A DNA stretch of 64,000 nt from Zygaena filipendulae (taxonomy: Eukaryota > Arthropoda > Insecta > Lepidoptera > Zygaenidae), in NCBI GenBank assembly GCA_907165275.2, contig CAJRBF020000019.1, forward strand, positions 1 through 64,000, in the 5' to 3' direction. Of the stretch, positions 1 through 64,000 are shown piece after piece. How positions within the stretch are numbered: the first letter of the stretch is position 1; each line of letters begins with the position of its first letter. The notes beneath the pieces were generated by a model. That model worked only from the letters and a program-made list of their open reading frames with translations, was not told where the DNA came from and searched no databases. The position numbers and the translations under genes are program-made.

Positions 1-450
1 TGAGCGGATTGATTTTCCTGGCAGAGTAACCCGACAGACTGGTAGACTTAGGGTGGTGCCACGACGGTTGGCACTGATGGACAGAAATCCGCGTGTCATT
101 GGTCCCACGTTCTACGAAAAACTACCGGTGGACATTAAGAACGAAACCTCGGACGAGACATTTGTGCGCCGACTGAAAAACTTTTTATTGGATAGATCAT
201 TGTACTCTGTAAAAGAGTATTTATGACATTATTTATTATTAAGGTAACATTATATTTAAAAATAAATTGTTTACGTATTTACTTTAGTTATTTTGGTATA
301 AGTTGACATTTTTTCGTATTAGTGTTATCAAATAGTATTATTTCAAACTTTTTATTATATTGACAATCTCTTTAGTGAATTTATTTAATTTTAACATAAA
401 ATATAAATGTAATTTTTAAAGAGAGAATAAATCTATCTATCTATCTATCT
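1..450 (+). mobile_element. 3' end of a non-LTR retrotransposon inserted in exon 2 of unit 1
   Basis: Positions 2-226 encode the last 74 residues of a Jockey/CR1-type reverse transcriptase ORF, including a FYEKLPVDIK motif and the ending LKNFLLDRSLYSVKEYL, then a stop. An AT-rich 3' UTR follows and ends in AATAAA plus a (TCTA)n tail at about 429-450, the usual 3' signature of these elements. The tail abuts host exon sequence that is intact in units 2 and 3, so the insertion breaks the zinc-finger exon of unit 1. The 5' part lies outside the window. The clade is my judgement from motif style. Confidence 0.75.
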
Positions 451-506
451 AAGTCATCAAAGAAAAGTCAGCGTTTTACCTCCGCCGCCGCCGCCTCCCC
501 CAAAAG
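449..506 (+). pseudogene. Masc-like gene, unit 1, exon 2 remnant (proline-rich tail)
   Basis: Only the last 58 or so bases of exon 2 remain in the window. They encode the SHQRKVSVLPPPPPPPPK end and finish at an AAAAG|GTAAC donor with one base left over (phase 1). The same sequence closes the full exon 2 in unit 2 (ending 20223) and unit 3 (ending 38142). The zinc-finger part is separated from it by the retrotransposon at 1-450 and may lie left of the window or be lost. Unit 1 is therefore probably not able to make a normal zinc-finger protein. Confidence 0.75.
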
Positions 507-539
507 GTAACTGATGATAATATAAAGTAGCAGTAAATA

Positions 540-1080
540 TAAAAGCTATTCATAACAGCTTCGAAGGGATAGGCAGGGACTAGTGACAATCTTTATAAAT
601 CTTTCTAACATACCTTTTTTACACTTTACAAAACATACATTAGACCCTTGTTGGAATATGGGTTCCAAATATGGAATCTTTACTTTGTAAAAGATATTGA
701 GGTGCTGGAGAGAGTCCAAAGACGTGCTACAAAGCTGCCTAGAGAGCTGAAGAACAAGTCCTATGAGTGTCGACTTCAGAGTCTAGAACTGACCACACTC
801 CAAGAGAGACGAGAACAAGGCGACCTTATAGAAACATATAAGATTCTGAACAATTTTTACAATGTGTCGAACCTAAATTTAATATATAAAAGCAAGGACA
901 ACACCAGGCTCCAAAGGCATAGCACAAAACTAGTGAAGGGACTAGCAAAATCAAACCCATATAAACATTTCCTTACAAACCATGTGGTAAATGCAGCATG
1001 GAACCAGCTCCTTACTGAAGTGATTAACGCACAAACAGTTAATCAATTCAAATACAGACATTGGAACAGTAAAGCATAAA
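540..1080 (+). pseudogene. CR1-type reverse transcriptase C-terminal fragment in intron 2 (unit 1)
   Basis: The frame around 648-1079 reads LYKTYIRPLLEYGFQIWN, then ERVQRRATKLPREL and ERREQGDLIETYKIL. These are hallmark C-terminal motifs of CR1/Jockey reverse transcriptases. There is no catalytic FADD or YADD motif, so it is a dead 5'-truncated relic. The same fragment sits at the same place in intron 2 of units 2 and 3, so it was there before the array formed. It has no relation to the zinc-finger gene product. Confidence 0.8.
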
Positions 1081-1416
1081 ATATAGTTAATCAACGAGAG
1101 AACAGAAAGCAATGAACTGAATAACACGAGTGTAGATAATAGGCGCATCAGCGAAAGCTGCTAGTCTATAAATAATAATACCTCCATAATAATCTCGGTC
1201 ACATTTTAAAATCATTTCCGTTGGTTCCTATTGCTGTTGAAAAATATCTTTCATATCCTCTACTTGATCCATATTTATGTTTTCGTCAGACAACAGTTGC
1301 TTATATACTTTTTTAGTCATTTATCAATCCTTTCAATAAAAAATAGACCTGTTTTTCTCCCTTTTTTATTTACCAAAGTTTTAATTTTTGCTCATCTATT
1401 GACTATTGTATTCCAG

Positions 1417-1486
1417 AGACTACAAAAGCTGATACCATTCCACCAGTGTTTAGCAATCCACCACCTCCTCTACATGTCAATATAAG
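1417..1486 (+). CDS. Masc-like gene, unit 1, exon 3
   Basis: A 70 bp exon between ATTCCAG and AG|GTAAAT. Joined in phase to exon 2 (one base carried) it reads ETTKADTIPPVFSNPPPP and LHVNI, and passes two bases on. It is a proline-rich linker between the zinc fingers and the downstream Cys motif. All three units have the same sequence, which supports it being a real exon. Coordinates may be off by two bases. Confidence 0.7.
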
Positions 1487-2222
1487 GTAAATTGCATTGC
1501 TCAAATAGCTAGCAATATGTCATGTTTATTATACACTTGATAACTTAAAATGTTATTTGAAAACGAAAATTATGTGATTGTTATCTCATCATAATTATCC
1601 GTATTATGAATGTTAAAAACTATACTGAACATTTTCTTGTTAAGTATGTATAAGCGTAAATTTTGTGCTTCTCAAAAAAGCAGCTTTTAAGCTAAAAAGA
1701 TGCTGTGAAGTGAGATTTATAAATCATAAATATACTAACTACCTTAACAGTAATACATTTAACTAGTTGTTCCTCGCTGTTTCGCCCGCGGTAAATTCGG
1801 AGTTGCCGCTGGAATTCCGGGATAAAAGTACCCGATGTTCTTTTCTGTATCCCTGACAATGTGCAAATGGTGACCGGTCAAGTCGTTCTCAAGTAATGGC
1901 GTGACCAAAGGAAATAGGATTTAAATAGGCAATAGATGTGAAATTAAGCGTAACATTTTTTTACCAACCGATTTACCTATTTATGCAAACAGATTAAGAA
2001 ACGGGCTAACTGACTGAGAAAGAGATATATTATGTATGCCCAATTTTGTATACATTTTCGTAAAATTACATTAATTGACCGTTTAGACGGTTACAGTTAC
2101 AGTGCGGCTTGAAGCAGCTATAGGGAAGCTGTTGAGAGTCACAATTCGACACTGTCAAGGGCGCGTGCTACTCCTGAGTACCTACCTACTTTCTTGACAT
2201 AATTTTTTTATTTTATTTTCAG
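1487..2222 (+). other. Intron 3 (unit 1) with a decayed dispersed repeat
   Basis: No gene. About 1750-1840 holds a copy of a moth dispersed repeat with the phrases 'gcccgcgg', 'ggaattccgggataaaagtaccc' and 'tgtatccctgac'. Related copies occur at about 12550, 30150, 51715, 52080, 52215 and 54710, and reversed at about 54520-54590. The rest is unremarkable AT-rich intron, shared with units 2 and 3. Confidence 0.6.
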
Positions 2223-2362
2223 TACTGATAAACCTATAGTTCTTGGTAATCATGTACCAATTAGTAATATTCAAGAAACCAGACCGCTCGAGAGCGATGT
2301 ACGAAATACCGTGCCAGTTACGACTTCTCCATTGAAAGAATGGCATGAAAGGGATTCCGGTG
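2223..2362 (+). CDS. Masc-like gene, unit 1, exon 4
   Basis: A 140 bp exon between TTTTCAG and GGTG|GTACGT. In phase it begins STDKPIVLGNHVPISN and ends SPLKEWHERDSG, leaving one base. I see no named domain; it links the zinc fingers to the CNNC segment. An alternative donor seven bases downstream (AC|GTATAG) would shift to phase 2 and allow splicing to the candidate alternative last exon at 4123. Sequence is the same in units 2 and 3. Confidence 0.7.
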
Positions 2363-3048
2363 GTACGTATAGCTTTTGCCTGCGGCTTAACCTTGTGGAT
2401 TTCGGGGTTCCCAAGGATCGGTTATGTTACGTAAGCTACCTGAATATTAAGCAAATGACTAATTGCCTGGACGAAATTGCTTTTAAGCAATAAGGCCGCC
2501 CTTTGTTGCCTGTATTTCCCACCATGTTTTTTTATATTTATGTTTTTGGTGACAATAAAGAATATTTGATTTGATTTGAGTAATGGTAATCGAAAGCATG
2601 TACAGGATAGACAGGAAAATTTGCAAGATTTACTGTTGATACCATTTTCTCAGGAGTTCTCCAAATAAACGTTTATTGACGCGGAATCTAGGCAGGTCAG
2701 GAAAAGCGTCCATTCAATGAGAACTAGAAAGACTTGGGTCGGCTTATTTATGATAACACGACACGACGGTGACTATCGCAAAAAGTTTTTTTTTATTGAG
2801 TAGGTAGTTAAGACATTAAAGTATAACAAAAAACTCATACATATATACTTAGAATTAACTCATATACTTAGGATTATAGTAGCTGACGCTATAATAGTAG
2901 CTGTGCGTCGCGTTGTTTTATGTATTTTTTCCGCTTATCCTTTTTTTTTATAATTATATTTATGGCTAGTAGTTATATAGGTATATAGCAAAAATAAAAC
3001 TTAAAGAAAACATTATCTGACTCCAAAAAAACAAAATTGCTCTACACC

Positions 3049-3497
3049 ACGGATCGTCGACCTTTTCTTATGGGCCACAAATGTTATGAGGATATTCTTA
3101 AGAGCCATAAACACCTTTTTTTTAGTAAAGAATATTTTTTGCAATTTTAACAATATTTATTGTTACTCTCATTTTAATATATTAGGTAAAGCGATTTTAA
3201 GTTGTACATGATTTGAAAGTTTTTAATATCTGCTTCCATTTTAGACGTAGAAACGCACAGTATCGCATCTCAATGTTTATCGGCCACTCGAGAAGAATGC
3301 TTGTTTTTTCGATAGTTAACGATTGAAAAGGTCTGCTCACATAGATATGTACTACCAAACTTATTGAGTATTTTTGTTTAATGCCTGCGGTGCAGCGGCA
3401 TCGTGCGAAACGTACTCGTACTCGTACTTGCGCGGGGCGCACCGTAGTGGCTTACTGGCCGCATGCGCTTCGAGGGCCGCTGGTTGCCGACCCATCG
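3049..3497. mobile_element. hAT-like MITE in intron 4 (unit 1)
   Basis: The ends 'acggatcgtcgacc' and (reverse) 'cgatgggtcggcaacc' are similar inverted termini, and the interior has the 'gggccacaaatg' phrase seen near hAT ends. It is flanked by 8-base direct repeats, tctacacc and tctacact, the target-site length of hAT elements. Copies lie at 22772-23220 and 40669-41117 in the other units, so it predates the array. No transposase is encoded. Confidence 0.6.
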
Positions 3498-3649
3498 TCT
3501 ACACTAAAAACCAAACAAATACTAAATACAGATTTAATCCAACTGACTAAAATGCACGTGTAATAATATTATTAGTATCTGTAACCTACAGAACAGTTTG
3601 AAATGGGTGCCAAGCCAAATATTATAGGTATCGTTCAAATAACGTGGTT

Positions 3650-3995
3650 TTAAATTGGTCTATCTGTCGTGGCCACATCAAATAAATAATTGGTCAATTC
3701 ATGATGTGGCCGGCCATTTAAGTAATTGTGGCATTTCATGAAATGGTCGGTCACATCATGAACTATATGAAAGCAAAATATGGTGATATGTATGATAATA
3801 ATTGGATCGTGTACTTGGCGCATCGCCAGCCGCTACTGTGGCATGCTCTCGCTATGTTCGGTCGGCTCGCGCGACTTTGTAAACCTCGCGACAAACCTAA
3901 CCTAACCCAGAATGATGCTATATAGTGGTAATATAACATGGTATTTCATGAAATGGCCGGCCACATCGTAAATTGGCAAATTCTTAGATATGGCC
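3650..3995. repeat. Fold-back repeat in intron 4 (unit 1)
   Basis: Contains repeated inverted modules built on 'ggccggccacatc' and 'tttcatgaaatgg' (about 3670-3720 and 3944-3990), with a more GC-rich centre. It looks like a MITE or a palindromic repeat. The 65-codon open frame inside it is fortuitous. Also present in units 2 and 3. Confidence 0.4.
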
Positions 3996-4122
3996 CGATA
4001 TCGATTAGCAAAAGGTGAATTTAAGTAAATTCGTATAATGCTCGAACCATATTCAGCCGATTCGTATACAGACCGATAAATTCTTTTTTCAAGGCGAATT
4101 CAATGTTATTTTGTAATTTCAG

Positions 4123-4189
4123 ATTTCCTGGTTCGTATCAAGGCACCAAATTTTATCCAAAATGTAACAGCTGTGCTCTAGACGAATGA
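4123..4189 (+). CDS. Candidate alternative last exon with a CNSC motif (unit 1)
   Basis: A good acceptor (TTTTGTAATTTCAG) precedes a frame reading FPGSYQGTKFYPKCNSCALDE and a stop. It joins in frame only if exon 4 uses the downstream donor at AC|GTATAG, giving ...SGGTFPGSYQ. From the main exon 4 donor (phase 1) the frame instead reads DFLVRIKAPNF and stops soon after. The C-x-x-C resembles the CNNC in exon 5. It is present in all three units (23846-23912, 41743-41809). It could be an isoform end or chance; transcript data would decide. Confidence 0.35.
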
Positions 4190-4228
4190 TATAATTAAAT
4201 AGGTGAATAATTATGTGAATAAATTATT

Positions 4229-5416
4229 GTGAGAGTAGTAACCTTGAAGACAAAAAATGGCATTATGAAAAGACCGGTCTCCAAAATATCGTTATTGCCA
4301 CTTCAATCGAACTCCTCAACAGTATCAGATGAACAAAAGAGTGATGAAGGTAAAAATAGAGTTCGAAACCAGGCGAATAATAATGGCAAGTTAGCAAAAA
4401 GTTATCAATTTATATCAATGGCTATATCACTTATTTTATTCCTGACGATTGTATCACCGGCGAGTGCATTGTTTAACATAACAAAATTTAATGAAGACCA
4501 ATTCTTATACTTCGATTCTATAGCCAACTTACAACTTATTCGTGACGACTGGACTATGATTGTATACTATAATATGTCTCCATACTGGGAAGGTGCAACA
4601 GCTGTTAACAAATTCACGCAGTACTTAGAAAGAACATGTGATAAATTCCAGGAACAAACACGATGCCAGATGATTTTACTACAATTACGTCACGAACAGA
4701 CTGAGCTACAATACTATAATCAACTTTTGCTGAATCAGGAAGGTAACGGGATCTCGAGACAGCGACGGGGCATTATCAATGGAGTAGGTTACATTGCGAA
4801 TACGTTGTTCGGCGTATTAGACGATCGTTTCGCAGAACAGTATAAAAAGGATATAGAATTATTAAAGAACAATCAGAGATACCTAGAATCATTATGGAGA
4901 AATCAAACATCAGTAGTCGAAGGGGAATATAATTTATCAAAAAGAACGGAAGAAATGGTAGCAAGGCAACATAAAGCAATAAATAAACATTTAAACAGCT
5001 TAGATGAGTCAACTATTGAGAACGAGGCGCCAGAGCAAAAGGAAATCAACCAAAGCTTAGCTGAACTACATAATCAAATAGCGACAATGAAGGAAAAGGT
5101 TCAGTCTTCAGAGATATCAATATCAGGACATGACATTCATCAATATGTGGTCAGTTACGTGATCATAGCTGCTGCAGCTGTCCTGGGAGCGAGCATTTGG
5201 TGGCGGAGGAGGAGGCGGGCGTTACGCATCCCTCCCCCCGCGCAGGCGGAGAACAGAGCCAGCAGTGACGTGCGTGTGAGTGTAGTGAGTGCGCGAAACG
5301 AAAGTGAGATCAGTGCGGGCAGGAAAAGTCAATCGAGTGTAGAATTAGTCGATCGGGCAACTTCGCCTAAACCAAAAAGGTGTAATTTTAAGGTCATTGA
5401 TGAATCAAAACTATAG
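4229..5416 (+). CDS. env: Errantivirus / baculovirus F-like envelope protein, internally deleted
   Basis: 395 residues. A hydrophobic signal or anchor lies at about 60-82. An N-terminal subunit carries two Cys (137, 146). A furin-type site RQRR at 177-180 is followed directly by a glycine-spaced hydrophobic fusion-peptide-like stretch (181-197). Charged helical, heptad-like sequence follows, then a transmembrane segment at about 306-325, an Arg-rich stop-transfer and a Ser-rich cytoplasmic tail. This is the order of insect errantivirus Env and baculovirus F proteins, which drive membrane fusion. The region between the heptad-like helix and the membrane anchor is much shorter than usual and lacks the family's Cys-rich ectodomain, so it is unlikely to be a functional fusogen. 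The frame is otherwise open. No polymerase gene accompanies it. Confidence 0.75.
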   Translation: MRVVTLKTKNGIMKRPVSKISLLPLQSNSSTVSDEQKSDEGKNRVRNQANNNGKLAKSYQFISMAISLILFLTIVSPASALFNITKFNEDQFLYFDSIANLQLIRDDWTMIVYYNMSPYWEGATAVNKFTQYLERTCDKFQEQTRCQMILLQLRHEQTELQYYNQLLLNQEGNGISRQRRGIINGVGYIANTLFGVLDDRFAEQYKKDIELLKNNQRYLESLWRNQTSVVEGEYNLSKRTEEMVARQHKAINKHLNSLDESTIENEAPEQKEINQSLAELHNQIATMKEKVQSSEISISGHDIHQYVVSYVIIAAAAVLGASIWWRRRRRALRIPPPAQAENRASSDVRVSVVSARNESEISAGRKSQSSVELVDRATSPKPKRCNFKVIDESKL

Positions 5417-5577
5417 AGACTTTACGTGATCATTACGAATTTTAGTATGTTTTTTTGTGCTTTTATGTCAATTGCTATAATCATTATCATTTCTGAGTAT
5501 CATTTTAATTGTAATCATTTAATCTTATTTCATCTCTCATCTCGTGGTCGGGAGCATGTTCGGTCCACTGCGTGAAA

Positions 5578-5990
5578 CCGAACACTGCTTTCGACAGCGA
5601 TTTACGCGATCGAGCCGCTTTCCTACAGCCCGGTCGCGGCAGTCGATTCATGTTGGTCACGGGCGTCGGTATACTATCAATTAATCCATAACAAACGAAT
5701 CGGCTCGCCAGCCGCGTCCCGTGCCGACCACAACATCTATCATAGACAATCACCCTGATATACAATAAACAAATAAATCAACATATCTAGCCGTATCAGT
5801 CACAGGTCACTGCTTTCGACAGCGATTTACGCGATCGAGCCGCTTTCCTACGGCCCGGTCGCGGCAGTCGATTCATGTCGGTCACGGGCGTCGGTAGACT
5901 ATCAATTAATCCATAACAAGCGAATCGGCTCGCCAGCCGCGTCCCGTGCCGACCTCAACATCAATCATAGACAATCACCCTGATATAGTG
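5578..5990. repeat. Two tandem copies of a GC-rich LTR-like block
   Basis: A block of about 180 bases starting 'cactgctttcgacagcg' and ending 'caatcaccctgatat' occurs at about 5578-5757 and again at about 5806-5986 with a few substitutions. A short AT-rich spacer containing AATAAA separates them. Its place just after env fits a partial, duplicated LTR of the donor element, but I could not define LTR ends. Confidence 0.5.
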
Positions 5991-6211
5991 ATTATAGTGA
6001 TTATGAAGTTTCTCGGCCATGGGCATAGCCGCGACACCGCGATATGAATGCATTAAAGTTGTATCCGCGATAAAAAAAAATCCCTAGTACGCCAAGAAGC
6101 TTAGCTTTTGTTTGAATTTTTCACATTTTTCATTATTTGTTTTTACATGTTTCCGTGCGATTTGAGCTGAGCGATTGCCTTTATGTCATGTTTGTATATT
6201 TTGTTCTGCAG

Positions 6212-6290
6212 CAACTATCTCGCCGCGTGGAAATGAGAATGCTGAAAAACCTGTAAAAACGTGCAATAACTGCAAAACTAATGAGTTCAG
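6212..6290 (+). CDS. Masc-like gene, unit 1, exon 5 (C-x-x-C exon)
   Basis: A 79 bp exon between TTCTGCAG and TTCAG|GTCTGT. It takes one base from exon 4 and passes two on. It reads TISPRGNENAEKPVK then TCNNCKTNEFR. The paired cysteines with two residues between them, downstream of tandem CCCH fingers, are the basis for comparing the gene with Masculinizer, whose masculinising region is known for two conserved Cys three positions apart. Same in units 2 and 3. Confidence 0.7.
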
Positions 6291-6715
6291 GTCTGTGTTT
6301 TATATTTATCATAAAATTATATTGAAATGGCAATAACTGTTTGCGAATAATATTTTGTCTTTATTTATTGCGAAAAGACGTTGGCTACAGGTTAATATTT
6401 AACACTTAATTCTATTATAGGTATAGTTTGTTTTCAATATAAATGAATAGTATTCAATCAGTATAATGTTTACTTTATTCAACGCCATAGTTCTTACAAT
6501 AGTTGCGAAGTTCTAAATTATTACATAAATTAATTAATATAATTATATGAGACTGTGCAGTGACCAAAGTTTTGAAATGTAATCTTATTGGATTTTTTAA
6601 AAACATTATGATGGAAAACTTTATTTTCTCAAAATAACAGCGAAACACTAAATATGTTTTCTTATTTCATAAATCTACCCAGCCGCTTATTTATGCTCAC
6701 GTTTCGTGTTTACAG

Positions 6716-6845
6716 GTTGCAGTATAATAAAAAAAAAGTGGAAAAAATGTTACAAGAATCCCAAACCAATTCACAAAAAATGAACCAATTGATTAAAAAG
6801 AACCAAAAGCTATATCAGGTGATCTTGACACTTCTTAAGCCAAAT
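6716..6845 (+). CDS. Masc-like gene, unit 1, exon 6 (coiled coil)
   Basis: A 130 bp exon between GTTTACAG and CAAAT|GTAAGT. It reads LQYNKKKVEKMLQESQ, then NSQKMNQLIKKNQKLYQ and ILTLLKPN, a charged heptad-like helix likely to form a short coiled coil. It ends in phase 0. The exon is conserved in all three units, although an LTR element lands 48 bases before its unit-2 copy. Confidence 0.7.
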
Positions 6846-7140
6846 GTAAGTATTTTATGAGTTTTAGTATCGTAGATCTATGAAATACTTAAACCAGCTG
6901 CGGTTTTCCCGTGCGACGCATATTAATTATCTTTAATTAACAGTAAATCGACATAGATCGTAAATATTTCATACACATTATTTTTATAATTTTTTTTAAC
7001 AAGTAGGCTTCTTTTGTGAAATAGGTTTTGTGAATAGGATTTTCATGAATTTCATAGTCATTTTAGATTCATAAAATAAGACAAAGACCTCATGTCTCCG
7101 GCTATGTGTAACTAAAGTTAAAACATTTTTCTCATCTTAG

Positions 7141-7206
7141 AATAAAACCGGCCTGTCGGGTGGTTTAACCGGCACACAGTTCAACCCAAACGGCGATAAA
7201 GAAGAG
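7141..7206 (+). CDS. Masc-like gene, unit 1, exon 7
   Basis: A 66 bp phase-0 exon between CATCTTAG and GAAGAG|GTAACG, reading NKTGLSGGLTGTQFNPNGDKEE with a break at neither end. In unit 3 it joins in frame to the terminal exon at 44082. In unit 1 no terminal exon follows before the copia relic, so transcripts must either read into unit 2 or stop in the intron. Confidence 0.65.
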
Positions 7207-7620
7207 GTAACGTACCAAAATTTGATTTTTACTAGAGATGTTCCGACAATCCGACAACTTTTGAAGTCGGAGACAAATTCGGGAAAGAGCGCCGACTATC
7301 CGGTTTCTCACTTTGGTTGTATTTCTCAATAAAATGTATGAAGGGGGAATTACATTAAATAAATTCATAATAATTACGGGAATTATTGTCCAATTGATTA
7401 AAAAAAATCCATAGACGAGACTTTATTTTTGACATGATAACATTAACAATAAATAATACAGAGTGACAAAAATCTTTAGACAAAAATATTTTTTACACAA
7501 AAACGCCGCTCTGGCCCGTAGAAAACCAAAAATCAAGAAACAATGTGAAGGAAACGAAACAGTCCCCCTAGCCAAATCGACATTCTACAATCGTTAATAC
7601 ATAGAAACTAAGTAACAAAT

Positions 7621-8798
7621 GGCGCCGCTACCGGATGATCGCGCCCGGCTCCGCAAAACGCACGGTCGAGTTCCGTCAGCCGACTAACAACGAGATCAAA
7701 CACGACGCGGTGCGTTTCGTTGATCATAATAATTATATATTTTAACATCTACCCTCACCCAAAATTTGTATAATTATGTATTTATTTTACTATGCTGGTT
7801 GTTCATATTTTTTTTTAGTAGTATATAACTCCGCACCTACTGATGTGTCTATATATTATATTTTGTAGTTTGTTTATGATATATTATATACATTAAATTG
7901 GAGATGTTATTGTATTTTTATGTAATTATTATTGTAATTTATGTACATATTTTACCCTAGTCTATTTACTAATACAAAAATGATTTATTAATTTATTTAT
8001 TTTAAACTCTGCGCCCACACCCGTGACGTCACACGCGGCTCCAGCGGAAGACCAGCGTCGGGCCCCTAATGGTTCCCGGCTTATGCTGAGCTGGTTGCCC
8101 TTTTGTTACGACACGCTATTTAGGCTACTTTTTGTTTATTCATATTGTTATATTGGTCGTAACGAATAAAATATATTTCATTTTCATTTCATTTCATTTC
8201 ATTTCATTTCATTTCATTTCATTTCATTTCATTTCATTTCATTTCATTTCATTTCATTTCATTTCATTTCATTTCATTTCATTTCATTTCATTTCATTTC
8301 ATTTCATTTCATTTCATTTCATTTCATTTCATTTCATTTCATTTCATTTCATTTCATTTCATTTCATTTCATTTCATTTCATTTCATTTCATTTCATTTC
8401 ATTTCATTTCATTTCATTTCATTTCATTTCATTTCATTTCATTTCATTTCATTTCATTTCATTTCATTTCATTTCATTTCATTTCATTTCATTTCATTTC
8501 ATTTCATTTCATTTCATTTCATTTCATTTCATTTCATTTCATTTCATTTCATTTCATTTCATTTCATTTCATTTCATTTCATTTCATTTCATTTCATTTC
8601 ATTTCATTTCATTTCATTTCATTTCATTTCATTTCATTTCATTTCATTTCATTTCATTTCATTTCATTTCATTTCATTTCATTTCATTTCATTTCATTTC
8701 ATTTCATTTCATTTCATTTCATTTCATTTCATTTCATTTCATTTCATTTCATTTCATTTCATTTCATTTCATTTCATTTCATTTCATTTCATTTCATG
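7621..8798 (+). mobile_element. TTTCA-tailed non-LTR retrotransposon fragment (unit 1 only)
   Basis: Unit 3 lacks this segment (its flanks meet at about 43508). The insert starts with a GC-rich piece that reads like an ORF end (DDRARLRKTHGRVPSAD, stop). It continues with an AT-rich 3' UTR and 'gctgagctggttgcccttttgttacgacac', and finishes in a very long (TTTCA)n tail. This is the layout of a 5'-truncated non-LTR element with a simple-repeat 3' tail. Confidence 0.6.
8176..8798. repeat. (TTTCA)n microsatellite, about 124 units
   Basis: An almost perfect 5-base tandem repeat of roughly 620 bases, with one irregular unit near the left end. It makes an artefactual FISFH repeat frame. It is the extended tail of the retroelement to its left. 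Confidence 0.95.
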
Positions 8799-9106
8799 TC
8801 ACTTCAGCCAATCAAAACATGGCTAATCGGCTAGTCGGCCAAAGTCGTAATCGGCACATCTATAAATTTGTTACTATTCGTAATTCGCGCGTCTTGTAAC
8901 GCGCTGTACGCGCTTGGAGTTTCAAATTAGCATAAATACTCAGCAGAGTACAAAGGAGTCAGGTTAGACGAGGGACGTATTAAAAGAAGGTAGGTACTAG
9001 GTAATTAGTATTTGATTCTCGTCTCAAATAGTAAGAAACAAAACCTTCATTTTTGACTTAAAAAAAATTGTACAGATTGCCCAAGTAGCTCTGGGGGTTT
9101 TTATCG

Positions 9107-9489
9107 GTTTTTGGTGCATTTATAATGAAGCATGATCTGTTTAGCAGCAATCTTCTCTCGTGAGAAGTTGTAGCGGACATCTGTTTTTACTACGCGCGTG
9201 GTAGACTGCGTTTCCTGAAAGACTAATCGCACTCTGATTATTGCAGTTTACCTTCAGGTTAAATTCAAAATTCGTCTGGTCGAGTATCCTGTGATAAGTA
9301 TAATAAGCAGTCGACTTTTTCTTGATATGAAATATTCTCTAAAATTACTTGTTGACTTTCAGCTTTCTTCAGTTTAACATTAGCATCAGCAGGTACCCAC
9401 ATCGGCTTATGTTCATTCCAAATCATGTAAGTATAATTTTTATGTAAATTAATTGTGACATAATAGCAATGAGAGACTTCGGTGAACAT
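9107..9489 (-). pseudogene. Copia reverse transcriptase/RNase H C-terminal scraps
   Basis: The minus-strand frame ends with YQEKVDCLLYLSQDTRPDEF (copia pol YQ..VGSLLYL...TRPD region). A second scrap below 9265 reads CNNQSAISLSGNAVYHARSK, the RNase H motif normally seen as CDNQSAI...HARSKH. The catalytic reverse transcriptase core between integrase and this point is missing. Truncation at about 9107 coincides with the array breakpoint. Confidence 0.7.
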
Positions 9490-9496
9490 TATTAAT

Positions 9497-10267
9497 TTAA
9501 TCTCTCCTCTGTCTCGGTCTCAAAGTTATATTAGATATCGGTGGAGAGTCCAAAGTGACATCAGGTACGTAAGTCTCATCACTAATATCTTGATAAGAAT
9601 CATCTGAAAAAGAATTTTGAGATACATCCTGTGTTTCTCTTTTATATATTTTATCATCCATGTTTCTTTCCACAGGTACTCCGGGTTCATCACACAAAGG
9701 TAAGTAAATAATCTTCTTTTCTTTTTCTTTATAATATTTTTCCTTCATATTTTCATTTTTATTTTCCTCTATCTCTATGTTATATTTAATCATTTTATTT
9801 TCTTTTTCAGGTACTTTATCCACTTTATTTCTTTTAATTGAAGCTTCTAGAAATACAACATCTCTACTTATAACACCTTTTTTTGTTTCAGGATCTCTGA
9901 ATCGGTAGCCCTTTGTGCTGTCCTTGTAGCCAACAAATATTAGCTTACGTGACTTTACATCAAGCTTAGTTCTATTTTCCTTAGGAATATGCACCATTGC
10001 AGAACATCCAAAAATTCTCATGTGTTTCAGATTCAGCTTCTTTCCAGTCCAGACTTCATGAGGCGTCACATCGGATAAGGTGCAGGTAGGAGATCGGTTC
10101 ACAATATATGCGGCTGTGGCAACCGCTTCTGCCCAGAATGTGACCTGCAATTCTGCATTTAAAATCATACATTTAGCACGCTCTATTAAGGTTCTGTTCA
10201 TTCGAACGAACACTGAGACCGTTCTGCTCAGGAGTGTACGGATTAGATGTTTGGTGCAAAATTCCAT
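9497..10267 (-). pseudogene. Copia integrase C-terminal half
   Basis: Contains RMNRTLIERAKCMILNAEL, FWAEAVATAAYIVNRSP and the MRIFGCSAMVHIPKENRTKL / KLIFVGYKDSTKGYRF block, all typical of the end of copia integrase and the linker to reverse transcriptase. It is separated by a frameshift from the preceding frame, which carries EQNGLS. Lys/Glu-rich linker sequence follows and the frame stops at 9497. Confidence 0.8.
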
Positions 10268-11540
10268 GTTTCTTCAAGTAGGATTCAAAATTGTTATTTT
10301 TATATTCGGTTCCATTATCGCTTCTCAAAATTTTTATTTTTGTACCTAATTCATTCTCTACCCTGTTCTTAAATTCCACAAATTTTTCATATACCTCACT
10401 TTTATTTTTAATAAAATATACATGTACCCGTCGAGAAAAATCATCAATAAAGGTTACAAAATACCTTGCCCCTCCTATAGAAGTATGCTTCATCGGTCCA
10501 CATACATCACTGTGGATAAGCTCTAGCAAACTGGTTGCCCGGGAGCCTTCATCGGGGAACGGTTTTCTTGTTTGCTTCCCTTCCAGACAGGTTACACAAG
10601 CAGATTTTTCTCTTCTTGATGACAGCTGTACACCCTCTGTATATTTAGGTAATTTGTTAAGGGTATTGAAATTTAAATGACCCATCCTTTGATGCCACAG
10701 ATAAGTATCATCATCAGCCTTAGCCATCATGACTTGCATTTCTTGATTTTTACAAGTATTTAACAGATATGTCTCATTCATTAATTTAGCGTTTGCAACT
10801 AACTTATTATTCGAGTTATAGATCTGACAGCCATAATCATTGAATGTTACTTTATTTCCACCTTTAATTATTTTACTAACTGACAACAAATTCTTTTTTA
10901 ATTCTGGTACATATAAAACATTCCTCACCTGTATTGAATCGGTGCTGCCATCTATTGTATAAATGTTGATACATACATTACCGCAGCATTCAAACTTTAA
11001 CACTTCGTTGTTAGCAATTCTTATATACGGTACAGGTGAAGGAGTGATATCAGTGAGCCAGTCCCGGTGCATTGTCATGTGCATGGATGCCCCTGAATCA
11101 ACATGCCAGAAGTTGGAATCATTTGCTGTGGATGCTGAAAAAGCTGCGACATATCCAGTGTTTATATCTGTTTTATTATCTGTGTTTTTATCATAACTTG
11201 TGTTCTTATTTCTGCAATACTTGCTGAGATGTCCGTACTTATTGCAATTAAAGCATCTTGGGCCTCTCTTATAGTTTTTGAACTCTTGCTTCCTATTTGT
11301 GTTTGAATAAAGTGCGGTAGTGTCTGAAGTCTTTACCTCCTGTAGTAATTTATTTTTTACTAAATCAGCACTAATCTTCATACCGGAACTTTCTAAGCCT
11401 ATAATCATGGGCCTGTATATTTCTGGCAATCCTGCCAACATTAAAGTGCCCAACCATTCATCGTCTACATTGAAATTTATATTTCTCAATTTGTGCGCGG
11501 CTGTCATTACTTTGTTTACATATTCTTCAACAGATTCCAT
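10173..11540 (-). pseudogene. Copia gag C-terminus, protease and integrase core
   Basis: 455 codons. The gag end has a CCHC knuckle CFNCNKYGHLSKYC, followed by the protease active site WHVDSGASMHM. The GAG pre-integrase zinc region is WHQRMGHLNFNTL...CVTCLEGKQ, and the integrase core has HSDVCGPM, TFIDDFSRR and LRSDNGTEYKN. It overlaps the gag N-terminal frame out of phase, and is frameshifted after the PYTPEQNGLS motif. Confidence 0.85.
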
Positions 11541-11881
11541 CTATTTTCCAAATTACTATTAATTAGTTCTTTCAGTAAACCAACTTTCCGAGTTAAACCA
11601 CTGTCTTCGAATGCCTTTGCCAAATTGTCCCATACCTGTTTTGCATTTTGGGCTTCTTGTATGTGTACATATAAAATCGGATCAACTAATAAAATTAACT
11701 TTGACTTGGCTTTGATGTCTTGTCTGATTGAGTTAGAATCACTAACATTTGGTACTTTCAACACGTGGCTATATAAATCTTCGTGTTGGAGGTATGCCTT
11801 GACCGCAAAACTCCAGCTTGCCCAATTCTCACGACCCGTTAATTTCTCGATCGACATCATTGAATTATTATTACTAGCCAT
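11516..11881 (-). pseudogene. Copia gag N-terminus
   Basis: Starts MASNNNSMMSIEKLTGRENW and carries the UBN2-type copia gag signature (LTGRENWASWSFAVKAYLQ, QEAQNAKQVWDNLAKAFE). It ends in a different frame from the rest of gag; the same break is in the unit-3 copy, so it arose before duplication. Confidence 0.8.
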
Positions 11882-12055
11882 ATTTATAATGTACTTTTCA
11901 ATTTCTTAATAGGTACAAAGCTGAAAAATAAAAACACTCGCGAGCCCGGTAACCAAAAGTGAGGTTATACTTGCGATTTTTACTTTTAACTTTGTAATTA
12001 ATGTCCAAAATACAAAATAACTTTACACGGCAGGTTTGGTACTGGGCCCATAACC

Positions 12056-12261
12056 TGATGAAATAATAGCAAGGTCAATTTAACTATATAAGGTATTTAT
12101 TTCAGAGAGACAAATTACAGAGCGGTTAACTATGACAGTGCACAATTTAGACAAGGCGGTAGGTAGTAGGTAGTGGCGCCACTCTGCTATAAATGACGGC
12201 AGATAAATGCACCACGTACTTTGCTATCCAACTTAGCGTTAGGCGTTCATACTTCTCAACA
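12056..12261 (-). repeat. Copia LTR (unit 2) with tRNA-iMet primer site beside it
   Basis: On the minus strand it begins TGTTGAGAAG and ends ATTATTTCATCA, next to 'ggttatgggcccag' (12042-12055). Only this LTR is present, since the partner end is truncated. The unit-3 copy is 29212-29415. Confidence 0.7.
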
Positions 12262-12838
12262 AAAACCCTTTTTTTGTGCTTGGTTACTCTTCGTTTATCG
12301 TCCCCTGTCAGTTTTTGTTAAAAATATTCAATGTACAGAATCTCGGATTCTACTCTTTTATAGATAGATAGATAGATAGATATGTAGACCTCCAACCGCA
12401 CTAAACAATAAATCTTTCGACAGCATCTCCTGCGCAAAAAACAGTCGATGACACCCGGCGCAGGAGAAGATGATATTGACAATTTTATTAATTTTAATTT
12501 TTTAATTATTTATTTAAATTTAAACTATTTATTTTATTTATTTATTTTACTAGCTATTATATTCTAGCGTTTCCCCGCGGTGTCGTCCGCGTTAGTTTCA
12601 AAGATCCCGCGGGAATTCCGGGATAAAAAGTACCCTATGTGTTATTCTAAATTGCTTCTACTTGAAGCAAGATCAAAATATTAGCCTTAAATACATGCAT
12701 TTAATTTTCGACGTTTACAAAGTAATGTTTAACGACATCTCTTGATTATTTTAGGAATAAATGAAATTTTAACCGTCGAGAACCTGTATCACGCACATAC
12801 TGGCACAGGACAGTTCAAATTTCAAAAAACTTTTGTTA
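12262..12838. other. Upstream flank of unit 2 with old repeats
   Basis: No gene. Holds a (GATA)n run at about 12361-12382, which looks like the tail of a minus-strand retroelement. A TTTA-rich stretch and a copy of the dispersed 'cccgcgg...gggataaaaagtaccctatg' repeat follow at about 12550-12650. The same flank lies before unit 3 (about 29851-30430). Confidence 0.55.
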
Positions 12839-14590
12839 GCAATACACAGATATAAATAAAAATAAAAATAAAAAGCCTTTATTGTTGTTCATAGTTTGAC
12901 ATTACAGAGTTTTTGGGTGCCTATATAACTTACGTATTTAACTTAATTGTTATTCTAGTAACTAAAGTTAAGCTTGATTGAATTATTGTAAAATTTTAAA
13001 TTTCTAATGATATCGGCAAACAGCAGTTATTCTGATACAACTTGTCTTCCGACAAAGGCCTCCTCTAAAGATCTCCATTCGGTTCTGTTCCTTGCTGTAC
13101 GAGTCCATATTGGGCCTGCTACTTTTTTAAGGTCATCTTCCCACCTCTTAGTCTGTCTTCCTCTATTTCTTTTACCATCTAGTGGGTACCATTCTGATGT
13201 TATTCTTGTCCATTTTACTTTTCTCTCTCTAATCATATGGCCTGTCCATCTCCACTTCAGCTGTTTGTATGTTGTGAATGCATTTTTGAATTTTGTTTTA
13301 CTTTTTATGTTTATAAGTTTTTCTCGGTCCTTTCTTTTTACTGCCAGCGTACTTCTTTCCATCCCATTTTGACAAATTTTTATTTTGTTGGACAGTTGTT
13401 CTGTCAAAGCCCAAGTTTGACATCCGTATAGTAAACATGGTAGAATACACATATTAAATACCTTCCTTTTGTCCTTCATTGGTATTTCTTTGTTCTTCAT
13501 TACTTCGCTGAGTGACCAGTATCGTTTCCAAGTATTAGCTATTCTTCTGTCTATTTCTTTCCTCATGCAGTCTTTAGTAGATATTAATTGTCCCAAGTAT
13601 ATATATTCATGCACATAGTCTATTTGCTCGTTATTGACCTTTATAATGTCCGTTTGTAAAGAATTTGTCATAATTTTCGTTTTAGCTAAATTCATGGATA
13701 AACCTGCCTTGTCGCTTTCATCTGCCAGTTGTTGCAGCATTATTTGTAATGACTTTGGACTTTCAGAAAACAGGATTAAGTCGTCCGCAAAACGTAAGTG
13801 GCTCAGCGTTTCGCCGTTTATGTTCAACCCTTTATTCGACCAATCAAAGTTTCTGAAAATCATTTCCAATACGGCCGAAAACAATTAAGGTGAGATTGGA
13901 TCTCCTTGACGTACGCCTCGCATAATAGGAAGTTCTTCGCCTGTATTTTCCAACTTTACTTGCGCAGTACTCTTGGTGTATACATTCTGGAGTAATCTTA
14001 TGTATTTTGCTTGTACCCCCTGTATTTTCAGTGCATTCCAGATAAAGTCATGTTCCAGTGTGTCGAATGCTTTTTTGAAGTCGACAAACCCTAAGTAGTA
14101 GATCTTGTTATATTCACCGTATTTTTGCAAGATCTGTCTAAGAGAGTGAATATGATCAATAGTTGAAAATTTTTGGCGGAATCCGGCTTGTTCCTTGGGC
14201 TGATTTTCTTCGAGTGTATTTGTAATTCTTGATAGTATAATTTTCTAAAATATTTTATAAATGTTAGACATTAAGCTGATGGGTCTGTAATTTGATATAT
14301 CCCTTTTGTCCCCTTTATTGTGTAGTAGTATGATTGTTGATTTAGTCCAATCTTCTGGAATCTTTTCTGTTTCAATAATATCATTAAATAAATTTGTGAG
14401 CTTCGGGGCAATTACTGGTAATGTAATTTTTAACAGTTCATTTGTAACGTAATCGGATCCTGGCGCTTTATCATTCTTTTGTGTTCTGATTGCTTTTATG
14501 GTTTCTTCGTTTAATATCTCAGGTATTTCCTCTTCGTCGGGTGGTATGTTATATTTTACGATTTTCGGGCTACCATAGCAATACACAGAT
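12839..14590 (-). mobile_element. RTE-clade non-LTR retrotransposon, 5'-truncated (unit 2 only)
   Basis: Inserted between perfect 13-base direct repeats gcaatacacagat (12839-12851 and 14578-14590); unit 3 has a single copy of that target. The minus strand encodes reverse transcriptase and ends in a (TTTTA)n-like tail next to 12852. The endonuclease is missing. The frame is interrupted by an in-frame stop and at least one shift, so the element is dead. Confidence 0.85.
13027..14577 (-). pseudogene. RTE reverse transcriptase (broken)
   Basis: Three consecutive pieces. The first (about 14577-14245) has TQKNDKAPGSDYVTNELLK and ISNYRPISLMSNIYKIF. The second (14130-13885) has GFVDFKKAFDTLEHDFIW and MRGVRQGDPISP. 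The third (13884-13027) has LRFADDLILFSES with the catalytic ADD, GCQTWALTEQL, WRWTGHMIRE and GRQTKRWEDDLKKVAG. These are RTE-clade motifs in order. The second and third pieces are in one frame interrupted by a single TAA at 13885; a frameshift separates the first. The 5' endonuclease part is absent. Confidence 0.85.
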
Positions 14591-15050
14591 GGCGCAATAT
14601 TAATACAATAATTGTTAGCCAAGCTTGGTAAAAAATCCTATAGAGCAGATAGCAGACAGTAGATATATAATATGATAATAGGCATCTATAGCTATTATTT
14701 TTTTTTTTATATTTTTATTGCTTTTTATTGCTATTGTTTTATTGTAAAGTTTCATTAAAATCCAATCAGTAGTTTTTGCGTGAAAACGTAACAAACATCC
14801 ATACAATCCATACAAACTTTATAATATAAAGATTTTTAGAATAATAAGTAAGGATTTCTTTTATTAAAATTAATCGAGTAGTAGTAAAAGCTCAGTAAGC
14901 AAAGTCGTCTTGTTGCCGCTAACACTTCGACATCCTCCATTGTTGCTAGCTCAAAGACAACTGAACGCACTGCAGGCCGCAGCTCTTTTGTCTCTTTTCC
15001 ATCGATCGCGCGGTCGCGGTCGCACGCACGAGCGACGGGACGAGGCAGCA

Positions 15051-15202
15051 TTTACACTCGCACCTCGTACCCCACCACGAAACGAAGCACAAGACGAGGA
15101 ACGAGGCGCGAATGTAAACGCCGATAAAACAGCGTTTACACTCGCGCCTCGTACCTGGCCACAAGACGAAGCACGAGGCGAGGAACGAGGCGCGAGTGTA
15201 AA
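15051..15202. repeat. Two successive GC-rich hairpins upstream of exon 1 (unit 2)
   Basis: 'tttacactcgcacctcgta' (15051) pairs with 'acgaggcgcgaatgtaaa' (ending 15118). 'tttacactcgcgcctcgta' (about 15135) pairs with 'acgaggcgcgagtgtaaa' (ending about 15202). This CpG-rich block lies 350-500 bases before the ATG in an AT-rich neighbourhood, and is repeated at 33016-33167 before unit 3. It may be a MITE pair or part of the promoter region; no clear TATA box was found. Confidence 0.5.
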
Positions 15203-15553
15203 TCCCGTATCAAAATCTGTCTTTAGACATTATGTCTAGTTAATTGTGGGCACTACTAGGCACTATATTCTGTCCAGAGAGTATTATTTTCTTTAATTCT
15301 CTCGCTGTAAGCTGTTTGGTTTAGTGTTTTGTTGTGATCTAAAAGATAATATTATGATTGTGTTCAGCATTCAGTGATAAATGGTTTTCACTTTTATGAA
15401 TAATTCAAATCAAATGTAGGAAAATCGTGTTAGAGAATATTTAAGTATGTAGGTAGTTAAATTTATGATCACTGATATATTTCCATAGTTTGAAAATATA
15501 TATTGACTTTTCACTTAACCAGTTATTGAAAGCTTTCGTTTGGCTTTCATTAA

Positions 15554-15569
15554 ATGCAGCCGGAGACAG
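15554..15569 (+). CDS. Masc-like gene, unit 2, exon 1 (start codon)
   Basis: ATG followed by CAGCCGGAGACAG|GTAAG encodes MQPET plus one base. Joined to the exon 2 acceptor at 19561 it continues in frame as MQPETGSEKLRRVGVDEQ. The start was chosen because this short exon has a good donor, the phase fits, and exon 2 is open right up to its acceptor. The identical exon is at 33520-33535. The 5' UTR limits are unknown. Confidence 0.65.
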
Positions 15570-16223
15570 GTAAGTTTTTTTAACTTTCGATTTAAGGTTT
15601 TGATCCGATTGTACCTACGTAAATTGCAGGTATAGGCAAGTTTTAACCCTAGAAAGATAACCATATTTTACTATACGCAAAGATCGTTTCGACCTATTTG
15701 TGCGCATCTGCCAGGATAGGAAGGTCATATTATGAATGTATGCTTACAATCTAAGCTTTAAGGGCCTATAGGAGGCTAGAACTGCCCCACCTCTCACTTT
15801 TGAACCTGTATATCAATAAAAGTATTCAATCAATAATATTGAAAAAAATATATAGTAAAGTTAAGGATATACACTAAGTCCTATGTGATGTTAAAACACG
15901 ATTACTAAAAATTTTCTCGATAGAAAAAAATCACAAACTTCCCTCTGATTTATACAAATAAACCACAGAAGTCAATGAATCATTTATCCATACTAATTAA
16001 ACTTTGTATAGAAACTCAACATAATACAATACGTGTACTATGTGATCTCAATTGAAAATTATGTTTTTTTGTTTTTTGTTAGAAATTAAATTCTGATATA
16101 TTGCGAGTTCACCGCGTTCACCGCTTGAATTCAGTCGCGCTCCGCGGCATTCGAAAGGGGAACCCGCGTCGCTTGTCGTCTCTTACACCGACTTATCACC
16201 TAAGAAATTAAAAGTGCAGTGAA

Positions 16224-16304
16224 ATGGGAAATAATCGGAACAAGAAAAAAAAAAGACGGAATTGGAGAATAGAAACCGCTAAAAACATGAATAAAATATT
16301 AAAG
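16224..16304 (+). CDS. First of three phase-matched exons carried in the TTAA insert
   Basis: ATG start at about 16224 reading MGNNRNKKKKRRNWRIE and then TAKNMNKIL, ending AA|GTAAGT (phase 2). It is very basic. It joins in frame to the segment at about 16529. I do not recognise the protein. It does not splice in frame into exon 2 of the Masc-like gene. Confidence 0.45.
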
Positions 16305-16528
16305 TAAGTACCTATCTACGTATATATATAATATAAGTTATAAAATGTTTGTTTGCACCTACCTACTTTGTGTCTGATTATGGTTTGTTGACATGAAACA
16401 TGATTAAAAAAATGAAATAGGTAATGTACCTATTTATAGTAGTGTGATGAGCAAATAAGTAAAGTAGGCAGAACTGTTACGTAATCGTATTGTTCCCACC
16501 TAACTACAATACATTGTTCATTTTCAGA

Positions 16529-16593
16529 AATAGACAAATATTGCTCGAAACTGACTGTAATAAAGAAAATGTACCTGAAGTGGACCTGTGCCC
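16529..16593 (+). CDS. Second exon carried in the TTAA insert
   Basis: Between CATTTTCAG and CC|GTGAGT. In phase it reads NRQILLETDCNKENVPEVDLC and passes two bases on. Its ENVP phrase recurs in the third exon. Short, but its borders and phase match its neighbours. Confidence 0.45.
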
Positions 16594-16879
16594 GTGAGTA
16601 TCATCTAGCTAAGTAAATAAATACACAAATGTTTTCAGAAATAGAGTAACCACAGGTTCTTAGGTACTTAGTTCACTTCCATGTCCATGACTGATTTTCA
16701 CAATCCAAAAAGTTGCGGGTTCGAATCTCTGCCTGGTCGCAAGTTTTTTGCTTTTTTTTTATTTTAGTATAATTTGTTTAGTTACTATTTTTTTCTTTTA
16801 TTTTTTAAAAGTTATTTTATTATTACTTTATTGTTATTTGTAGGTATACCTAAATATAAACTTTTTTTATCTTTTTAGG

Positions 16880-16968
16880 AAAAAAAGGAAACTCGCTGCA
16901 GAAGAACAAGATGAGAACGTCCCAAATCTAGGAAAAAATAAAAAATTCGATCCTTCAACAAGTTCAAA
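16880..16968 (+). CDS. Third exon carried in the TTAA insert, with nuclear-localisation-like PKKRKL
   Basis: Between TTTTTAG and AA|GTGAGT. Joined in phase it reads PKKRKLAAEEQDENVPNLG then KNKKFDPSTSS. PKKRKL is a classical monopartite nuclear-localisation signal. No downstream exon in phase 2 is visible within the insert, so this is the 5' part of a gene that has been captured, or of a gene lost from unit 3. Product unknown. Confidence 0.45.
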
Positions 16969-18362
16969 GTGAGTTTCACCTAGGTACCTATGTACAGGCA
17001 GTACCTTACACTACATATTATGATGGCTTCATTCAGATCGCCGCGCGCGCCGGCCGGCCGATTGTGTGATCGTGTATTTACACTTTGCACATTGCATTGC
17101 ACCACAGCACCATGCGAAAAAAATATAGTCTAGGAGCCTGTGGTGCAGTATGGGTGCAGTAGATAAACTAACTAAACTTATTTAGTTAACCTAACTGTAA
17201 CCTAGTTAGCTAACCTGTTTCCTTGTTTTCATCTGTTTCTTGTTTTCTCCATTTTGTCACTTTGTTACCGGTAATCGAATTTGATCAAGGTATAGATACA
17301 TAATATGGAAACAGTATTAATCTAAGCGTTCTACTTATGCCGAGCAGTAGGGTTTCTCCCTGATGTGGAACTCAGATCCTGATGATCTTGATATGGGACC
17401 GATGGGAAACTATAAGCTTTCAAATAAAAAAAGAATCATCAAAATCGGTGTAGTTTATCAATCGATTTTACATGTACATACACTTATAAAATAAATAAAT
17501 GAATATACAAACATACAAATTGTGAACCTCCTCCTTTTTTGAAGTCGGTTAATAATAAAACTTGCTCCTAATGTAAAAACTGTACTTTTCTGAAAACTGC
17601 ATCAAAATCAGTTCAGGCAAATGCATGATAATCGCGGACAAACATACATACATACGGTTCAAACTCATAACCTTTTACAAAACCTGCTCTTAAGTGTAAT
17701 AAATACTTTTCCGAAAACCGCATCAAAATCGGTTCAGTCAAAAGCAAGATTATCATGGAAAAACATAAATACAGTCATACAAGTCAAACAGAGAACCTAC
17801 TTTTTTGAAGTCGGTTAAATAAAGGACAACTGGTTACCTTATTGTTTAAAAGCAATCTTCCGGGCTAGGTATTTTACATTTTTTATTTATTTAAAAATAC
17901 ACTCATTTTACTGTTACTTACTGTGATTGTTACAATAAACAAATTGTATGAATAAATTTTTCTAGTAAATTTACATAGTTTTATTTAATATTGTGATGAT
18001 ATTGTGTGATAAAATTTGTGCCTGGACTCCGGGTCTATAATGGTAGAGCTTGTCTAATCTGAAATGACGTGCGCAACACAACCTCCCGCTATCGCTTGCA
18101 CCGCAGTTTATTGTAGTACGAGGAAAATCTGTTAGATGTCGTTCTAAGCATTATAATTAGTAATAGTAATACTTTTTAAAAGATGGCGCTTTTATAACTC
18201 AAATGTCGTAATTACACAGAGGTGAGTCAGGTAGGGTGGGACGAAAGAAAGCTCGCGCGCCCAAGGTTATTGGCGTGGGGGAGCCCCTTAAAATGTGCAA
18301 TTAACTTAATAATATTATGTGGGTACCTACTTAAAAAAATATGAGTTTACTAATAGGTATTT

Positions 18363-18804
18363 TTAATAGGTAATAGGTATTTTTAGTAGCAAAATTTTGA
18401 ACATGGCGAGTTTTTTCACCAATTTTTTACTATCTGAAATAATAAAAATAATAGAGATAATTGTGTAATTACTAAAAGCCTGCAATACTGACGTCATACT
18501 GTCTGAAAGAATGTGCATTGAGTAATTCTGGATCTTTCTTGCCACAACTGCCCTTGCTGCCAAAACGATGCCCACACACAGCCTGAAAGATGGTATTGTT
18601 TGGCACCCAATTGCATCGATATTCCAATATTTAGGCCTCCAAGAAGGTTCCAGAGCCAATACCTGTGTTAGTTTTAGAGCCATCCGTAAAGATTCAATGC
18701 TCTTTAAGCTTAATAGTTTCACTGCCCTCCCCAGAGAGCTAAATCTTGCATTTATTGTTAAAGACATGTTGTATTGGAATCCTATTGTTTGTCCTGCTGA
18801 ATGA
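18363..18804 (-). pseudogene. Non-LTR retrotransposon RNase H fragment in intron 1 (unit 2)
   Basis: On the minus strand the frame holds CVGIVLAARAVVARKIQNYS and HILSDSMTSVLQAFSNY, the RNase H pattern of R1/Jockey-type elements (E-C-x-A-I...SDS..ALQAL). It is frameshifted and isolated. The copy at 33795-34236 in unit 3 shows it predates the duplication. Confidence 0.6.
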
Positions 18805-19560
18805 AAAGGTATAGAGGAGAGATAGACCCAGCATCATTTTCAGAGCTGATGTAGGAGTTCTCCTCATGCAGCCTGTTATCACCATCTTTGGAAACGTTGC
18901 AATTGGTTAACATTTGTGGATAGTTCGTTGCATGACCACCAGGTTACTACACCATAACTGATCGTTGTTTTCAATACCATTGTGTAAAGCCATGACGTAA
19001 TCTTGGGAGATAATCCCCATTTCATATCTATTACCTACTATTATCTAATTTTTGTGTGTTTTGAAGTAGGTTTAATTTTTTGTTAAAGTTTTGTTTATTT
19101 ATCGCTTTTAAGTGACAATTTATCTAATCAAATCGCAATTGTGAAATACTTATTATTCAGTAGTTCCAGTGGCCATCTATGGTCTTCATTATCAGTTCCA
19201 CTTCATCAATTGGTGGTTGTCGAAAGCAAATTAACTATTTACTACATTACTACAAAAATACCCAAATTGCTTGATTTCCTGAATCCTGACTTCATGACAG
19301 TGTGACCAAGTTCGAACCCTTTCAAACAAAAAAAAACAATTTTTCAAATCAGTCCAGCCATCTTTGAGTAATCGTGTAACAAACATACAAGTTACAACAA
19401 AACAACATACAATCGAATTGCGAACCTCCTTTTTTCGAAGTCGGTTAAAAAGTAGAAATTCAATCCAGATGTGCTTTTCTACAAAAAACCTAAATTTTTC
19501 ATACAAGATAACAAGTAGTGGCAAATATGTTGGTACATGATTTTGTTTAAATTGTTGTAG
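18805..19560. other. Intron 1, right part (unit 2)
   Basis: No gene. Contains a SINE-like 3' motif 'gcgaacctccttttttcgaagtcggttaaaaag' at about 19418-19452, found also at about 37347-37382 in unit 3, and a polypyrimidine tract leading to the exon 2 acceptor. In unit 3 a retroelement sits at the position matching about 19210. Confidence 0.5.
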
Positions 19561-20223
19561 GTTCAGAAAAGTTGCGACGGGTTGGTGTTGATGAGCAAAA
19601 CATTAACTTTCGCCCTTCTCCCAACTTCAGGAACATGAAAAAGTATCTCAAACTTAAAATTGATGGCAAAGAATCAAGTTCAAGCCAGTCACCACCTCCT
19701 GTGGCACTTGAGTCCTCACCATCGCCTAACAAAGTAGAAAAAGACGTTAAATCACCTAAGATAGCCCAAGTGATCCAACCACCATTGCCTTTGGATCCCC
19801 CACCACCGGACAGTCCACCGGGCTTAATATTAACACTTAAAAAAGAACTGGAAGACATTGAGGAAGAGAAAACAGAGTCAATAGAAACAAATGAAGAACT
19901 CATCACAGAGTTTAAAAGCGATAAGTCTGAATCTCCAGAAAAACCAAAGCCCACAATATGCAGAGACTTCATAAGGGGTTCGTGTGCACGTACTGGTACA
20001 TGTAAATTTGTTCATAAATTTGATTTGTCACAACTTAGCGGTGTATTTACATTCTGTCGCAACTATCAAAATTCTAAGTGCACGTTCCGCCAGTGTAAAT
20101 ATGTTCATGCTACAGTCTTCGAAGAGCAAAACTTTTATCGCACCGGTATACTGCCTCCAAATGCTCTAAGTCATCAAAGAAAAGTCAGCGTTTTACCTCC
20201 GCCGCCGCCGCCTCCCCCAAAAG
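19561..20223 (+). CDS. Masc-like gene, unit 2, exon 2: tandem CCCH zinc fingers, intact
   Basis: 663 bp, 220 codons between TTGTTGTAG and AAAAG|GTAAC. N-terminal region SEKLRRVGVDEQNINFRPSP, then a Ser/Pro-rich and acidic stretch. Two CCCH fingers follow: CRDFIRGSCARTGTCKFVH (C-x7-C-x5-C-x3-H) and CRNYQNSKCTFRQCKYVH (C-x7-C-x4-C-x3-H). Next come FYRTGILPPNALSHQ and an eight-proline run. Finger spacing and the post-finger sequence resemble ZC3H10 and Masculinizer; such fingers bind RNA. With the CNNC exon downstream I favour Masculinizer. This is the only complete, undamaged finger exon in the window, but its unit lacks the terminal exon. Confidence 0.75.
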
Positions 20224-20257
20224 GTAACTGATGATAATATAAAGTAGCAGTAAATAT

Positions 20258-20800
20258 AAAAGCTATTCATAACAGCTTCGAAGGGATAGGCAGGGACTAG
20301 TGACAATCTTTATAAATCTTTCTAACATACCTTTTTTACACTTTACAAAACATACATTAGACCCTTGTTGGAATATGGGTTCCAAATATGGAATCTTTAC
20401 TTTGTAAAAGATATTGAGGTGCTGGAGAGAGTCCAAAGACGTGCTACAAAGCTGCCTAGAGAGCTGAAGAACAAGTCCTATGAGTGTCGACTTCAGAGTC
20501 TAGAACTGACCACACTCCAAGAGAGACGAGAACAAGGCGACCTTATAGAAACATATAAGATTCTGAACAATTTTTACAATGTGTCGAACCTAAATTTAAT
20601 ATATAAAAGCAAGGACAACACCAGGCTCCAAAGGCATAGCACAAAACTAGTGAAGGGACTAGCAAAATCAAACCCATATAAACATTTCCTTACAAACCGT
20701 GTGGTAAATGCAGCATGGAACCAGCTCCTTACTGAAGTGATTAACGCACAAACAGTTAATGAATTCAAATACAGACATTGGAACAGTAAAGCATAAAATA
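20258..20800 (+). pseudogene. CR1 reverse transcriptase fragment in intron 2 (unit 2)
   Basis: Same relic as at 540-1080, with LLEYGFQIWN and ERVQRRATKL motifs, differing by a few bases. Shared position shows it was inherited with the duplication. Confidence 0.8.
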
Positions 20801-21131
20801 TAGTTAATCAACGAGAGAACAGAAAGCAATGAACTGAATAACACGAGTGTAGATAATAGGCGCATCAGCGAAAGCTGCTAGTCTATAAATAATAATACCT
20901 CCATAATAATCTCGGTCACATTTTAAAATCATTTCCGTTGGTGCCTATTGCTGTTGAAAAATATCTTTCATATCCTCTACTTGATCCATATTTATGTTTT
21001 CGTCAGACAACAGTTGCTTATATACTTTTTTAGTCATTTATCAATCCTTTCAATAAAAAATAGACCTGTTTTTCTCCCTTTTTTATTTACCAGTTTTAAT
21101 TTTTGCTCATCTATTGACTATTGTATTCCAG

Positions 21132-21201
21132 AGACTACAAAAGCTGATACCATTCCACCAGTGTTTAGCAATCCACCACCTCCTCTACATGTCAATATAA
21201 G
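21132..21201 (+). CDS. Masc-like gene, unit 2, exon 3
   Basis: Same 70 bp proline-rich exon as in unit 1. The intron just before it lacks the short 'aag' present in units 1 and 3 (ttaccagttt against ttaccaaagttt), one of several differences that do not group the units consistently. Confidence 0.7.
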
Positions 21202-21935
21202 GTAAATTGCATTGCTCAAATAGCTAGCAATATGTCATGTTTATTATACACTTGATAACTTAAAATGTTATTTGAACGAAAATTATGTGATTGTTATCTC
21301 ATCATAATTATCCGTATTATGAATGTTAAAAACTATACTGAACATTTTCTTGTTAAGTATGTATAAGCGTAAATTGTGTGCTTCTCAAAAAAGCAGCTTT
21401 TAAGCTAAAAAGATGCTGTGAAGTGAGATTTATAAATCATAAATATACTAACTACCTTAACAGTAATACATTTAACTAGTTGTTCCTCGCTGTTTCGCCC
21501 GCGGTAAATTCGGAGTTGCCGCTGGAATTCCGGGATAAAAGTACCCGATGTTCTTTTCTGTATCCCTGACAATGTGCAAATGGTGACCGGTCAAGTCGTT
21601 CTCAAGTAATGGCGTGACCAAAGGAAATAGGATTTAAATAGGCAATAGATGTGAAATTAAGCGTAACATTTTTTTACCAACCGATTTACCTATTTATGCA
21701 AACAGATTAAGAAACGGGCTAACTGACTGAGAAAGAGATATATTATGTATGCCCAATTTTGTATACATTTTCGTAAAATTACATTAATTGACCGTTTAGA
21801 CGGTTACAGTTACAGTGCGGCTTGAAGCAGCTATAGGGAAGCTGTTGAGAGTCACAATTCGACACTGTCAAGGGCGCGTGCTACTCCTGAGTACCTACCT
21901 ACTTTCTTGACATAATTTTTTTATTTTATTTTCAG

Positions 21936-22075
21936 TACTGATAAACCTATAGTTCTTGGTAATCATGTACCAATTAGTAATATTCAAGAAACCAGACCGC
22001 TCGAGAGCGATGTACGAAATACCGTGCCAGTTACGACTTCTCCATTGAAAGAATGGCATGAAAGGGATTCCGGTG
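21936..22075 (+). CDS. Masc-like gene, unit 2, exon 4
   Basis: 140 bp, same reading as in unit 1 (STDKPIVLG...HERDSG), phase 1 out. Both the GGTG|GTACGT donor and the alternative AC|GTATAG donor are preserved. Confidence 0.7.
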
Positions 22076-22771
22076 GTACGTATAGCTTTTGCCTGCGGCT
22101 TAACCTTGTGGATTTCGGGGTTCCCAAGGATCGGTTATGTTACGTAAGCTACCTGAATATTAAGCAAATGACTAATTGCCTGGACGAAATTGCTTTTAAG
22201 CAATAAGGCCGCCCTTTGTTGCCTGTATTTCCCACCATGTTTTTTTTATATTTATGTTTTTGGTGACAATAAAGAATATTTGATTTGATTTGAGTAATGG
22301 TAATCGAAAGCATGTACAGGATAGACAGGAAAATTTGCAAGATTTACTGTTGATACCATTTTCTCAGGAGTTCTCCAAATAAACGTTTATTGACGCGGAA
22401 TCTAGGCAGGTCAGGAAAAGCGTCCATTCAATGAGAACTAGAAAGACTTGGGTCGGCTTATTTATGATAACACGACACGACGGTGACTATCGCAAAAAGT
22501 TTTTTTTTATTGAGTAGGTAGTTAAGACATTAAAGTATAACAAAAAACTCATACATATATACTTAGAATTACATACTCATTACTCATATACTTAGGATTA
22601 TAGTAGCTGACGCTATAATAGTAGCTGTGCGTCGCGTTGTTTTATGTATTTTTTCCGCTTATCCTTTTTTTTATAATTATATTTATGGCTAGTAGTTATA
22701 TAGGTATATAGCAAAAATACAACTTAAAGAAAACATTATCTGACTCCAAAAAAACAAAATTGCTCTACACC

Positions 22772-23220
22772 ACGGATCGTCGACCTTTTCTTATGGGCCA
22801 CAAATGTTATGAGGATATTCTTAAGAGCCATAAACACCTTTTTTTTAGTAAAGAATATTTTTTGCAATTTTAACAATATTTATTGTTACTCTCATTTTAA
22901 TATATTAGGTAAAGCGATTTTAAGTTGTACTTGATTTGAAAGTTTTTAATATCTGCTTCCATTTTAGACGTAGAAACGCACAGTATCGCATCTCAATGTT
23001 TATCGGCCACTCGAGAACAATGCTTGTTTTTTCGATAGTTAACGATTGAAAAGGTCTGCTCACATAGATATGTACTACCAAACTTATTGAGTGTTTTTGT
23101 TTAATGCCTGCGGTGCAGCGGCATCGTGCGAAACGTACTCGTACTCGTACTTGCGCGGGGCGCACCGTAGTGGCTTACTGGCCGCATGCGCTTCGAGGGC
23201 CGCTGGTTGCCGACCCATCG
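22772..23220. mobile_element. hAT-like MITE in intron 4 (unit 2)
   Basis: Orthologous to 3049-3497, with the same tctacacc/tctacact flanking repeats. A fold-back repeat like that at 3650-3995 follows at about 23373-23718. Confidence 0.55.
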
Positions 23221-23845
23221 TCTACACTAAAAACCAAACAAATACTAAATACAGATTTAATCCAACTGACTAAAATGCACGTGTAATAATATTATTAGTA
23301 TCTGTAACCTACAGATCAGTTTGAAATGGGTGCCAAGCCAAATATTATAGGTATCGTTCAAATAACGTGGTTTTAAATTGGTCTATCTGTCGTGGCCACA
23401 TCAAATAAATAATTGGCCAATTCATGATGTGGCCGGCCATTTAAGTAATTGTGGCATTTCATGAAATGGTCGGTCACATCATGAACTATATGAAAGCAAA
23501 ATATGGTGATATGTATGATAATAATTGGATCGTGTACTTGGCGCATCGCCAGCCGCTACTGTGGCATGCTCTCGCTATGTTCGGTCGGCTCGCGCGACTT
23601 TGTAAACCTCGCGACAAACCTAACCTAACCCAGAATGATGCTATATAGTGGTAATATAACATGGTATTTCATGAAATGGCCGGCCACATCGTAAATTGGC
23701 AAATTCTTAGATATGGCCCGATATCGATTAGCAAAAGGTGAATTTAAGTAAATTCGTATAATGCTCGAACCATATTCAGCCGATTCGTATACAGACCGAT
23801 AAATTCTTTTTTCAAGACGAATTCAATGTTATTTTGTAATTTCAG

Positions 23846-23912
23846 ATTTCCTGGTTCGTATCAAGGCACCAAATTTTATCCAAAATGTAACAGCTGTGCT
23901 CTAGACGAATGA
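23846..23912 (+). CDS. Candidate alternative last exon with CNSC (unit 2)
   Basis: Identical in reading to 4123-4189 (FPGSYQGTKFYPKCNSC...). The intron continues normally after it, without the env insertion of unit 1. Confidence 0.35.
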
Positions 23913-24198
23913 TATAATTAAATAGGTGAATAATTATGTGAATAACTTATTATGTGTATTTGTTACATAGTCTTGGCGCACTAGTGATTATGAAGTTTCG
24001 CGGCCATGGGCATAGCCGCGACACCGCGATATGAATGCATTAAAGTTATATCCGCGATAAAAAAAAATCCCTAGTACGCCAAGAAGCTTAGCTTTTGTTT
24101 GAATTTTTCACATTTTTCATTATTTGTTTTTACATGTTTCCGTGCGATTTGAGCTGAGCGATTGCCTTTATGTCATGTTTGTATATTTTGTTCTGCAG

Positions 24199-24277
24199 CA
24201 ACTATCTCGCCGCGTGGAAATGAGAATGCTGAAAAACCTGTAAAAACGTGCAATAACTGCAAAACTAATGAGTTCAG
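24199..24277 (+). CDS. Masc-like gene, unit 2, exon 5 (CNNC exon)
   Basis: 79 bp, same splice borders and reading as in unit 1, including KTCNNCKTNEFR. Followed 385 bases later by the LTR element inserted in intron 5. Confidence 0.7.
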
Positions 24278-24662
24278 GTCTGTGTTTTATATTTATCATA
24301 AAATTATATTGAAATGGCAATAACTGTTTGCGAATAATATTTTGTCTTTATTTATTGCGAAAAGACGTTGGCTACAGGTTAATATTTAGCACTTAATTCT
24401 ATTATAGGTATAGTTTGTTTTCAATATAAATGAATAGTATTCAATCAGTATAATGTTTACTTTATTCAACGCCATAGTTCTTACAATAGTTGCGAAGTTC
24501 TAAATTATTACATTAATTAATTAATATAATTATATGAGACTGTGCAGTGACCAAAGTTTTGAAATGTAATCTTATTGGATTTTTTAAAAACATTATGATG
24601 GAAAACTTTATTTTCTCAAAATAACAGCGAAACACTAAATATGTTTTCTTATTTCATAAATC

Positions 24663-25100
24663 TGTCGGCGTGAGGGTAGTTTCGTTATCAATAACGTTTC
24701 CCGCCGACTAATAGCGGTTGTAGTACGTTCGTTCCCCCGCTCCACTCCATTCTCGTCTTTGTTACAACTCGATATAAATGCGGGTAAGCGTTAGCCACGT
24801 GACATTGTTACTTTGTGTTCGGTTCCGTGCAGTTATAGTGTCGTATCAGTGTCGTATCAATCTAGAGTGGCTATAGTGATTACGTGTGCTGTGTCATCTA
24901 ATACTTTCCAGAGGTTTGCTTAAGTCGGGAGCACGGGCAGTGGAGGTGAGCGTTCATGCATTGTAAAGGGGCCCCATTAAACCTACACCTGGGTCGCAAG
25001 TCCCAGGCACTGCTCCGTGTTCCCTACGGATATCTGGTATACTGTATGTGTTGGTGCAATTGCTTATTATAGTTCCATATTCCTATCTTTATTTCCTACA
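24663..25100 (+). repeat. 5' LTR of the non-autonomous element
   Basis: 438 bp, TG...CA. It differs from the 3' LTR mainly by two gaps totalling 17 bases, so the copies have had some time to diverge. Confidence 0.8.
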
Positions 25101-25221
25101 TCAGAAGTGGGATTGTCCTTGCGTCCACATTTCTGCCAATAAGGTTCCTACGTTTGGTTTCTCTCGGTCAAATTTTATGTTTCACATAAATCCTGACAAC
25201 GACGTTGCGAGTTAGATAATA

Positions 25222-25774
25222 CAATGAAACTTGGTTAAGTGGGACCTGGATAAGTGAGAAACCTCCATAACTGGAACTCATGCTGAGGTCCCAACACTTT
25301 GGCACTGAATTACCTCTGTTAGTGGGACGAGGTAAACCTCTATATCTGGGATTTGTTCTTTCGATTTATCACCATAAATAACATTGTTTGTTTACTCATT
25401 CTTATTCTACCCACTAATTCCACACGTAATTCCAAGTACGTAAGTAAATTTTGAGCTTCAATTACCTTCAGTTTTAGTTTCGCTTTACTATCATACAGAT
25501 GTTTATTTGAAAAATGTCAAAACGAAAGCTACAATCGTTATCATTACGTGAAAAACTGAAGTTAATATCCGTTTATGAAAGTGGGAAGACACGCGAAGAA
25601 GTTTGTGCCGAATTTAATGTGCCAAAATCTACTCTTTGTAGAATAATTCCCCTCTGTAAATGAGACAGATATTTATTTATACCTGTATATCTGAGACACT
25701 GGGTAAGTGGAATACCTCTATAAGTGAAACGACATTGCAGGTCCCTTGATGTCTCACTTAACCAGGTTTCACTG
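25222..25774 (+). mobile_element. pogo/Tigger-like relic nested in the LTR element
   Basis: Flanked by TA on both sides (25220-25221, 25775-25776). The left end CAATGAAACTTGGTTAAGTG matches the reverse of the right end CAGTGAAACCTGGTTAAGTG. At 25514-25663 it encodes 49 residues starting MSKRKLQSLSLREKLKLI and containing VCAEFNVPKSTLCRII, the CENP-B-type N-terminal helix-turn-helix of pogo transposases, then stops. The catalytic domain is gone. Confidence 0.75.
25514..25663 (+). pseudogene. pogo transposase N-terminal DNA-binding remnant
   Basis: 49 codons. The YESGKTREEVCAEFNVPKST section matches the CENP-B / Tigger helix-turn-helix pattern (E.G.s...A..FnVpkST). Truncated before the DDE domain. 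Confidence 0.7.
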
Positions 25775-26119
25775 TATAGGCTTGTAGGAGCATTGTCATC
25801 GCCTATTCAAGTGAGGAATGTGATTTTGTGATTTCATTTAAAGGTTTCGATACCTTTGTCCATATAGTGTTAAGAGAGATAATTTTTAATCTACCCACGT
25901 ACCCAGCTGTCATTAAATTTCGTTGAGTAGATTTGCGGTATTCTGACAAGTTAATTTAGGAATTCAGTAAGTCACGATTTTTATTTGGTTGTGAGTGTGA
26001 CTATTCGAAACGTCAACGGTGTTCGCGCGGTCTTACAATCGGTGAGATAGTTATTGTATTGGTGGCATTCTCAGGAGTAGTTTGTCAGAGAGGATGGCGT
26101 GTCGGCGAAAGATTGAAAG

Positions 26120-26195
26120 TGTTATTCAGTAGTTGAGAACTCGGTGTTATTCAGTAGTTGGAGAACTCGGTGTTATTCAGTAGTTAGAGAACTCG
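26120..26195. repeat. Short tandem repeat inside the non-autonomous LTR element
   Basis: Three imperfect copies of 'tattcagtagtt(g)gagaactcggtgt', about 26 bases each. Around 26410-26495 'gtgtttttgagtgtttcgaa' recurs as well. Non-coding. Confidence 0.6.
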
Positions 26196-26606
26196 AGAAG
26201 AAAGACAAACAAAAAAAGAAAAGAAAAAAAAATTTGGTGATTGAATTTTGTGCTGAAAAAAAAAATGTGTGGTGGCTACAGGGACAAAAAAAAATGCGTC
26301 CGGTCTAGCATAGCCCCGGAAAAAAGAATGTGTCTGCAGCTACTACTTCGGACTAGCACAATTCAATCCAGTTTTACTTAGATATCATTTTCTAATAGTT
26401 AAACTGTGCCAGTGTTTTTGAGTGTTTCGAATAACTAATTGCGTGGAGTTTTTGAGTGTTTCGAAAGCTAGATTGTAAGAGTGTTTTTGAGTGATGTTGA
26501 GAGTGAGATATTATGTCAGGATGAACGAGCGTTCGTATTAGTTTTCTATCTCGGATTTCTTCCTGTGAGTTTAGCGCCCGAGGACGTGCGGATGTCAGTA
26601 TGGCCG

Positions 26607-27061
26607 TGTCGGCGTGAGGGTAGTTTCGTTATCAATAACGTTTCCCGCCGACTAATAGCGGTTGTAGTACGTTCGTTCCCCCGCTCCACTCCATTGCCCG
26701 ACTCGTCTTTGTTAGAACTCGATATAAATGCGGGTAAGCGTTAGCCACGTGACATTGTTACTTTGTGTTCGGTTCCGTGCAGTTATAGTGTCGTATCAGT
26801 GTCGTATCAATCTAGAGTGGCTATAGTGATTACGTGTGCTGTGTCATCTAATACTTTCCAGAGGTTTGCTTAAGTCGGGAGCACGGGCAGTGGAGGTGAG
26901 CGTTCATGCATTGTAAAGGGGCCCCATTAAACCTACACCTGGGTCGCAAGTCTCAGGCACTGCTCCGTGTTCCCTACGGATATCTGGTATGCTGTATTAT
27001 CTATAACTATGTTGGTGCAATTGCTTATTATAGTTCCATATTCCTATCTTTATTTCCTACA
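26607..27061 (+). repeat. 3' LTR of the non-autonomous element
   Basis: 455 bp, TGTCGGCGTG...TTTCCTACA. It carries 'gcccga' and an 11-base stretch absent from the 5' LTR. It ends 44 bases before the exon 6 acceptor. Confidence 0.8.
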
Positions 27062-27105
27062 AATCTACCCAGCCGCTTATTTATGCTCACGTTTCGTGTT
27101 TACAG

Positions 27106-27235
27106 GTTGCAGTATAATAAAAAAAAAGTGGAAAAAATGTTACAAGAATCCCAAACCAATTCACAAAAAATGAACCAATTGATTAAAAAGAACCAAAAGC
27201 TATATCAGGTGATCTTGACACTTCTTAAGCCAAAT
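27106..27235 (+). CDS. Masc-like gene, unit 2, exon 6 (coiled coil)
   Basis: Same 130 bp exon as in unit 1. The LTR element stops just upstream, so the branch-point region may be disturbed, but the acceptor GTTTACAG and the polypyrimidine tract are intact. Confidence 0.7.
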
Positions 27236-27530
27236 GTAAGTATTTTATGAGTTTTAGTATCGTAGATCTATGAAATACTTAAACCAGCTGCGGTTTTCCC
27301 GTGCGACGCATATTAATTATCTTTAATTAACAGTAAATCGACATAGATCGTAAATATTTCATACACATTATTTTTATAATTTTTTTTAACAAGTAGGCTT
27401 CTTTTGTGAAATAGGTTTTGTGAATAGGATTTTCATGAATTTCATAGTCATTTTAGATTCATAAAATAAGACAAAGACCTCATGTCTCCGGCTATGTGTA
27501 ACTAAAGTTAAAACATTTTTCTCATCTTAG

Positions 27531-27596
27531 AATAAAACCGGCCTGTCGGGTGGTTTAACCGGCACACAGTTCAACCCAAACGGCGATAAAGAAGAG
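27531..27596 (+). CDS. Masc-like gene, unit 2, exon 7
   Basis: 66 bp phase-0 exon, as in unit 1. Only 17 intron bases later the sequence jumps into the next copia relic, so intron 7 of unit 2 is almost wholly deleted and there is no terminal exon. Confidence 0.65.
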
Positions 27597-27616
27597 GTAA
27601 CGTACCAAAATTGCCC

Positions 27617-28696
27617 TTACCTTGCCCCTCCTATAGAAGTATGCTTCATCGGTCCACATACATCACTGTGGATAAGCTCTAGCAAACTGGTTGCCCGGGA
27701 GCCTTCATCGGGGAACGGTTTTCTTGTTTGCTTCCCTTCCAGACAGGTTACACAAGCAGATTTTTCTCTTCTTGATGACAGCTGTACACCCTCTGTATAT
27801 TTAGGTAATTTGTTAAGGGTATTGAAATTTAAATGACCCATCCTTTGATGCCACAGATAAGTATCATCATCAGCCTTAGCCATCATGACTTGCATTTCTT
27901 GATTTTTACAAGTATTTAACAGATATGTCTCATTCATTAATTTAGCGTTTGCAACTAACTTATTATTCGAGTTATAGATCTGACAGCCATAATCATTGAA
28001 TGTTACTTTATTTCCACCTTTAATTATTTTACTAACTGACAACAAATTCTTTTTTAATTCTGGTACATATAAAACATTCCTCACCTGTATTGAATCGGTG
28101 CTGCCATCTATTGTATAAATGTTGATACATACATTACCGCAGCATTCAAACTTTAACACTTCGTTGTTAGCAATTCTTATATACGGTACAGGTGAAGGAG
28201 TGATATCAGTGAGCCAGTCCCGGTGCATTGTCATGTGCATGGATGCCCCTGAATCAACATGCCAGAAGTTGGAATCATTTTCTGTGGATGCTGAAAAAGC
28301 TGCGACATATCCAGTGTTTATATCTGTTTTATTATCTGTGTTTTTATCATAACTTGTGTTCTTATTTCTGCAATACTTGCTGAGATGTCCGTACTTATTG
28401 CAATTAAAGCATCTTGGGCCTCTCTTATAGTTTTTGAACTCTTGCTTCCTATTTGTGTTTGTATAAAGTGCGGTAGTGTGTGAAGTCTTTACCTCCTGTA
28501 GTAATTTATTTTTTACTAAATCTGCACTAATCTTCATACCGGAACTTTCTAAGCCTATAATCAAGGGCCTGTATATTTCTGGCAATCCTGCCAACATTAA
28601 AGTGCCCAACCATTCATCGTCTACATTGAAATTTATATTTCTCAATTTGTGCGCGGCTGTCATTACTTTGTTTACATATTCTTCAACAGATTCCAT
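27617..28696 (-). pseudogene. Copia gag/protease/integrase fragment (unit 3)
   Basis: 359 codons matching 10463-11540, with the CFNCNKYGHLSKYC knuckle, WHVDSGASMHM protease site and HSDVCGPM. It ends at the deletion junction within the integrase core. Confidence 0.8.
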
Positions 28697-29037
28697 CTAT
28701 TTTCCAAATTACTGTTAATTAGTTCTTTCAGTAAACCAACTTTCCGAGTTAAACCACTGTTTTCGAATGCCTTTGCCAAATTGTCCCATACCTGTTTTGC
28801 ATTTTGGGCTTCTTGTATGTGTACATATAAAATCGGATCAACTAATAAAATTAACTTTGACTTGGCTTTGATGTCTTGTCTGATTGAGTTAGGATCACTA
28901 ACATCTGGTACTTTCAACACGTGGCTATATAAATCTTCGTGTTGGAGGTATGCCTTGACCGCAAAACTCCAGCTTGCCCAATTCTCACGACCCGTTAATT
29001 TCTCGATCGACATCATTGAATTATTATTACGAGCCAT
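28672..29037 (-). pseudogene. Copia gag N-terminus (unit 3)
   Basis: Starts MARNNNSMMSIEKLTGRENW; almost identical to 11516-11881. Confidence 0.8.
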
Positions 29038-29418
29038 ATTTATAATGTACTTTTCAATTTCTTAATAGGTACAAAGCTGAAAAATAAAAACACTCGCGAG
29101 CCCGGTAACCAAAAGTGAGGTTATACTTGCGATTTTTACTTTTAACTTTGTAATTAATGTCCAAAATACAAAATAACTTTACACGGCAGGTTTGGTACTG
29201 GGCCCATAACCTGATGAAATAATAGCAAGGTCAATTTAACTATATAAGGTATTTATTTCAGAGAGATAAATTACAGAGCGGTTAACTATGACAGTGCACA
29301 ATTTAGACAAGGCGGTAGGTAGTAGGTAGTGGCGCCACTCTGCTATAAATGACGGCAGATAAATGCACCACGTACTTTGCTATCCAACTTAGCGTAGGCG
29401 TTCATACTTCTCAACAAA

Positions 29419-29850
29419 ATAGTATATTTCATTATAAGTGCGGAAAGCCTGTCATTGCAAAGAGTTCCGACAAATGTCTACCCGAGCCGAGGCGCAGCCG
29501 AAGGTGAGGGTTGACAGTCGGAACTAGTTGCAATGACGGTTCCGCACGTGTACTGAACAACTATTTTTAATACAGTTACGAAAAAATTAAGCAATTTAAT
29601 AAAATATCAAAAACACAACAAACTCAACTAAGTTCCAACTGTGATCAAGAGATGGCGCTAGTCGTATTAGTAATGCGAAACCTACGTTTCGCAATGCAAA
29701 AAGTGTGTCAAAGTCGTGTCGCCATTTTTGACAGTTGGCAAAGAGAACGCACGAGTTCGGGAAAGGTAAACAAAAAGCTTGAGTATGTAATAGCCCACAT
29801 CCCGAACGCTAAACGTCCCTGAAATACGCCACTTTTTGAGCAACTGTATT
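29419..29850. mobile_element. Fold-back/MITE insertion before unit 3
   Basis: About 430 bases absent from the matching site before unit 2 (12262). Its left part can fold: 'gtgcggaa...gtcattgcaa...gttccgac' (29438-29471) pairs with 'gtcggaactagttgcaatgacggttccgcac' (29517-29547). The right end 'gagcaactgtatt' echoes an internal 'ctatttttaatacagtt'. No ORF. Family not recognised. Confidence 0.5.
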
Positions 29851-30762
29851 AAAAACCCTTTTTTGTGCTTGGTTACTCTTCGTTTATCGTCCCCTGTCAG
29901 TTTTTGTTAAAAATATTCAATGTACAGAATCTCGGATTCTACTCTTTTATAGATAGATAGATAGATAGATAGATATGTAGACCTCCAACCGCACTAAACA
30001 ATAAATCTTTCGACAGCATCTCCTGCGCAAAAAACAGTCGATGACACCCGGCGCAGGAGAAGATGATATTGACAATTTTATTAATTTTAATTTTTTAATT
30101 ATTTATTTAAATTTAAACTATTTATTTTATTTATTTATTTTACTAGCTATTATATTCTAGCGTTTCCCCGCGGTGTCGTCCGCGTTAATTTCAAAGATCC
30201 CGCGGGAATTCCGGGATAAAAAGTACCCTATGTGTTATTCTAAATTGCTTCTACTTGAAGCAAGATCAAAATATTAGCCTTAAATACATGCATTTAATTT
30301 TCGACGTTTACAAAGTAATGTTTAACGACATCTCTTGATTATTTTAGGAATAAATGAAATTTTAACCGTCGAGAACCTGTATCACGCACATACTGGCACA
30401 GGACAGTTCAAATTTCAAAAAACTTTTGTTAGCAATACACAGATGGCGCAATATTAATACAATAATTGTTAGCCAAGCTTGGTAAAAAATCCTATAGAGC
30501 AGATAGCAGACAGTAGATATATAATAATATGATAATAGGCATCTATAGCTATTATTTTTTTTTGATATTTTTATTGCTGTTTTATTGTAAAGTTTCATTA
30601 AAATCCAATCAGTAGTTTTTGCGTGAAAACGTAACAAACATCCATACAATCCATACAAACTTTATAATATAAAGATTTTTAGAATAATAAGTAAGGATTT
30701 CTTTTATTAAAATTAATCGAGTAGTAGTAAAAGCTCAGTAAGCAAAGTCGTCTTGTTGCCGC

Positions 30763-32880
30763 TGTAACTTTCACCCTCCTCCTTCAATACACGAACAACA
30801 TCGAAGATGTTGAACATCTCATTTTCGGCCAATTTCGTCTAGTAGTTAAGACCCTGTTCTACGTTGTGTTTATAATAACTTCAGTTCTTTTAGGTTGAGA
30901 TACGACACGTTAGATTTCGTGATTGCGTTACATCGAGTTATGTTGGATAGGCTTAGTTAAATAAAACAATTAGATATTTTTATGCTTTATTGACATAGTT
31001 TTGCTGGGTGGATCCAGGCCCAGTGCTAGATTTATATTATCATTATTATTGTATTCCCGTAGGAATATCTTTTAGGTCGCCCAACGTCCGCTGAGTTGGG
31101 TCGCCTCTTCCAATACACGAACAGACCTTGCTTCATTCGCTAGACCTCACTTCTTCCAGTTCACTAAACAGCTATTTGCTTGGACGTAGTTCGCCCGGTG
31201 TTGGAGAGACTCCAAAGATAGATACCGTGGTTAAAGGTGGTTCGCATAATTGCTAACTCCCGTCTACCGACGTTAGTAGCGATAAGGATTCTGAGACAGG
31301 AATATGATGCTCATGAGAACACCTCCCGTACGACGTTCAAGTGCTATGTCTTTGTGCAATTGTGGCTCTCTTAGATACCAAAGATTAATATCTATGAGAG
31401 GCGGCGTAGCCCCGTCCAGCGCTACCCCACGGTGATGGCCAACCACCTGCTTTAAAAGCAGTCACCACCCCCCCCCTGTGTTGCACAAGGTAGAGGATTC
31501 TCCAAATAATATGCATGTAGCATAGTGTGACCGACATCCATCAGAGGGAGCCAGCAAAAGAGACTATACGTCCCAAGTCCGCAGACAATATCGTTGGGGG
31601 CCATAATTCGGCGGTACCGAGACCCCAGGGTACGTGTCAGCCCGAAGACCGAGGCCAGAAAGCGGATAGCACCGCGACCTCGAAACCATCCCTAAGTTAA
31701 TTCAAATATACGTAAATGAGACCAGCCTCGCCGGACCTCATAACTTCAGTCGGTTGATTTGTGTTATAGTAGCTACACGTAGCTAAGGCATAAAGCCCAA
31801 TTGTGTTACTGCTTGAAGGTTGTGTTGGATGATTTGGAACATGCCTCATCCCCATGCAACCCCACTTGGACACTCATTTTCATCTAGCCACAAGGACTAG
31901 GGACAGAACCGAAATGCCAATAACGTGAGTCATCAACAATCCGATCCCACCTGGAAGCGAGAGCGGTTGCTACCTTACTAGTTAAGCCGTTCGGGCGCCA
32001 CCAACATCTCACCACCAAGCCGCCTCACAGACACACGCATTACACGCCCGCCTGCTCGACAAGGTTGTTCGCAATGAACAGTCAAGCGTAATGAACAAGT
32101 CACTACAAAGGTACCTTCGCACAGACGCCTTTTACAGCCGCGCGTTGGCAAAGTGTCTTCGCACAGACGCCATTACAGCCGCGCGTCGACGAGGTGTCTC
32201 CGCACAGTCACTACAGCCGCGCGTCGCCGAGACGACTTCGCACAGACGCCGTTGCAATTGCGCATCGACAAGGCTTTCGCGCAGAGCGACTAGGTCGCTA
32301 AGCGCGTCGGCTCGTTCAACTTCCACACACTCCATCTCGACACTCGTGGTGACGACTTCTCTTATAATATTTCAATTCAACCGCGGCGCACATACGAGTC
32401 GCCTACGCGCACTCGATTGCCTTCACATCCCTTTGTATGTGCGCTCGCTCGTCTATACACCACTCTGCATCTGCGCGCTCGCTCGCCCGCACACTCGTTC
32501 GCCCGCACACGCTCTGCGTCCGCGCGCTCGCTCGCCGTCTCCACGACGGTGTATGGCCGCGTGGATACTGGCGGTGCGTTCACGCCCTATTTGAGAGGGG
32601 TATGCGGGGGGTTGGGGGGTGTTCTGAAATTAAACACAAAGTTAGTATTTCCTAGTATAAACATCCTAGGTCGTATGAACCAAGTCTGTTTACACTAGTT
32701 TCCGAGTTATTCACGTACAAACATACAAAATGAACATTGTGAGTATATGGACCCGCAATGTTTATTAAATCGTTTTTAACATAATATAATAAGTGTATTA
32801 TGCTATAATACACCCATTATATATATGGAATTAATATTTTAAATAAAATAAAATTTTTGTGAGCCTCACAGGGCGTCACA
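30763..32880. mobile_element. 2.1 kb LTR-like repeat upstream of unit 3
   Basis: Unit 2 reads 'gttgccgctaacac' here, whereas unit 3 has TGTAAC...GTCACA inserted between copies of ccgc. TG...CA ends and a 4-base duplication suggest a solo LTR of an unusually large element, orientation unclear. It has no convincing ORF; open frames at 32091-32698 come from GC-rich 'cgctcgctcg' simple sequence. Near the left end, 'cgtctagtagttaagaccctgttctacgttgtg' resembles the D-arm and anticodon region of tRNA-His. The same family occurs at 60201-62901. Confidence 0.5.
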
Positions 32881-33015
32881 CCGCTAACACTTCGACATCC
32901 TCCCTTGTTGCTAGCTCAAAGACAACTGAACGCACTGCAGGCCGCAGCTCTTTTGTCTCTTTTCCATCGATCGCGCGGTCGCGGTCGCACGCACGAGCGA
33001 CGGGACGAGGCAGCA

Positions 33016-33167
33016 TTTACACTCGCACCTCGTACCCCACCACGAAACGAAGCACAAGACGAGGAACGAGGCGCGAATGTAAACGCCGATAAAACAGCGT
33101 TTACACTCGCGCCTCGTACCTGGCCACAAGACGAAGCACGAGGCGAGGAACGAGGCGCGAGTGTAAA
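33016..33167. repeat. Two GC-rich hairpins upstream of exon 1 (unit 3)
   Basis: Same as 15051-15202. They now lie just right of the 2.1 kb LTR-like insertion, which therefore separates the presumed promoter from its older upstream sequence. Confidence 0.5.
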
Positions 33168-33519
33168 TCCCGTATCAAAATCTGTCTTTAGACATTATGT
33201 CTAGTTAATTGTGGGCACTACTAGGCACTATATTCTGTCCAGAGAGTATTATTTTCTTTAATTCTCTCGCTGTTAAGCTGTTTGGTTTAGTGTTTTGTTG
33301 TGATCTAAAAGATAATATTATGATTGTGTTCAGCATTCAGTGATAAATGGTTTTCACTTTTATGAATAATTCAAATCAAATGTAGGAAAATCGTGTTAGA
33401 GAATATTTAAGTATGTAGGTAGTTAAATTTATGATCACTGATATATTTCCATAGTTTGAAAATATATATTGACTTTTCACTTAACCAGTTATTGAAAGCT
33501 TTCGTTTGGCTTTCATTAA

Positions 33520-33535
33520 ATGCAGCCGGAGACAG
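33520..33535 (+). CDS. Masc-like gene, unit 3, exon 1 (start codon)
   Basis: MQPET plus one base, donor ACAG|GTAAG. Joins in phase to exon 2 at 37486 across a 3.9 kb intron enlarged by a retroelement. With exons 2-8 it gives the only complete gene in the window: 1221 coding bases, 406 residues. Confidence 0.65.
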
Positions 33536-33794
33536 GTAAGTTTTTTTAACTTTCGATTTAAGGTTTTGATCCGATTGTACCTACGTAAATTGCAGGTATA
33601 GGCAAGTTTTAACCCTAGAAAGATAACCATATTTTACTATACGCAAAGATCGTTTCGACCTATTTGTGCGCATCTGCCAGGATAGGAAGGTCATATTATG
33701 AATGTATGCTTACAATCTAAGCTTTAAAATGTGCAATTAACTTAATGATATTATGTGGGTACTTAAAAAAATATGAGTTTACTAATAGGTATTT

Positions 33795-34236
33795 TTAATA
33801 GGTAATAGGTATTTTTAGTAGCAAAATTTTGAACATGGCGAGTTTTTTCACCAATTTTTTACTATCAGAAATAATAAAAATAATAGAGATAATTGTGTAA
33901 TTACTAAAAGCCTGCAATACTGACGTCATACTGTCTGAAAGAATGTGCATTGAGTAATTCTGGATCTTTCTTGCCACAACTGCCCTTGCTGCCAAAACGA
34001 TGCCCACACACAGCCTGAAAGATGGTATTGTTTGGCACCCAATTGCATCGATATTCCAATATTTAGGCCTCCAAGAAGGTTCCAGAGCCAATACCTGTGT
34101 TAGTTTTAGAGTCATCCGTAAAGATTCAATGCTCTTTAAGCTTAATAGTTTCACTGCCCTCCCCAGAGAGCTAAATCTTGCATTTATTGTTAAAGACATG
34201 TTGTATTGGAATCCTATTGTTTGTCCTGCTGAATGA
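33795..34236 (-). pseudogene. Non-LTR RNase H fragment in intron 1 (unit 3)
   Basis: Same relic as 18363-18804, with CVGIVLAARAVVARKIQNYS. The 2.5 kb TTAA insert found just left of it in unit 2 is absent here. Confidence 0.6.
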
Positions 34237-34643
34237 AAAGGTATAGAGGAGAGATAGGCCCAGCATCATTTTCAGAGCTGATGTAGGAGTTCTCCTCATG
34301 CAGCCTGTTATCACCATCTTTGGAAATGTTGCAATTGGTTAACATTTGTGGATAGTTCGTTGCATGGCCACCAGGTTACTACACCATAACTGATCGTTGT
34401 TTTCAATACCATTGTGTAAAGCCATGACGTAATCTTGGGAGATAATACCCATTTCATATCTATTACCTACTATTATCTAATTTTTGTGTGTTTTGAAGTA
34501 GGTTTAATTTTTTGTTAAAGTTTTGTTTATTTATCGCTTTTAAGTGACAATTTATCTAATCAAATCGCAATTGTGAAATACTTATTATTCAGTAGTTCCA
34601 GTGGCCATCTATGGTCTTCATTATCAGTTCCACTTCATCAATT

Positions 34644-37084
34644 ACCTTACTTAATTATTAATAGATAATTAACTTACTTAATTATTAATAGTAATTACTA
34701 CCCAACGATATACAGGACCCAAATACAATACTTATGCACATTACAGATCGTTTTCAAAACTGTTATGATAAGGCCGAAATAACGTTTAAAACAAAAGATA
34801 GACCTACTCCTTCGTGGATGTCAAATGAAATAAGGAAATGCCTCGAACAGCGAGATCAAGCATATTATTCATGGAGAAAAGATCCTTCAAACGCAAACTC
34901 ACGCCTAATCTACAACAAAATACGAAATAAACTCAATAAAATTATACAAAAAGCTAAAAATAAAACTATCAATCAAGAGATAAATAAATGCGATGGTGAT
35001 AAGCGAAAACTCTGGCAACTAATAAATAGCCTTACTGGCAGAACCTGTAATAGCATAGAGGATACGATTTTTCGGCACATGGGGGACCAGCCACTAGGCA
35101 CAGTACTGGAGAAATTTGCAAAGGAGTTTCAAAGTAGTGTCGAAAGTATTAAAACATCATGCAAACAAAGAATATTAGAAAGTTCCAACATCAACACGGA
35201 TAGAAGTATAAGAATTAAAAAAGCAACTGAAGACGAAGTGCGAAGACTAATTCGACAACTAAACTCTGATAAAGCCCCCGGAGTCGATAAAATCAGAGCT
35301 ATAGACTTAAAACACGTCGCCGAGTCTATTGCACCTGCTGTCAAAACACTAATCAACAACAGTATTGAAACAGGAATATATCCCAATGACTTAAAAAACG
35401 GACTGATAAGACCCATTTACAAAAAGGGAGAACATAACAAATACTCTAACTATCGACCCATTACAATATTACCAACAATCAATAAACTGATGGAAAAATT
35501 CTTTGGAGACCAAATACAAAAATTTCTGAGCACAAATAGAATAATTGCTGATCAACAATTTGGATTCCAGCCAAACAAAGGGACGGGCCGACTCCTAGCA
35601 CGATTCTCAGATGAAATCAACAGCTATCTTAACCTGAAACAACATGTTCTTGTAGTCTTCATCGATTACAGCAAGGCATTCGACACACTAGTACATAAAA
35701 CTCTAGCCCAAAAAACAGAACAATGTGGAATAAGAGGGCCAATACTCAAACTTCTTGGGAACTATCATGCTGGGAGACAGTCGTTCGTCAGAATAGGAAA
35801 CGAGACAAGCCGCGGTATTCCAGTAACCTACGGAGCCGCCCAAGGATCAGTATTAGCACCCATTGAATATCTAATGTACGTGAATGATATGCTGAGTATA
35901 GCTACGGTATCCTCCTTATACCAATTTGCAGATGATACAGCAATAATCTCCTCTCACAAAGACCTTAGAGTTGCACAAAATATGCTACAGACAGACTTCG
36001 ATCTCATTAGCAAATGGTCGCATGACGCAGGTCTAGTGCTCAACACCGATAAAACAAAACTGCTGCACATACACTCATGTCATATGAAAGACCATCTGAT
36101 ACCACAAATATTCGCACACTCTCACGACTGTTTGCACCAGAAGAACTGCGTCAAGACTGACTGCAAACAACTAGAACTAGTAAATCAAATCAAATACGTT
36201 GGTCTTGTTGTAGATAACAGATTTAACTGGCGTGAACAAGTAAAGGCCGTCTGTTGCAAACTCAGAATCTTTCTGGCTAAATTCACGATCCTCAAATACA
36301 GGCTCCCAGTATCTATCCTGATAACACTTTACAAAGCCATAGTAGAACCCACTATTGCCTATGGATTGAGCACTTATGGCAGAACATTTCCCTCGTATAC
36401 CGAGGAAATCAAGAGACTTCAAGTAAGATTACTAAAAGTAATAATACCCAACAAAGTTAAAAACAAACTTAAGCATAACGAATCTAAATTATTTTCCTTC
36501 TGTAAAATCCTACCGTTTGAAGATTTATTTTTATCCTCACTCCTAAACACTTATAATTTCGATCTAGAAAATATAAACTTGGAAAAAATAGAGAACGAAT
36601 ACAATACAAGAATTAAACATAGAAAAATATTTGTAACACCAAAATTTAAAAACCACTACGGAGAAAGAGCGGGAACACACCTTATACCTCAAACACTTAA
36701 CACCTTGCCTATAGAAATACGTACAATGTATGGAACAAAGAAATTCAAATATGAACTAAAAAAGTACCTAACATTTAAAATTAACGGGACCGATTAAAAG
36801 GATCGCGCGTGTACAGACTTCGGGTGGGAGTATCCATGAAAGTCCAATTATCCATCTCGCTCACAGCAACAGACCGCGCTACCTACCTCCATGATGGCTG
36901 TAATGTGGTTGGTGTTTACTATCTGGTATTTTGTTTTATAATATGGTACCTGTATGATGTTAGGAAATAAATCATAGCAACTACCTACCTACCTCACAAA
37001 TTAAAAAAGTCAGATGCGACACCAATAAGCCCTTTCGGGCTTAAGTGTCTTGTATAATGTTGTTAATGTATTTGTTTTTTTCTG

Positions 37085-37140
<56 letters not shown>
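34644..37140 (+). mobile_element. CR1/Jockey-group non-LTR retrotransposon in intron 1 (unit 3 only)
   Basis: Splits 'catcaattggtggttg', which is continuous in unit 2 (19207). It is 5'-truncated, encodes reverse transcriptase and ends in a run of about 52 A at 37089-37140. The long uninterrupted ORF and intact poly(A) point to a recent insertion, after the array formed. Confidence 0.8.
34734..36797 (+). CDS. Non-LTR reverse transcriptase, endonuclease missing
   Basis: 687 codons open. The order of motifs is LNSDKAPGVDKIRAIDLKH, KNGLIRPIYKKGEHNKYSNY, FGFQPNKGTGRLL, FIDYSKAFDTLVH, AAQGSVLAPIEYLMYVNDM and YQFADDTAIISSH (the catalytic FADD). A C-terminal region with VNQIKYVGLVVDNRFNWREQ and YKAIVEPTIAYGLSTYG follows. 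This is the CR1/Jockey-group plan for target-primed reverse transcription. The usual P before QGS is replaced by A. The N-terminal endonuclease is absent, so it cannot move on its own. Its first ATG is probably not the native start. Confidence 0.8.
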   Translation: MHITDRFQNCYDKAEITFKTKDRPTPSWMSNEIRKCLEQRDQAYYSWRKDPSNANSRLIYNKIRNKLNKIIQKAKNKTINQEINKCDGDKRKLWQLINSLTGRTCNSIEDTIFRHMGDQPLGTVLEKFAKEFQSSVESIKTSCKQRILESSNINTDRSIRIKKATEDEVRRLIRQLNSDKAPGVDKIRAIDLKHVAESIAPAVKTLINNSIETGIYPNDLKNGLIRPIYKKGEHNKYSNYRPITILPTINKLMEKFFGDQIQKFLSTNRIIADQQFGFQPNKGTGRLLARFSDEINSYLNLKQHVLVVFIDYSKAFDTLVHKTLAQKTEQCGIRGPILKLLGNYHAGRQSFVRIGNETSRGIPVTYGAAQGSVLAPIEYLMYVNDMLSIATVSSLYQFADDTAIISSHKDLRVAQNMLQTDFDLISKWSHDAGLVLNTDKTKLLHIHSCHMKDHLIPQIFAHSHDCLHQKNCVKTDCKQLELVNQIKYVGLVVDNRFNWREQVKAVCCKLRIFLAKFTILKYRLPVSILITLYKAIVEPTIAYGLSTYGRTFPSYTEEIKRLQVRLLKVIIPNKVKNKLKHNESKLFSFCKILPFEDLFLSSLLNTYNFDLENINLEKIENEYNTRIKHRKIFVTPKFKNHYGERAGTHLIPQTLNTLPIEIRTMYGTKKFKYELKKYLTFKINGTD

Positions 37141-37144
<4 letters not shown>

Positions 37145-37485
37145 GTGGTTGTCGAAAGCAAATTAACTATTTACTACATTACAAAATACCCAAATTGCTT
37201 GATTTCCTGAATCCTGAATTCATGACAGTGTGACCAACTTCGAACCCTTTCAAACAAAAAAAAAACAATTTTTCAAATCAGTCCAGCCATCTTTGAGTAA
37301 TCGTGTAACAAACATACAAGTTACAACAAAACAACATACAATCGAATTGCGAACCTCCTTTTTTCGAAGTCGGTTAAAAAGTAGAAATTCAATCCAGATG
37401 TTTCTACAAAAAAACTAAATTTTTCATACAAGATAACAAGTAGTGGCAAATATGTTGGTACATGGTTTTGTTTAAATTGTTGTAG

Positions 37486-38142
37486 GTTCAGAAAAGTTGC
37501 GACGGGTTGGTGTTGATGAGCAAAACATTAACTTTCGCCCTTCTCCCAACTTCAGGAACATGAAAAAGTATCTCAAACTTAAAATTGATGGCAAAGAATC
37601 AAGTTCAAGCCAGTCACCACCTCCTGTGGCACTTGAGTCCTCACCATCGCCTAACAAAGTAGAAAAAGACGTTAAATCACCTAAGATAGCTCAAGTGATC
37701 CAACCACCATTGCCTTTGGATCCCCCACCACCGGACAGTCCACCGGGCTTAATATTAACACTTAAAAAAGAACTGGAAGACATTGAGGAAGAGAAAACAG
37801 AGTCAATAGAAACAAATGAAGAACTCATCACAGAGTTTAAAAGCGATAAGTCTGAATCTCCAGAAAAACCAAAGCCCACAATATGCAGAGACTTCATAAG
37901 GGGTTCGTGTGCACGTACATGTAAATTTGTTCATAAATTTGATTTGTCACAACTTAGCGGTGTATTTACATTCTGTCGCAACTATCAAAATTCTAAGTGC
38001 ACGTTCCGCCAGTGTAAATATGTTCATGCTACAGTCTTCGAAGAGCAAAACTTTTATCGCACCGGTATACTGCCTCCAAATGCTCTAAGTCATCAAAGAA
38101 AAGTCAGCGTTTTACCTCCGCCGCCGCCGCCTCCCCCAAAAG
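37486..38142 (+). CDS. Masc-like gene, unit 3, exon 2: tandem CCCH fingers with finger 1 shortened
   Basis: 657 bp. As unit 2 exon 2, but a 6-base in-frame deletion (around 37917) changes finger 1 from C-x7-C-x5-C-x3-H to C-x7-C-x3-C-x3-H (CRDFIRGSCARTCKFVH). Such spacing is outside the usual CCCH range and probably weakens or destroys zinc binding. Finger 2 (CRNYQNSKCTFRQCKYVH) is intact. This matters because this unit alone has the terminal exon. A sequencing or assembly slip is possible. Confidence 0.75.
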
Positions 38143-38169
38143 GTAACTGATGATAATATAAAGTAGCAG

Positions 38170-38695
38170 TAAATATAAAAGCTATTCATAACAGCTTCGA
38201 AATAAATCTTTATAAATCTTTCTAACATACCTTTTTTACACTTTACAAAACATACATTAGACCCTTGTTGGAATATGGGTTCCAAATATGGAATCTTTAC
38301 TTTGTAAAAGATATTGAGGTGCTGGAGAGAGTCCAAAGACGTGCTACAAAGCTGCCTAGAGAGCTGAAGAACAAGTCCTATGAGTGTCGACTTCAGAGTC
38401 TAGAACTGACCACACTCCAAGAGAGACGAGAACAAGGCGACCTTATAGAAACATATAAGATTCTGAACAATTTTTACAATGTGTCGAACCTAAATTTAAT
38501 ATATAAAAGCAAGGACAACACCAGGCTCCAAAGGCATAGCACAAAACTAGTGAAGGGACTAGCAAAATCAAACCCATTTCCTTACAAACCGTGTGGTAAA
38601 TGCAGCATGGAACCAGCTCCTTACTGAAGTGATTAACGCACAAACAGTTAATCAATTCAAATACAGACATTGGAACAGTAAAGCATAAAATATAG
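38170..38695 (+). pseudogene. CR1 reverse transcriptase fragment in intron 2 (unit 3)
   Basis: Same relic as in units 1 and 2, with two small extra deletions. One replaces 'cccatataaacatttcc' by 'cccatttcc' and shifts the frame. Confidence 0.8.
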
Positions 38696-39025
38696 TTAAT
38701 CAACGAGAGAACAGAAAGCAATGAACTGAATAACACGAGTGTAGATAATAGGCGCATCAGCGAAAGCTGCTAGTCTATAAATAATAATACCTCTATAATA
38801 ATCTCGGTCACATTTTAAAATCATTTCCGTTGGTTCCTATTGCTGTTGAAAAATATCTTTCATATCCTCTACTTGATCCATATTTATGTTTTCGTCAGAC
38901 AACAGTTGCTTATATACTTTTTTAGTCATTTATCAATGCTTTCAATAAAAAATAGACCTGTTTTTCTCCCTTTTTTATTTACCAAAGTTTTAATTTTTGC
39001 TCATCTATTGACTATTGTATTCCAG

Positions 39026-39095
39026 AGACTACAAAAGCTGATACCATTCCACCAGTGTTTAGCAATCCACCACCTCCTCTACATGTCAATATAAG
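39026..39095 (+). CDS. Masc-like gene, unit 3, exon 3
   Basis: 70 bp, same reading as in the other units (ETTKADTIPPVFSNPPPP...). The polypyrimidine tract upstream matches unit 1 rather than unit 2. Confidence 0.7.
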
Positions 39096-39829
39096 GTAAA
39101 TTGCATTGCTCAAATAGCTAGCAATATGTCATGTTTATTATACACTTGATAACTTAAAATGTTATTTGAACGAAAATTATGTGATTGTTATCTCATCATA
39201 ATTATCCGTATTATGAATGTTAAAAACTATACTGAACATTTTCTTGTTAAGTATGTATAAGCGTAAATTGTGTGCTTCTCAAAAAAGCAGCTTTTAAGCT
39301 AAAAAGATGCTGTGAAGTGAGATTTATAAATCATAAATATACTAACTACCTTAACAGTAATACATTTAACTAGTTGTTCCTCGCTGTTTCGCCCGCGGTA
39401 AATTCGGAGTTGCCGCTGGAATTCCGGGATAAAAGTACCCGATGTTCTTTTCTGTATCCCTGACAATGTGCAAATGGTGACCGGTCAAGTCGTTCTCAAG
39501 TAATGGCGTGACCAAAGGAAATAGGATTTAAATAGGCAATAGATGTGAAATTAAGCGTAACATTTTTTTACCAACCGATTTACCTATTTATGCAAACAGA
39601 TTAAGAAACGGGCTAACTGACTGAGAAAGAGATATATTATGTATGCCCAATTTTGTATACATTTTCGTAAAATTACATTAATTGACCGTTTAGACGGTTA
39701 CAGTTACAGTGCGGCTTGAAGCAGCTATAGGGAAGCTGTTGAGAGTCACAATTCGACACTGTCAAGGGCGCGTGCTACTCCTGAGTACCTACCTACTTTC
39801 TTGACATAATTTTTTTATTTTATTTTCAG

Positions 39830-39969
39830 TACTGATAAACCTATAGTTCTTGGTAATCATGTACCAATTAGTAATATTCAAGAAACCAGACCGCTCGAGA
39901 GCGATGTACGAAATACCGTGCCAGTTACGACTTCTCCATTGAAAGAATGGCATGAAAGGGATTCCGGTG
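39830..39969 (+). CDS. Masc-like gene, unit 3, exon 4
   Basis: 140 bp, same reading and same donors as in units 1 and 2. Confidence 0.7.
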
Positions 39970-40668
39970 GTACGTATAGCTTTTGCCTGCGGCTTAACCT
40001 TGTGGATTTCGGGGTTTCCCAAGGATCGGTTATGTTACGTAAGCTACCTGAATATTAAGCAAATGACTAATTGCCTGGACGAAATTGCTTTTAAGCAATA
40101 AGGCCGCCCTTTGTTGCCTGTATTTCCCACCATGTTTTTTTTTTATATTTATGTTTTTGGTGACAATAAAGAATATTTGATTTGATTTGAGTAATGGTAA
40201 TCGAAAGCATGTACAGGAAAGACAGGAAAATTTGCAAGATTTACTATTGATACCATTTTCTCAGGAGTTCTCCAAATAAACGTTTATTGACGCGGAATCT
40301 AGGCAGGTCAGGAAAAGCGTCCATTCAATGAGAACTAGAAAGACTTGGGTCGGCTTATTTATGATAACACGACACGACGGTGACTATCGCAAAAAGTTTT
40401 TTTTTATTGAGTAGGTAGTTAAGACATTAAAGTATAACAAAAAACTCATACATATATACTTAGAATTACATACTCATTACTCATATACTTAGGATTATAG
40501 TAGCTGACGCTATAATAGTAGCTGTGCGTCGCGTTGTTTTATGTATTTTTTCCGCTTATCCTTTTTTTTATAATTATATTTATGGCTAGTAGTTATATAG
40601 GTATATAGCAAAAATACAACTTAAAGAAAACATTATCTGACTCCAAAAAAACAAAATTGCTCTACACC

Positions 40669-41117
40669 ACGGATCGTCGACCTTTTCTTATGGGCCACAA
40701 ATGTTATGAGGATATTCTTAAGAGCCATAAACACCTTTTTTTTAGTAAAGAATATTTTTTGCAATTTTAACAATATTTATTGTTACTCTCATTTTAATAT
40801 ATTAGGTAAAGCGATTTTAAGTTGTACTTGATTTGAAAGTTTTTAATATCTGCTTCCATTTTAGACGTAGAAACGCACAGTATCGCATCTCAATGTTTAT
40901 CGGCCACTCGAGAACAATGCTTGTTTTTTCGATAGTTAACGATTGAAAAGGTCTGCTCACATAGATATGTACTACCAAACTTATTGAGTGTTTTTGTTTA
41001 ATGCCTGCGGTGCAGCGGCATCGTGCGAAACGTACTCGTACTCGTACTTGCGCGGGGCGCACCGTAGTGGCTTACTGGCCGCATGCGCTTCGAGGCCCGC
41101 TGGTTGCCGACCCATCG
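40669..41117. mobile_element. hAT-like MITE in intron 4 (unit 3)
   Basis: Orthologous to 3049-3497, with the same 8-base flanking repeat. The fold-back repeat follows at about 41270-41615. Confidence 0.55.
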
Positions 41118-41742
41118 TCTACACTAAAAACCAAACAAATACTAAATACAGATTTAATCCAACTGACTAAAATGCACGTGTAATAATATTATTAGTATCT
41201 GTAACCTACAGATCAGTTTGAAATGGGTGCCAAGCCAAATATTATAGGTATCGTTCAAATAACGTGGTTTTAAATTGGTCTATCTGTCGTGGCCACATCA
41301 AATAAATAATTGGCCAATTCATGATGTGGCCGGCCATTTAAGTAATTGTGGCATTTCATGAAATGGTCGGTCACATCATGAACTATATGAAAGCAAAATA
41401 TGGTGATATGTATGATAATAATTGGATCGTGTACTTGGCGCATCGCCAGCCGCTACTGTGGCATGCTCTCGCTATGTTCGGTCGGCTCGCGCGACTTTGT
41501 AAACCTCGCGACAAACCTAACCTAACCCAGAATGATGCTATATAGTGGTAATATAACATGGTATTTCATGAAATGGCCGGCCACATCGTAAATTGGCAAA
41601 TTCTTAGATATGGCCCGATATCGATTAGCAAAAGGTGAATTTAAGTAAATTCGTATAATGCTCGAACCATATTCAGCCGATTCGTATACAGACCGATAAA
41701 TTCTTTTTTCAAGGCGAATTCAATGTTATTTTGTAATTTCAG

Positions 41743-41809
41743 ATTTCCTGGTTCGTATCAAGGCACCAAATTTTATCCAAAATGTAACAGCTGTGCTCTA
41801 GACGAATGA
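41743..41809 (+). CDS. Candidate alternative last exon with CNSC (unit 3)
   Basis: Same reading as in the other units (FPGSYQGTKFYPKCNSC...). If used from the alternative exon 4 donor it would end the protein without the CNNC and coiled-coil exons. Confidence 0.35.
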
Positions 41810-42095
41810 TATAATTAAATAGGTGAATAATTATGTGAATAACTTATTATGTGTATTTGTTACATAGTCTTGGCGCACTAGTGATTATGAAGTTTCGCGG
41901 CCATGGGCATAGCCGCGACACCGCGATATGAATGCATTAAAGTTGTATCCGCGATAAAAAAAAATCCCTAGTACGCCAAGAAGCTTAGCTTTTGTTTGAA
42001 TTTTTCACATTTTTCATTATTTGTTTTTACATGTTTCCGTGCGATTTGAGCTGAGCGATTGCCTTTATGTCATGTTTGTATATTTTGTTCTGCAG

Positions 42096-42174
42096 CAACT
42101 ATCTCGCCGCGTGGAAATGAGAATGCTGAAAAACCTGTAAAAACGTGCAATAACTGCAAAACTAATGAGTTCAG
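42096..42174 (+). CDS. Masc-like gene, unit 3, exon 5 (CNNC exon)
   Basis: 79 bp, reading TISPRGNENAEKPVKTCNNC and then KTNEFR with exon 6. Borders TTCTGCAG and TTCAG|GTCTGT. Cys pair intact. Confidence 0.7.
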
Positions 42175-42599
42175 GTCTGTGTTTTATATTTATCATAAAA
42201 TTATATTGAAATGGCAATAACTGTTTGCGAATAATATTTTGTCTTTATTTATTGCGAAAAGACGTTGGCTACAGGTTAATATTTAGCACTTAATTCTATT
42301 ATAGGTATAGTTTGTTTTCAATATAAATGAATAGTATTCAATCAGTATAATGTTTACTTTATTCAACGCCATAGTTCTTACAATAGTTGCGAAGTTCTAA
42401 ATTATTACATAAATTAATTAATATAATTATATGAGTCTGTGCAGTGACGAAAGTTTTGAAATGTAATCTTATTGGATTTTTTAAAAACATTATGATGGAA
42501 AACTTTATTTTCTCAAAATAACAGCGAAACACTAAATATGTTTTCTTATTTCATAAATCTACCCAGCCGCTTATTTATGCTCACGTTTCGTGTTTACAG

Positions 42600-42729
42600 G
42601 TTGCAGTATAATAAAAAAAAAGTGGAAAAAATGTTACAAGAATCCCAAACCAATTCACAAAAAATGAACCAATTGATTAAAAAGAACCAAAAGCTATATC
42701 AGGTGATCTTGACACTTCTTAAGCCAAAT
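42600..42729 (+). CDS. Masc-like gene, unit 3, exon 6 (coiled coil)
   Basis: 130 bp, same as in unit 1, without the LTR insertion that precedes it in unit 2. Confidence 0.7.
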
Positions 42730-43028
42730 GTAAGTATTTTATGAGTTTTAGTATCGTAGATCTATGAAATACTTAAACCAGCTGCGGTTTTCCCGTGCGA
42801 CGCATATTAATTAATTATCTTTAATTAACAGTAAATCGACATAGATCGTAAATATTTCATACACATTATTTTTATAATTTTTTTTAACAAGTAGGCTTCT
42901 TTTGTGAAATAGGTTTTGTGAATAGGATTTTCATGAATTTCATAGTCATTTTAGATTCATAAAATAAGACAAAGACCTCATGTCTCCGGCTATGTGTAAC
43001 TAAAGTTAAAACATTTTTCTCATCTTAG

Positions 43029-43094
43029 AATAAAACCGGCCTGTCGGGTGGTTTAACCGGCACACAGTTCAACCCAAACGGCAATAAAGAAGAG
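43029..43094 (+). CDS. Masc-like gene, unit 3, exon 7
   Basis: 66 bp phase 0. One change against the other units turns Asp to Asn (FNPNGNKEE against FNPNGDKEE). Joins in frame to exon 8 at 44082 across a 987-base intron. Confidence 0.7.
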
Positions 43095-43949
43095 GTAACG
43101 TACCAAAATTTGATTTTTACTAGAGATGTTCCGACAATCCGACAACTTTTGAAGTTGGAGACAAATTCGGGAAAGAGCGCCGACTATCCGGTTTCTCACT
43201 TTGGTTGTATTTCTCAATAAAATGTATGAAGGGGGAATTACATTAAATAAATTCATAATAATTACGGGAATTATTGTCCAATTGATTAAAAAAAATCCAT
43301 AGACGAGACTTTATTTTTGACATGATAACATTAACAATAAATAATACAGAGTGACAAAAATCTTTAGACAAAAATATTTTTTACACAAAAACGCCGCTCT
43401 GGCCCGTAGAAAACCAAAAATCAAGAAACAATGTGAAGGAAACGAAACAGTCCCCCTAGCCAAATCGACATTCTACAATCGTTAATACATAGAAACTAAG
43501 TAACAAATCGTCATGTCACTTCAGCCAATCAAAACATGGCTAGTCGGCCAAAGTCGTAATCGGCACATCTATAAATTTGTTACTATTCGTAATTCGCGCG
43601 TCTCGTAACGCGCTGTACGCGCTTGGAGTTTCAAATTAGCATAAATACTCAGCAGAGTACAAAGGAGTCAGGTTAGACGAGGGACGTATTAAAAGAAGGT
43701 AGGTACTAGGTAATTAGTATTTGAGTCTCGTCTCAAATAGCAAGAAACAAAACCTTCATTTTTGACTTAAAAAAAATTGTACAGATTGCCCAAGTAGCTC
43801 TGGGGGTTTTTATCGGTTTTTCTGTCAGTAAAAAAAAACAATTTCCTTAGAAAATGTGGCATCGATAGATAAAAAAATAAACTTACGGCGTACGTAATTC
43901 TCAAAGTTTTTGATTGAATAAGCAATATTCTTACTTATGCATACAAGAC

Positions 43950-43992
43950 AATATGTCCGTTGGTATCTTTAAAAGATACCAACGGACATATT
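43950..43992. repeat. Perfect 19 bp hairpin in intron 7, 90 bases before exon 8
   Basis: 'aatatgtccgttggtatct' is followed by a 5-base loop (ttaaa) and its exact reverse complement. It lies just right of the point (about 43824) where the repeated units stop. Could be a small MITE remnant or a structured intronic element. Confidence 0.8.
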
Positions 43993-44081
43993 TTCTAACT
44001 TTAGGTACGACTAGTCGTTCATTCGTTATGGGTACTTTTGATAAAAAATCAATTTAATGTTTATTACCATATTATTTTTAG

Positions 44082-44144
44082 ATGTTGTTGGAACAATTGA
44101 GCGAATATTTTGCCGCCAACAGATCACCTGACGACAAAATATAA
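44082..44144 (+). CDS. Masc-like gene, terminal exon 8 (only copy in the window)
   Basis: After ATTATTTTTAG the phase-0 frame reads MLLEQLSEYFAANRSPDDKI and stops. Exon 7 joins to it in frame. I looked for the same sequence after exon 7 of units 1 and 2 and did not find it. The amphipathic LLEQLSEYFA helix may extend the coiled coil. It lies outside the repeated unit, which indicates that the rightmost copy is at the ancestral 3' end. Confidence 0.6.
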   Translation: MLLEQLSEYFAANRSPDDKI

Positions 44145-44231
44145 GGTAACTAATTTATCAGGTTATTTAATCGGTATAATTTTTCCATTTAAAAAATTTA
44201 CTTGTAATAACACTAAGCATAATTCATAACA

Positions 44232-44476
44232 CTTACCGCCGCACTCAGAGTCGACTTTAATGATTACTTAGTTAAGTATAGATTTTTAAAACAAAACTGC
44301 CGCAATCAGACAAGTTTAATAAATTAATGTTAATTGACATTTAACTAATTAAGTTAAATCTCATTAAATGCCAATTAACACTAATTTACTGAACGTCTCT
44401 GATTGCGGCAGTTTTGTTTTAAAAATCTATACTTAACTAAGTAATCATTAAAGTCGACTCTGAGTGCGGCGGTAAG
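44232..44476. mobile_element. MITE with perfect 79 bp terminal inverted repeats
   Basis: 44232-44310 (cttaccgccgcactcagag...) is the exact reverse complement of 44398-44476 (...gagtgcggcggtaag). The 87-base middle is itself imperfectly palindromic. No ORF. A clear target duplication was not found. The perfect ends mean recent insertion or recent hairpin-based origin. Confidence 0.85.
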
Positions 44477-44772
44477 CTATTGTATTGTTTCAGATTTTAT
44501 GGATATTGAATGACAGAGTACATAGTAATATTTAATCTTAAAGAAATTAAATACCTATAATAACATTTTTTTATGATTTACTAACTGACCCGGCAAACGT
44601 TGTACCATATAATATTTGATCATTCAAAAATACTAAAATCACAATAAAAAATGGGAGGTGGGGGTAGGAGGTGAAAAATTCTTTACGACCTACCAAATAT
44701 ACAAAAACAAATTAAATTAAAATTGGTCCAGCCGTTTGACGTCAAACATGAGTGACACGAGATTTTTATATA
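44477..44772. other. Repeat-derived spacer left of the gypsy element
   Basis: No gene. From about 44580, 'actgacccggcaaacgttgtacc...ggtccagccgttt...gagatttttatata' is a widespread moth retroelement 3' sequence. The gypsy element is inserted in its TATATA tail. Confidence 0.5.
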
Positions 44773-45339
44773 TGTCGGAGGAAGTAATCGAAAACGAGTT
44801 GATTGCTGATTCCATAACGCGCATATCGATTGTTTAGTAAAAATACTTTGATATAACTAAGTTTAAAATCATTAAGTAAGATATTAATAAGTTTCTTTTA
44901 AGCCACACTAATTGTATTAGGTATTACGTCCAATCAGAGCAGAGGACTAGCCTAGAGCGGGGTCGGGTCGCCATCGTAACTGTGGCCAAGGGAGTATAAG
45001 ACTGTTTGTATGCGACCGAGGAGGGGTATTGCAAGTTTTGCGTTTGGCTGGGTTAGATCGGTGCCACGAACCCGCTGCTCGAATATAATTGTCGATTACC
45101 TAATTTATGAACTATTAATTGTGTAACGATTATTACTTTATTATTCTCAACATTGTAACAGTTTAATGTAATAGTATAGTGGTCAGTGAATACTTTGTGC
45201 TCGCATTTAACTGTAATAGCTTGATTAAACATCAGTGACCAGTAAATAACTTGTTTTGTGCTCGCATTCTACCCTAATGACGCCCACGAGACCACTGACT
45301 ATTAGTGATGAAATCGAAGAGGATGGTCTATCTCCGACA
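44773..45339 (+). repeat. 5' LTR of the gypsy element
   Basis: 567 bp with 8-base inverted ends TGTCGGAG/CTCCGACA. Unusually, the first in-frame ATG of gag (45277) lies inside it. Confidence 0.85.
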
Positions 45340-48300
45340 TCAGAAGTGGGATCCATGCAGGCACAAAACGATGTGCAGGCACAAAACGTAAATGGATCAT
45401 TTGAGAGTAACGATGGTTGGCATGCGATATTTGAAGCGCAACAAAATAGCATGCAATTACTTGTGGAGACACTACGCAACCCGTCGGCTGCTGAAGAGAG
45501 AAATATTACGTTGCCCCAATTCGAACCGGAACACGCAGATACTGATGCCCGAGCCTGGCTAGCAACCGCAAATATTTGCTTGTCGGATCGTGATATACAG
45601 GGAAGTAAACTTATTCTTATACTTAGTAAGGCCATGAGAGGTTCAGCCGCAACATGGTTTTCCCGGATAGCTTTTCCTAGTATGGAGTGGGGAGTATTTA
45701 AAGACATTTTTCTCTCTCGTTTCGATACTTTGGAAACATGCGCAGCTACAGTTTTGAAAATGCTTACTAGTAAACCCCGAGACGGCGAATGTCTCGCTAC
45801 ATATGCGAGTCGTTTATTTACTTCACTAATGGCACGGTGGGATAATTTAAGCAAAGAAAAAATAGTAGTATCTGTAATATTTGCTCATCTAGGGCAAATT
45901 GAACCACGGCTGCAACACAATATTTTTTCCGAGGAAGTAACGAGCCGTATTAAAATGCAACGTGAACTTATGGCGTTTTGTTACCGCAAGCGGAGTTTCC
46001 AAGAGAATACAAAAATTGGTGCATATACTGTACAAGATAACAAACGTTCTAGGTTAAGTCTCGTATCCACAAAATGCTATGCTTGTGGAAAACTTGGTCA
46101 TAAGTCTTTTGAATGTTTCAGCCGTTCGTATGAGAAGCAGCAAACAACTCCGACTTCCGATCGCTCCAACACGGCTGTAACAAAACCTCCCTTAACGTGT
46201 TATAAGTGTGGTGTTGAGGGACACGTCGCATCACGATGCTCAAAAATGCGGCCAGTTTCAAGCAGCAGCCCACAATTTTCTACCTTGTCCGGCACAATGA
46301 AACGAGTGGACGTATGCGATGTGAAACCCGTTATCGGAATAATCACTCAACTGGGTGAGCAGTTTTCATTTTGCTTTGATTCTGGTGCTGATTGTTCTTT
46401 AGTTAGAGAAAGTGTTTCACGTAAACTTGTTGGTGAATTAAAACATACAATTGTTTCTCTAATAGGTATTGGAAAATCTAGTGTATTGTGTGATTTACAG
46501 GTTTTATCCCAAGTTACTCTCTGTGGCCATGACGTAAAAATTTTATTTCACGTCATACCTGACGAGTTTTTGAATAATGATATCTTGATTGGACGTGACT
46601 TATTAGCTTTAGGATTTTCTGTCCAAATATCGAGTGATAAACTTATTACAATTGAAAAATCATCTTTTATCAATATTTGTGACGTAGGTAAAGTTGCAAC
46701 TAATCTTACTGATGTAGATACTGATATTTTAAATCATTTTAAACCCCAGTTAATTAAACTTCTTAGCGGCTTCAGGGACTTTTTTATTGAAGGCACCCCT
46801 ACTAGTAGAGTAAAAACGGGAGAATTAGAAATTAGATTGATAGATCCTTGCAAAACCGTACAACGACGGCCTTACCGCTTAAGTATTGAGGAACGAGTAA
46901 TAGTTCGCAATAAATGTAGTGAGTTGTTATCGGCAGGGGTTATTAGACCCAGTAAATCGCCCTTTTCGAGTCCTATACTACTTGTTAAAAAACGCGATGG
47001 CACAGATCGGATGTGCGTAGATTATAGAGAATTAAATTCCAATACCGTTCCCGATCGCTATCCCTTACCCCTAATAAGCGACCAAGTTCAAAGGTTGGCA
47101 GGGGCGCGTCTCTACTCTTGTCTAGATATGGCTAGTGGTTTTTATCAAATTCCCATAAATGGAGACTCACATTCAATAGAAAAAACCGCGTTTATCACCC
47201 CTGATGCGCATTATGAATTTACTGCTATGCCTTTTGGTCTAAGGAACGCTCCTGCTGTTTATCAAAGAGCTATTAACACAGCTCTAGGAGAATTAGCACA
47301 TTCTTATGCAATAGTATACATGGATGATTTAATTATACCAGCGATCAACGTAGAACAAGGGTTAGAAAGGTTGCACACAGTAGTAAAAACTCTTAGTGAT
47401 TCTGGTTTTTCGTTCAATCTAAAAAAATGCTCGTTTCTAAAAGAAAAAGTCCAGTTTTTAGGCTACGAAATATCGAAAGGTGAAATAAGACCCAATCCTC
47501 GTAAGATAATTGCGCTAACTAGTTCCTTACCACCACAGACTGTAACTCAGTTAAGGCAGTTTTTAGGTCTAGCATCTTATTTCAGACAGTTCGTCAATAA
47601 TTTTTCGTTAAAAATGGCTCCACTGTATAGTTTGTTAACCGGCAATAACTCTAAAATAATTTGGACGACTGAATACGAAAAAATTAGGCAAGATATTATT
47701 TCGATATTAACTTCATCCCCAGTTTTAATGCTTTTTGGTCCAGAACTACCAATAGAGCTACATACGGATGCTAGTAGTGAAGGTTACGGAGCAATTCTTT
47801 TCCAACGAGTTGAATCAAAATTACATCCGATAGAGTATTATAGTAAACGAACTAATGAGGCCGAATCTCGATATCACTCCTACGAGTTAGAAACACTAGC
47901 CGTTGTTAATTCAGTTAAACATTTTAGACACTATTTGTACGGCAGGACTTTCACAGTAGTTACTGACTGCAATTCTTTAAAAGCATCTAGAGCCAAAATA
48001 GACCTAACCCCGAGAGTCCATCGATGGTGGGCCTTTCTTCAAGCTTTTGATTTCGATATACTTTATAGAGAAGGCAAGAGAATGGCACATGTCGACTTTT
48101 TCTCGAGGAATCATTCACCTAAATCAAAAACTAACACGGATATTCATGGTTTAGATAATGTAAAAGTAGAGGAAAAACACGTCAATTTAGCTGAATTATC
48201 TTTAAATTGGCTACAGGTAGAACAACGACGAGACTCCGAATGCAATCAGATTATTCGTAAAATCGAAAACAATGAACTCGATTTAGAAGATACTAGAATT

Positions 48301-49452
48301 TATGAGCTACGATCTAATGTTCTTTACAGGAAAATCCAAAGAAATAACCGTAATATTTGGCTTCCTATTGTACCTAGAGCTTTTCGTTGGTCGGTTATAA
48401 ATCATATTCATGAATCGATTGTTCATTTGGGATGGGACAAAACTTTAGAAAAGACGTACCAACACTATTGGTTTCCTAAAATGTCAAAATATGTCAGAAA
48501 ATTTGTCGAAAACTGTATAACTTGCAAAGTAACAAAATCAAGTAGCGGCAAACAACAAATAGAATTGCACCCTATCCCAAAAGTTAGTATTCCTTGGCAC
48601 ACAATTCACATAGACGCCACAGGAAAACTCAATGGTAAAAGCGATCTAAAAGAATACGTTTTTGTGCTTGTAGATGCTTTCACTAAATACGTGTTACTTA
48701 GGCATTCCTTAAGAATTAACACTCAGAGTGCAATAAATGCCCTCAAGGCGGCTATATCCCTTTTCGGGACACCTGTGCGTATAATAGCCGACCAAGGGAG
48801 GTGCTTTTCGAATAAAGAGTTCAAAGATTTTTGTGCTAACCACAGTATTCACCTGCACTTAATAGCAACCGGTTCTTGTCGTGCTAATGGTCAAGCAGAA
48901 CGGATAATGAGCACCCTAAAAAATTTACTGACTGTTGTAGAAGCTTGCCCAAATAGGTCTTGGCAGGATGCATTAGATGATATTCAACTGTCTATGAATA
49001 GCACGATTCATAGAGTAACTAAAGCAAGTCCACTGGAATTGCTAATAGGTAGAGTAGCTAGACCCCTGAACTTATTAACCATAGACGATCACGAAATCGA
49101 AGTTAATTTAGAAGTGATTCGGGAACAAGCAGATAAATTAATGAAAAATAACGCATGCCTAGATAAAGAGCGATTTGATAAAAACAAGGCTAAAGTGACT
49201 TCATTTTCTGTAGGAGATTATGTTTTAATTCAAAATCACGAACGGAATCAAACCAAATTGGACCCTAAATACAAAGGACCTTACGAAGTTTTTGAAATAT
49301 TAGACGGTGACAGGTATCATCTTAAGAGCTTGAATTCTAATCGCACTTACAAATACGCGAGAGATCGCTTACGTCCACTCCCCCAATCCTATATTCCAAC
49401 TGAGATGGATCTATCTTCATCAGATGATGAGAATAATGGTAAGACTTCATAA
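45277..49452 (+). CDS. Gypsy Gag-Pol polyprotein (single ORF)
   Basis: 1391 residues from the ATG at 45277 (the open frame runs 7 codons further 5' without an ATG). Gag; two CCHC knuckles CYACGKLGHKSFEC and CYKCGVEGHVASRC; aspartic protease FCFDSGADCSLV (about 46370); reverse transcriptase with DRMCVDYRELN, FTAMPFGLRNAP and catalytic YMDDL (about 47320); RNase H LHTDASSEGYGAILF; integrase zinc region H-HLGWDKTLE...CITC and DDE core with HIDATG and IIADQGRCFSN. A basic C-terminal SVGDYVLIQNHER...KGPYEVFE segment follows. It makes and integrates cDNA. Gag and Pol are fused in frame, without the frameshift many gypsy elements use. No break seen. Confidence 0.92.
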   Translation: MTPTRPLTISDEIEEDGLSPTSEVGSMQAQNDVQAQNVNGSFESNDGWHAIFEAQQNSMQLLVETLRNPSAAEERNITLPQFEPEHADTDARAWLATANICLSDRDIQGSKLILILSKAMRGSAATWFSRIAFPSMEWGVFKDIFLSRFDTLETCAATVLKMLTSKPRDGECLATYASRLFTSLMARWDNLSKEKIVVSVIFAHLGQIEPRLQHNIFSEEVTSRIKMQRELMAFCYRKRSFQENTKIGAYTVQDNKRSRLSLVSTKCYACGKLGHKSFECFSRSYEKQQTTPTSDRSNTAVTKPPLTCYKCGVEGHVASRCSKMRPVSSSSPQFSTLSGTMKRVDVCDVKPVIGIITQLGEQFSFCFDSGADCSLVRESVSRKLVGELKHTIVSLIGIGKSSVLCDLQVLSQVTLCGHDVKILFHVIPDEFLNNDILIGRDLLALGFSVQISSDKLITIEKSSFINICDVGKVATNLTDVDTDILNHFKPQLIKLLSGFRDFFIEGTPTSRVKTGELEIRLIDPCKTVQRRPYRLSIEERVIVRNKCSELLSAGVIRPSKSPFSSPILLVKKRDGTDRMCVDYRELNSNTVPDRYPLPLISDQVQRLAGARLYSCLDMASGFYQIPINGDSHSIEKTAFITPDAHYEFTAMPFGLRNAPAVYQRAINTALGELAHSYAIVYMDDLIIPAINVEQGLERLHTVVKTLSDSGFSFNLKKCSFLKEKVQFLGYEISKGEIRPNPRKIIALTSSLPPQTVTQLRQFLGLASYFRQFVNNFSLKMAPLYSLLTGNNSKIIWTTEYEKIRQDIISILTSSPVLMLFGPELPIELHTDASSEGYGAILFQRVESKLHPIEYYSKRTNEAESRYHSYELETLAVVNSVKHFRHYLYGRTFTVVTDCNSLKASRAKIDLTPRVHRWWAFLQAFDFDILYREGKRMAHVDFFSRNHSPKSKTNTDIHGLDNVKVEEKHVNLAELSLNWLQVEQRRDSECNQIIRKIENNELDLEDTRIYELRSNVLYRKIQRNNRNIWLPIVPRAFRWSVINHIHESIVHLGWDKTLEKTYQHYWFPKMSKYVRKFVENCITCKVTKSSSGKQQIELHPIPKVSIPWHTIHIDATGKLNGKSDLKEYVFVLVDAFTKYVLLRHSLRINTQSAINALKAAISLFGTPVRIIADQGRCFSNKEFKDFCANHSIHLHLIATGSCRANGQAERIMSTLKNLLTVVEACPNRSWQDALDDIQLSMNSTIHRVTKASPLELLIGRVARPLNLLTIDDHEIEVNLEVIREQADKLMKNNACLDKERFDKNKAKVTSFSVGDYVLIQNHERNQTKLDPKYKGPYEVFEILDGDRYHLKSLNSNRTYKYARDRLRPLPQSYIPTEMDLSSSDDENNGKTS

Positions 49453-50400
49453 ATGTACATAAACTTCGGTAACTAGAAATATAAATTATCCTCATGTGTG
49501 TGTAATGTGTTAAATACCGCAGTGTATGAGTAATGCGTATTGCATGTATCCTTATGCGTGTGTAATGTGTTAAATACCACAGTGTATGAGTAATGCGTAG
49601 GTAACCCCCCCGGTGCGGTGGATGTTAAGATCTCTAAATGGCGAGGTGGCCATACAAACGGTGGGGATTTAGATTAACCAACAAAAAGGCGAAGTGGCTG
49701 TTCAGCCGATGTTGATAATTAATAATTATGGATTTTATGGATTATAAGAATAGGCGAGGTGGCCATTCACGCGACACACAGCGAGGCGGCTGTCTTAATT
49801 TTCTTCAATAATAAATTGGGCTAACGTTACATTTATCGCGATGTTTACAGAGCTTGGGCATGGTATTATGTCATCATGTACTCGGCATAACTATGTGCGT
49901 TGTTCCCAGGCTCATAACTCAAACGTGTGCAATCATAACTGTCAAGTTAATTTCAAGTTTCATATAGCTCTCATATAGCATAAGCTCACGATAACGGAGA
50001 CCCTTGTAACTAAAACTTTCAAGAGTAGAGTTCTCAGGTTAACGATAACGCAATTCTCTGTAACTCTTATGAGGTTCATAATTTAACGTTTTTGTTTTTG
50101 TTAGTATGAAGTATGTTTATGGCTTTCAATACTGAATGTTGTTTTTGTTATAGGCAATTTTTATGTCAACAGCCCTAGCTTGGTATTTCTTGAGAACATA
50201 TAGGTACTAGAGATAAAAATGAATTTGAGTAAATTTATTGCGCAGATGTATAACGAACCCTTACGTTCCTTTTCTTTTATTTGTCAGGAGTGGCCGAACT
50301 TTATTCTTAAATTTTTTTTTTTATTTCTGTGCTTCGACAGATTATGACAACGCTCGCCCCTCAACATCACACGAGGACGTGTGAAACGTCAGGAAGGCCG
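49453..50400 (+). other. 3' non-coding region of the gypsy element with internal repeats
   Basis: Two tandem copies of a 60-base unit (about 49488-49547 and 49548-49607: 'tatcctcatgtgtgtgtaatg...'). Then come four scattered copies of a ggcgaggtggc-like motif (about 49640, 49688, 49753, 49789). No ORF. The segment before the 3' LTR, 'cgaggacgtgtgaaacgtcaggaaggccg', is the polypurine-tract region. Confidence 0.65.
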
Positions 50401-50967
50401 TGTCGGAGGAAGTAATCGAAAACGAGTTGATTGCTGATTCCATAACGCGCATATCGATTGTTTAGTAAAAATACTTTGATATAACTAAGTTTAAAATCAT
50501 TAAGTAAGATATTAATAAGTTTCTTTTAAGCCACACTAATTGTATTAGGTATTACGTCCAATCAGAGCAGAGGACTAGCCTAGAGCGGGGTCGGGTCGCC
50601 ATCGTAACTGTGGCCAAGGGAGTATAAGACTGTTTGTATACGACCGAGGAGGGGTATTGCAAGTTTTGCGTTTGGCTGGGTTAGATCGGTGCCACGAACC
50701 CGCTGCTCGAATATAATTGTCGATTACCTAATTTATGAACTATTAATTGTGTAACGATTATTACTTTATTATTCTCAACATTGTAACAGTTTAATGTAAT
50801 AGTATAGTGGTCAGTGAATACTTTGTGCTCGCATTTAACTGTAATAGCTTGATTAAACATCAGTGACCAGTAAATAACTTGTTTTGTGCTCGCATTCTAC
50901 CCTAATGACGCCCACGAGACCACTGACTATTAGTGATGAAATCGAAGAGGATGGTCTATCTCCGACA
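50401..50967 (+). repeat. 3' LTR of the gypsy element
   Basis: 567 bp, nearly identical to the 5' LTR, also containing the gag ATG. Confidence 0.88.
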
Positions 50968-53124
50968 TATATATGTCGCAGCGGGCAGGCAGGCGGGGTG
51001 TATGGGCGCAAAGAGAGCGGTCAAGCAGATGCGGTATTTGCAGATGACGTAATAAAATTTGGCGTTTTTTCGCTTCTCCGCGGTCGGAATCGAGCGCGGA
51101 GGGTGTCAATCTACGCGGGGAATGTTCCTCTAGGTATTTTATAGGAAAAACTTTGCGGCCAAACCTCCCGAAAGCGTGAAATTTTGAAGAAAAGTAAACA
51201 TTTTTACAAAAATCCCAGAAATTTAGATAATTACTGCGCCGATGCGGCCAGGAAGGGTGTCGAAAACGAAAAGAGCGTTAAACAACGCCGGACCAGGGGG
51301 CTTAGCCAAGTTGACAAACGTTAATCGTTAATAGAATAGAAAACTGCGAAACGTATCGCTAAGTCAGGTTTCACGTCAAGTGGTAGCCAAGTTTACACGT
51401 TAGGAGTTCGTTCAAAACAATAGAATAGATCGTTGTCGATTGCACAATTTTTCATATTTAATGAATAAAATACATACATATTGTACTTTATTTAAATAAT
51501 AACTAATAAAGTTAAATTATTATTAACATTAGGTACCTAAACAATAACAAAATACTACAAATGAGACGAGAGATTGAGAAAAGAGAGAAACAAACATAAA
51601 ATTAAGATCTATTCCTTGATAGAAAAAATATTAATAATAATTAATGTTTAGGTATCTGTTAAATGGATGCGAATGATTCAAAACTACATTTAATAAGTTG
51701 CAATTTATCTCTAACTAGCTGACCCCCGCGGGTACACCCGCGGTAATTGGGTATTCTCCAAGGTATGAATATCAAAATTCTAATTAGTCCGTCAGTTAGA
51801 AAATAAAAAAAATAATAGACACGTATTTTTTGCTTTTTCAATTTAATGAAAATGAACATAGATAAAGCGCATTAAAGTTTAGGGTGGGGGGCTCGTGACG
51901 TCAATATTCATTATTAGCGCCATACAAACCGCACTGAATTGTGACGTCACGCGAAATTTCAACTCAATGTATCTCTGTTATTTTTTGAGTACGGAAAAAA
52001 AGAAAAAATACGTGTCCAATATTTTTTACTAATCTACACGACGGACTAAAAAAAAATTTTTTGTCAAGTAGTCAATTTCGGAGTTCCCGCAGGAATTCTG
52101 GGATAACAAGTACCCTATGTCACTCAAGATCACTGTAGCTTCATATAAGTGCAAGAATTTTCAAAATCGGTTCTGTAGATCCAGAAATTATCCCCTACAA
52201 CCTCACAAACTCACAATCTCCGGAGTTCCCGTGGGAATTCCAGAATAAAAAGTACCCTATCCCTAAGATCACTGTAGTTTCTTATAGTATAAGTGAAATT
52301 TTTTTTACAATCGGTTCAGTAGATCCATATCACAAACGTTTTTTATCTATTTGAATTCTGTAACTATCGACGTTTAGGCGTGAGCAAATTTCTGTGTAGA
52401 CAAGTTCCTAGCCATGTCAACACAAATGCGTTGATCGCTCGTTCGTAACGTGAAGAGAAAAAAAACAGTGTAGATTGTCTGTGGTGTGCGTACATAAACG
52501 TCAAACTCAAAACGCAGAAGTAAATAGTAAATACTAAACCATTTTTCAAATATTGTTTTTTTGTTTTTAATACAAAATATCTTCAATAACATGATTTTAC
52601 ACAGTGCAGAAATAAATTTGAGATGACCGAAATGTGGTCTATTTTCACTGAGATAGGTACCTATTTAATGATAACCTGTACCCATAGGATGGAAACTAGA
52701 ATCTCAGCTAGTTCGCAACAGTATGCTTTATTGGAATTCATTTAAAGGTACGTATTTTATTAGCTATTACGTAAAATTCTTCTTTTTTCGTTTTAATCTT
52801 TCTAATACCCAGGAATAATATACCTACATACATAATAATATACGATTACTTACGTGATACCCACGCACGCAACTAGACCTAGATACCTACCCACCCACCT
52901 ACTTTTGTATACTAGTCCTATATTTAGTCCTTTGCATAAAAAATTGACGCTTTATTTCTCTAAAATTGTTCTAAATTATGTTGCAGACATGATATAAACA
53001 CAGCAAACATACAAATCCTGTATGATTTGAAATCATACATCAAAAATAAAACGTCTTTGATTGGGATCACAAAACTACATGAGAATTGGATTTAAACTTG
53101 TTATGGCAAGAGCTAAGTTGATGA
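50968..53124. other. Repeat relics, no gene
   Basis: Starts with the other side of the TATATA target, then a GC-rich piece. Three plus-strand copies of the dispersed 'cccgcgg / ggaattc-gggataa-aagtaccctat' repeat lie at about 51715, 52080 and 52215. The rest is AT-rich. Open frames here are short and show no domain. Confidence 0.5.
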
Positions 53125-53430
53125 GTAGAAGTTGAAAATTAAGAAATAGAAGGTGACAGCAAGAAATAAGCATCAGAGGAAAATGAAATGTCTTAGGTCC
53201 GTATTCCAGAAGGTGACTCAGATCACGTTTCACTTGAGATTAGTTTTACGCTCAGATCATAACTCAAGCGTATATCTGTAGAAGTTGAAAATTAAGAAAT
53301 AGAAGGTGACAGCAAGAAATAAGCATCAGAGGAAAATGAAATGTCTTAGGTCCGTATTCCAGAAGGTGACTCAGATCATGTTTCACTTGAGATTAGTTTT
53401 ACGCTCAGATCATAACTCAAGCGTATATCT
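53125..53430. repeat. 153 bp tandem duplication
   Basis: Two adjacent copies (53125-53277, 53278-53430) starting 'gtagaagttgaaaattaag', identical except for at least one base (gatcacgttt against gatcatgttt). Confidence 0.85.
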
Positions 53431-54175
53431 TATTATAGAATGCGTTTTAGGTTCTAATCACTTGAAACTAGTCTTGAGTAGAGATTCTGAACTCTGATTG
53501 GTTCTTATTACTTGAAACTAATGTTGAGTAGAGATTTTGACCTCTGATTGGTTGACACAATCACAGATAATATAATAATCCGTTCCACGCAGTTTTAGCC
53601 GCCGGAGTAATAGTGTTTAGTGATTTTAACCAATTTTACGTACTTACCTAAAACGGGATGGATGAATATAATTGTGGTTATAACGTAAGTAAGTAAATAT
53701 AGTCAACCGAATTGGATCATTGAAGACGGTAATGATTATATTATCTTTGTTAGTTAATGTTACTTCTATGATTAAAACAAAATCAATTTTAATTTTATTT
53801 AAATATTTTTTATTGCATATTGCTCTCACTAGAAATGTATAATTAGATTATCGAAAAAGTGACAATTACAGCCTATTTCTGGTCAAATCAAATAAATTTT
53901 CATATCGTGGAAAATGTCCATGTTTCCAAAAATTGAAAACAATCTCGTTAGATCTATTCTCAAGAGTGGTCTCGACAGGACTTACGTAATCAAAGATCAA
54001 ATCTTTGCTTGAGTGTAGTTTAATACTCAAGCATCGTTCTAGAATAAGGACATACTCAGCTGATTGTTGATTGATGAATCTCGTTTCAAGTAAGGTTCTA
54101 AAATTAAAGCTTTACTTGAAATTAGTTTTAAAACTAGATTCATGACTTGAGTAACCTTTTGTAATACGGGCCTTA
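53340..54175. mobile_element. Candidate TIR element
   Basis: 'ttaggtccgtattccagaaggtgactca' (about 53347) and, reversed, 'ctaaggcccgtattacaaaaggttactca' (ending about 54174) form imperfect inverted ends. The interior has further 'acttgaaa/tttcaagt' inverted words. No transposase. The 153 bp duplication includes the left end. Confidence 0.4.
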
Positions 54176-54840
54176 GTAGTATTGGTAACCTAAAGGAACT
54201 CCTTGATATACTGGAACAGAAATTATCCACCTAGTTTTTAATCTGGGTCTTTCAAATAGAAAAAAGGTTTCAACAGCAGGCCAATTTTATGTAACTTTTG
54301 TTGCTATCATATTTCAGTTTCAATCTTTTGACTTAAGAGAGTCCCCAGCAGAGTCCCCAAGCCCAAATCCACACAGACAAAACTGGGGGATAACTAGTCT
54401 ACACTAATATTATAAAGAAGTTTGTGAGTTTGTGACGTTGTAGGGGATAATCTTTGGATCTACTGAACCAATTTCGATAATTCTTTCAGACATGGGAAGT
54501 AAAGTAGTCCTGAGTGACTAAGGGTACTTTTTATCCCGAAATTCCCACGGGAACTCCAAAATTGCTGCGAGTGAAACCACGGGGGACAGCTAGTAATTAA
54601 TAAAATTATGCATGATTTTCCAAATTTAAAATCCCACGATACGATAAATTATAGATCTAGCAACGAATAATACTTAACTATAAGGTATGTACCTACGTAA
54701 ATATTTCATACTAGCTTTGCCCCGCGGTTTCACACGCGTGAGTTTCGAGATTCCCGCAGGAACTATTTTTTTCTAAAATAAAAGTAGGTAGGTACCTACC
54801 TAGCTAGCCTAAGTTACTCCTTAAAAAATCAGCTACCTGC
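54176..54840. other. Repeat relics, no gene
   Basis: Holds a reversed copy of the dispersed repeat (about 54400-54590, 'gggtactttttatcccgaaattccc') and a forward one at about 54710-54770. Confidence 0.5.
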
Positions 54841-54841
54841 C

Positions 54842-54985
54842 ACTCAGATGAAATAAATATTTCGTCTTTCACTCAGACGAAATAAATATTTCGTCTTTCA
54901 CTCAGACGAAATAAATATTTCGTCTTTCACTCAGACGAAATAAATATTTCGTCTTTCACTCAGACGAAATAAATATTTCGTCTGA
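54842..54985. repeat. 29 bp tandem repeat of hairpins, five copies
   Basis: Unit 'ctcagacgaaataaatatttcgtctttca'. Each unit has 8-base arms gacgaaat/atttcgtc around aaat. The first unit has one change (gatgaaat). No spacers vary between units, so this is a minisatellite. Confidence 0.9.
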
Positions 54986-55260
54986 GACCTGCCAGTGAAG
55001 GTCCCGTTAAAATCGGTCCAGCCGTTTCAGAGATTAGCCGGAACGAACAGATAGACGGACAGACAGACAGACAATTTTATTTTTTATGTAAGTACCGTAT
55101 TTCTTAAGCAGTTAGTGGAAAACCGTAAATTTGGAGTTACAGACAGACACTTCAATTTTATTTATATGTATCGATGTATAAGACTTTACTTCTAGCATGC
55201 ACGCAAAATCTGAAAATAATAGGTATAAAATATAATAAGAGATAAGTACTTAGAACTTGC

Positions 55261-55389
55261 CTCTATGTCGTTCATAGTCCAGGCGACTTCGCCGGTTGAG
55301 ACATTGAAATAGTACAGTTTTCCAGGATATCTTTTAGACGGACACAAAACCCAGCCATTATTATCTTTCTGTTTATTACTAGAATTCAT
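55261..55389 (-). CDS. WW-domain first coding exon
   Basis: 43 codons from ATG at 55389: MNSSNKQKDNN, then GWVLCPSKRYPGKLYYFNVS and TGEVAWTMNDIE. The first Trp, YYFN, TGE and second Trp at standard spacing mark a WW domain, which binds proline-rich peptides. The exon ends at GAG|GCAAGT, a strong GC-type donor, so the rest of the gene should lie to the left on the minus strand. No further exon was recognised there before the gypsy element, so it may be a large-intron gene or a stranded fragment. The 'SKRYPGK.YYFN' style recalls SWT1-like proteins, but this is weak. Confidence 0.55.
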
Positions 55390-56183
55390 AATCGATCAAC
55401 AAATTGTAAACTGTAAAGCCACCTTAGGTATCTCAAGATGGCAAAAAAATTTATTGGAATTCGGAAATATCATTAAACGCAATTTTAGAAAATTTTTGCA
55501 ATGAAATACCTACCTACCTAGCCTTAATTTGTGGCCTAAGCAGGCCAAGCAAAAAGTGCAAAAACAAAACGAAACCGAACCTTTTTTGCGTAGACCTAGC
55601 GAAGAAAGAACTTTCCTTGGCGTTTCCGCCTCCGGCGATTTGTGCGTTTTGTTTTTACGTAACTTTTCTTTTTACGGAGATTCAGATAAGACTTTTAAAT
55701 TAGAATAGATTATATTATACTCGTTTCATAAGCATAACAGATATTATTACTTATTTTTCATAGCAAAAAACGACATTCATTGTATCAGTATGTTTTTATG
55801 TCAATGCAATGAATATTGAATACAAATTGAAAAGTTAAAAAACGAAACGCAATTTCAGTGGTGCCATGTAATAAAATTTTGCACTTTCAAAGGGAGTGTA
55901 CACTGTACATGTGCCGTAAGAATATAAAACGCAACTTCTATATTTTTTTAAACTTTTTATTTTCGTCAGTATAAAATACGTGCTTTACACTAATGAGCAA
56001 TATTTATACCTAACTTATATTAGGAACAATCACAGCTAAAGAACTACACCCAATTTTTTACTTACTATATTATTTATAATAATTTTGTTACTCGTTGTTA
56101 ATGATTTCAATAAAATGGGAATTAAAATACGCCACATAAAAATATTAATTCAATAATTTCGTTAATCTATAAAACAAAAAATA
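55390..56183. other. Upstream region of the WW-domain exon, no gene
   Basis: About 55540-55690 is richer in CpG and could include the promoter of the minus-strand gene. The remainder is AT-rich with no recognisable feature. Confidence 0.35.
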
Positions 56184-56640
56184 GCAGCGTTTTACCTAAC
56201 AATAAAACGCATATTAAACGATAACCTTATTTGAAGCCTAAAATATTTGAGAGTAGCATACTTGATTTCCTGTAACGAGTCGGTTTTAGCGCGAATACTC
56301 CCACCTTTGTTCCTTACGTCAATTGACGTCACCTCCTGTTCACCTGGCGGGGAGCGGCTGAGTTGGCGCGCACTCACGGCGATCTACCTCATTGGATCTC
56401 AAATATTCTCTTGTAATGAAAGCTGGCCAGAAATATAGCCTAAAATGATAAGTTTAATGTATCTAGACTTAAGTGGCCCAATATTTCTGGCAAGGTTGTA
56501 GTTATGTAATGTCATATACCAGGCAGAGTTGAAAACTTAGGCTTAAAATAAGGTTATCGCTTAATATGCGTTTTATTGTTAGGTAAAACGCTGCTATTAA
56601 GCTTTGAACCGTTATTTGAAGCCTAAAATATTTGAGACCT
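56184..56640. repeat. Inverted and direct terminal repeats of the DIRS-type element
   Basis: 56-base arms 300 bases apart with few mismatches, followed by the direct repeat described under the element. 'gccagaaatat' (about 56424) and 'atatttctggc' (about 56480) form an inner hairpin. Confidence 0.6.
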
Positions 56641-56968
56641 GTTTGTTATCGCCTGGTGTACAGGACGAAATAAGTAATGGTAAAGACCAAGAATTATTAT
56701 AGGTAGGTAGGTAGGTTTTCAGGAAAATAAAGTTCCATTTATGATAGTTTTAGTTATTACACTTTATTTTAACTAGACTAATGACAACAAATAATAATGT
56801 AATCAGATACAAAAACACATTTGAGTTAAATTAGCATATACCTACTAGACAAAAATAAAACTTGAACATTGAAATCAAAATAATATTATTATAAAAAATA
56901 GTAATATTTTAGATTAAGTATATAAACCAAATCACTGACAAACAATTAGGCACAATCGAATTCATATT

Positions 56969-58297
56969 TTATTCTGTTGGTACGAAAAGGTTAGAAATAG
57001 AATCAGAAACTGGTGCAGGGTCCTTAATTTCACGACAATAATATTTAAGAAATGTATTTTTAGAACGCCAGTTACCTCTAGCCAAAATTTCATCGAGAGG
57101 ACAATTTTGGACCCAATTCTTAGAAGCTACTGCGGGTCGGATGCTACCAGCGCTAGCCTTGATTCCAGCCTGCAACAAGATCTTTTTAATCCAGCCGGCA
57201 ATATTAGTACGCGATGCCGCTTAAGGCACGCCGCAAGCAGTTATGAATAGGTTATTGACATCACATATGTCACGTCTAGAGCGAGATAATGTTATTACCC
57301 TTTTAATCCAAAATAATGGATTCAAGGCGCGATTATCTTTGTTTTCAAAAATGCGCCAACCTGATTGACGGTTTTCAGCTGAATCCGTCTTGGATCCATA
57401 TTTTGGCCAAAAAATGACAGCTTCGCCTGTAAAAGTGCAATGTTCACTATCGATAGCTAAAAGCGTTAAATCATGTACCCGGCGCCCCGAGCACAATAAA
57501 AGCAATACAGCTGCTCGCGCGGAACATTCATACAGACTATTTACATTCGGGACATTGACCTTCAACCAATTAACCAGTACATTAGTATCCCATATAGGTG
57601 CTTTTTTAGTCTTGGGGTGTAGGATTTTCAATGATTTTAATGCTTGCCGAACTAATAAATGAGAACTTAAACTATTATCCAAATTTGAGTCACAAAACAT
57701 AGAAACGGCAGATTTATATACCAAAATAGTATTATAAGCTAACCCATGAATCCGATGCAGGTCTATAAGAAACCTAGCTAGATCTGCGCCTTGAGGTCTA
57801 GATATATCTACTTTATTATCTTTAGCCCAATCACACCATTTTAGCCAAGCTCTACTGTATATCTTTAAAGAACAGCTTCGCCAACTATTTCGCAAAATAT
57901 TTATTTGTTCTTGAGACCAACCTAGCAAACGCCTAGTCCACCCCCACATCTCCAAACCTCCAGAACTACTTCCGAGATCATTGGAGGAGGGCGACCCGTT
58001 GTCGCATCGACTAGAACTCGGTCCAGGTTGTGGATTGTGAACGGAGGGCCCAAGGCTCGGTTCTTGAGGTCGGGTCGCCAAAACACCTTGATCCAGCGAG
58101 GAGCGACAATCAAATATATTCCTGTCGCTGTATTGAGGTGTTGTAGAACGCGAGGCATTAGGAATGGAGGAGGAAACACCCAAGCTAGGGAATACGTCCA
58201 AACATGACTGAAAGCATCGTAAAGAACTGCGTTCTGATCTGTTATGTCTATCAGTAGGTATATATTGTATGTTCTGGACCACTTCGTTCTTTCGCAA
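56969..58297 (-). pseudogene. DIRS tyrosine recombinase, one in-frame stop
   Basis: The main frame (58297-57221) has a Ser/Pro linker, a core-binding domain (LKIYSRAWLKWCDWAKDN, DLARFLIDLH), and the first catalytic Arg in ARAAVLLLLCSGRRVHDLTL. A TAA at about 57218-57220 interrupts it. The same frame continues to 56969 with ASAGSIRPAVASKNWV (R in box II) and ARGNWRSKNTFLKYYCR with the catalytic Tyr region. The enzyme would integrate circular cDNA. It is a pseudogene unless the stop is an error or is read through. Confidence 0.75.
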
Positions 58298-58374
58298 TGA
58301 GCGAGCTCGTGCTCGCTCGCGAAATCACTCCGATGGTCCAGACCATACAATATATACCAATCAAAATGATTCAC
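57922..58374 (-). pseudogene. DIRS RNase H C-terminal fragment
   Basis: In another minus frame overlapping the recombinase: AVLYDAFSHVWTYSLAWVFP, then QHLNTATGIYLIVAPRWIKV and FWRPDLKNRALG. The 'PPFLMPRVLQ...P.W....W.PDL' pattern is the end of DIRS RNase H. Truncated at its start. Confidence 0.65.
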
Positions 58375-58631
58375 TTGTCGGATCGATCATGCAAAAACAA
58401 TTATCGCTCGCAAAATCATTCCAGTGGTCCAGGCCCTGGACCACACAATCAAAAAGATCTTCATTTGTCAGATCTTCATTTGTCAGATCAATTACAAAAG
58501 ATTTATCTGTGGAATGATAATACAGCGAAATCCATACCATGAAACGATTAGACGTCTGGTAGTTCTCATGTTTTGACTTAAAAATAAATGTAACTAATGA
58601 AATAGCACACTACTGACTTGACACGTGCATC
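58298..58631 (+). other. Junction between DIRS relic and Polinton fragment
   Basis: Includes an imperfect inverted repeat ('tatattgtatgttctggacc' about 58261 against 'ggtccagaccatacaatata' about 58338). A direct repeat of 'tcgctcgc.aaatca.tcc..tggtccag' lies at about 58313 and 58407, and 'agatcttcatttgtc' is repeated twice at about 58459-58488. Two overlapping frames carry the end of a possible upstream Polinton gene (Asn/Gly/Pro/His-rich, stopping at 58542). Not identifiable. Confidence 0.35.
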
Positions 58632-59318
58632 ATGAAGTTTGTTAAACAGTCACAATCGTTAAATATTGATAATGTTTTTGTCGAAGTAAAAAATACCATG
58701 TCACGTCATGGAAGGCTTCTACCTAGCACTGTACGATGCATCATTTGTGGACCGTCGAGCTGTGGGAAAACAAATTTGATGATTGGACTACTTTTGCACG
58801 AAAACGGGTTACATTATCGAAATGTGTATGTTTATTCTAAAACATTACAACAACCAAAATATGTGTTTTTAGAAAAGGTTTTGGAACGAGTTCCAAATGT
58901 TTTATTTGAAAAGTATCGTGATAAAGATGAAGTTTTAAGTCTACAAGATGCTAAACCCTACTCCGTGATTGTATTTGACGACGTTGCATGTGAAAATCAG
59001 AATAACATACGAGATTACTTTGCAATGGGCAGACACAAATATATTGATTGTTTTTATCTCAACCAAACATATAGTAAAATCCCTAAACAGTTAGTGAGAG
59101 ATAACGCGAATTTAATTATACTTTTTAAACAAGATGAAACCAATATGAAACATGTTTATGATGAGCACGTTAATACAGACATGACGTGGGGTCAATTTCG
59201 CGAAATGTGTTCAAAGATTTGGATCAATCCTTACAATTATTTGGTTATAAACAAGGATTGTACTAAAAATAATGGTTGCTATAGAAACAAATTAGACACT
59301 TTTGTGGTGTTCGACTAA
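58632..59318 (+). CDS. Polinton/Maverick packaging ATPase (A32/FtsK-HerA type)
   Basis: 228 residues. Walker A CGPSSCGKTNL at about 39-49, and Walker B SVIVFDDV at 111-118 with paired Asp. A sensor-like CFYLNQTYSKIPKQLVRDNA follows, with an arginine in the expected region. This is the DNA-packaging ATPase shared by Polintons, adintoviruses and virophages, which would pump DNA into capsids. Length is typical and the frame is intact. Chosen start: the ATG is followed by a continuous frame to the Walker A motif. No polymerase, integrase or capsid gene is in the window. Confidence 0.8.
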   Translation: MKFVKQSQSLNIDNVFVEVKNTMSRHGRLLPSTVRCIICGPSSCGKTNLMIGLLLHENGLHYRNVYVYSKTLQQPKYVFLEKVLERVPNVLFEKYRDKDEVLSLQDAKPYSVIVFDDVACENQNNIRDYFAMGRHKYIDCFYLNQTYSKIPKQLVRDNANLIILFKQDETNMKHVYDEHVNTDMTWGQFREMCSKIWINPYNYLVINKDCTKNNGCYRNKLDTFVVFD

Positions 59319-59413
59319 CAAAGAACATAAATAATACCTTTAAATAGAGGAACGCATGTTTTAAACTTCATTCGTTATCGGATGCTAAATCATTAACGAC
59401 TCGTCCGGTTATA

Positions 59414-60205
59414 ATGGAAAAATCATTAAAAAGACGAATTGTTGATGCTGCAGAAGCAGTTAAGAAAAAGGTGCGAAAAATGAGAAATGTCGAAATTGAA
59501 AATAAACGTGCATTGGAAACCGTGTTCAAGCCGGTCACAGAACCTCTTGCTCAATTTACGAAAGCTAATGAAAAAGCAACAAAACAAAAGCTGATTGAAA
59601 AATCTGAAGGCAACACCAACCATAACACCGGTACTGTTAAAGACACCAAGGATGAGAGCAGTGATAATTATTATACAGATAATTCAGAATCTGATTTAGA
59701 CACAGACCCCTCAGTTTCATCCGTTATTGATACAACTCTCGATGATAAAAATACCTCGTCATGGTCTGTGTCTTCAGAGGCGTTAGATGATGTTGTATTT
59801 GGTGTTAGATCAGAAAAAGGAAAACTTATGTTAGGTTCATCTCCTATAACGATCGGTGATCGATTTATATCTGTAGCTGGACATAAGTACGCTACCACTC
59901 CTGGCTTAAAACAATTGTTGCTTAAAAAAGATATCGATTTAAAATTAATTACGGATAGCGACATGAAAAATTACAAAACTATGTTAATGAACACAAACGC
60001 TCACCGTCGAGATTACGATTCAAAAAAACCCATCAAAAGTAATAAAGGACAAAAATACGTCCAAATCATTAGACCTCTGTTTAATATAAAACAAACGAAA
60101 GGAGAAGGCTTACCGTCAATGAAAAAAATACGAAAAGATGTCGACTTAGTATACTGGGACGATCCTAATGAATTGGTGGAACGATTAAAACTATTGATAG
60201 TGTAA
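59414..60205 (+). CDS. DUF8207-type protein beside the Polinton ATPase, 3' end replaced
   Basis: 263 residues. A basic coiled N-terminus (LKRRIVDAAEAVKKKVRKM), an acidic Ser/Asp-rich middle, then VFGVRSEKGKLMLGSSPITI, KYATTPGLKQLLLKK, YKTMLMNTNAHRRDY and YWDDPNELVERLKLLI. I recall these C-terminal motifs from a domain family of unknown function common in insect genomes and Polinton-like elements. Normal members continue past the YWDDPNELVERL motif. Here the 2.7 kb LTR-like repeat starts at 60201 and supplies the last codon and the stop. Role unknown; same strand and 95 bases after the ATPase gene suggest one element. Confidence 0.65.
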   Translation: MEKSLKRRIVDAAEAVKKKVRKMRNVEIENKRALETVFKPVTEPLAQFTKANEKATKQKLIEKSEGNTNHNTGTVKDTKDESSDNYYTDNSESDLDTDPSVSSVIDTTLDDKNTSSWSVSSEALDDVVFGVRSEKGKLMLGSSPITIGDRFISVAGHKYATTPGLKQLLLKKDIDLKLITDSDMKNYKTMLMNTNAHRRDYDSKKPIKSNKGQKYVQIIRPLFNIKQTKGEGLPSMKKIRKDVDLVYWDDPNELVERLKLLIV

Positions 60206-62901
60206 CTTACCCCCCCTCGCGCGACTTTCTCCGATCTACTTCTTACTACGATGATCTCTAATTCGGCCTGATTGTCTAGTGGTTAGGACTCTAAATTCGT
60301 TGTGTGCAGTAACCTATGATTCTTTTAGGTTGAGATTGAACTATCGTCTTAGTATTTGCATCATAGTTTTTAGTTTTGGTTAAGTTTATAGCTAAGATTC
60401 TAAAGTTAATACATGAACGATCTCTAATTTATGTTTAGCGAATACACGAACGATCTTAGACTAGTACACGGACGAATCCCTATTTTTATTGCTTTCGTGC
60501 GACCTCTTTCCTAACTTTAGGTGGATGATCTATTTTTAATCTATTTATGTGGATGATCTATTTTTGTTAGTTTGCTTGTGACGATCGACCTCCCTAACAT
60601 TATATCGATGTCCTATTTTATTAGTTTGTTTTCCGGCCTAATTCATTAGTTTGTATTGACGACCTAATCTATTAGTTTGTAGGCTAAGTTTAAATAACCT
60701 ATGGCTATCTCTACAATTTGTTTTAGATTGTGTTTGTCGGTTTAACCCCGGTCAACATCTCGTCAAAAGCTACCATTCCTGGCTCAGATGGCTCAGACAT
60801 TGCCAGGACGCATAAATATATATAATAAACCACCCAGACGATTCTATTCCAAGGCCGACCAGATTTTGTCCCCTCAGCATGACGCAAGCATTGGCCACAG
60901 GAACCTCAAGTACTACGTGAAATGATTGTTGGCACTGCAACCAATCCCGACGTCAAACCGAAGGTAAGGCTTCCAGTTAATACATAAATATTCGCCGGAA
61001 GGTGGTATAGCCCCTCCTGCGCTATTCCACGGTGATGACCATCCAGCACAATACCTTCGTCACCTCCCCCAACCTGTTTCACAAGGTAGAGGATCATTCT
61101 AGATGGTTGCATCTAAGATCATTCACCAGCGTCCGTTTCAGGAATCCAGCGAGGAGACTGTACGTCCCCAGTCCGAAGACTACCGCCGCGTTGGAGCCAT
61201 GGTGAGCCCTTGAATATGTGCCAGCCCGAAGACCAGGGTTGGGTGGGACCACCACAAACCAAACCCCAGCACAGTGATCCAAAATTGTATGTGTGTGTTG
61301 TCGGAGACCAATCTCTCCCTGGAACCTGGAACTTCAGCTGATGAACTCTCTGTCATACTGCAAGCAGTGAGGCCGTAGCCTAGCCGTAGCTGTAGAGTTG
61401 AATGGCTCTCTCTCCCCTGTGAACCCACTCGGGCATCCAACTCGTTCTGCCACATCAGAACATTGGCAAGCACATCGTGTTGAAAAACACAAAGGTTGCC
61501 GAGAATCTAGCGTCAGCGACGAGGTCGCCAACAGCCGATCCCCCAGCCTCTGCACAACGGTCTCGATCGCAAAGCGCAGGGACCTACGTAAGCATACATG
61601 TGGTTGCGAGTCACAGTAGCTCCAGTCTGTCTCCGCAGTTAGCAATCGAGCCACGGAGCGCATTGGCCCATCGATAATGTTTATAATAAAAAGAAAGGTA
61701 AAACAGAAAGAAGAGCGAACAACCCTTCCCTGGTGTAGGAGAGGGCCGGCATCTCCAGTCAGCCGCATCGGTGATATGTAGATTGAATAACACGGAAGGC
61801 GTTGTTATTCAAGGTAAAGTACAAGGCGCACAACGAAACTCGTCACGGCGCAGATGACTCAAGGCGCGGATTTTTACCCATCTACGCCATCATACGCTCG
61901 CGACGTGCAATGTCCAACCGTTCAAGATTAGAGTTCCGTTTGCTTCGAGCCTATTTGGTACTGTGATTTGAAGATCCTTCCTCGTGACGAATGTTTTTAG
62001 GTCTACGCTCGAGATATCCTAACGGACGTCAAGTGCACTGACAGACCTTCGCACAAAAACATTAAACCACTCTGCGCTATCGCTCGCTCAACAAGACTAT
62101 TCGTAACGAACCGTCTTTTGTAATGATAAAAATCAATACAAATATTCTACTCAAAGCATCTCGTTCACGAAGCACATCGGCCCACATACGCTTTCATGCG
62201 ACCACCAAGTATCACAATCGCGCATGCTCGCCTCTGCACAACGCAATCAGGACACAATGAGTAATGACGAAACTTCCAGGTCGCGTGTACGAATCCTTGC
62301 ACAAACCGATAAATCGTTCTGCGCGCAGACCGCTCGACCACGACGTACTTTGCATGAATATTATTTATTAAAAAATTTGTATGAGAAAATAAATTTTATG
62401 TTTGATAAATGTGCAATAATATTATATTTATTGTCCCTTAGACGTTCCCTCCCCAGCGCATTCGTTTATTATTACACTATTATCAATTTACTTCCCCAAC
62501 AAACTTTTGTCGTCAGGACATTTTTTCACCTCCGTATTCCCCGTAGATATACGGCTCGTGGATACTGGCGGTGCGTTCGGCCCTGTATTCCGAGACGCCT
62601 GCATGGGGGGATTCGCGTTTTCTAACTTGATCCTATACTCTTGAAACTTAACATACATTTGGAATTCCCTAATATAAGCACTTTCCTTCATATAATATTT
62701 TGTCCTAACTTCTTTAGTTTAGGAGTTATTATTGATAAACGTACTAAAACTTGTTTTCGATGTTATTTGAACCGCAATGTCCTCTAATATGTTTTAAATG
62801 TAATTTTATAGGTGTATTTTATTATCTTCTATACTTTAATAATTATTTAAGATTTTAATTATAACCAAAAAAAATTTTATAGGACCTTATGGGTCGTCAC
62901 A
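60201..62901. mobile_element. 2.7 kb LTR-like repeat, second copy of the 30763-32880 family
   Basis: Begins TGTAACTTACCCCC and ends GGGTCGTCACA, as the first copy begins TGTAACTTTCACCC and ends GGGCGTCACA. Shared internal blocks include 'ccacggtgatg', 'cacaaggtagagga', 'gactgtacgtcccc-agtccg-aga', 'cagcccgaagacc' and 'gtggatactggcggtgcgttc'. Near the left end, 'ttgtctagtggttaggact...ttgtgtgcagtaacc' resembles tRNA-His, better than in the other copy. No convincing ORF; flanking bases do not match (atag / ataa). Confidence 0.5.
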
Positions 62902-63078
62902 ATAATAATAATAATAATAATAATAATTTCTTTATTTACTTCAAAAATTGTTATATCTAACAGGTTGATTGAGGTCTCCATTTAAGCTAATTAAAGCCTG
63001 TGTTTGGAGACCCCGCTCTTCCTATATTATAATATTAGATTATTTAAATAATTTTACAAAGATTTCAGCAGTACAATG

Positions 63079-63312
<234 letters not shown>

Positions 63313-63380
63313 GGGTGTGTGGGTATATGTGTGGGTGTAGGTATATGCATGTGTTTATTCATTCTATACGAGTTATGGAC

Positions 63381-64000
63381 TTATGAAATAAGGTTAAATA
63401 GACGTTCAGTTTCTTCATATGTTTTAGAAGCAAGCCATTTCGTTAAAAGCTCTTTACATTCATATAGCTTTTTATCATATATATATATTTCTTTATTTAT
63501 TTTATTATATAGGAATGCAGAACGTGAGTTAAATTGTCTATTAGCAAAAGCAGTTTTAGTAAAATAGAATGGGGCTACGATATCTTTTCGTCGTTTTTCT
63601 AGTACGCGAGAATCAAAAGACAAGGATTTGTGAGTTTTCAGGGTTGTTAATAGAATGTACAATTTTCTGACAGAGAGGAGGTTGCTAATGCGGTATAGAT
63701 CTACGGTGGGAAAACGTCTCTTTTTGAAATACATAACCTTAATTAAGGTTCTTTGTGCTCTCTCTAAATCGAGGAACTGTGTCTTTGCAGCGCCACCCCA
63801 GACTGGTATGCAGTAAGTTATTATAGATTGTGCGAGAGAAATATATATTTGATTGAGGAGAAATTTAGGAGAGTCATTTCCATTACAGTTTTCCGGTATA
63901 ACGTGCCTGAGGGTTTTAAACAACCATACTAGTTTCCTGGTTCTGTTTATTACATGTTCTAGTTGTGGATACCAAGACAACCTTTGGTCCACCAGGATAC
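63381..64000 (-). CDS. Non-LTR reverse transcriptase C-terminal part (partial)
   Basis: About 200 residues within the window: LDQRLSW-type opening (MDQRLSWYPQLEHVINRT), then LNQIYISLAQSIITYCIPVW, LDLERAQRTLIKVM and a tail with SRSAFLYNKINKEIY. This is the thumb and C-terminal region of CR1/Jockey-group enzymes. The catalytic core and start lie right of the window, and the frame is open to the edge. Confidence 0.75.
   Translation of the reverse strand, partial: ILVDQRLSWYPQLEHVINRTRKLVWLFKTLRHVIPENCNGNDSPKFLLNQIYISLAQSIITYCIPVWGGAAKTQFLDLERAQRTLIKVMYFKKRRFPTVDLYRISNLLSVRKLYILLTTLKTHKSLSFDSRVLEKRRKDIVAPFYFTKTAFANRQFNSRSAFLYNKINKEIYIYDKKLYECKELLTKWLASKTYEETERLFNLIS

Follow-up and report, generated by a model that had tools for sequence, protein, structure and literature searches.

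The 64,000-nucleotide window analyzed here, the beginning of contig C41 in the female Zygaena filipendulae assembly, contains a tandem array of intron-bearing copies of znf-2, a gene of the male-determining pathway. Taken together, the znf-2 identity, an origin by transfer from the Z chromosome and the linkage of the array to the W are probable. The gene family, the unbroken parent copy on another chromosome (C54), the separate Masculinizer (Masc) gene on that chromosome, the order of divergence and the position of the duplication breakpoint are directly observed.

Organization of the array

Three head-to-tail gene copies occupy positions 448-9112, 19561-27612 and 37486-44144, as the initial annotation had proposed. 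The genome searches that were answered are not exhaustive, and three is thus a minimum: one search listed four places, among which were neither the zinc-finger exons of the window nor the Z-linked znf-2, and a further contig, C33, was covered except for 10001-100000, 110001-200000 and 210001-254000. A full copy has seven coding exons, rather than the eight originally counted.

448-506 (+), unit 1, zinc-finger exon, final 59 nt (remainder at C33:303688-304294)
1417-1486 (+), unit 1, second shared exon
2223-2362 (+), unit 1, third shared exon
6212-6290 (+), unit 1, CNNC exon
6716-6845 (+), unit 1, helix exon
7141-7206 (+), unit 1, penultimate exon, the final one in this unit
19561-20223 (+), unit 2, zinc-finger exon, unbroken
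21132-21201 (+), unit 2, second exon
21936-22075 (+), unit 2, third exon
24199-24277 (+), unit 2, CNNC exon
27106-27235 (+), unit 2, helix exon
27531-27596 (+), unit 2, penultimate exon (gene homology of the unit stops at 27612)
37486-38142 (+), unit 3, zinc-finger exon (6-bp deletion, changing finger 1 from CX5C to CX3C)
39026-39095 (+), unit 3, second exon
39830-39969 (+), unit 3, third exon
42096-42174 (+), unit 3, CNNC exon
42600-42729 (+), unit 3, helix exon
43029-43094 (+), unit 3, penultimate exon
44082-44144 (+), unit 3, terminal exon with stop (63/63 nt identical to the Z copy)

The units are nearly identical to one another. Compared pairwise, their exons differ at 0/544 (unit 1 against unit 2), 1/544 and 2/1130 columns, with the deletion in unit 3 in addition, and divergence outside the exons is 0.45-0.52%, which bears out the close similarity of introns noted earlier. 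No support was seen for an additional exon between 39969 and 42096 in unit 3; a candidate at 41743-41814 was dropped, as its frame runs into a stop. A short upstream exon (MQ...), implied by the relatives, was looked for and not found.

Unit 1 had been described as lacking its first exon. In fact, most of this exon, 607 of its 663 nt counted from the left, is located at C33:303688-304294, followed by a non-LTR retrotransposon (LINE) that splits it. The final 15.7 kb of C33 represent the same sequence as window positions 1-15764, apart from 97 mismatches and 85 gap columns; most of these (95 and 75, respectively) fall at 8000-9000, in a microsatellite.

Within the window the stop-bearing last exon is present in unit 3 only. 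It is absent from C33:254001-323656 and C41:64001-85602, and among the genome matches listed it has one other place, on C54; the claim of a single terminal exon outside the repeat thus stands. The reading of the exon phases was likewise correct: the penultimate exon of unit 3 ends in phase 0 and the terminal exon begins in phase 0, while joining a penultimate exon to the first two shared exons of the next unit is out of frame. Read-through splicing over the following unit, which had been invoked to provide the upstream units with a normal end, is not needed, since a duplication breakpoint in the last intron accounts for the single last exon.

Identity of the gene

Judged by its sequence, the gene of the array is znf-2 and not, as had been assumed, Masc. 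The Bombyx member of its family, P0073, is LOC101738733, i.e., Bmznf-2, and shares homology with the array gene over the zinc fingers and the CxxC motif. The znf-2 product is reported, for Bombyx and Ostrinia, to bind Masc and to aid the male splicing of dsx. The array gene and Masc have in common tandem CCCH fingers, a proline-rich middle region and a CxxC motif with a helix-like stretch. The pair of fingers in the array gene spans 50 residues, compared to 51 in P0086, a protein that carries no name and was taken as Masc from its features; in unit 3 the spacing of finger 1 is altered by the loss of two residues. In the array gene the motif reads CNNC, and a helix-like stretch comes after it; znf-2 has such a motif too.

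Against these shared features stands a distinct Masc gene at C54:4.63 Mb, the best match to P0086 in the genome among the matches listed, which exhibits a C-terminal proline-rich, YN-containing domain. This domain is absent from the array gene, the C-terminus of which ends in ...MLLEQLSEYFAANRSPDDKI, and from the family to which Bmznf-2 belongs. The four-basic-residue bipartite NLS of Masc (KR...KK) is not found in the window or the Z copy; the corresponding position reads KE...VK in both, compared to KR...KK in most aligned relatives. A tree of 46 rows was rooted on P0086 by choice and is not a separate test of the znf-2 identity. That the array gene could be Masc itself is therefore extremely improbable.

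Origin and chromosomal location

One intact znf-2 is located on C54, a 14.6-Mb chromosome, 5.1 Mb from the separate Masc gene. From the sizes and order of the assembled sequences we infer that C54 is the Z chromosome. In the order of the assembly, the contig of the window falls among a group of contigs that stand after W and before Z, and it is thus probably part of the W. This placement also draws on the genome note, and it is weakened by Table 2 of that note, which lists 9.65 Mb as "Unplaced", although the text assigns 99.99% to chromosomes. The earlier view of a multicopy sex-determination gene on a female-specific chromosome holds for a multicopy gene of the pathway and, by this reasoning, probably for the chromosome. 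Base composition is no help in this respect: the GC content of the window (36.5%) and of C33:254-324 kb (36.6%) is nearer to the autosomes (35.8-38.6% for those considered) than to the W (40.8%), and that of C41 as a whole is 38.4%.

Divergence from the Z gene amounts to 1.6-2.0%, but outside the exons the copies differ from one another by only about 0.5%, which argues for a single transfer followed by tandem duplication. Of the coding changes relative to the Z gene, 2/10 and 3/12 are replacements. A segment of the Z locus about 16 kb in extent (C54:9773241-9789427, interrupted by gaps) would have been copied from Z to W, carrying znf-2 together with its introns. Tandem duplication would have taken place after the transfer, and its right-hand breakpoint within the last intron would have left the terminal exon to the last unit only. 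The presence of introns rules out retrocopies, and a haplotig of the Z locus is ruled out as no common flank was found beyond 44773.

Mobile elements and spacers

The window is crowded with mobile DNA, as follows.

1-447 (+), 3' end of the LINE in the unit 1 zinc-finger exon (remainder at C33:304294-308405; about 4.1 kb)
4232-5994 (+), unit 1-specific insertion, absent in units 2 and 3 (envelope-like open frame 4223-5416, Pfam Baculo_F)
9113-12260 (-), between units 1 and 2, copia-like element recognized by eye (its open frames run against the genes)
12261-19560 (+), spacer upstream of unit 2
24663-27061 (strand unassigned), insertion in a unit 2 intron, absent in units 1 and 3 (LTR-like terminal direct repeats of 455 columns)
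27617-29061 (-), adjoining unit 2, truncated copia-like element recognized by eye (its open frames run against the genes)
34644-37139 (+), LINE insertion upstream of unit 3, missing at the corresponding place in unit 2
44773-50968 (+), Gypsy-type element (1 mismatch in 568 between its LTRs); homology with the Z locus stops here

Parts of the spacer correspond to the flank upstream of the Z copy; they lie within 12261-15210 (in inverted orientation), 15286-15746 and 18396-19560.

Comparison with known systems

The closest counterpart is OfFem on the W of Ostrinia furnacalis, described as 17 repeats of 162-197 bp derived from znf-2 and giving one feminizing piRNA (PMC12783822). Both are tandem copies of znf-2, W-linked in Ostrinia and probably so here, with the same putative target gene, yet OfFem consists of short repeats, whereas the present units are whole, intron-bearing and close to the Z gene. 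The same account reports a pair of W-borne znf-2 copies in Ostrinia that it regards as pseudogenised through an insertion of 6 kb; these resemble unit 1 as W copies broken by an insertion but, in the portion of the paper considered, nothing presents them as intron-bearing copies in tandem (PMC12783822). In Bicyclus anynana, the exons of W-BaMasc are present in 1-13 copies by read-depth estimate and are reported as silent in RNA and small-RNA data; W-BaMasc lies on the W, as the array probably does, and is likewise multicopy, part of the male-determining pathway and devoid of its 3' exons, but is composed of Masc copies instead of znf-2 copies (PMC11067997). Pxyfem of Plutella xylostella similarly consists of male-determining gene copies arranged in tandem on the W, within transposon graveyards, and antisense transcripts and piRNAs are shown for it; these are spliced Masc retrocopies, in contrast to the intron-bearing znf-2 found here (PMC9674220). 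Fet-W of Lymantria dispar and Fem of Bombyx mori are also repeated W sequences and serve in both systems as piRNA sources, although, unlike the array, they target Masc and share just a short stretch of homology with it (21 nt in the case of Fet-W) (PMC13087858).

Possible function and alternative explanations

The array shows multicopy homology to a male-determining gene. We hold tentatively, as less likely than not, that female-limited transcripts of the array feed the piRNA pathway. Some of these would be antisense, with a conjectural start in the copia pieces that face the other way where the units join, the genes themselves being in sense orientation. In females, the resulting piRNAs would lower the Z-linked znf-2 mRNA and hence weaken the male-determining complex of Masc and znf-2. 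The array may, with similar reserve, represent a young feminizer of the burnet moth, a W tandem of whole znf-2 copies directed by piRNAs against the Z gene and independent of that of Ostrinia.

A functionless recent duplication, whereby the W took up a Z segment that was copied in tandem and is now drifting, is likelier than the piRNA role, and we give it about an even chance. Low divergence would then be due to the young age of the copies and to ancestral polymorphism of the Z that selection had previously filtered. The unit 1 exon split by the LINE, the two residues lost from finger 1 of unit 3, the lack of a last exon in units 1 and 2 and the insertions private to each unit are in keeping with it, and the silence of the W-BaMasc copies makes silence of the array a real possibility. 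There is, on the other hand, a functional precedent for W tandem copies of znf-2 itself, and replacement changes are few. The earlier description of the copies as decaying is thus only partly upheld: it fits the first three of these defects, but no nonsense or frameshift was seen in any exon of unit 2 or unit 3, and units 1 and 2 agree in all 544 exon columns compared. The scarcity of replacements is not required of a piRNA template and counts against an RNA role. Another reading is a W-linked protein gene, in which the complete unit 3 might encode a znf-2 protein with a changed first finger, e.g., one that partners Masc in females in a dominant-negative manner; alternatively, units 1 and 2 might encode a form lacking the last 20 residues. 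This is unlikely, as the low number of replacements can be put down to ancestral polymorphism with no selection acting on the W, and the upstream start exon was not found.

The 15.7 kb repeated at the end of C33 and the start of C41 imply that the assembler stumbled here, and the array might accordingly be an artefact, either of haplotypes or of one unit laid out repeatedly. The unit-specific insertions, the substitutions of about 0.5% and the 58-fold HiFi coverage given in the genome note make this very improbable. Moreover, C41 beyond 44773 shares with C54:9755001-9795000 just a few short pieces, taken for repeats, and C41:64001-85602 has no match to that region.

The Ostrinia study proposes that the evolution of a feminizing piRNA begins when a male-determining gene moves to the W (PMC12783822). 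The array is a candidate for this step in another family, the Zygaenidae. It still has introns, its copies are nearly identical, the order of events can be dated and the putative target gene is that of Ostrinia; its arrangement resembles those from which other moths evolved a female-determining switch. Should the feminizer reading be true, znf-2, and not just Masc, has been struck repeatedly by W chromosomes. The data further indicate that znf-2 and Masc share a chromosome in Z. filipendulae, and probably in Tuta too, compared to an autosomal location of znf-2 in Bombyx.

Identity of the array gene

The gene repeated in the array belongs to the znf-2 family, and not to Masculinizer (Masc) as proposed in the initial annotation. 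Its relatives (44 at E<=0.01, 41 of them species-named; 54 in profile searches at E<=0.001 and also at E<=1) are mostly uncharacterised lepidopteran proteins that share two CCCH fingers, a proline-rich middle, a CxxC motif and a helix-like stretch. The Bombyx member, P0073, is LOC101738733, which a GWAS table equates with KWMTBOMO15133 on chromosome 25, and KWMTBOMO15133 is named Bmznf-2 in a paper on Ostrinia (PMC12783822); the array family is therefore znf-2. A second, shorter and faster-evolving znf-2 relative (P0060) occurs in Maniola jurtina on a 7.35-Mb contig, the full copy (P0012) being on another.

In a hypothetical Tuta protein, P0086, a 51-residue finger pair is combined with a basic stretch, with CDHC and with a long, YN-containing end rich in proline; these features agree with the literature description of Masc. 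When P0086 was used as a query against this genome, four places were listed.

Matches of P0086 in the genome
C54:4636582-4637163, separate Masc
C54:4630704-4630874, separate Masc
C33:304074, unit 1 of the array
C10:4478779-4479042, CCCH-like match in a 519-aa open frame (L017)

CTIC and an end rich in proline, 'HMPYNAGN...', are further features of the locus on contig C54, so Masc is a separate gene and is ruled out as the array gene. Both the identity and the origin of the latter are well supported.

Organization of the array

Self-comparison of the window bore out the proposed head-to-tail arrangement of three units. Unit 3 is the full copy, with seven coding exons where eight had been counted.

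Coding exons of unit 3
37486-38142, exon 1, end phase 1
39026-39095, exon 2, end phase 2
39830-39969, exon 3, end phase 1
42096-42174, exon 4, end phase 2
42600-42729, exon 5, end phase 0
43029-43094, exon 6, end phase 0
44082-44144, exon 7, closing with a TAA stop

The first six of these exons are present in units 1 and 2, while the terminal exon occurs only once in the window, in unit 3, as had been claimed. When 44000-44300 was searched against the genome, with 40 of the 338 first-look candidates scored, 43 matches were listed. Two of them span the terminal exon, namely the window itself and C54:9773534-9773768; the remaining 41 start past it and hit a downstream repeat. An inverted-repeat element (44232-44476), with dozens of matches across many chromosomes, lies a short way 3' of the terminal exon.

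The final 15.7 kb of the neighbouring contig C33 (323,656 bp) is the same sequence as the start of the window's contig, C41, an assembly overlap (C33:307958-323656 versus window 1-15764) with 97 mismatches and 85 gap columns. A microsatellite within 8000-9000 accounts for 95 of the mismatches and 75 of the gap columns, and the other 10 gap columns are at 2500-3000. Unit 1, described earlier as having no exon 1, is interrupted rather than truncated, since C33 carries its upstream flank, 607 nt of its zinc-finger exon and a LINE of ~4.1 kb which splits that exon and whose 3' end forms the window start. The insertions within unit 1 include a long TTTCA microsatellite (8022-8900), where the two contigs differ, and, in an insertion unique to this unit, a 397-aa envelope-like (Baculo_F) open frame (4223-5416).

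Origin of the array

Non-exon substitutions relative to the unbroken Z copy number 86/4378 (1.96%), 79/4938 (1.60%) and 101/5808 (1.74%) for units 1 to 3, and 17/3702 (0.46%), 22/4260 (0.52%) and 22/4858 (0.45%) between units; 61 of 86 variable columns separate the Z copy from all three. Parts of the sequence upstream of the Z gene recur in the spacers, one of them in inverted orientation. In unit 1 the homology to the gene runs as far as 9112, a point inside the last intron that lies 254 bp before the last exon would start, and is followed by a copia-like piece; in unit 2, copia comes immediately after the homology end at 27612. A single transfer from the Z was probably followed by tandem duplication of a stretch that starts in the upstream flank and ends within the last intron, so that exactly one terminal exon would be left. 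With the Heliconius rate of 2.9e-9 substitutions per site and generation, the array would have split from the Z copy roughly 3 million generations ago, ancestral polymorphism included, and the tandem duplication would date to roughly 0.8 million generations ago.

Chromosomal location

The genome comprises 365,880,709 bases in 56 contigs, and an assembly of a female has been published (PMC11422757). Contig sizes agree to rounding with the published ones for 17 of 18 chromosomes (16 autosomes, W and Z), the sole mismatch being C23 (9.00 versus 9.02 Mb), which points to C30 as the W and C54 as the Z. Contigs C31-C53 (9.62 Mb in total) come between the two in the contig order and, when numbered lexicographically as scaffolds 1-23, fall strictly in size; the pattern was noticed from 15 of the 23, and the remaining eight all lay inside the predicted ranges. 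The text of that paper assigns 99.99% of the sequence to chromosomes, yet its Table 2 has 9.65 Mb unplaced (PMC11422757). Because of this position between W and Z, with sizes in order, C33 and C41 (85,602 bp, of which the first 64,000 form the window) are very probably unlocalised W scaffolds, and the array would thus be W-linked.

GC content is uninformative on this linkage (window 36.5%, C33:254-324 kb 36.6%, whole C41 38.4%; published W 40.8%, 'unplaced' 39.4%, the autosome rows seen 35.8-38.6%; PMC11422757). Open frames of at least 150 aa, by eye mostly transposon, cover 41% of C41 and 36-75% of four C33 stretches. In two stretches of C54, a small sample picked for its genes, the corresponding figures are 8% and 6%.

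The Z copy of znf-2 (C54:9773624-9780272) and Masc (C54:4.626-4.637 Mb) share one chromosome, as do znf-2 (P0051) and Masc (P0086) in Tuta, judging by contigs equal at 33,770,291 bp, whereas Bombyx znf-2 is on chromosome 25. The Masc-bearing chromosome may be the older home of znf-2.

Possible function

In Ostrinia furnacalis, znf-2 associates with Masc, the male splicing of dsx and dosage compensation both depend on znf-2, and a W locus of 17 short znf-2 repeats produces one piRNA which cleaves znf-2 mRNA (PMC12783822). Masc retrocopies on the Plutella W act comparably (PMC9674220); in Bicyclus, W Masc copies without exons 6-10 are reported to yield neither RNA nor small RNA (PMC11067997). 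Among the matches listed from the open full-text literature, W-borne znf-2 copies in Zygaena did not appear, and the Ostrinia paper was the sole one recognised as reporting W copies of znf-2.

If the array works through RNA, its target would be znf-2, since 840 of 1022 exon-internal 28-mers of the Z copy have a perfect match in the window, and not one 16-mer from three pieces of Masc (983 nt) occurs on either of its strands. A fourth, 3' Masc piece (2481 nt) has 324 20-mers in common with the window, which fits a 442-bp repeat between two coding stretches. The copia-like pieces at both unit junctions are oriented opposite to the genes and could, as conjecture only, give rise to antisense RNA. 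That the array is a piRNA feminizer is plausible but less likely than not; that it is a functionless duplication has about an even chance, and a role through protein seems improbable.

Other elements on the contigs

An inhibitor-of-apoptosis-like open frame (BIR-/RING-like by eye) occurs in two copies, C41:70976-71641 (L012 6976-7644) and C33:281661-282332, both embedded among transposon genes. Polinton/Maverick-like open frames, one called by Pfam Pox_A32 and the rest by eye, lie at window 58617-60205, C33:1-10000 and C33:288998-296043, and window 58252-60200 is 98% alike to C33:294460-296426.
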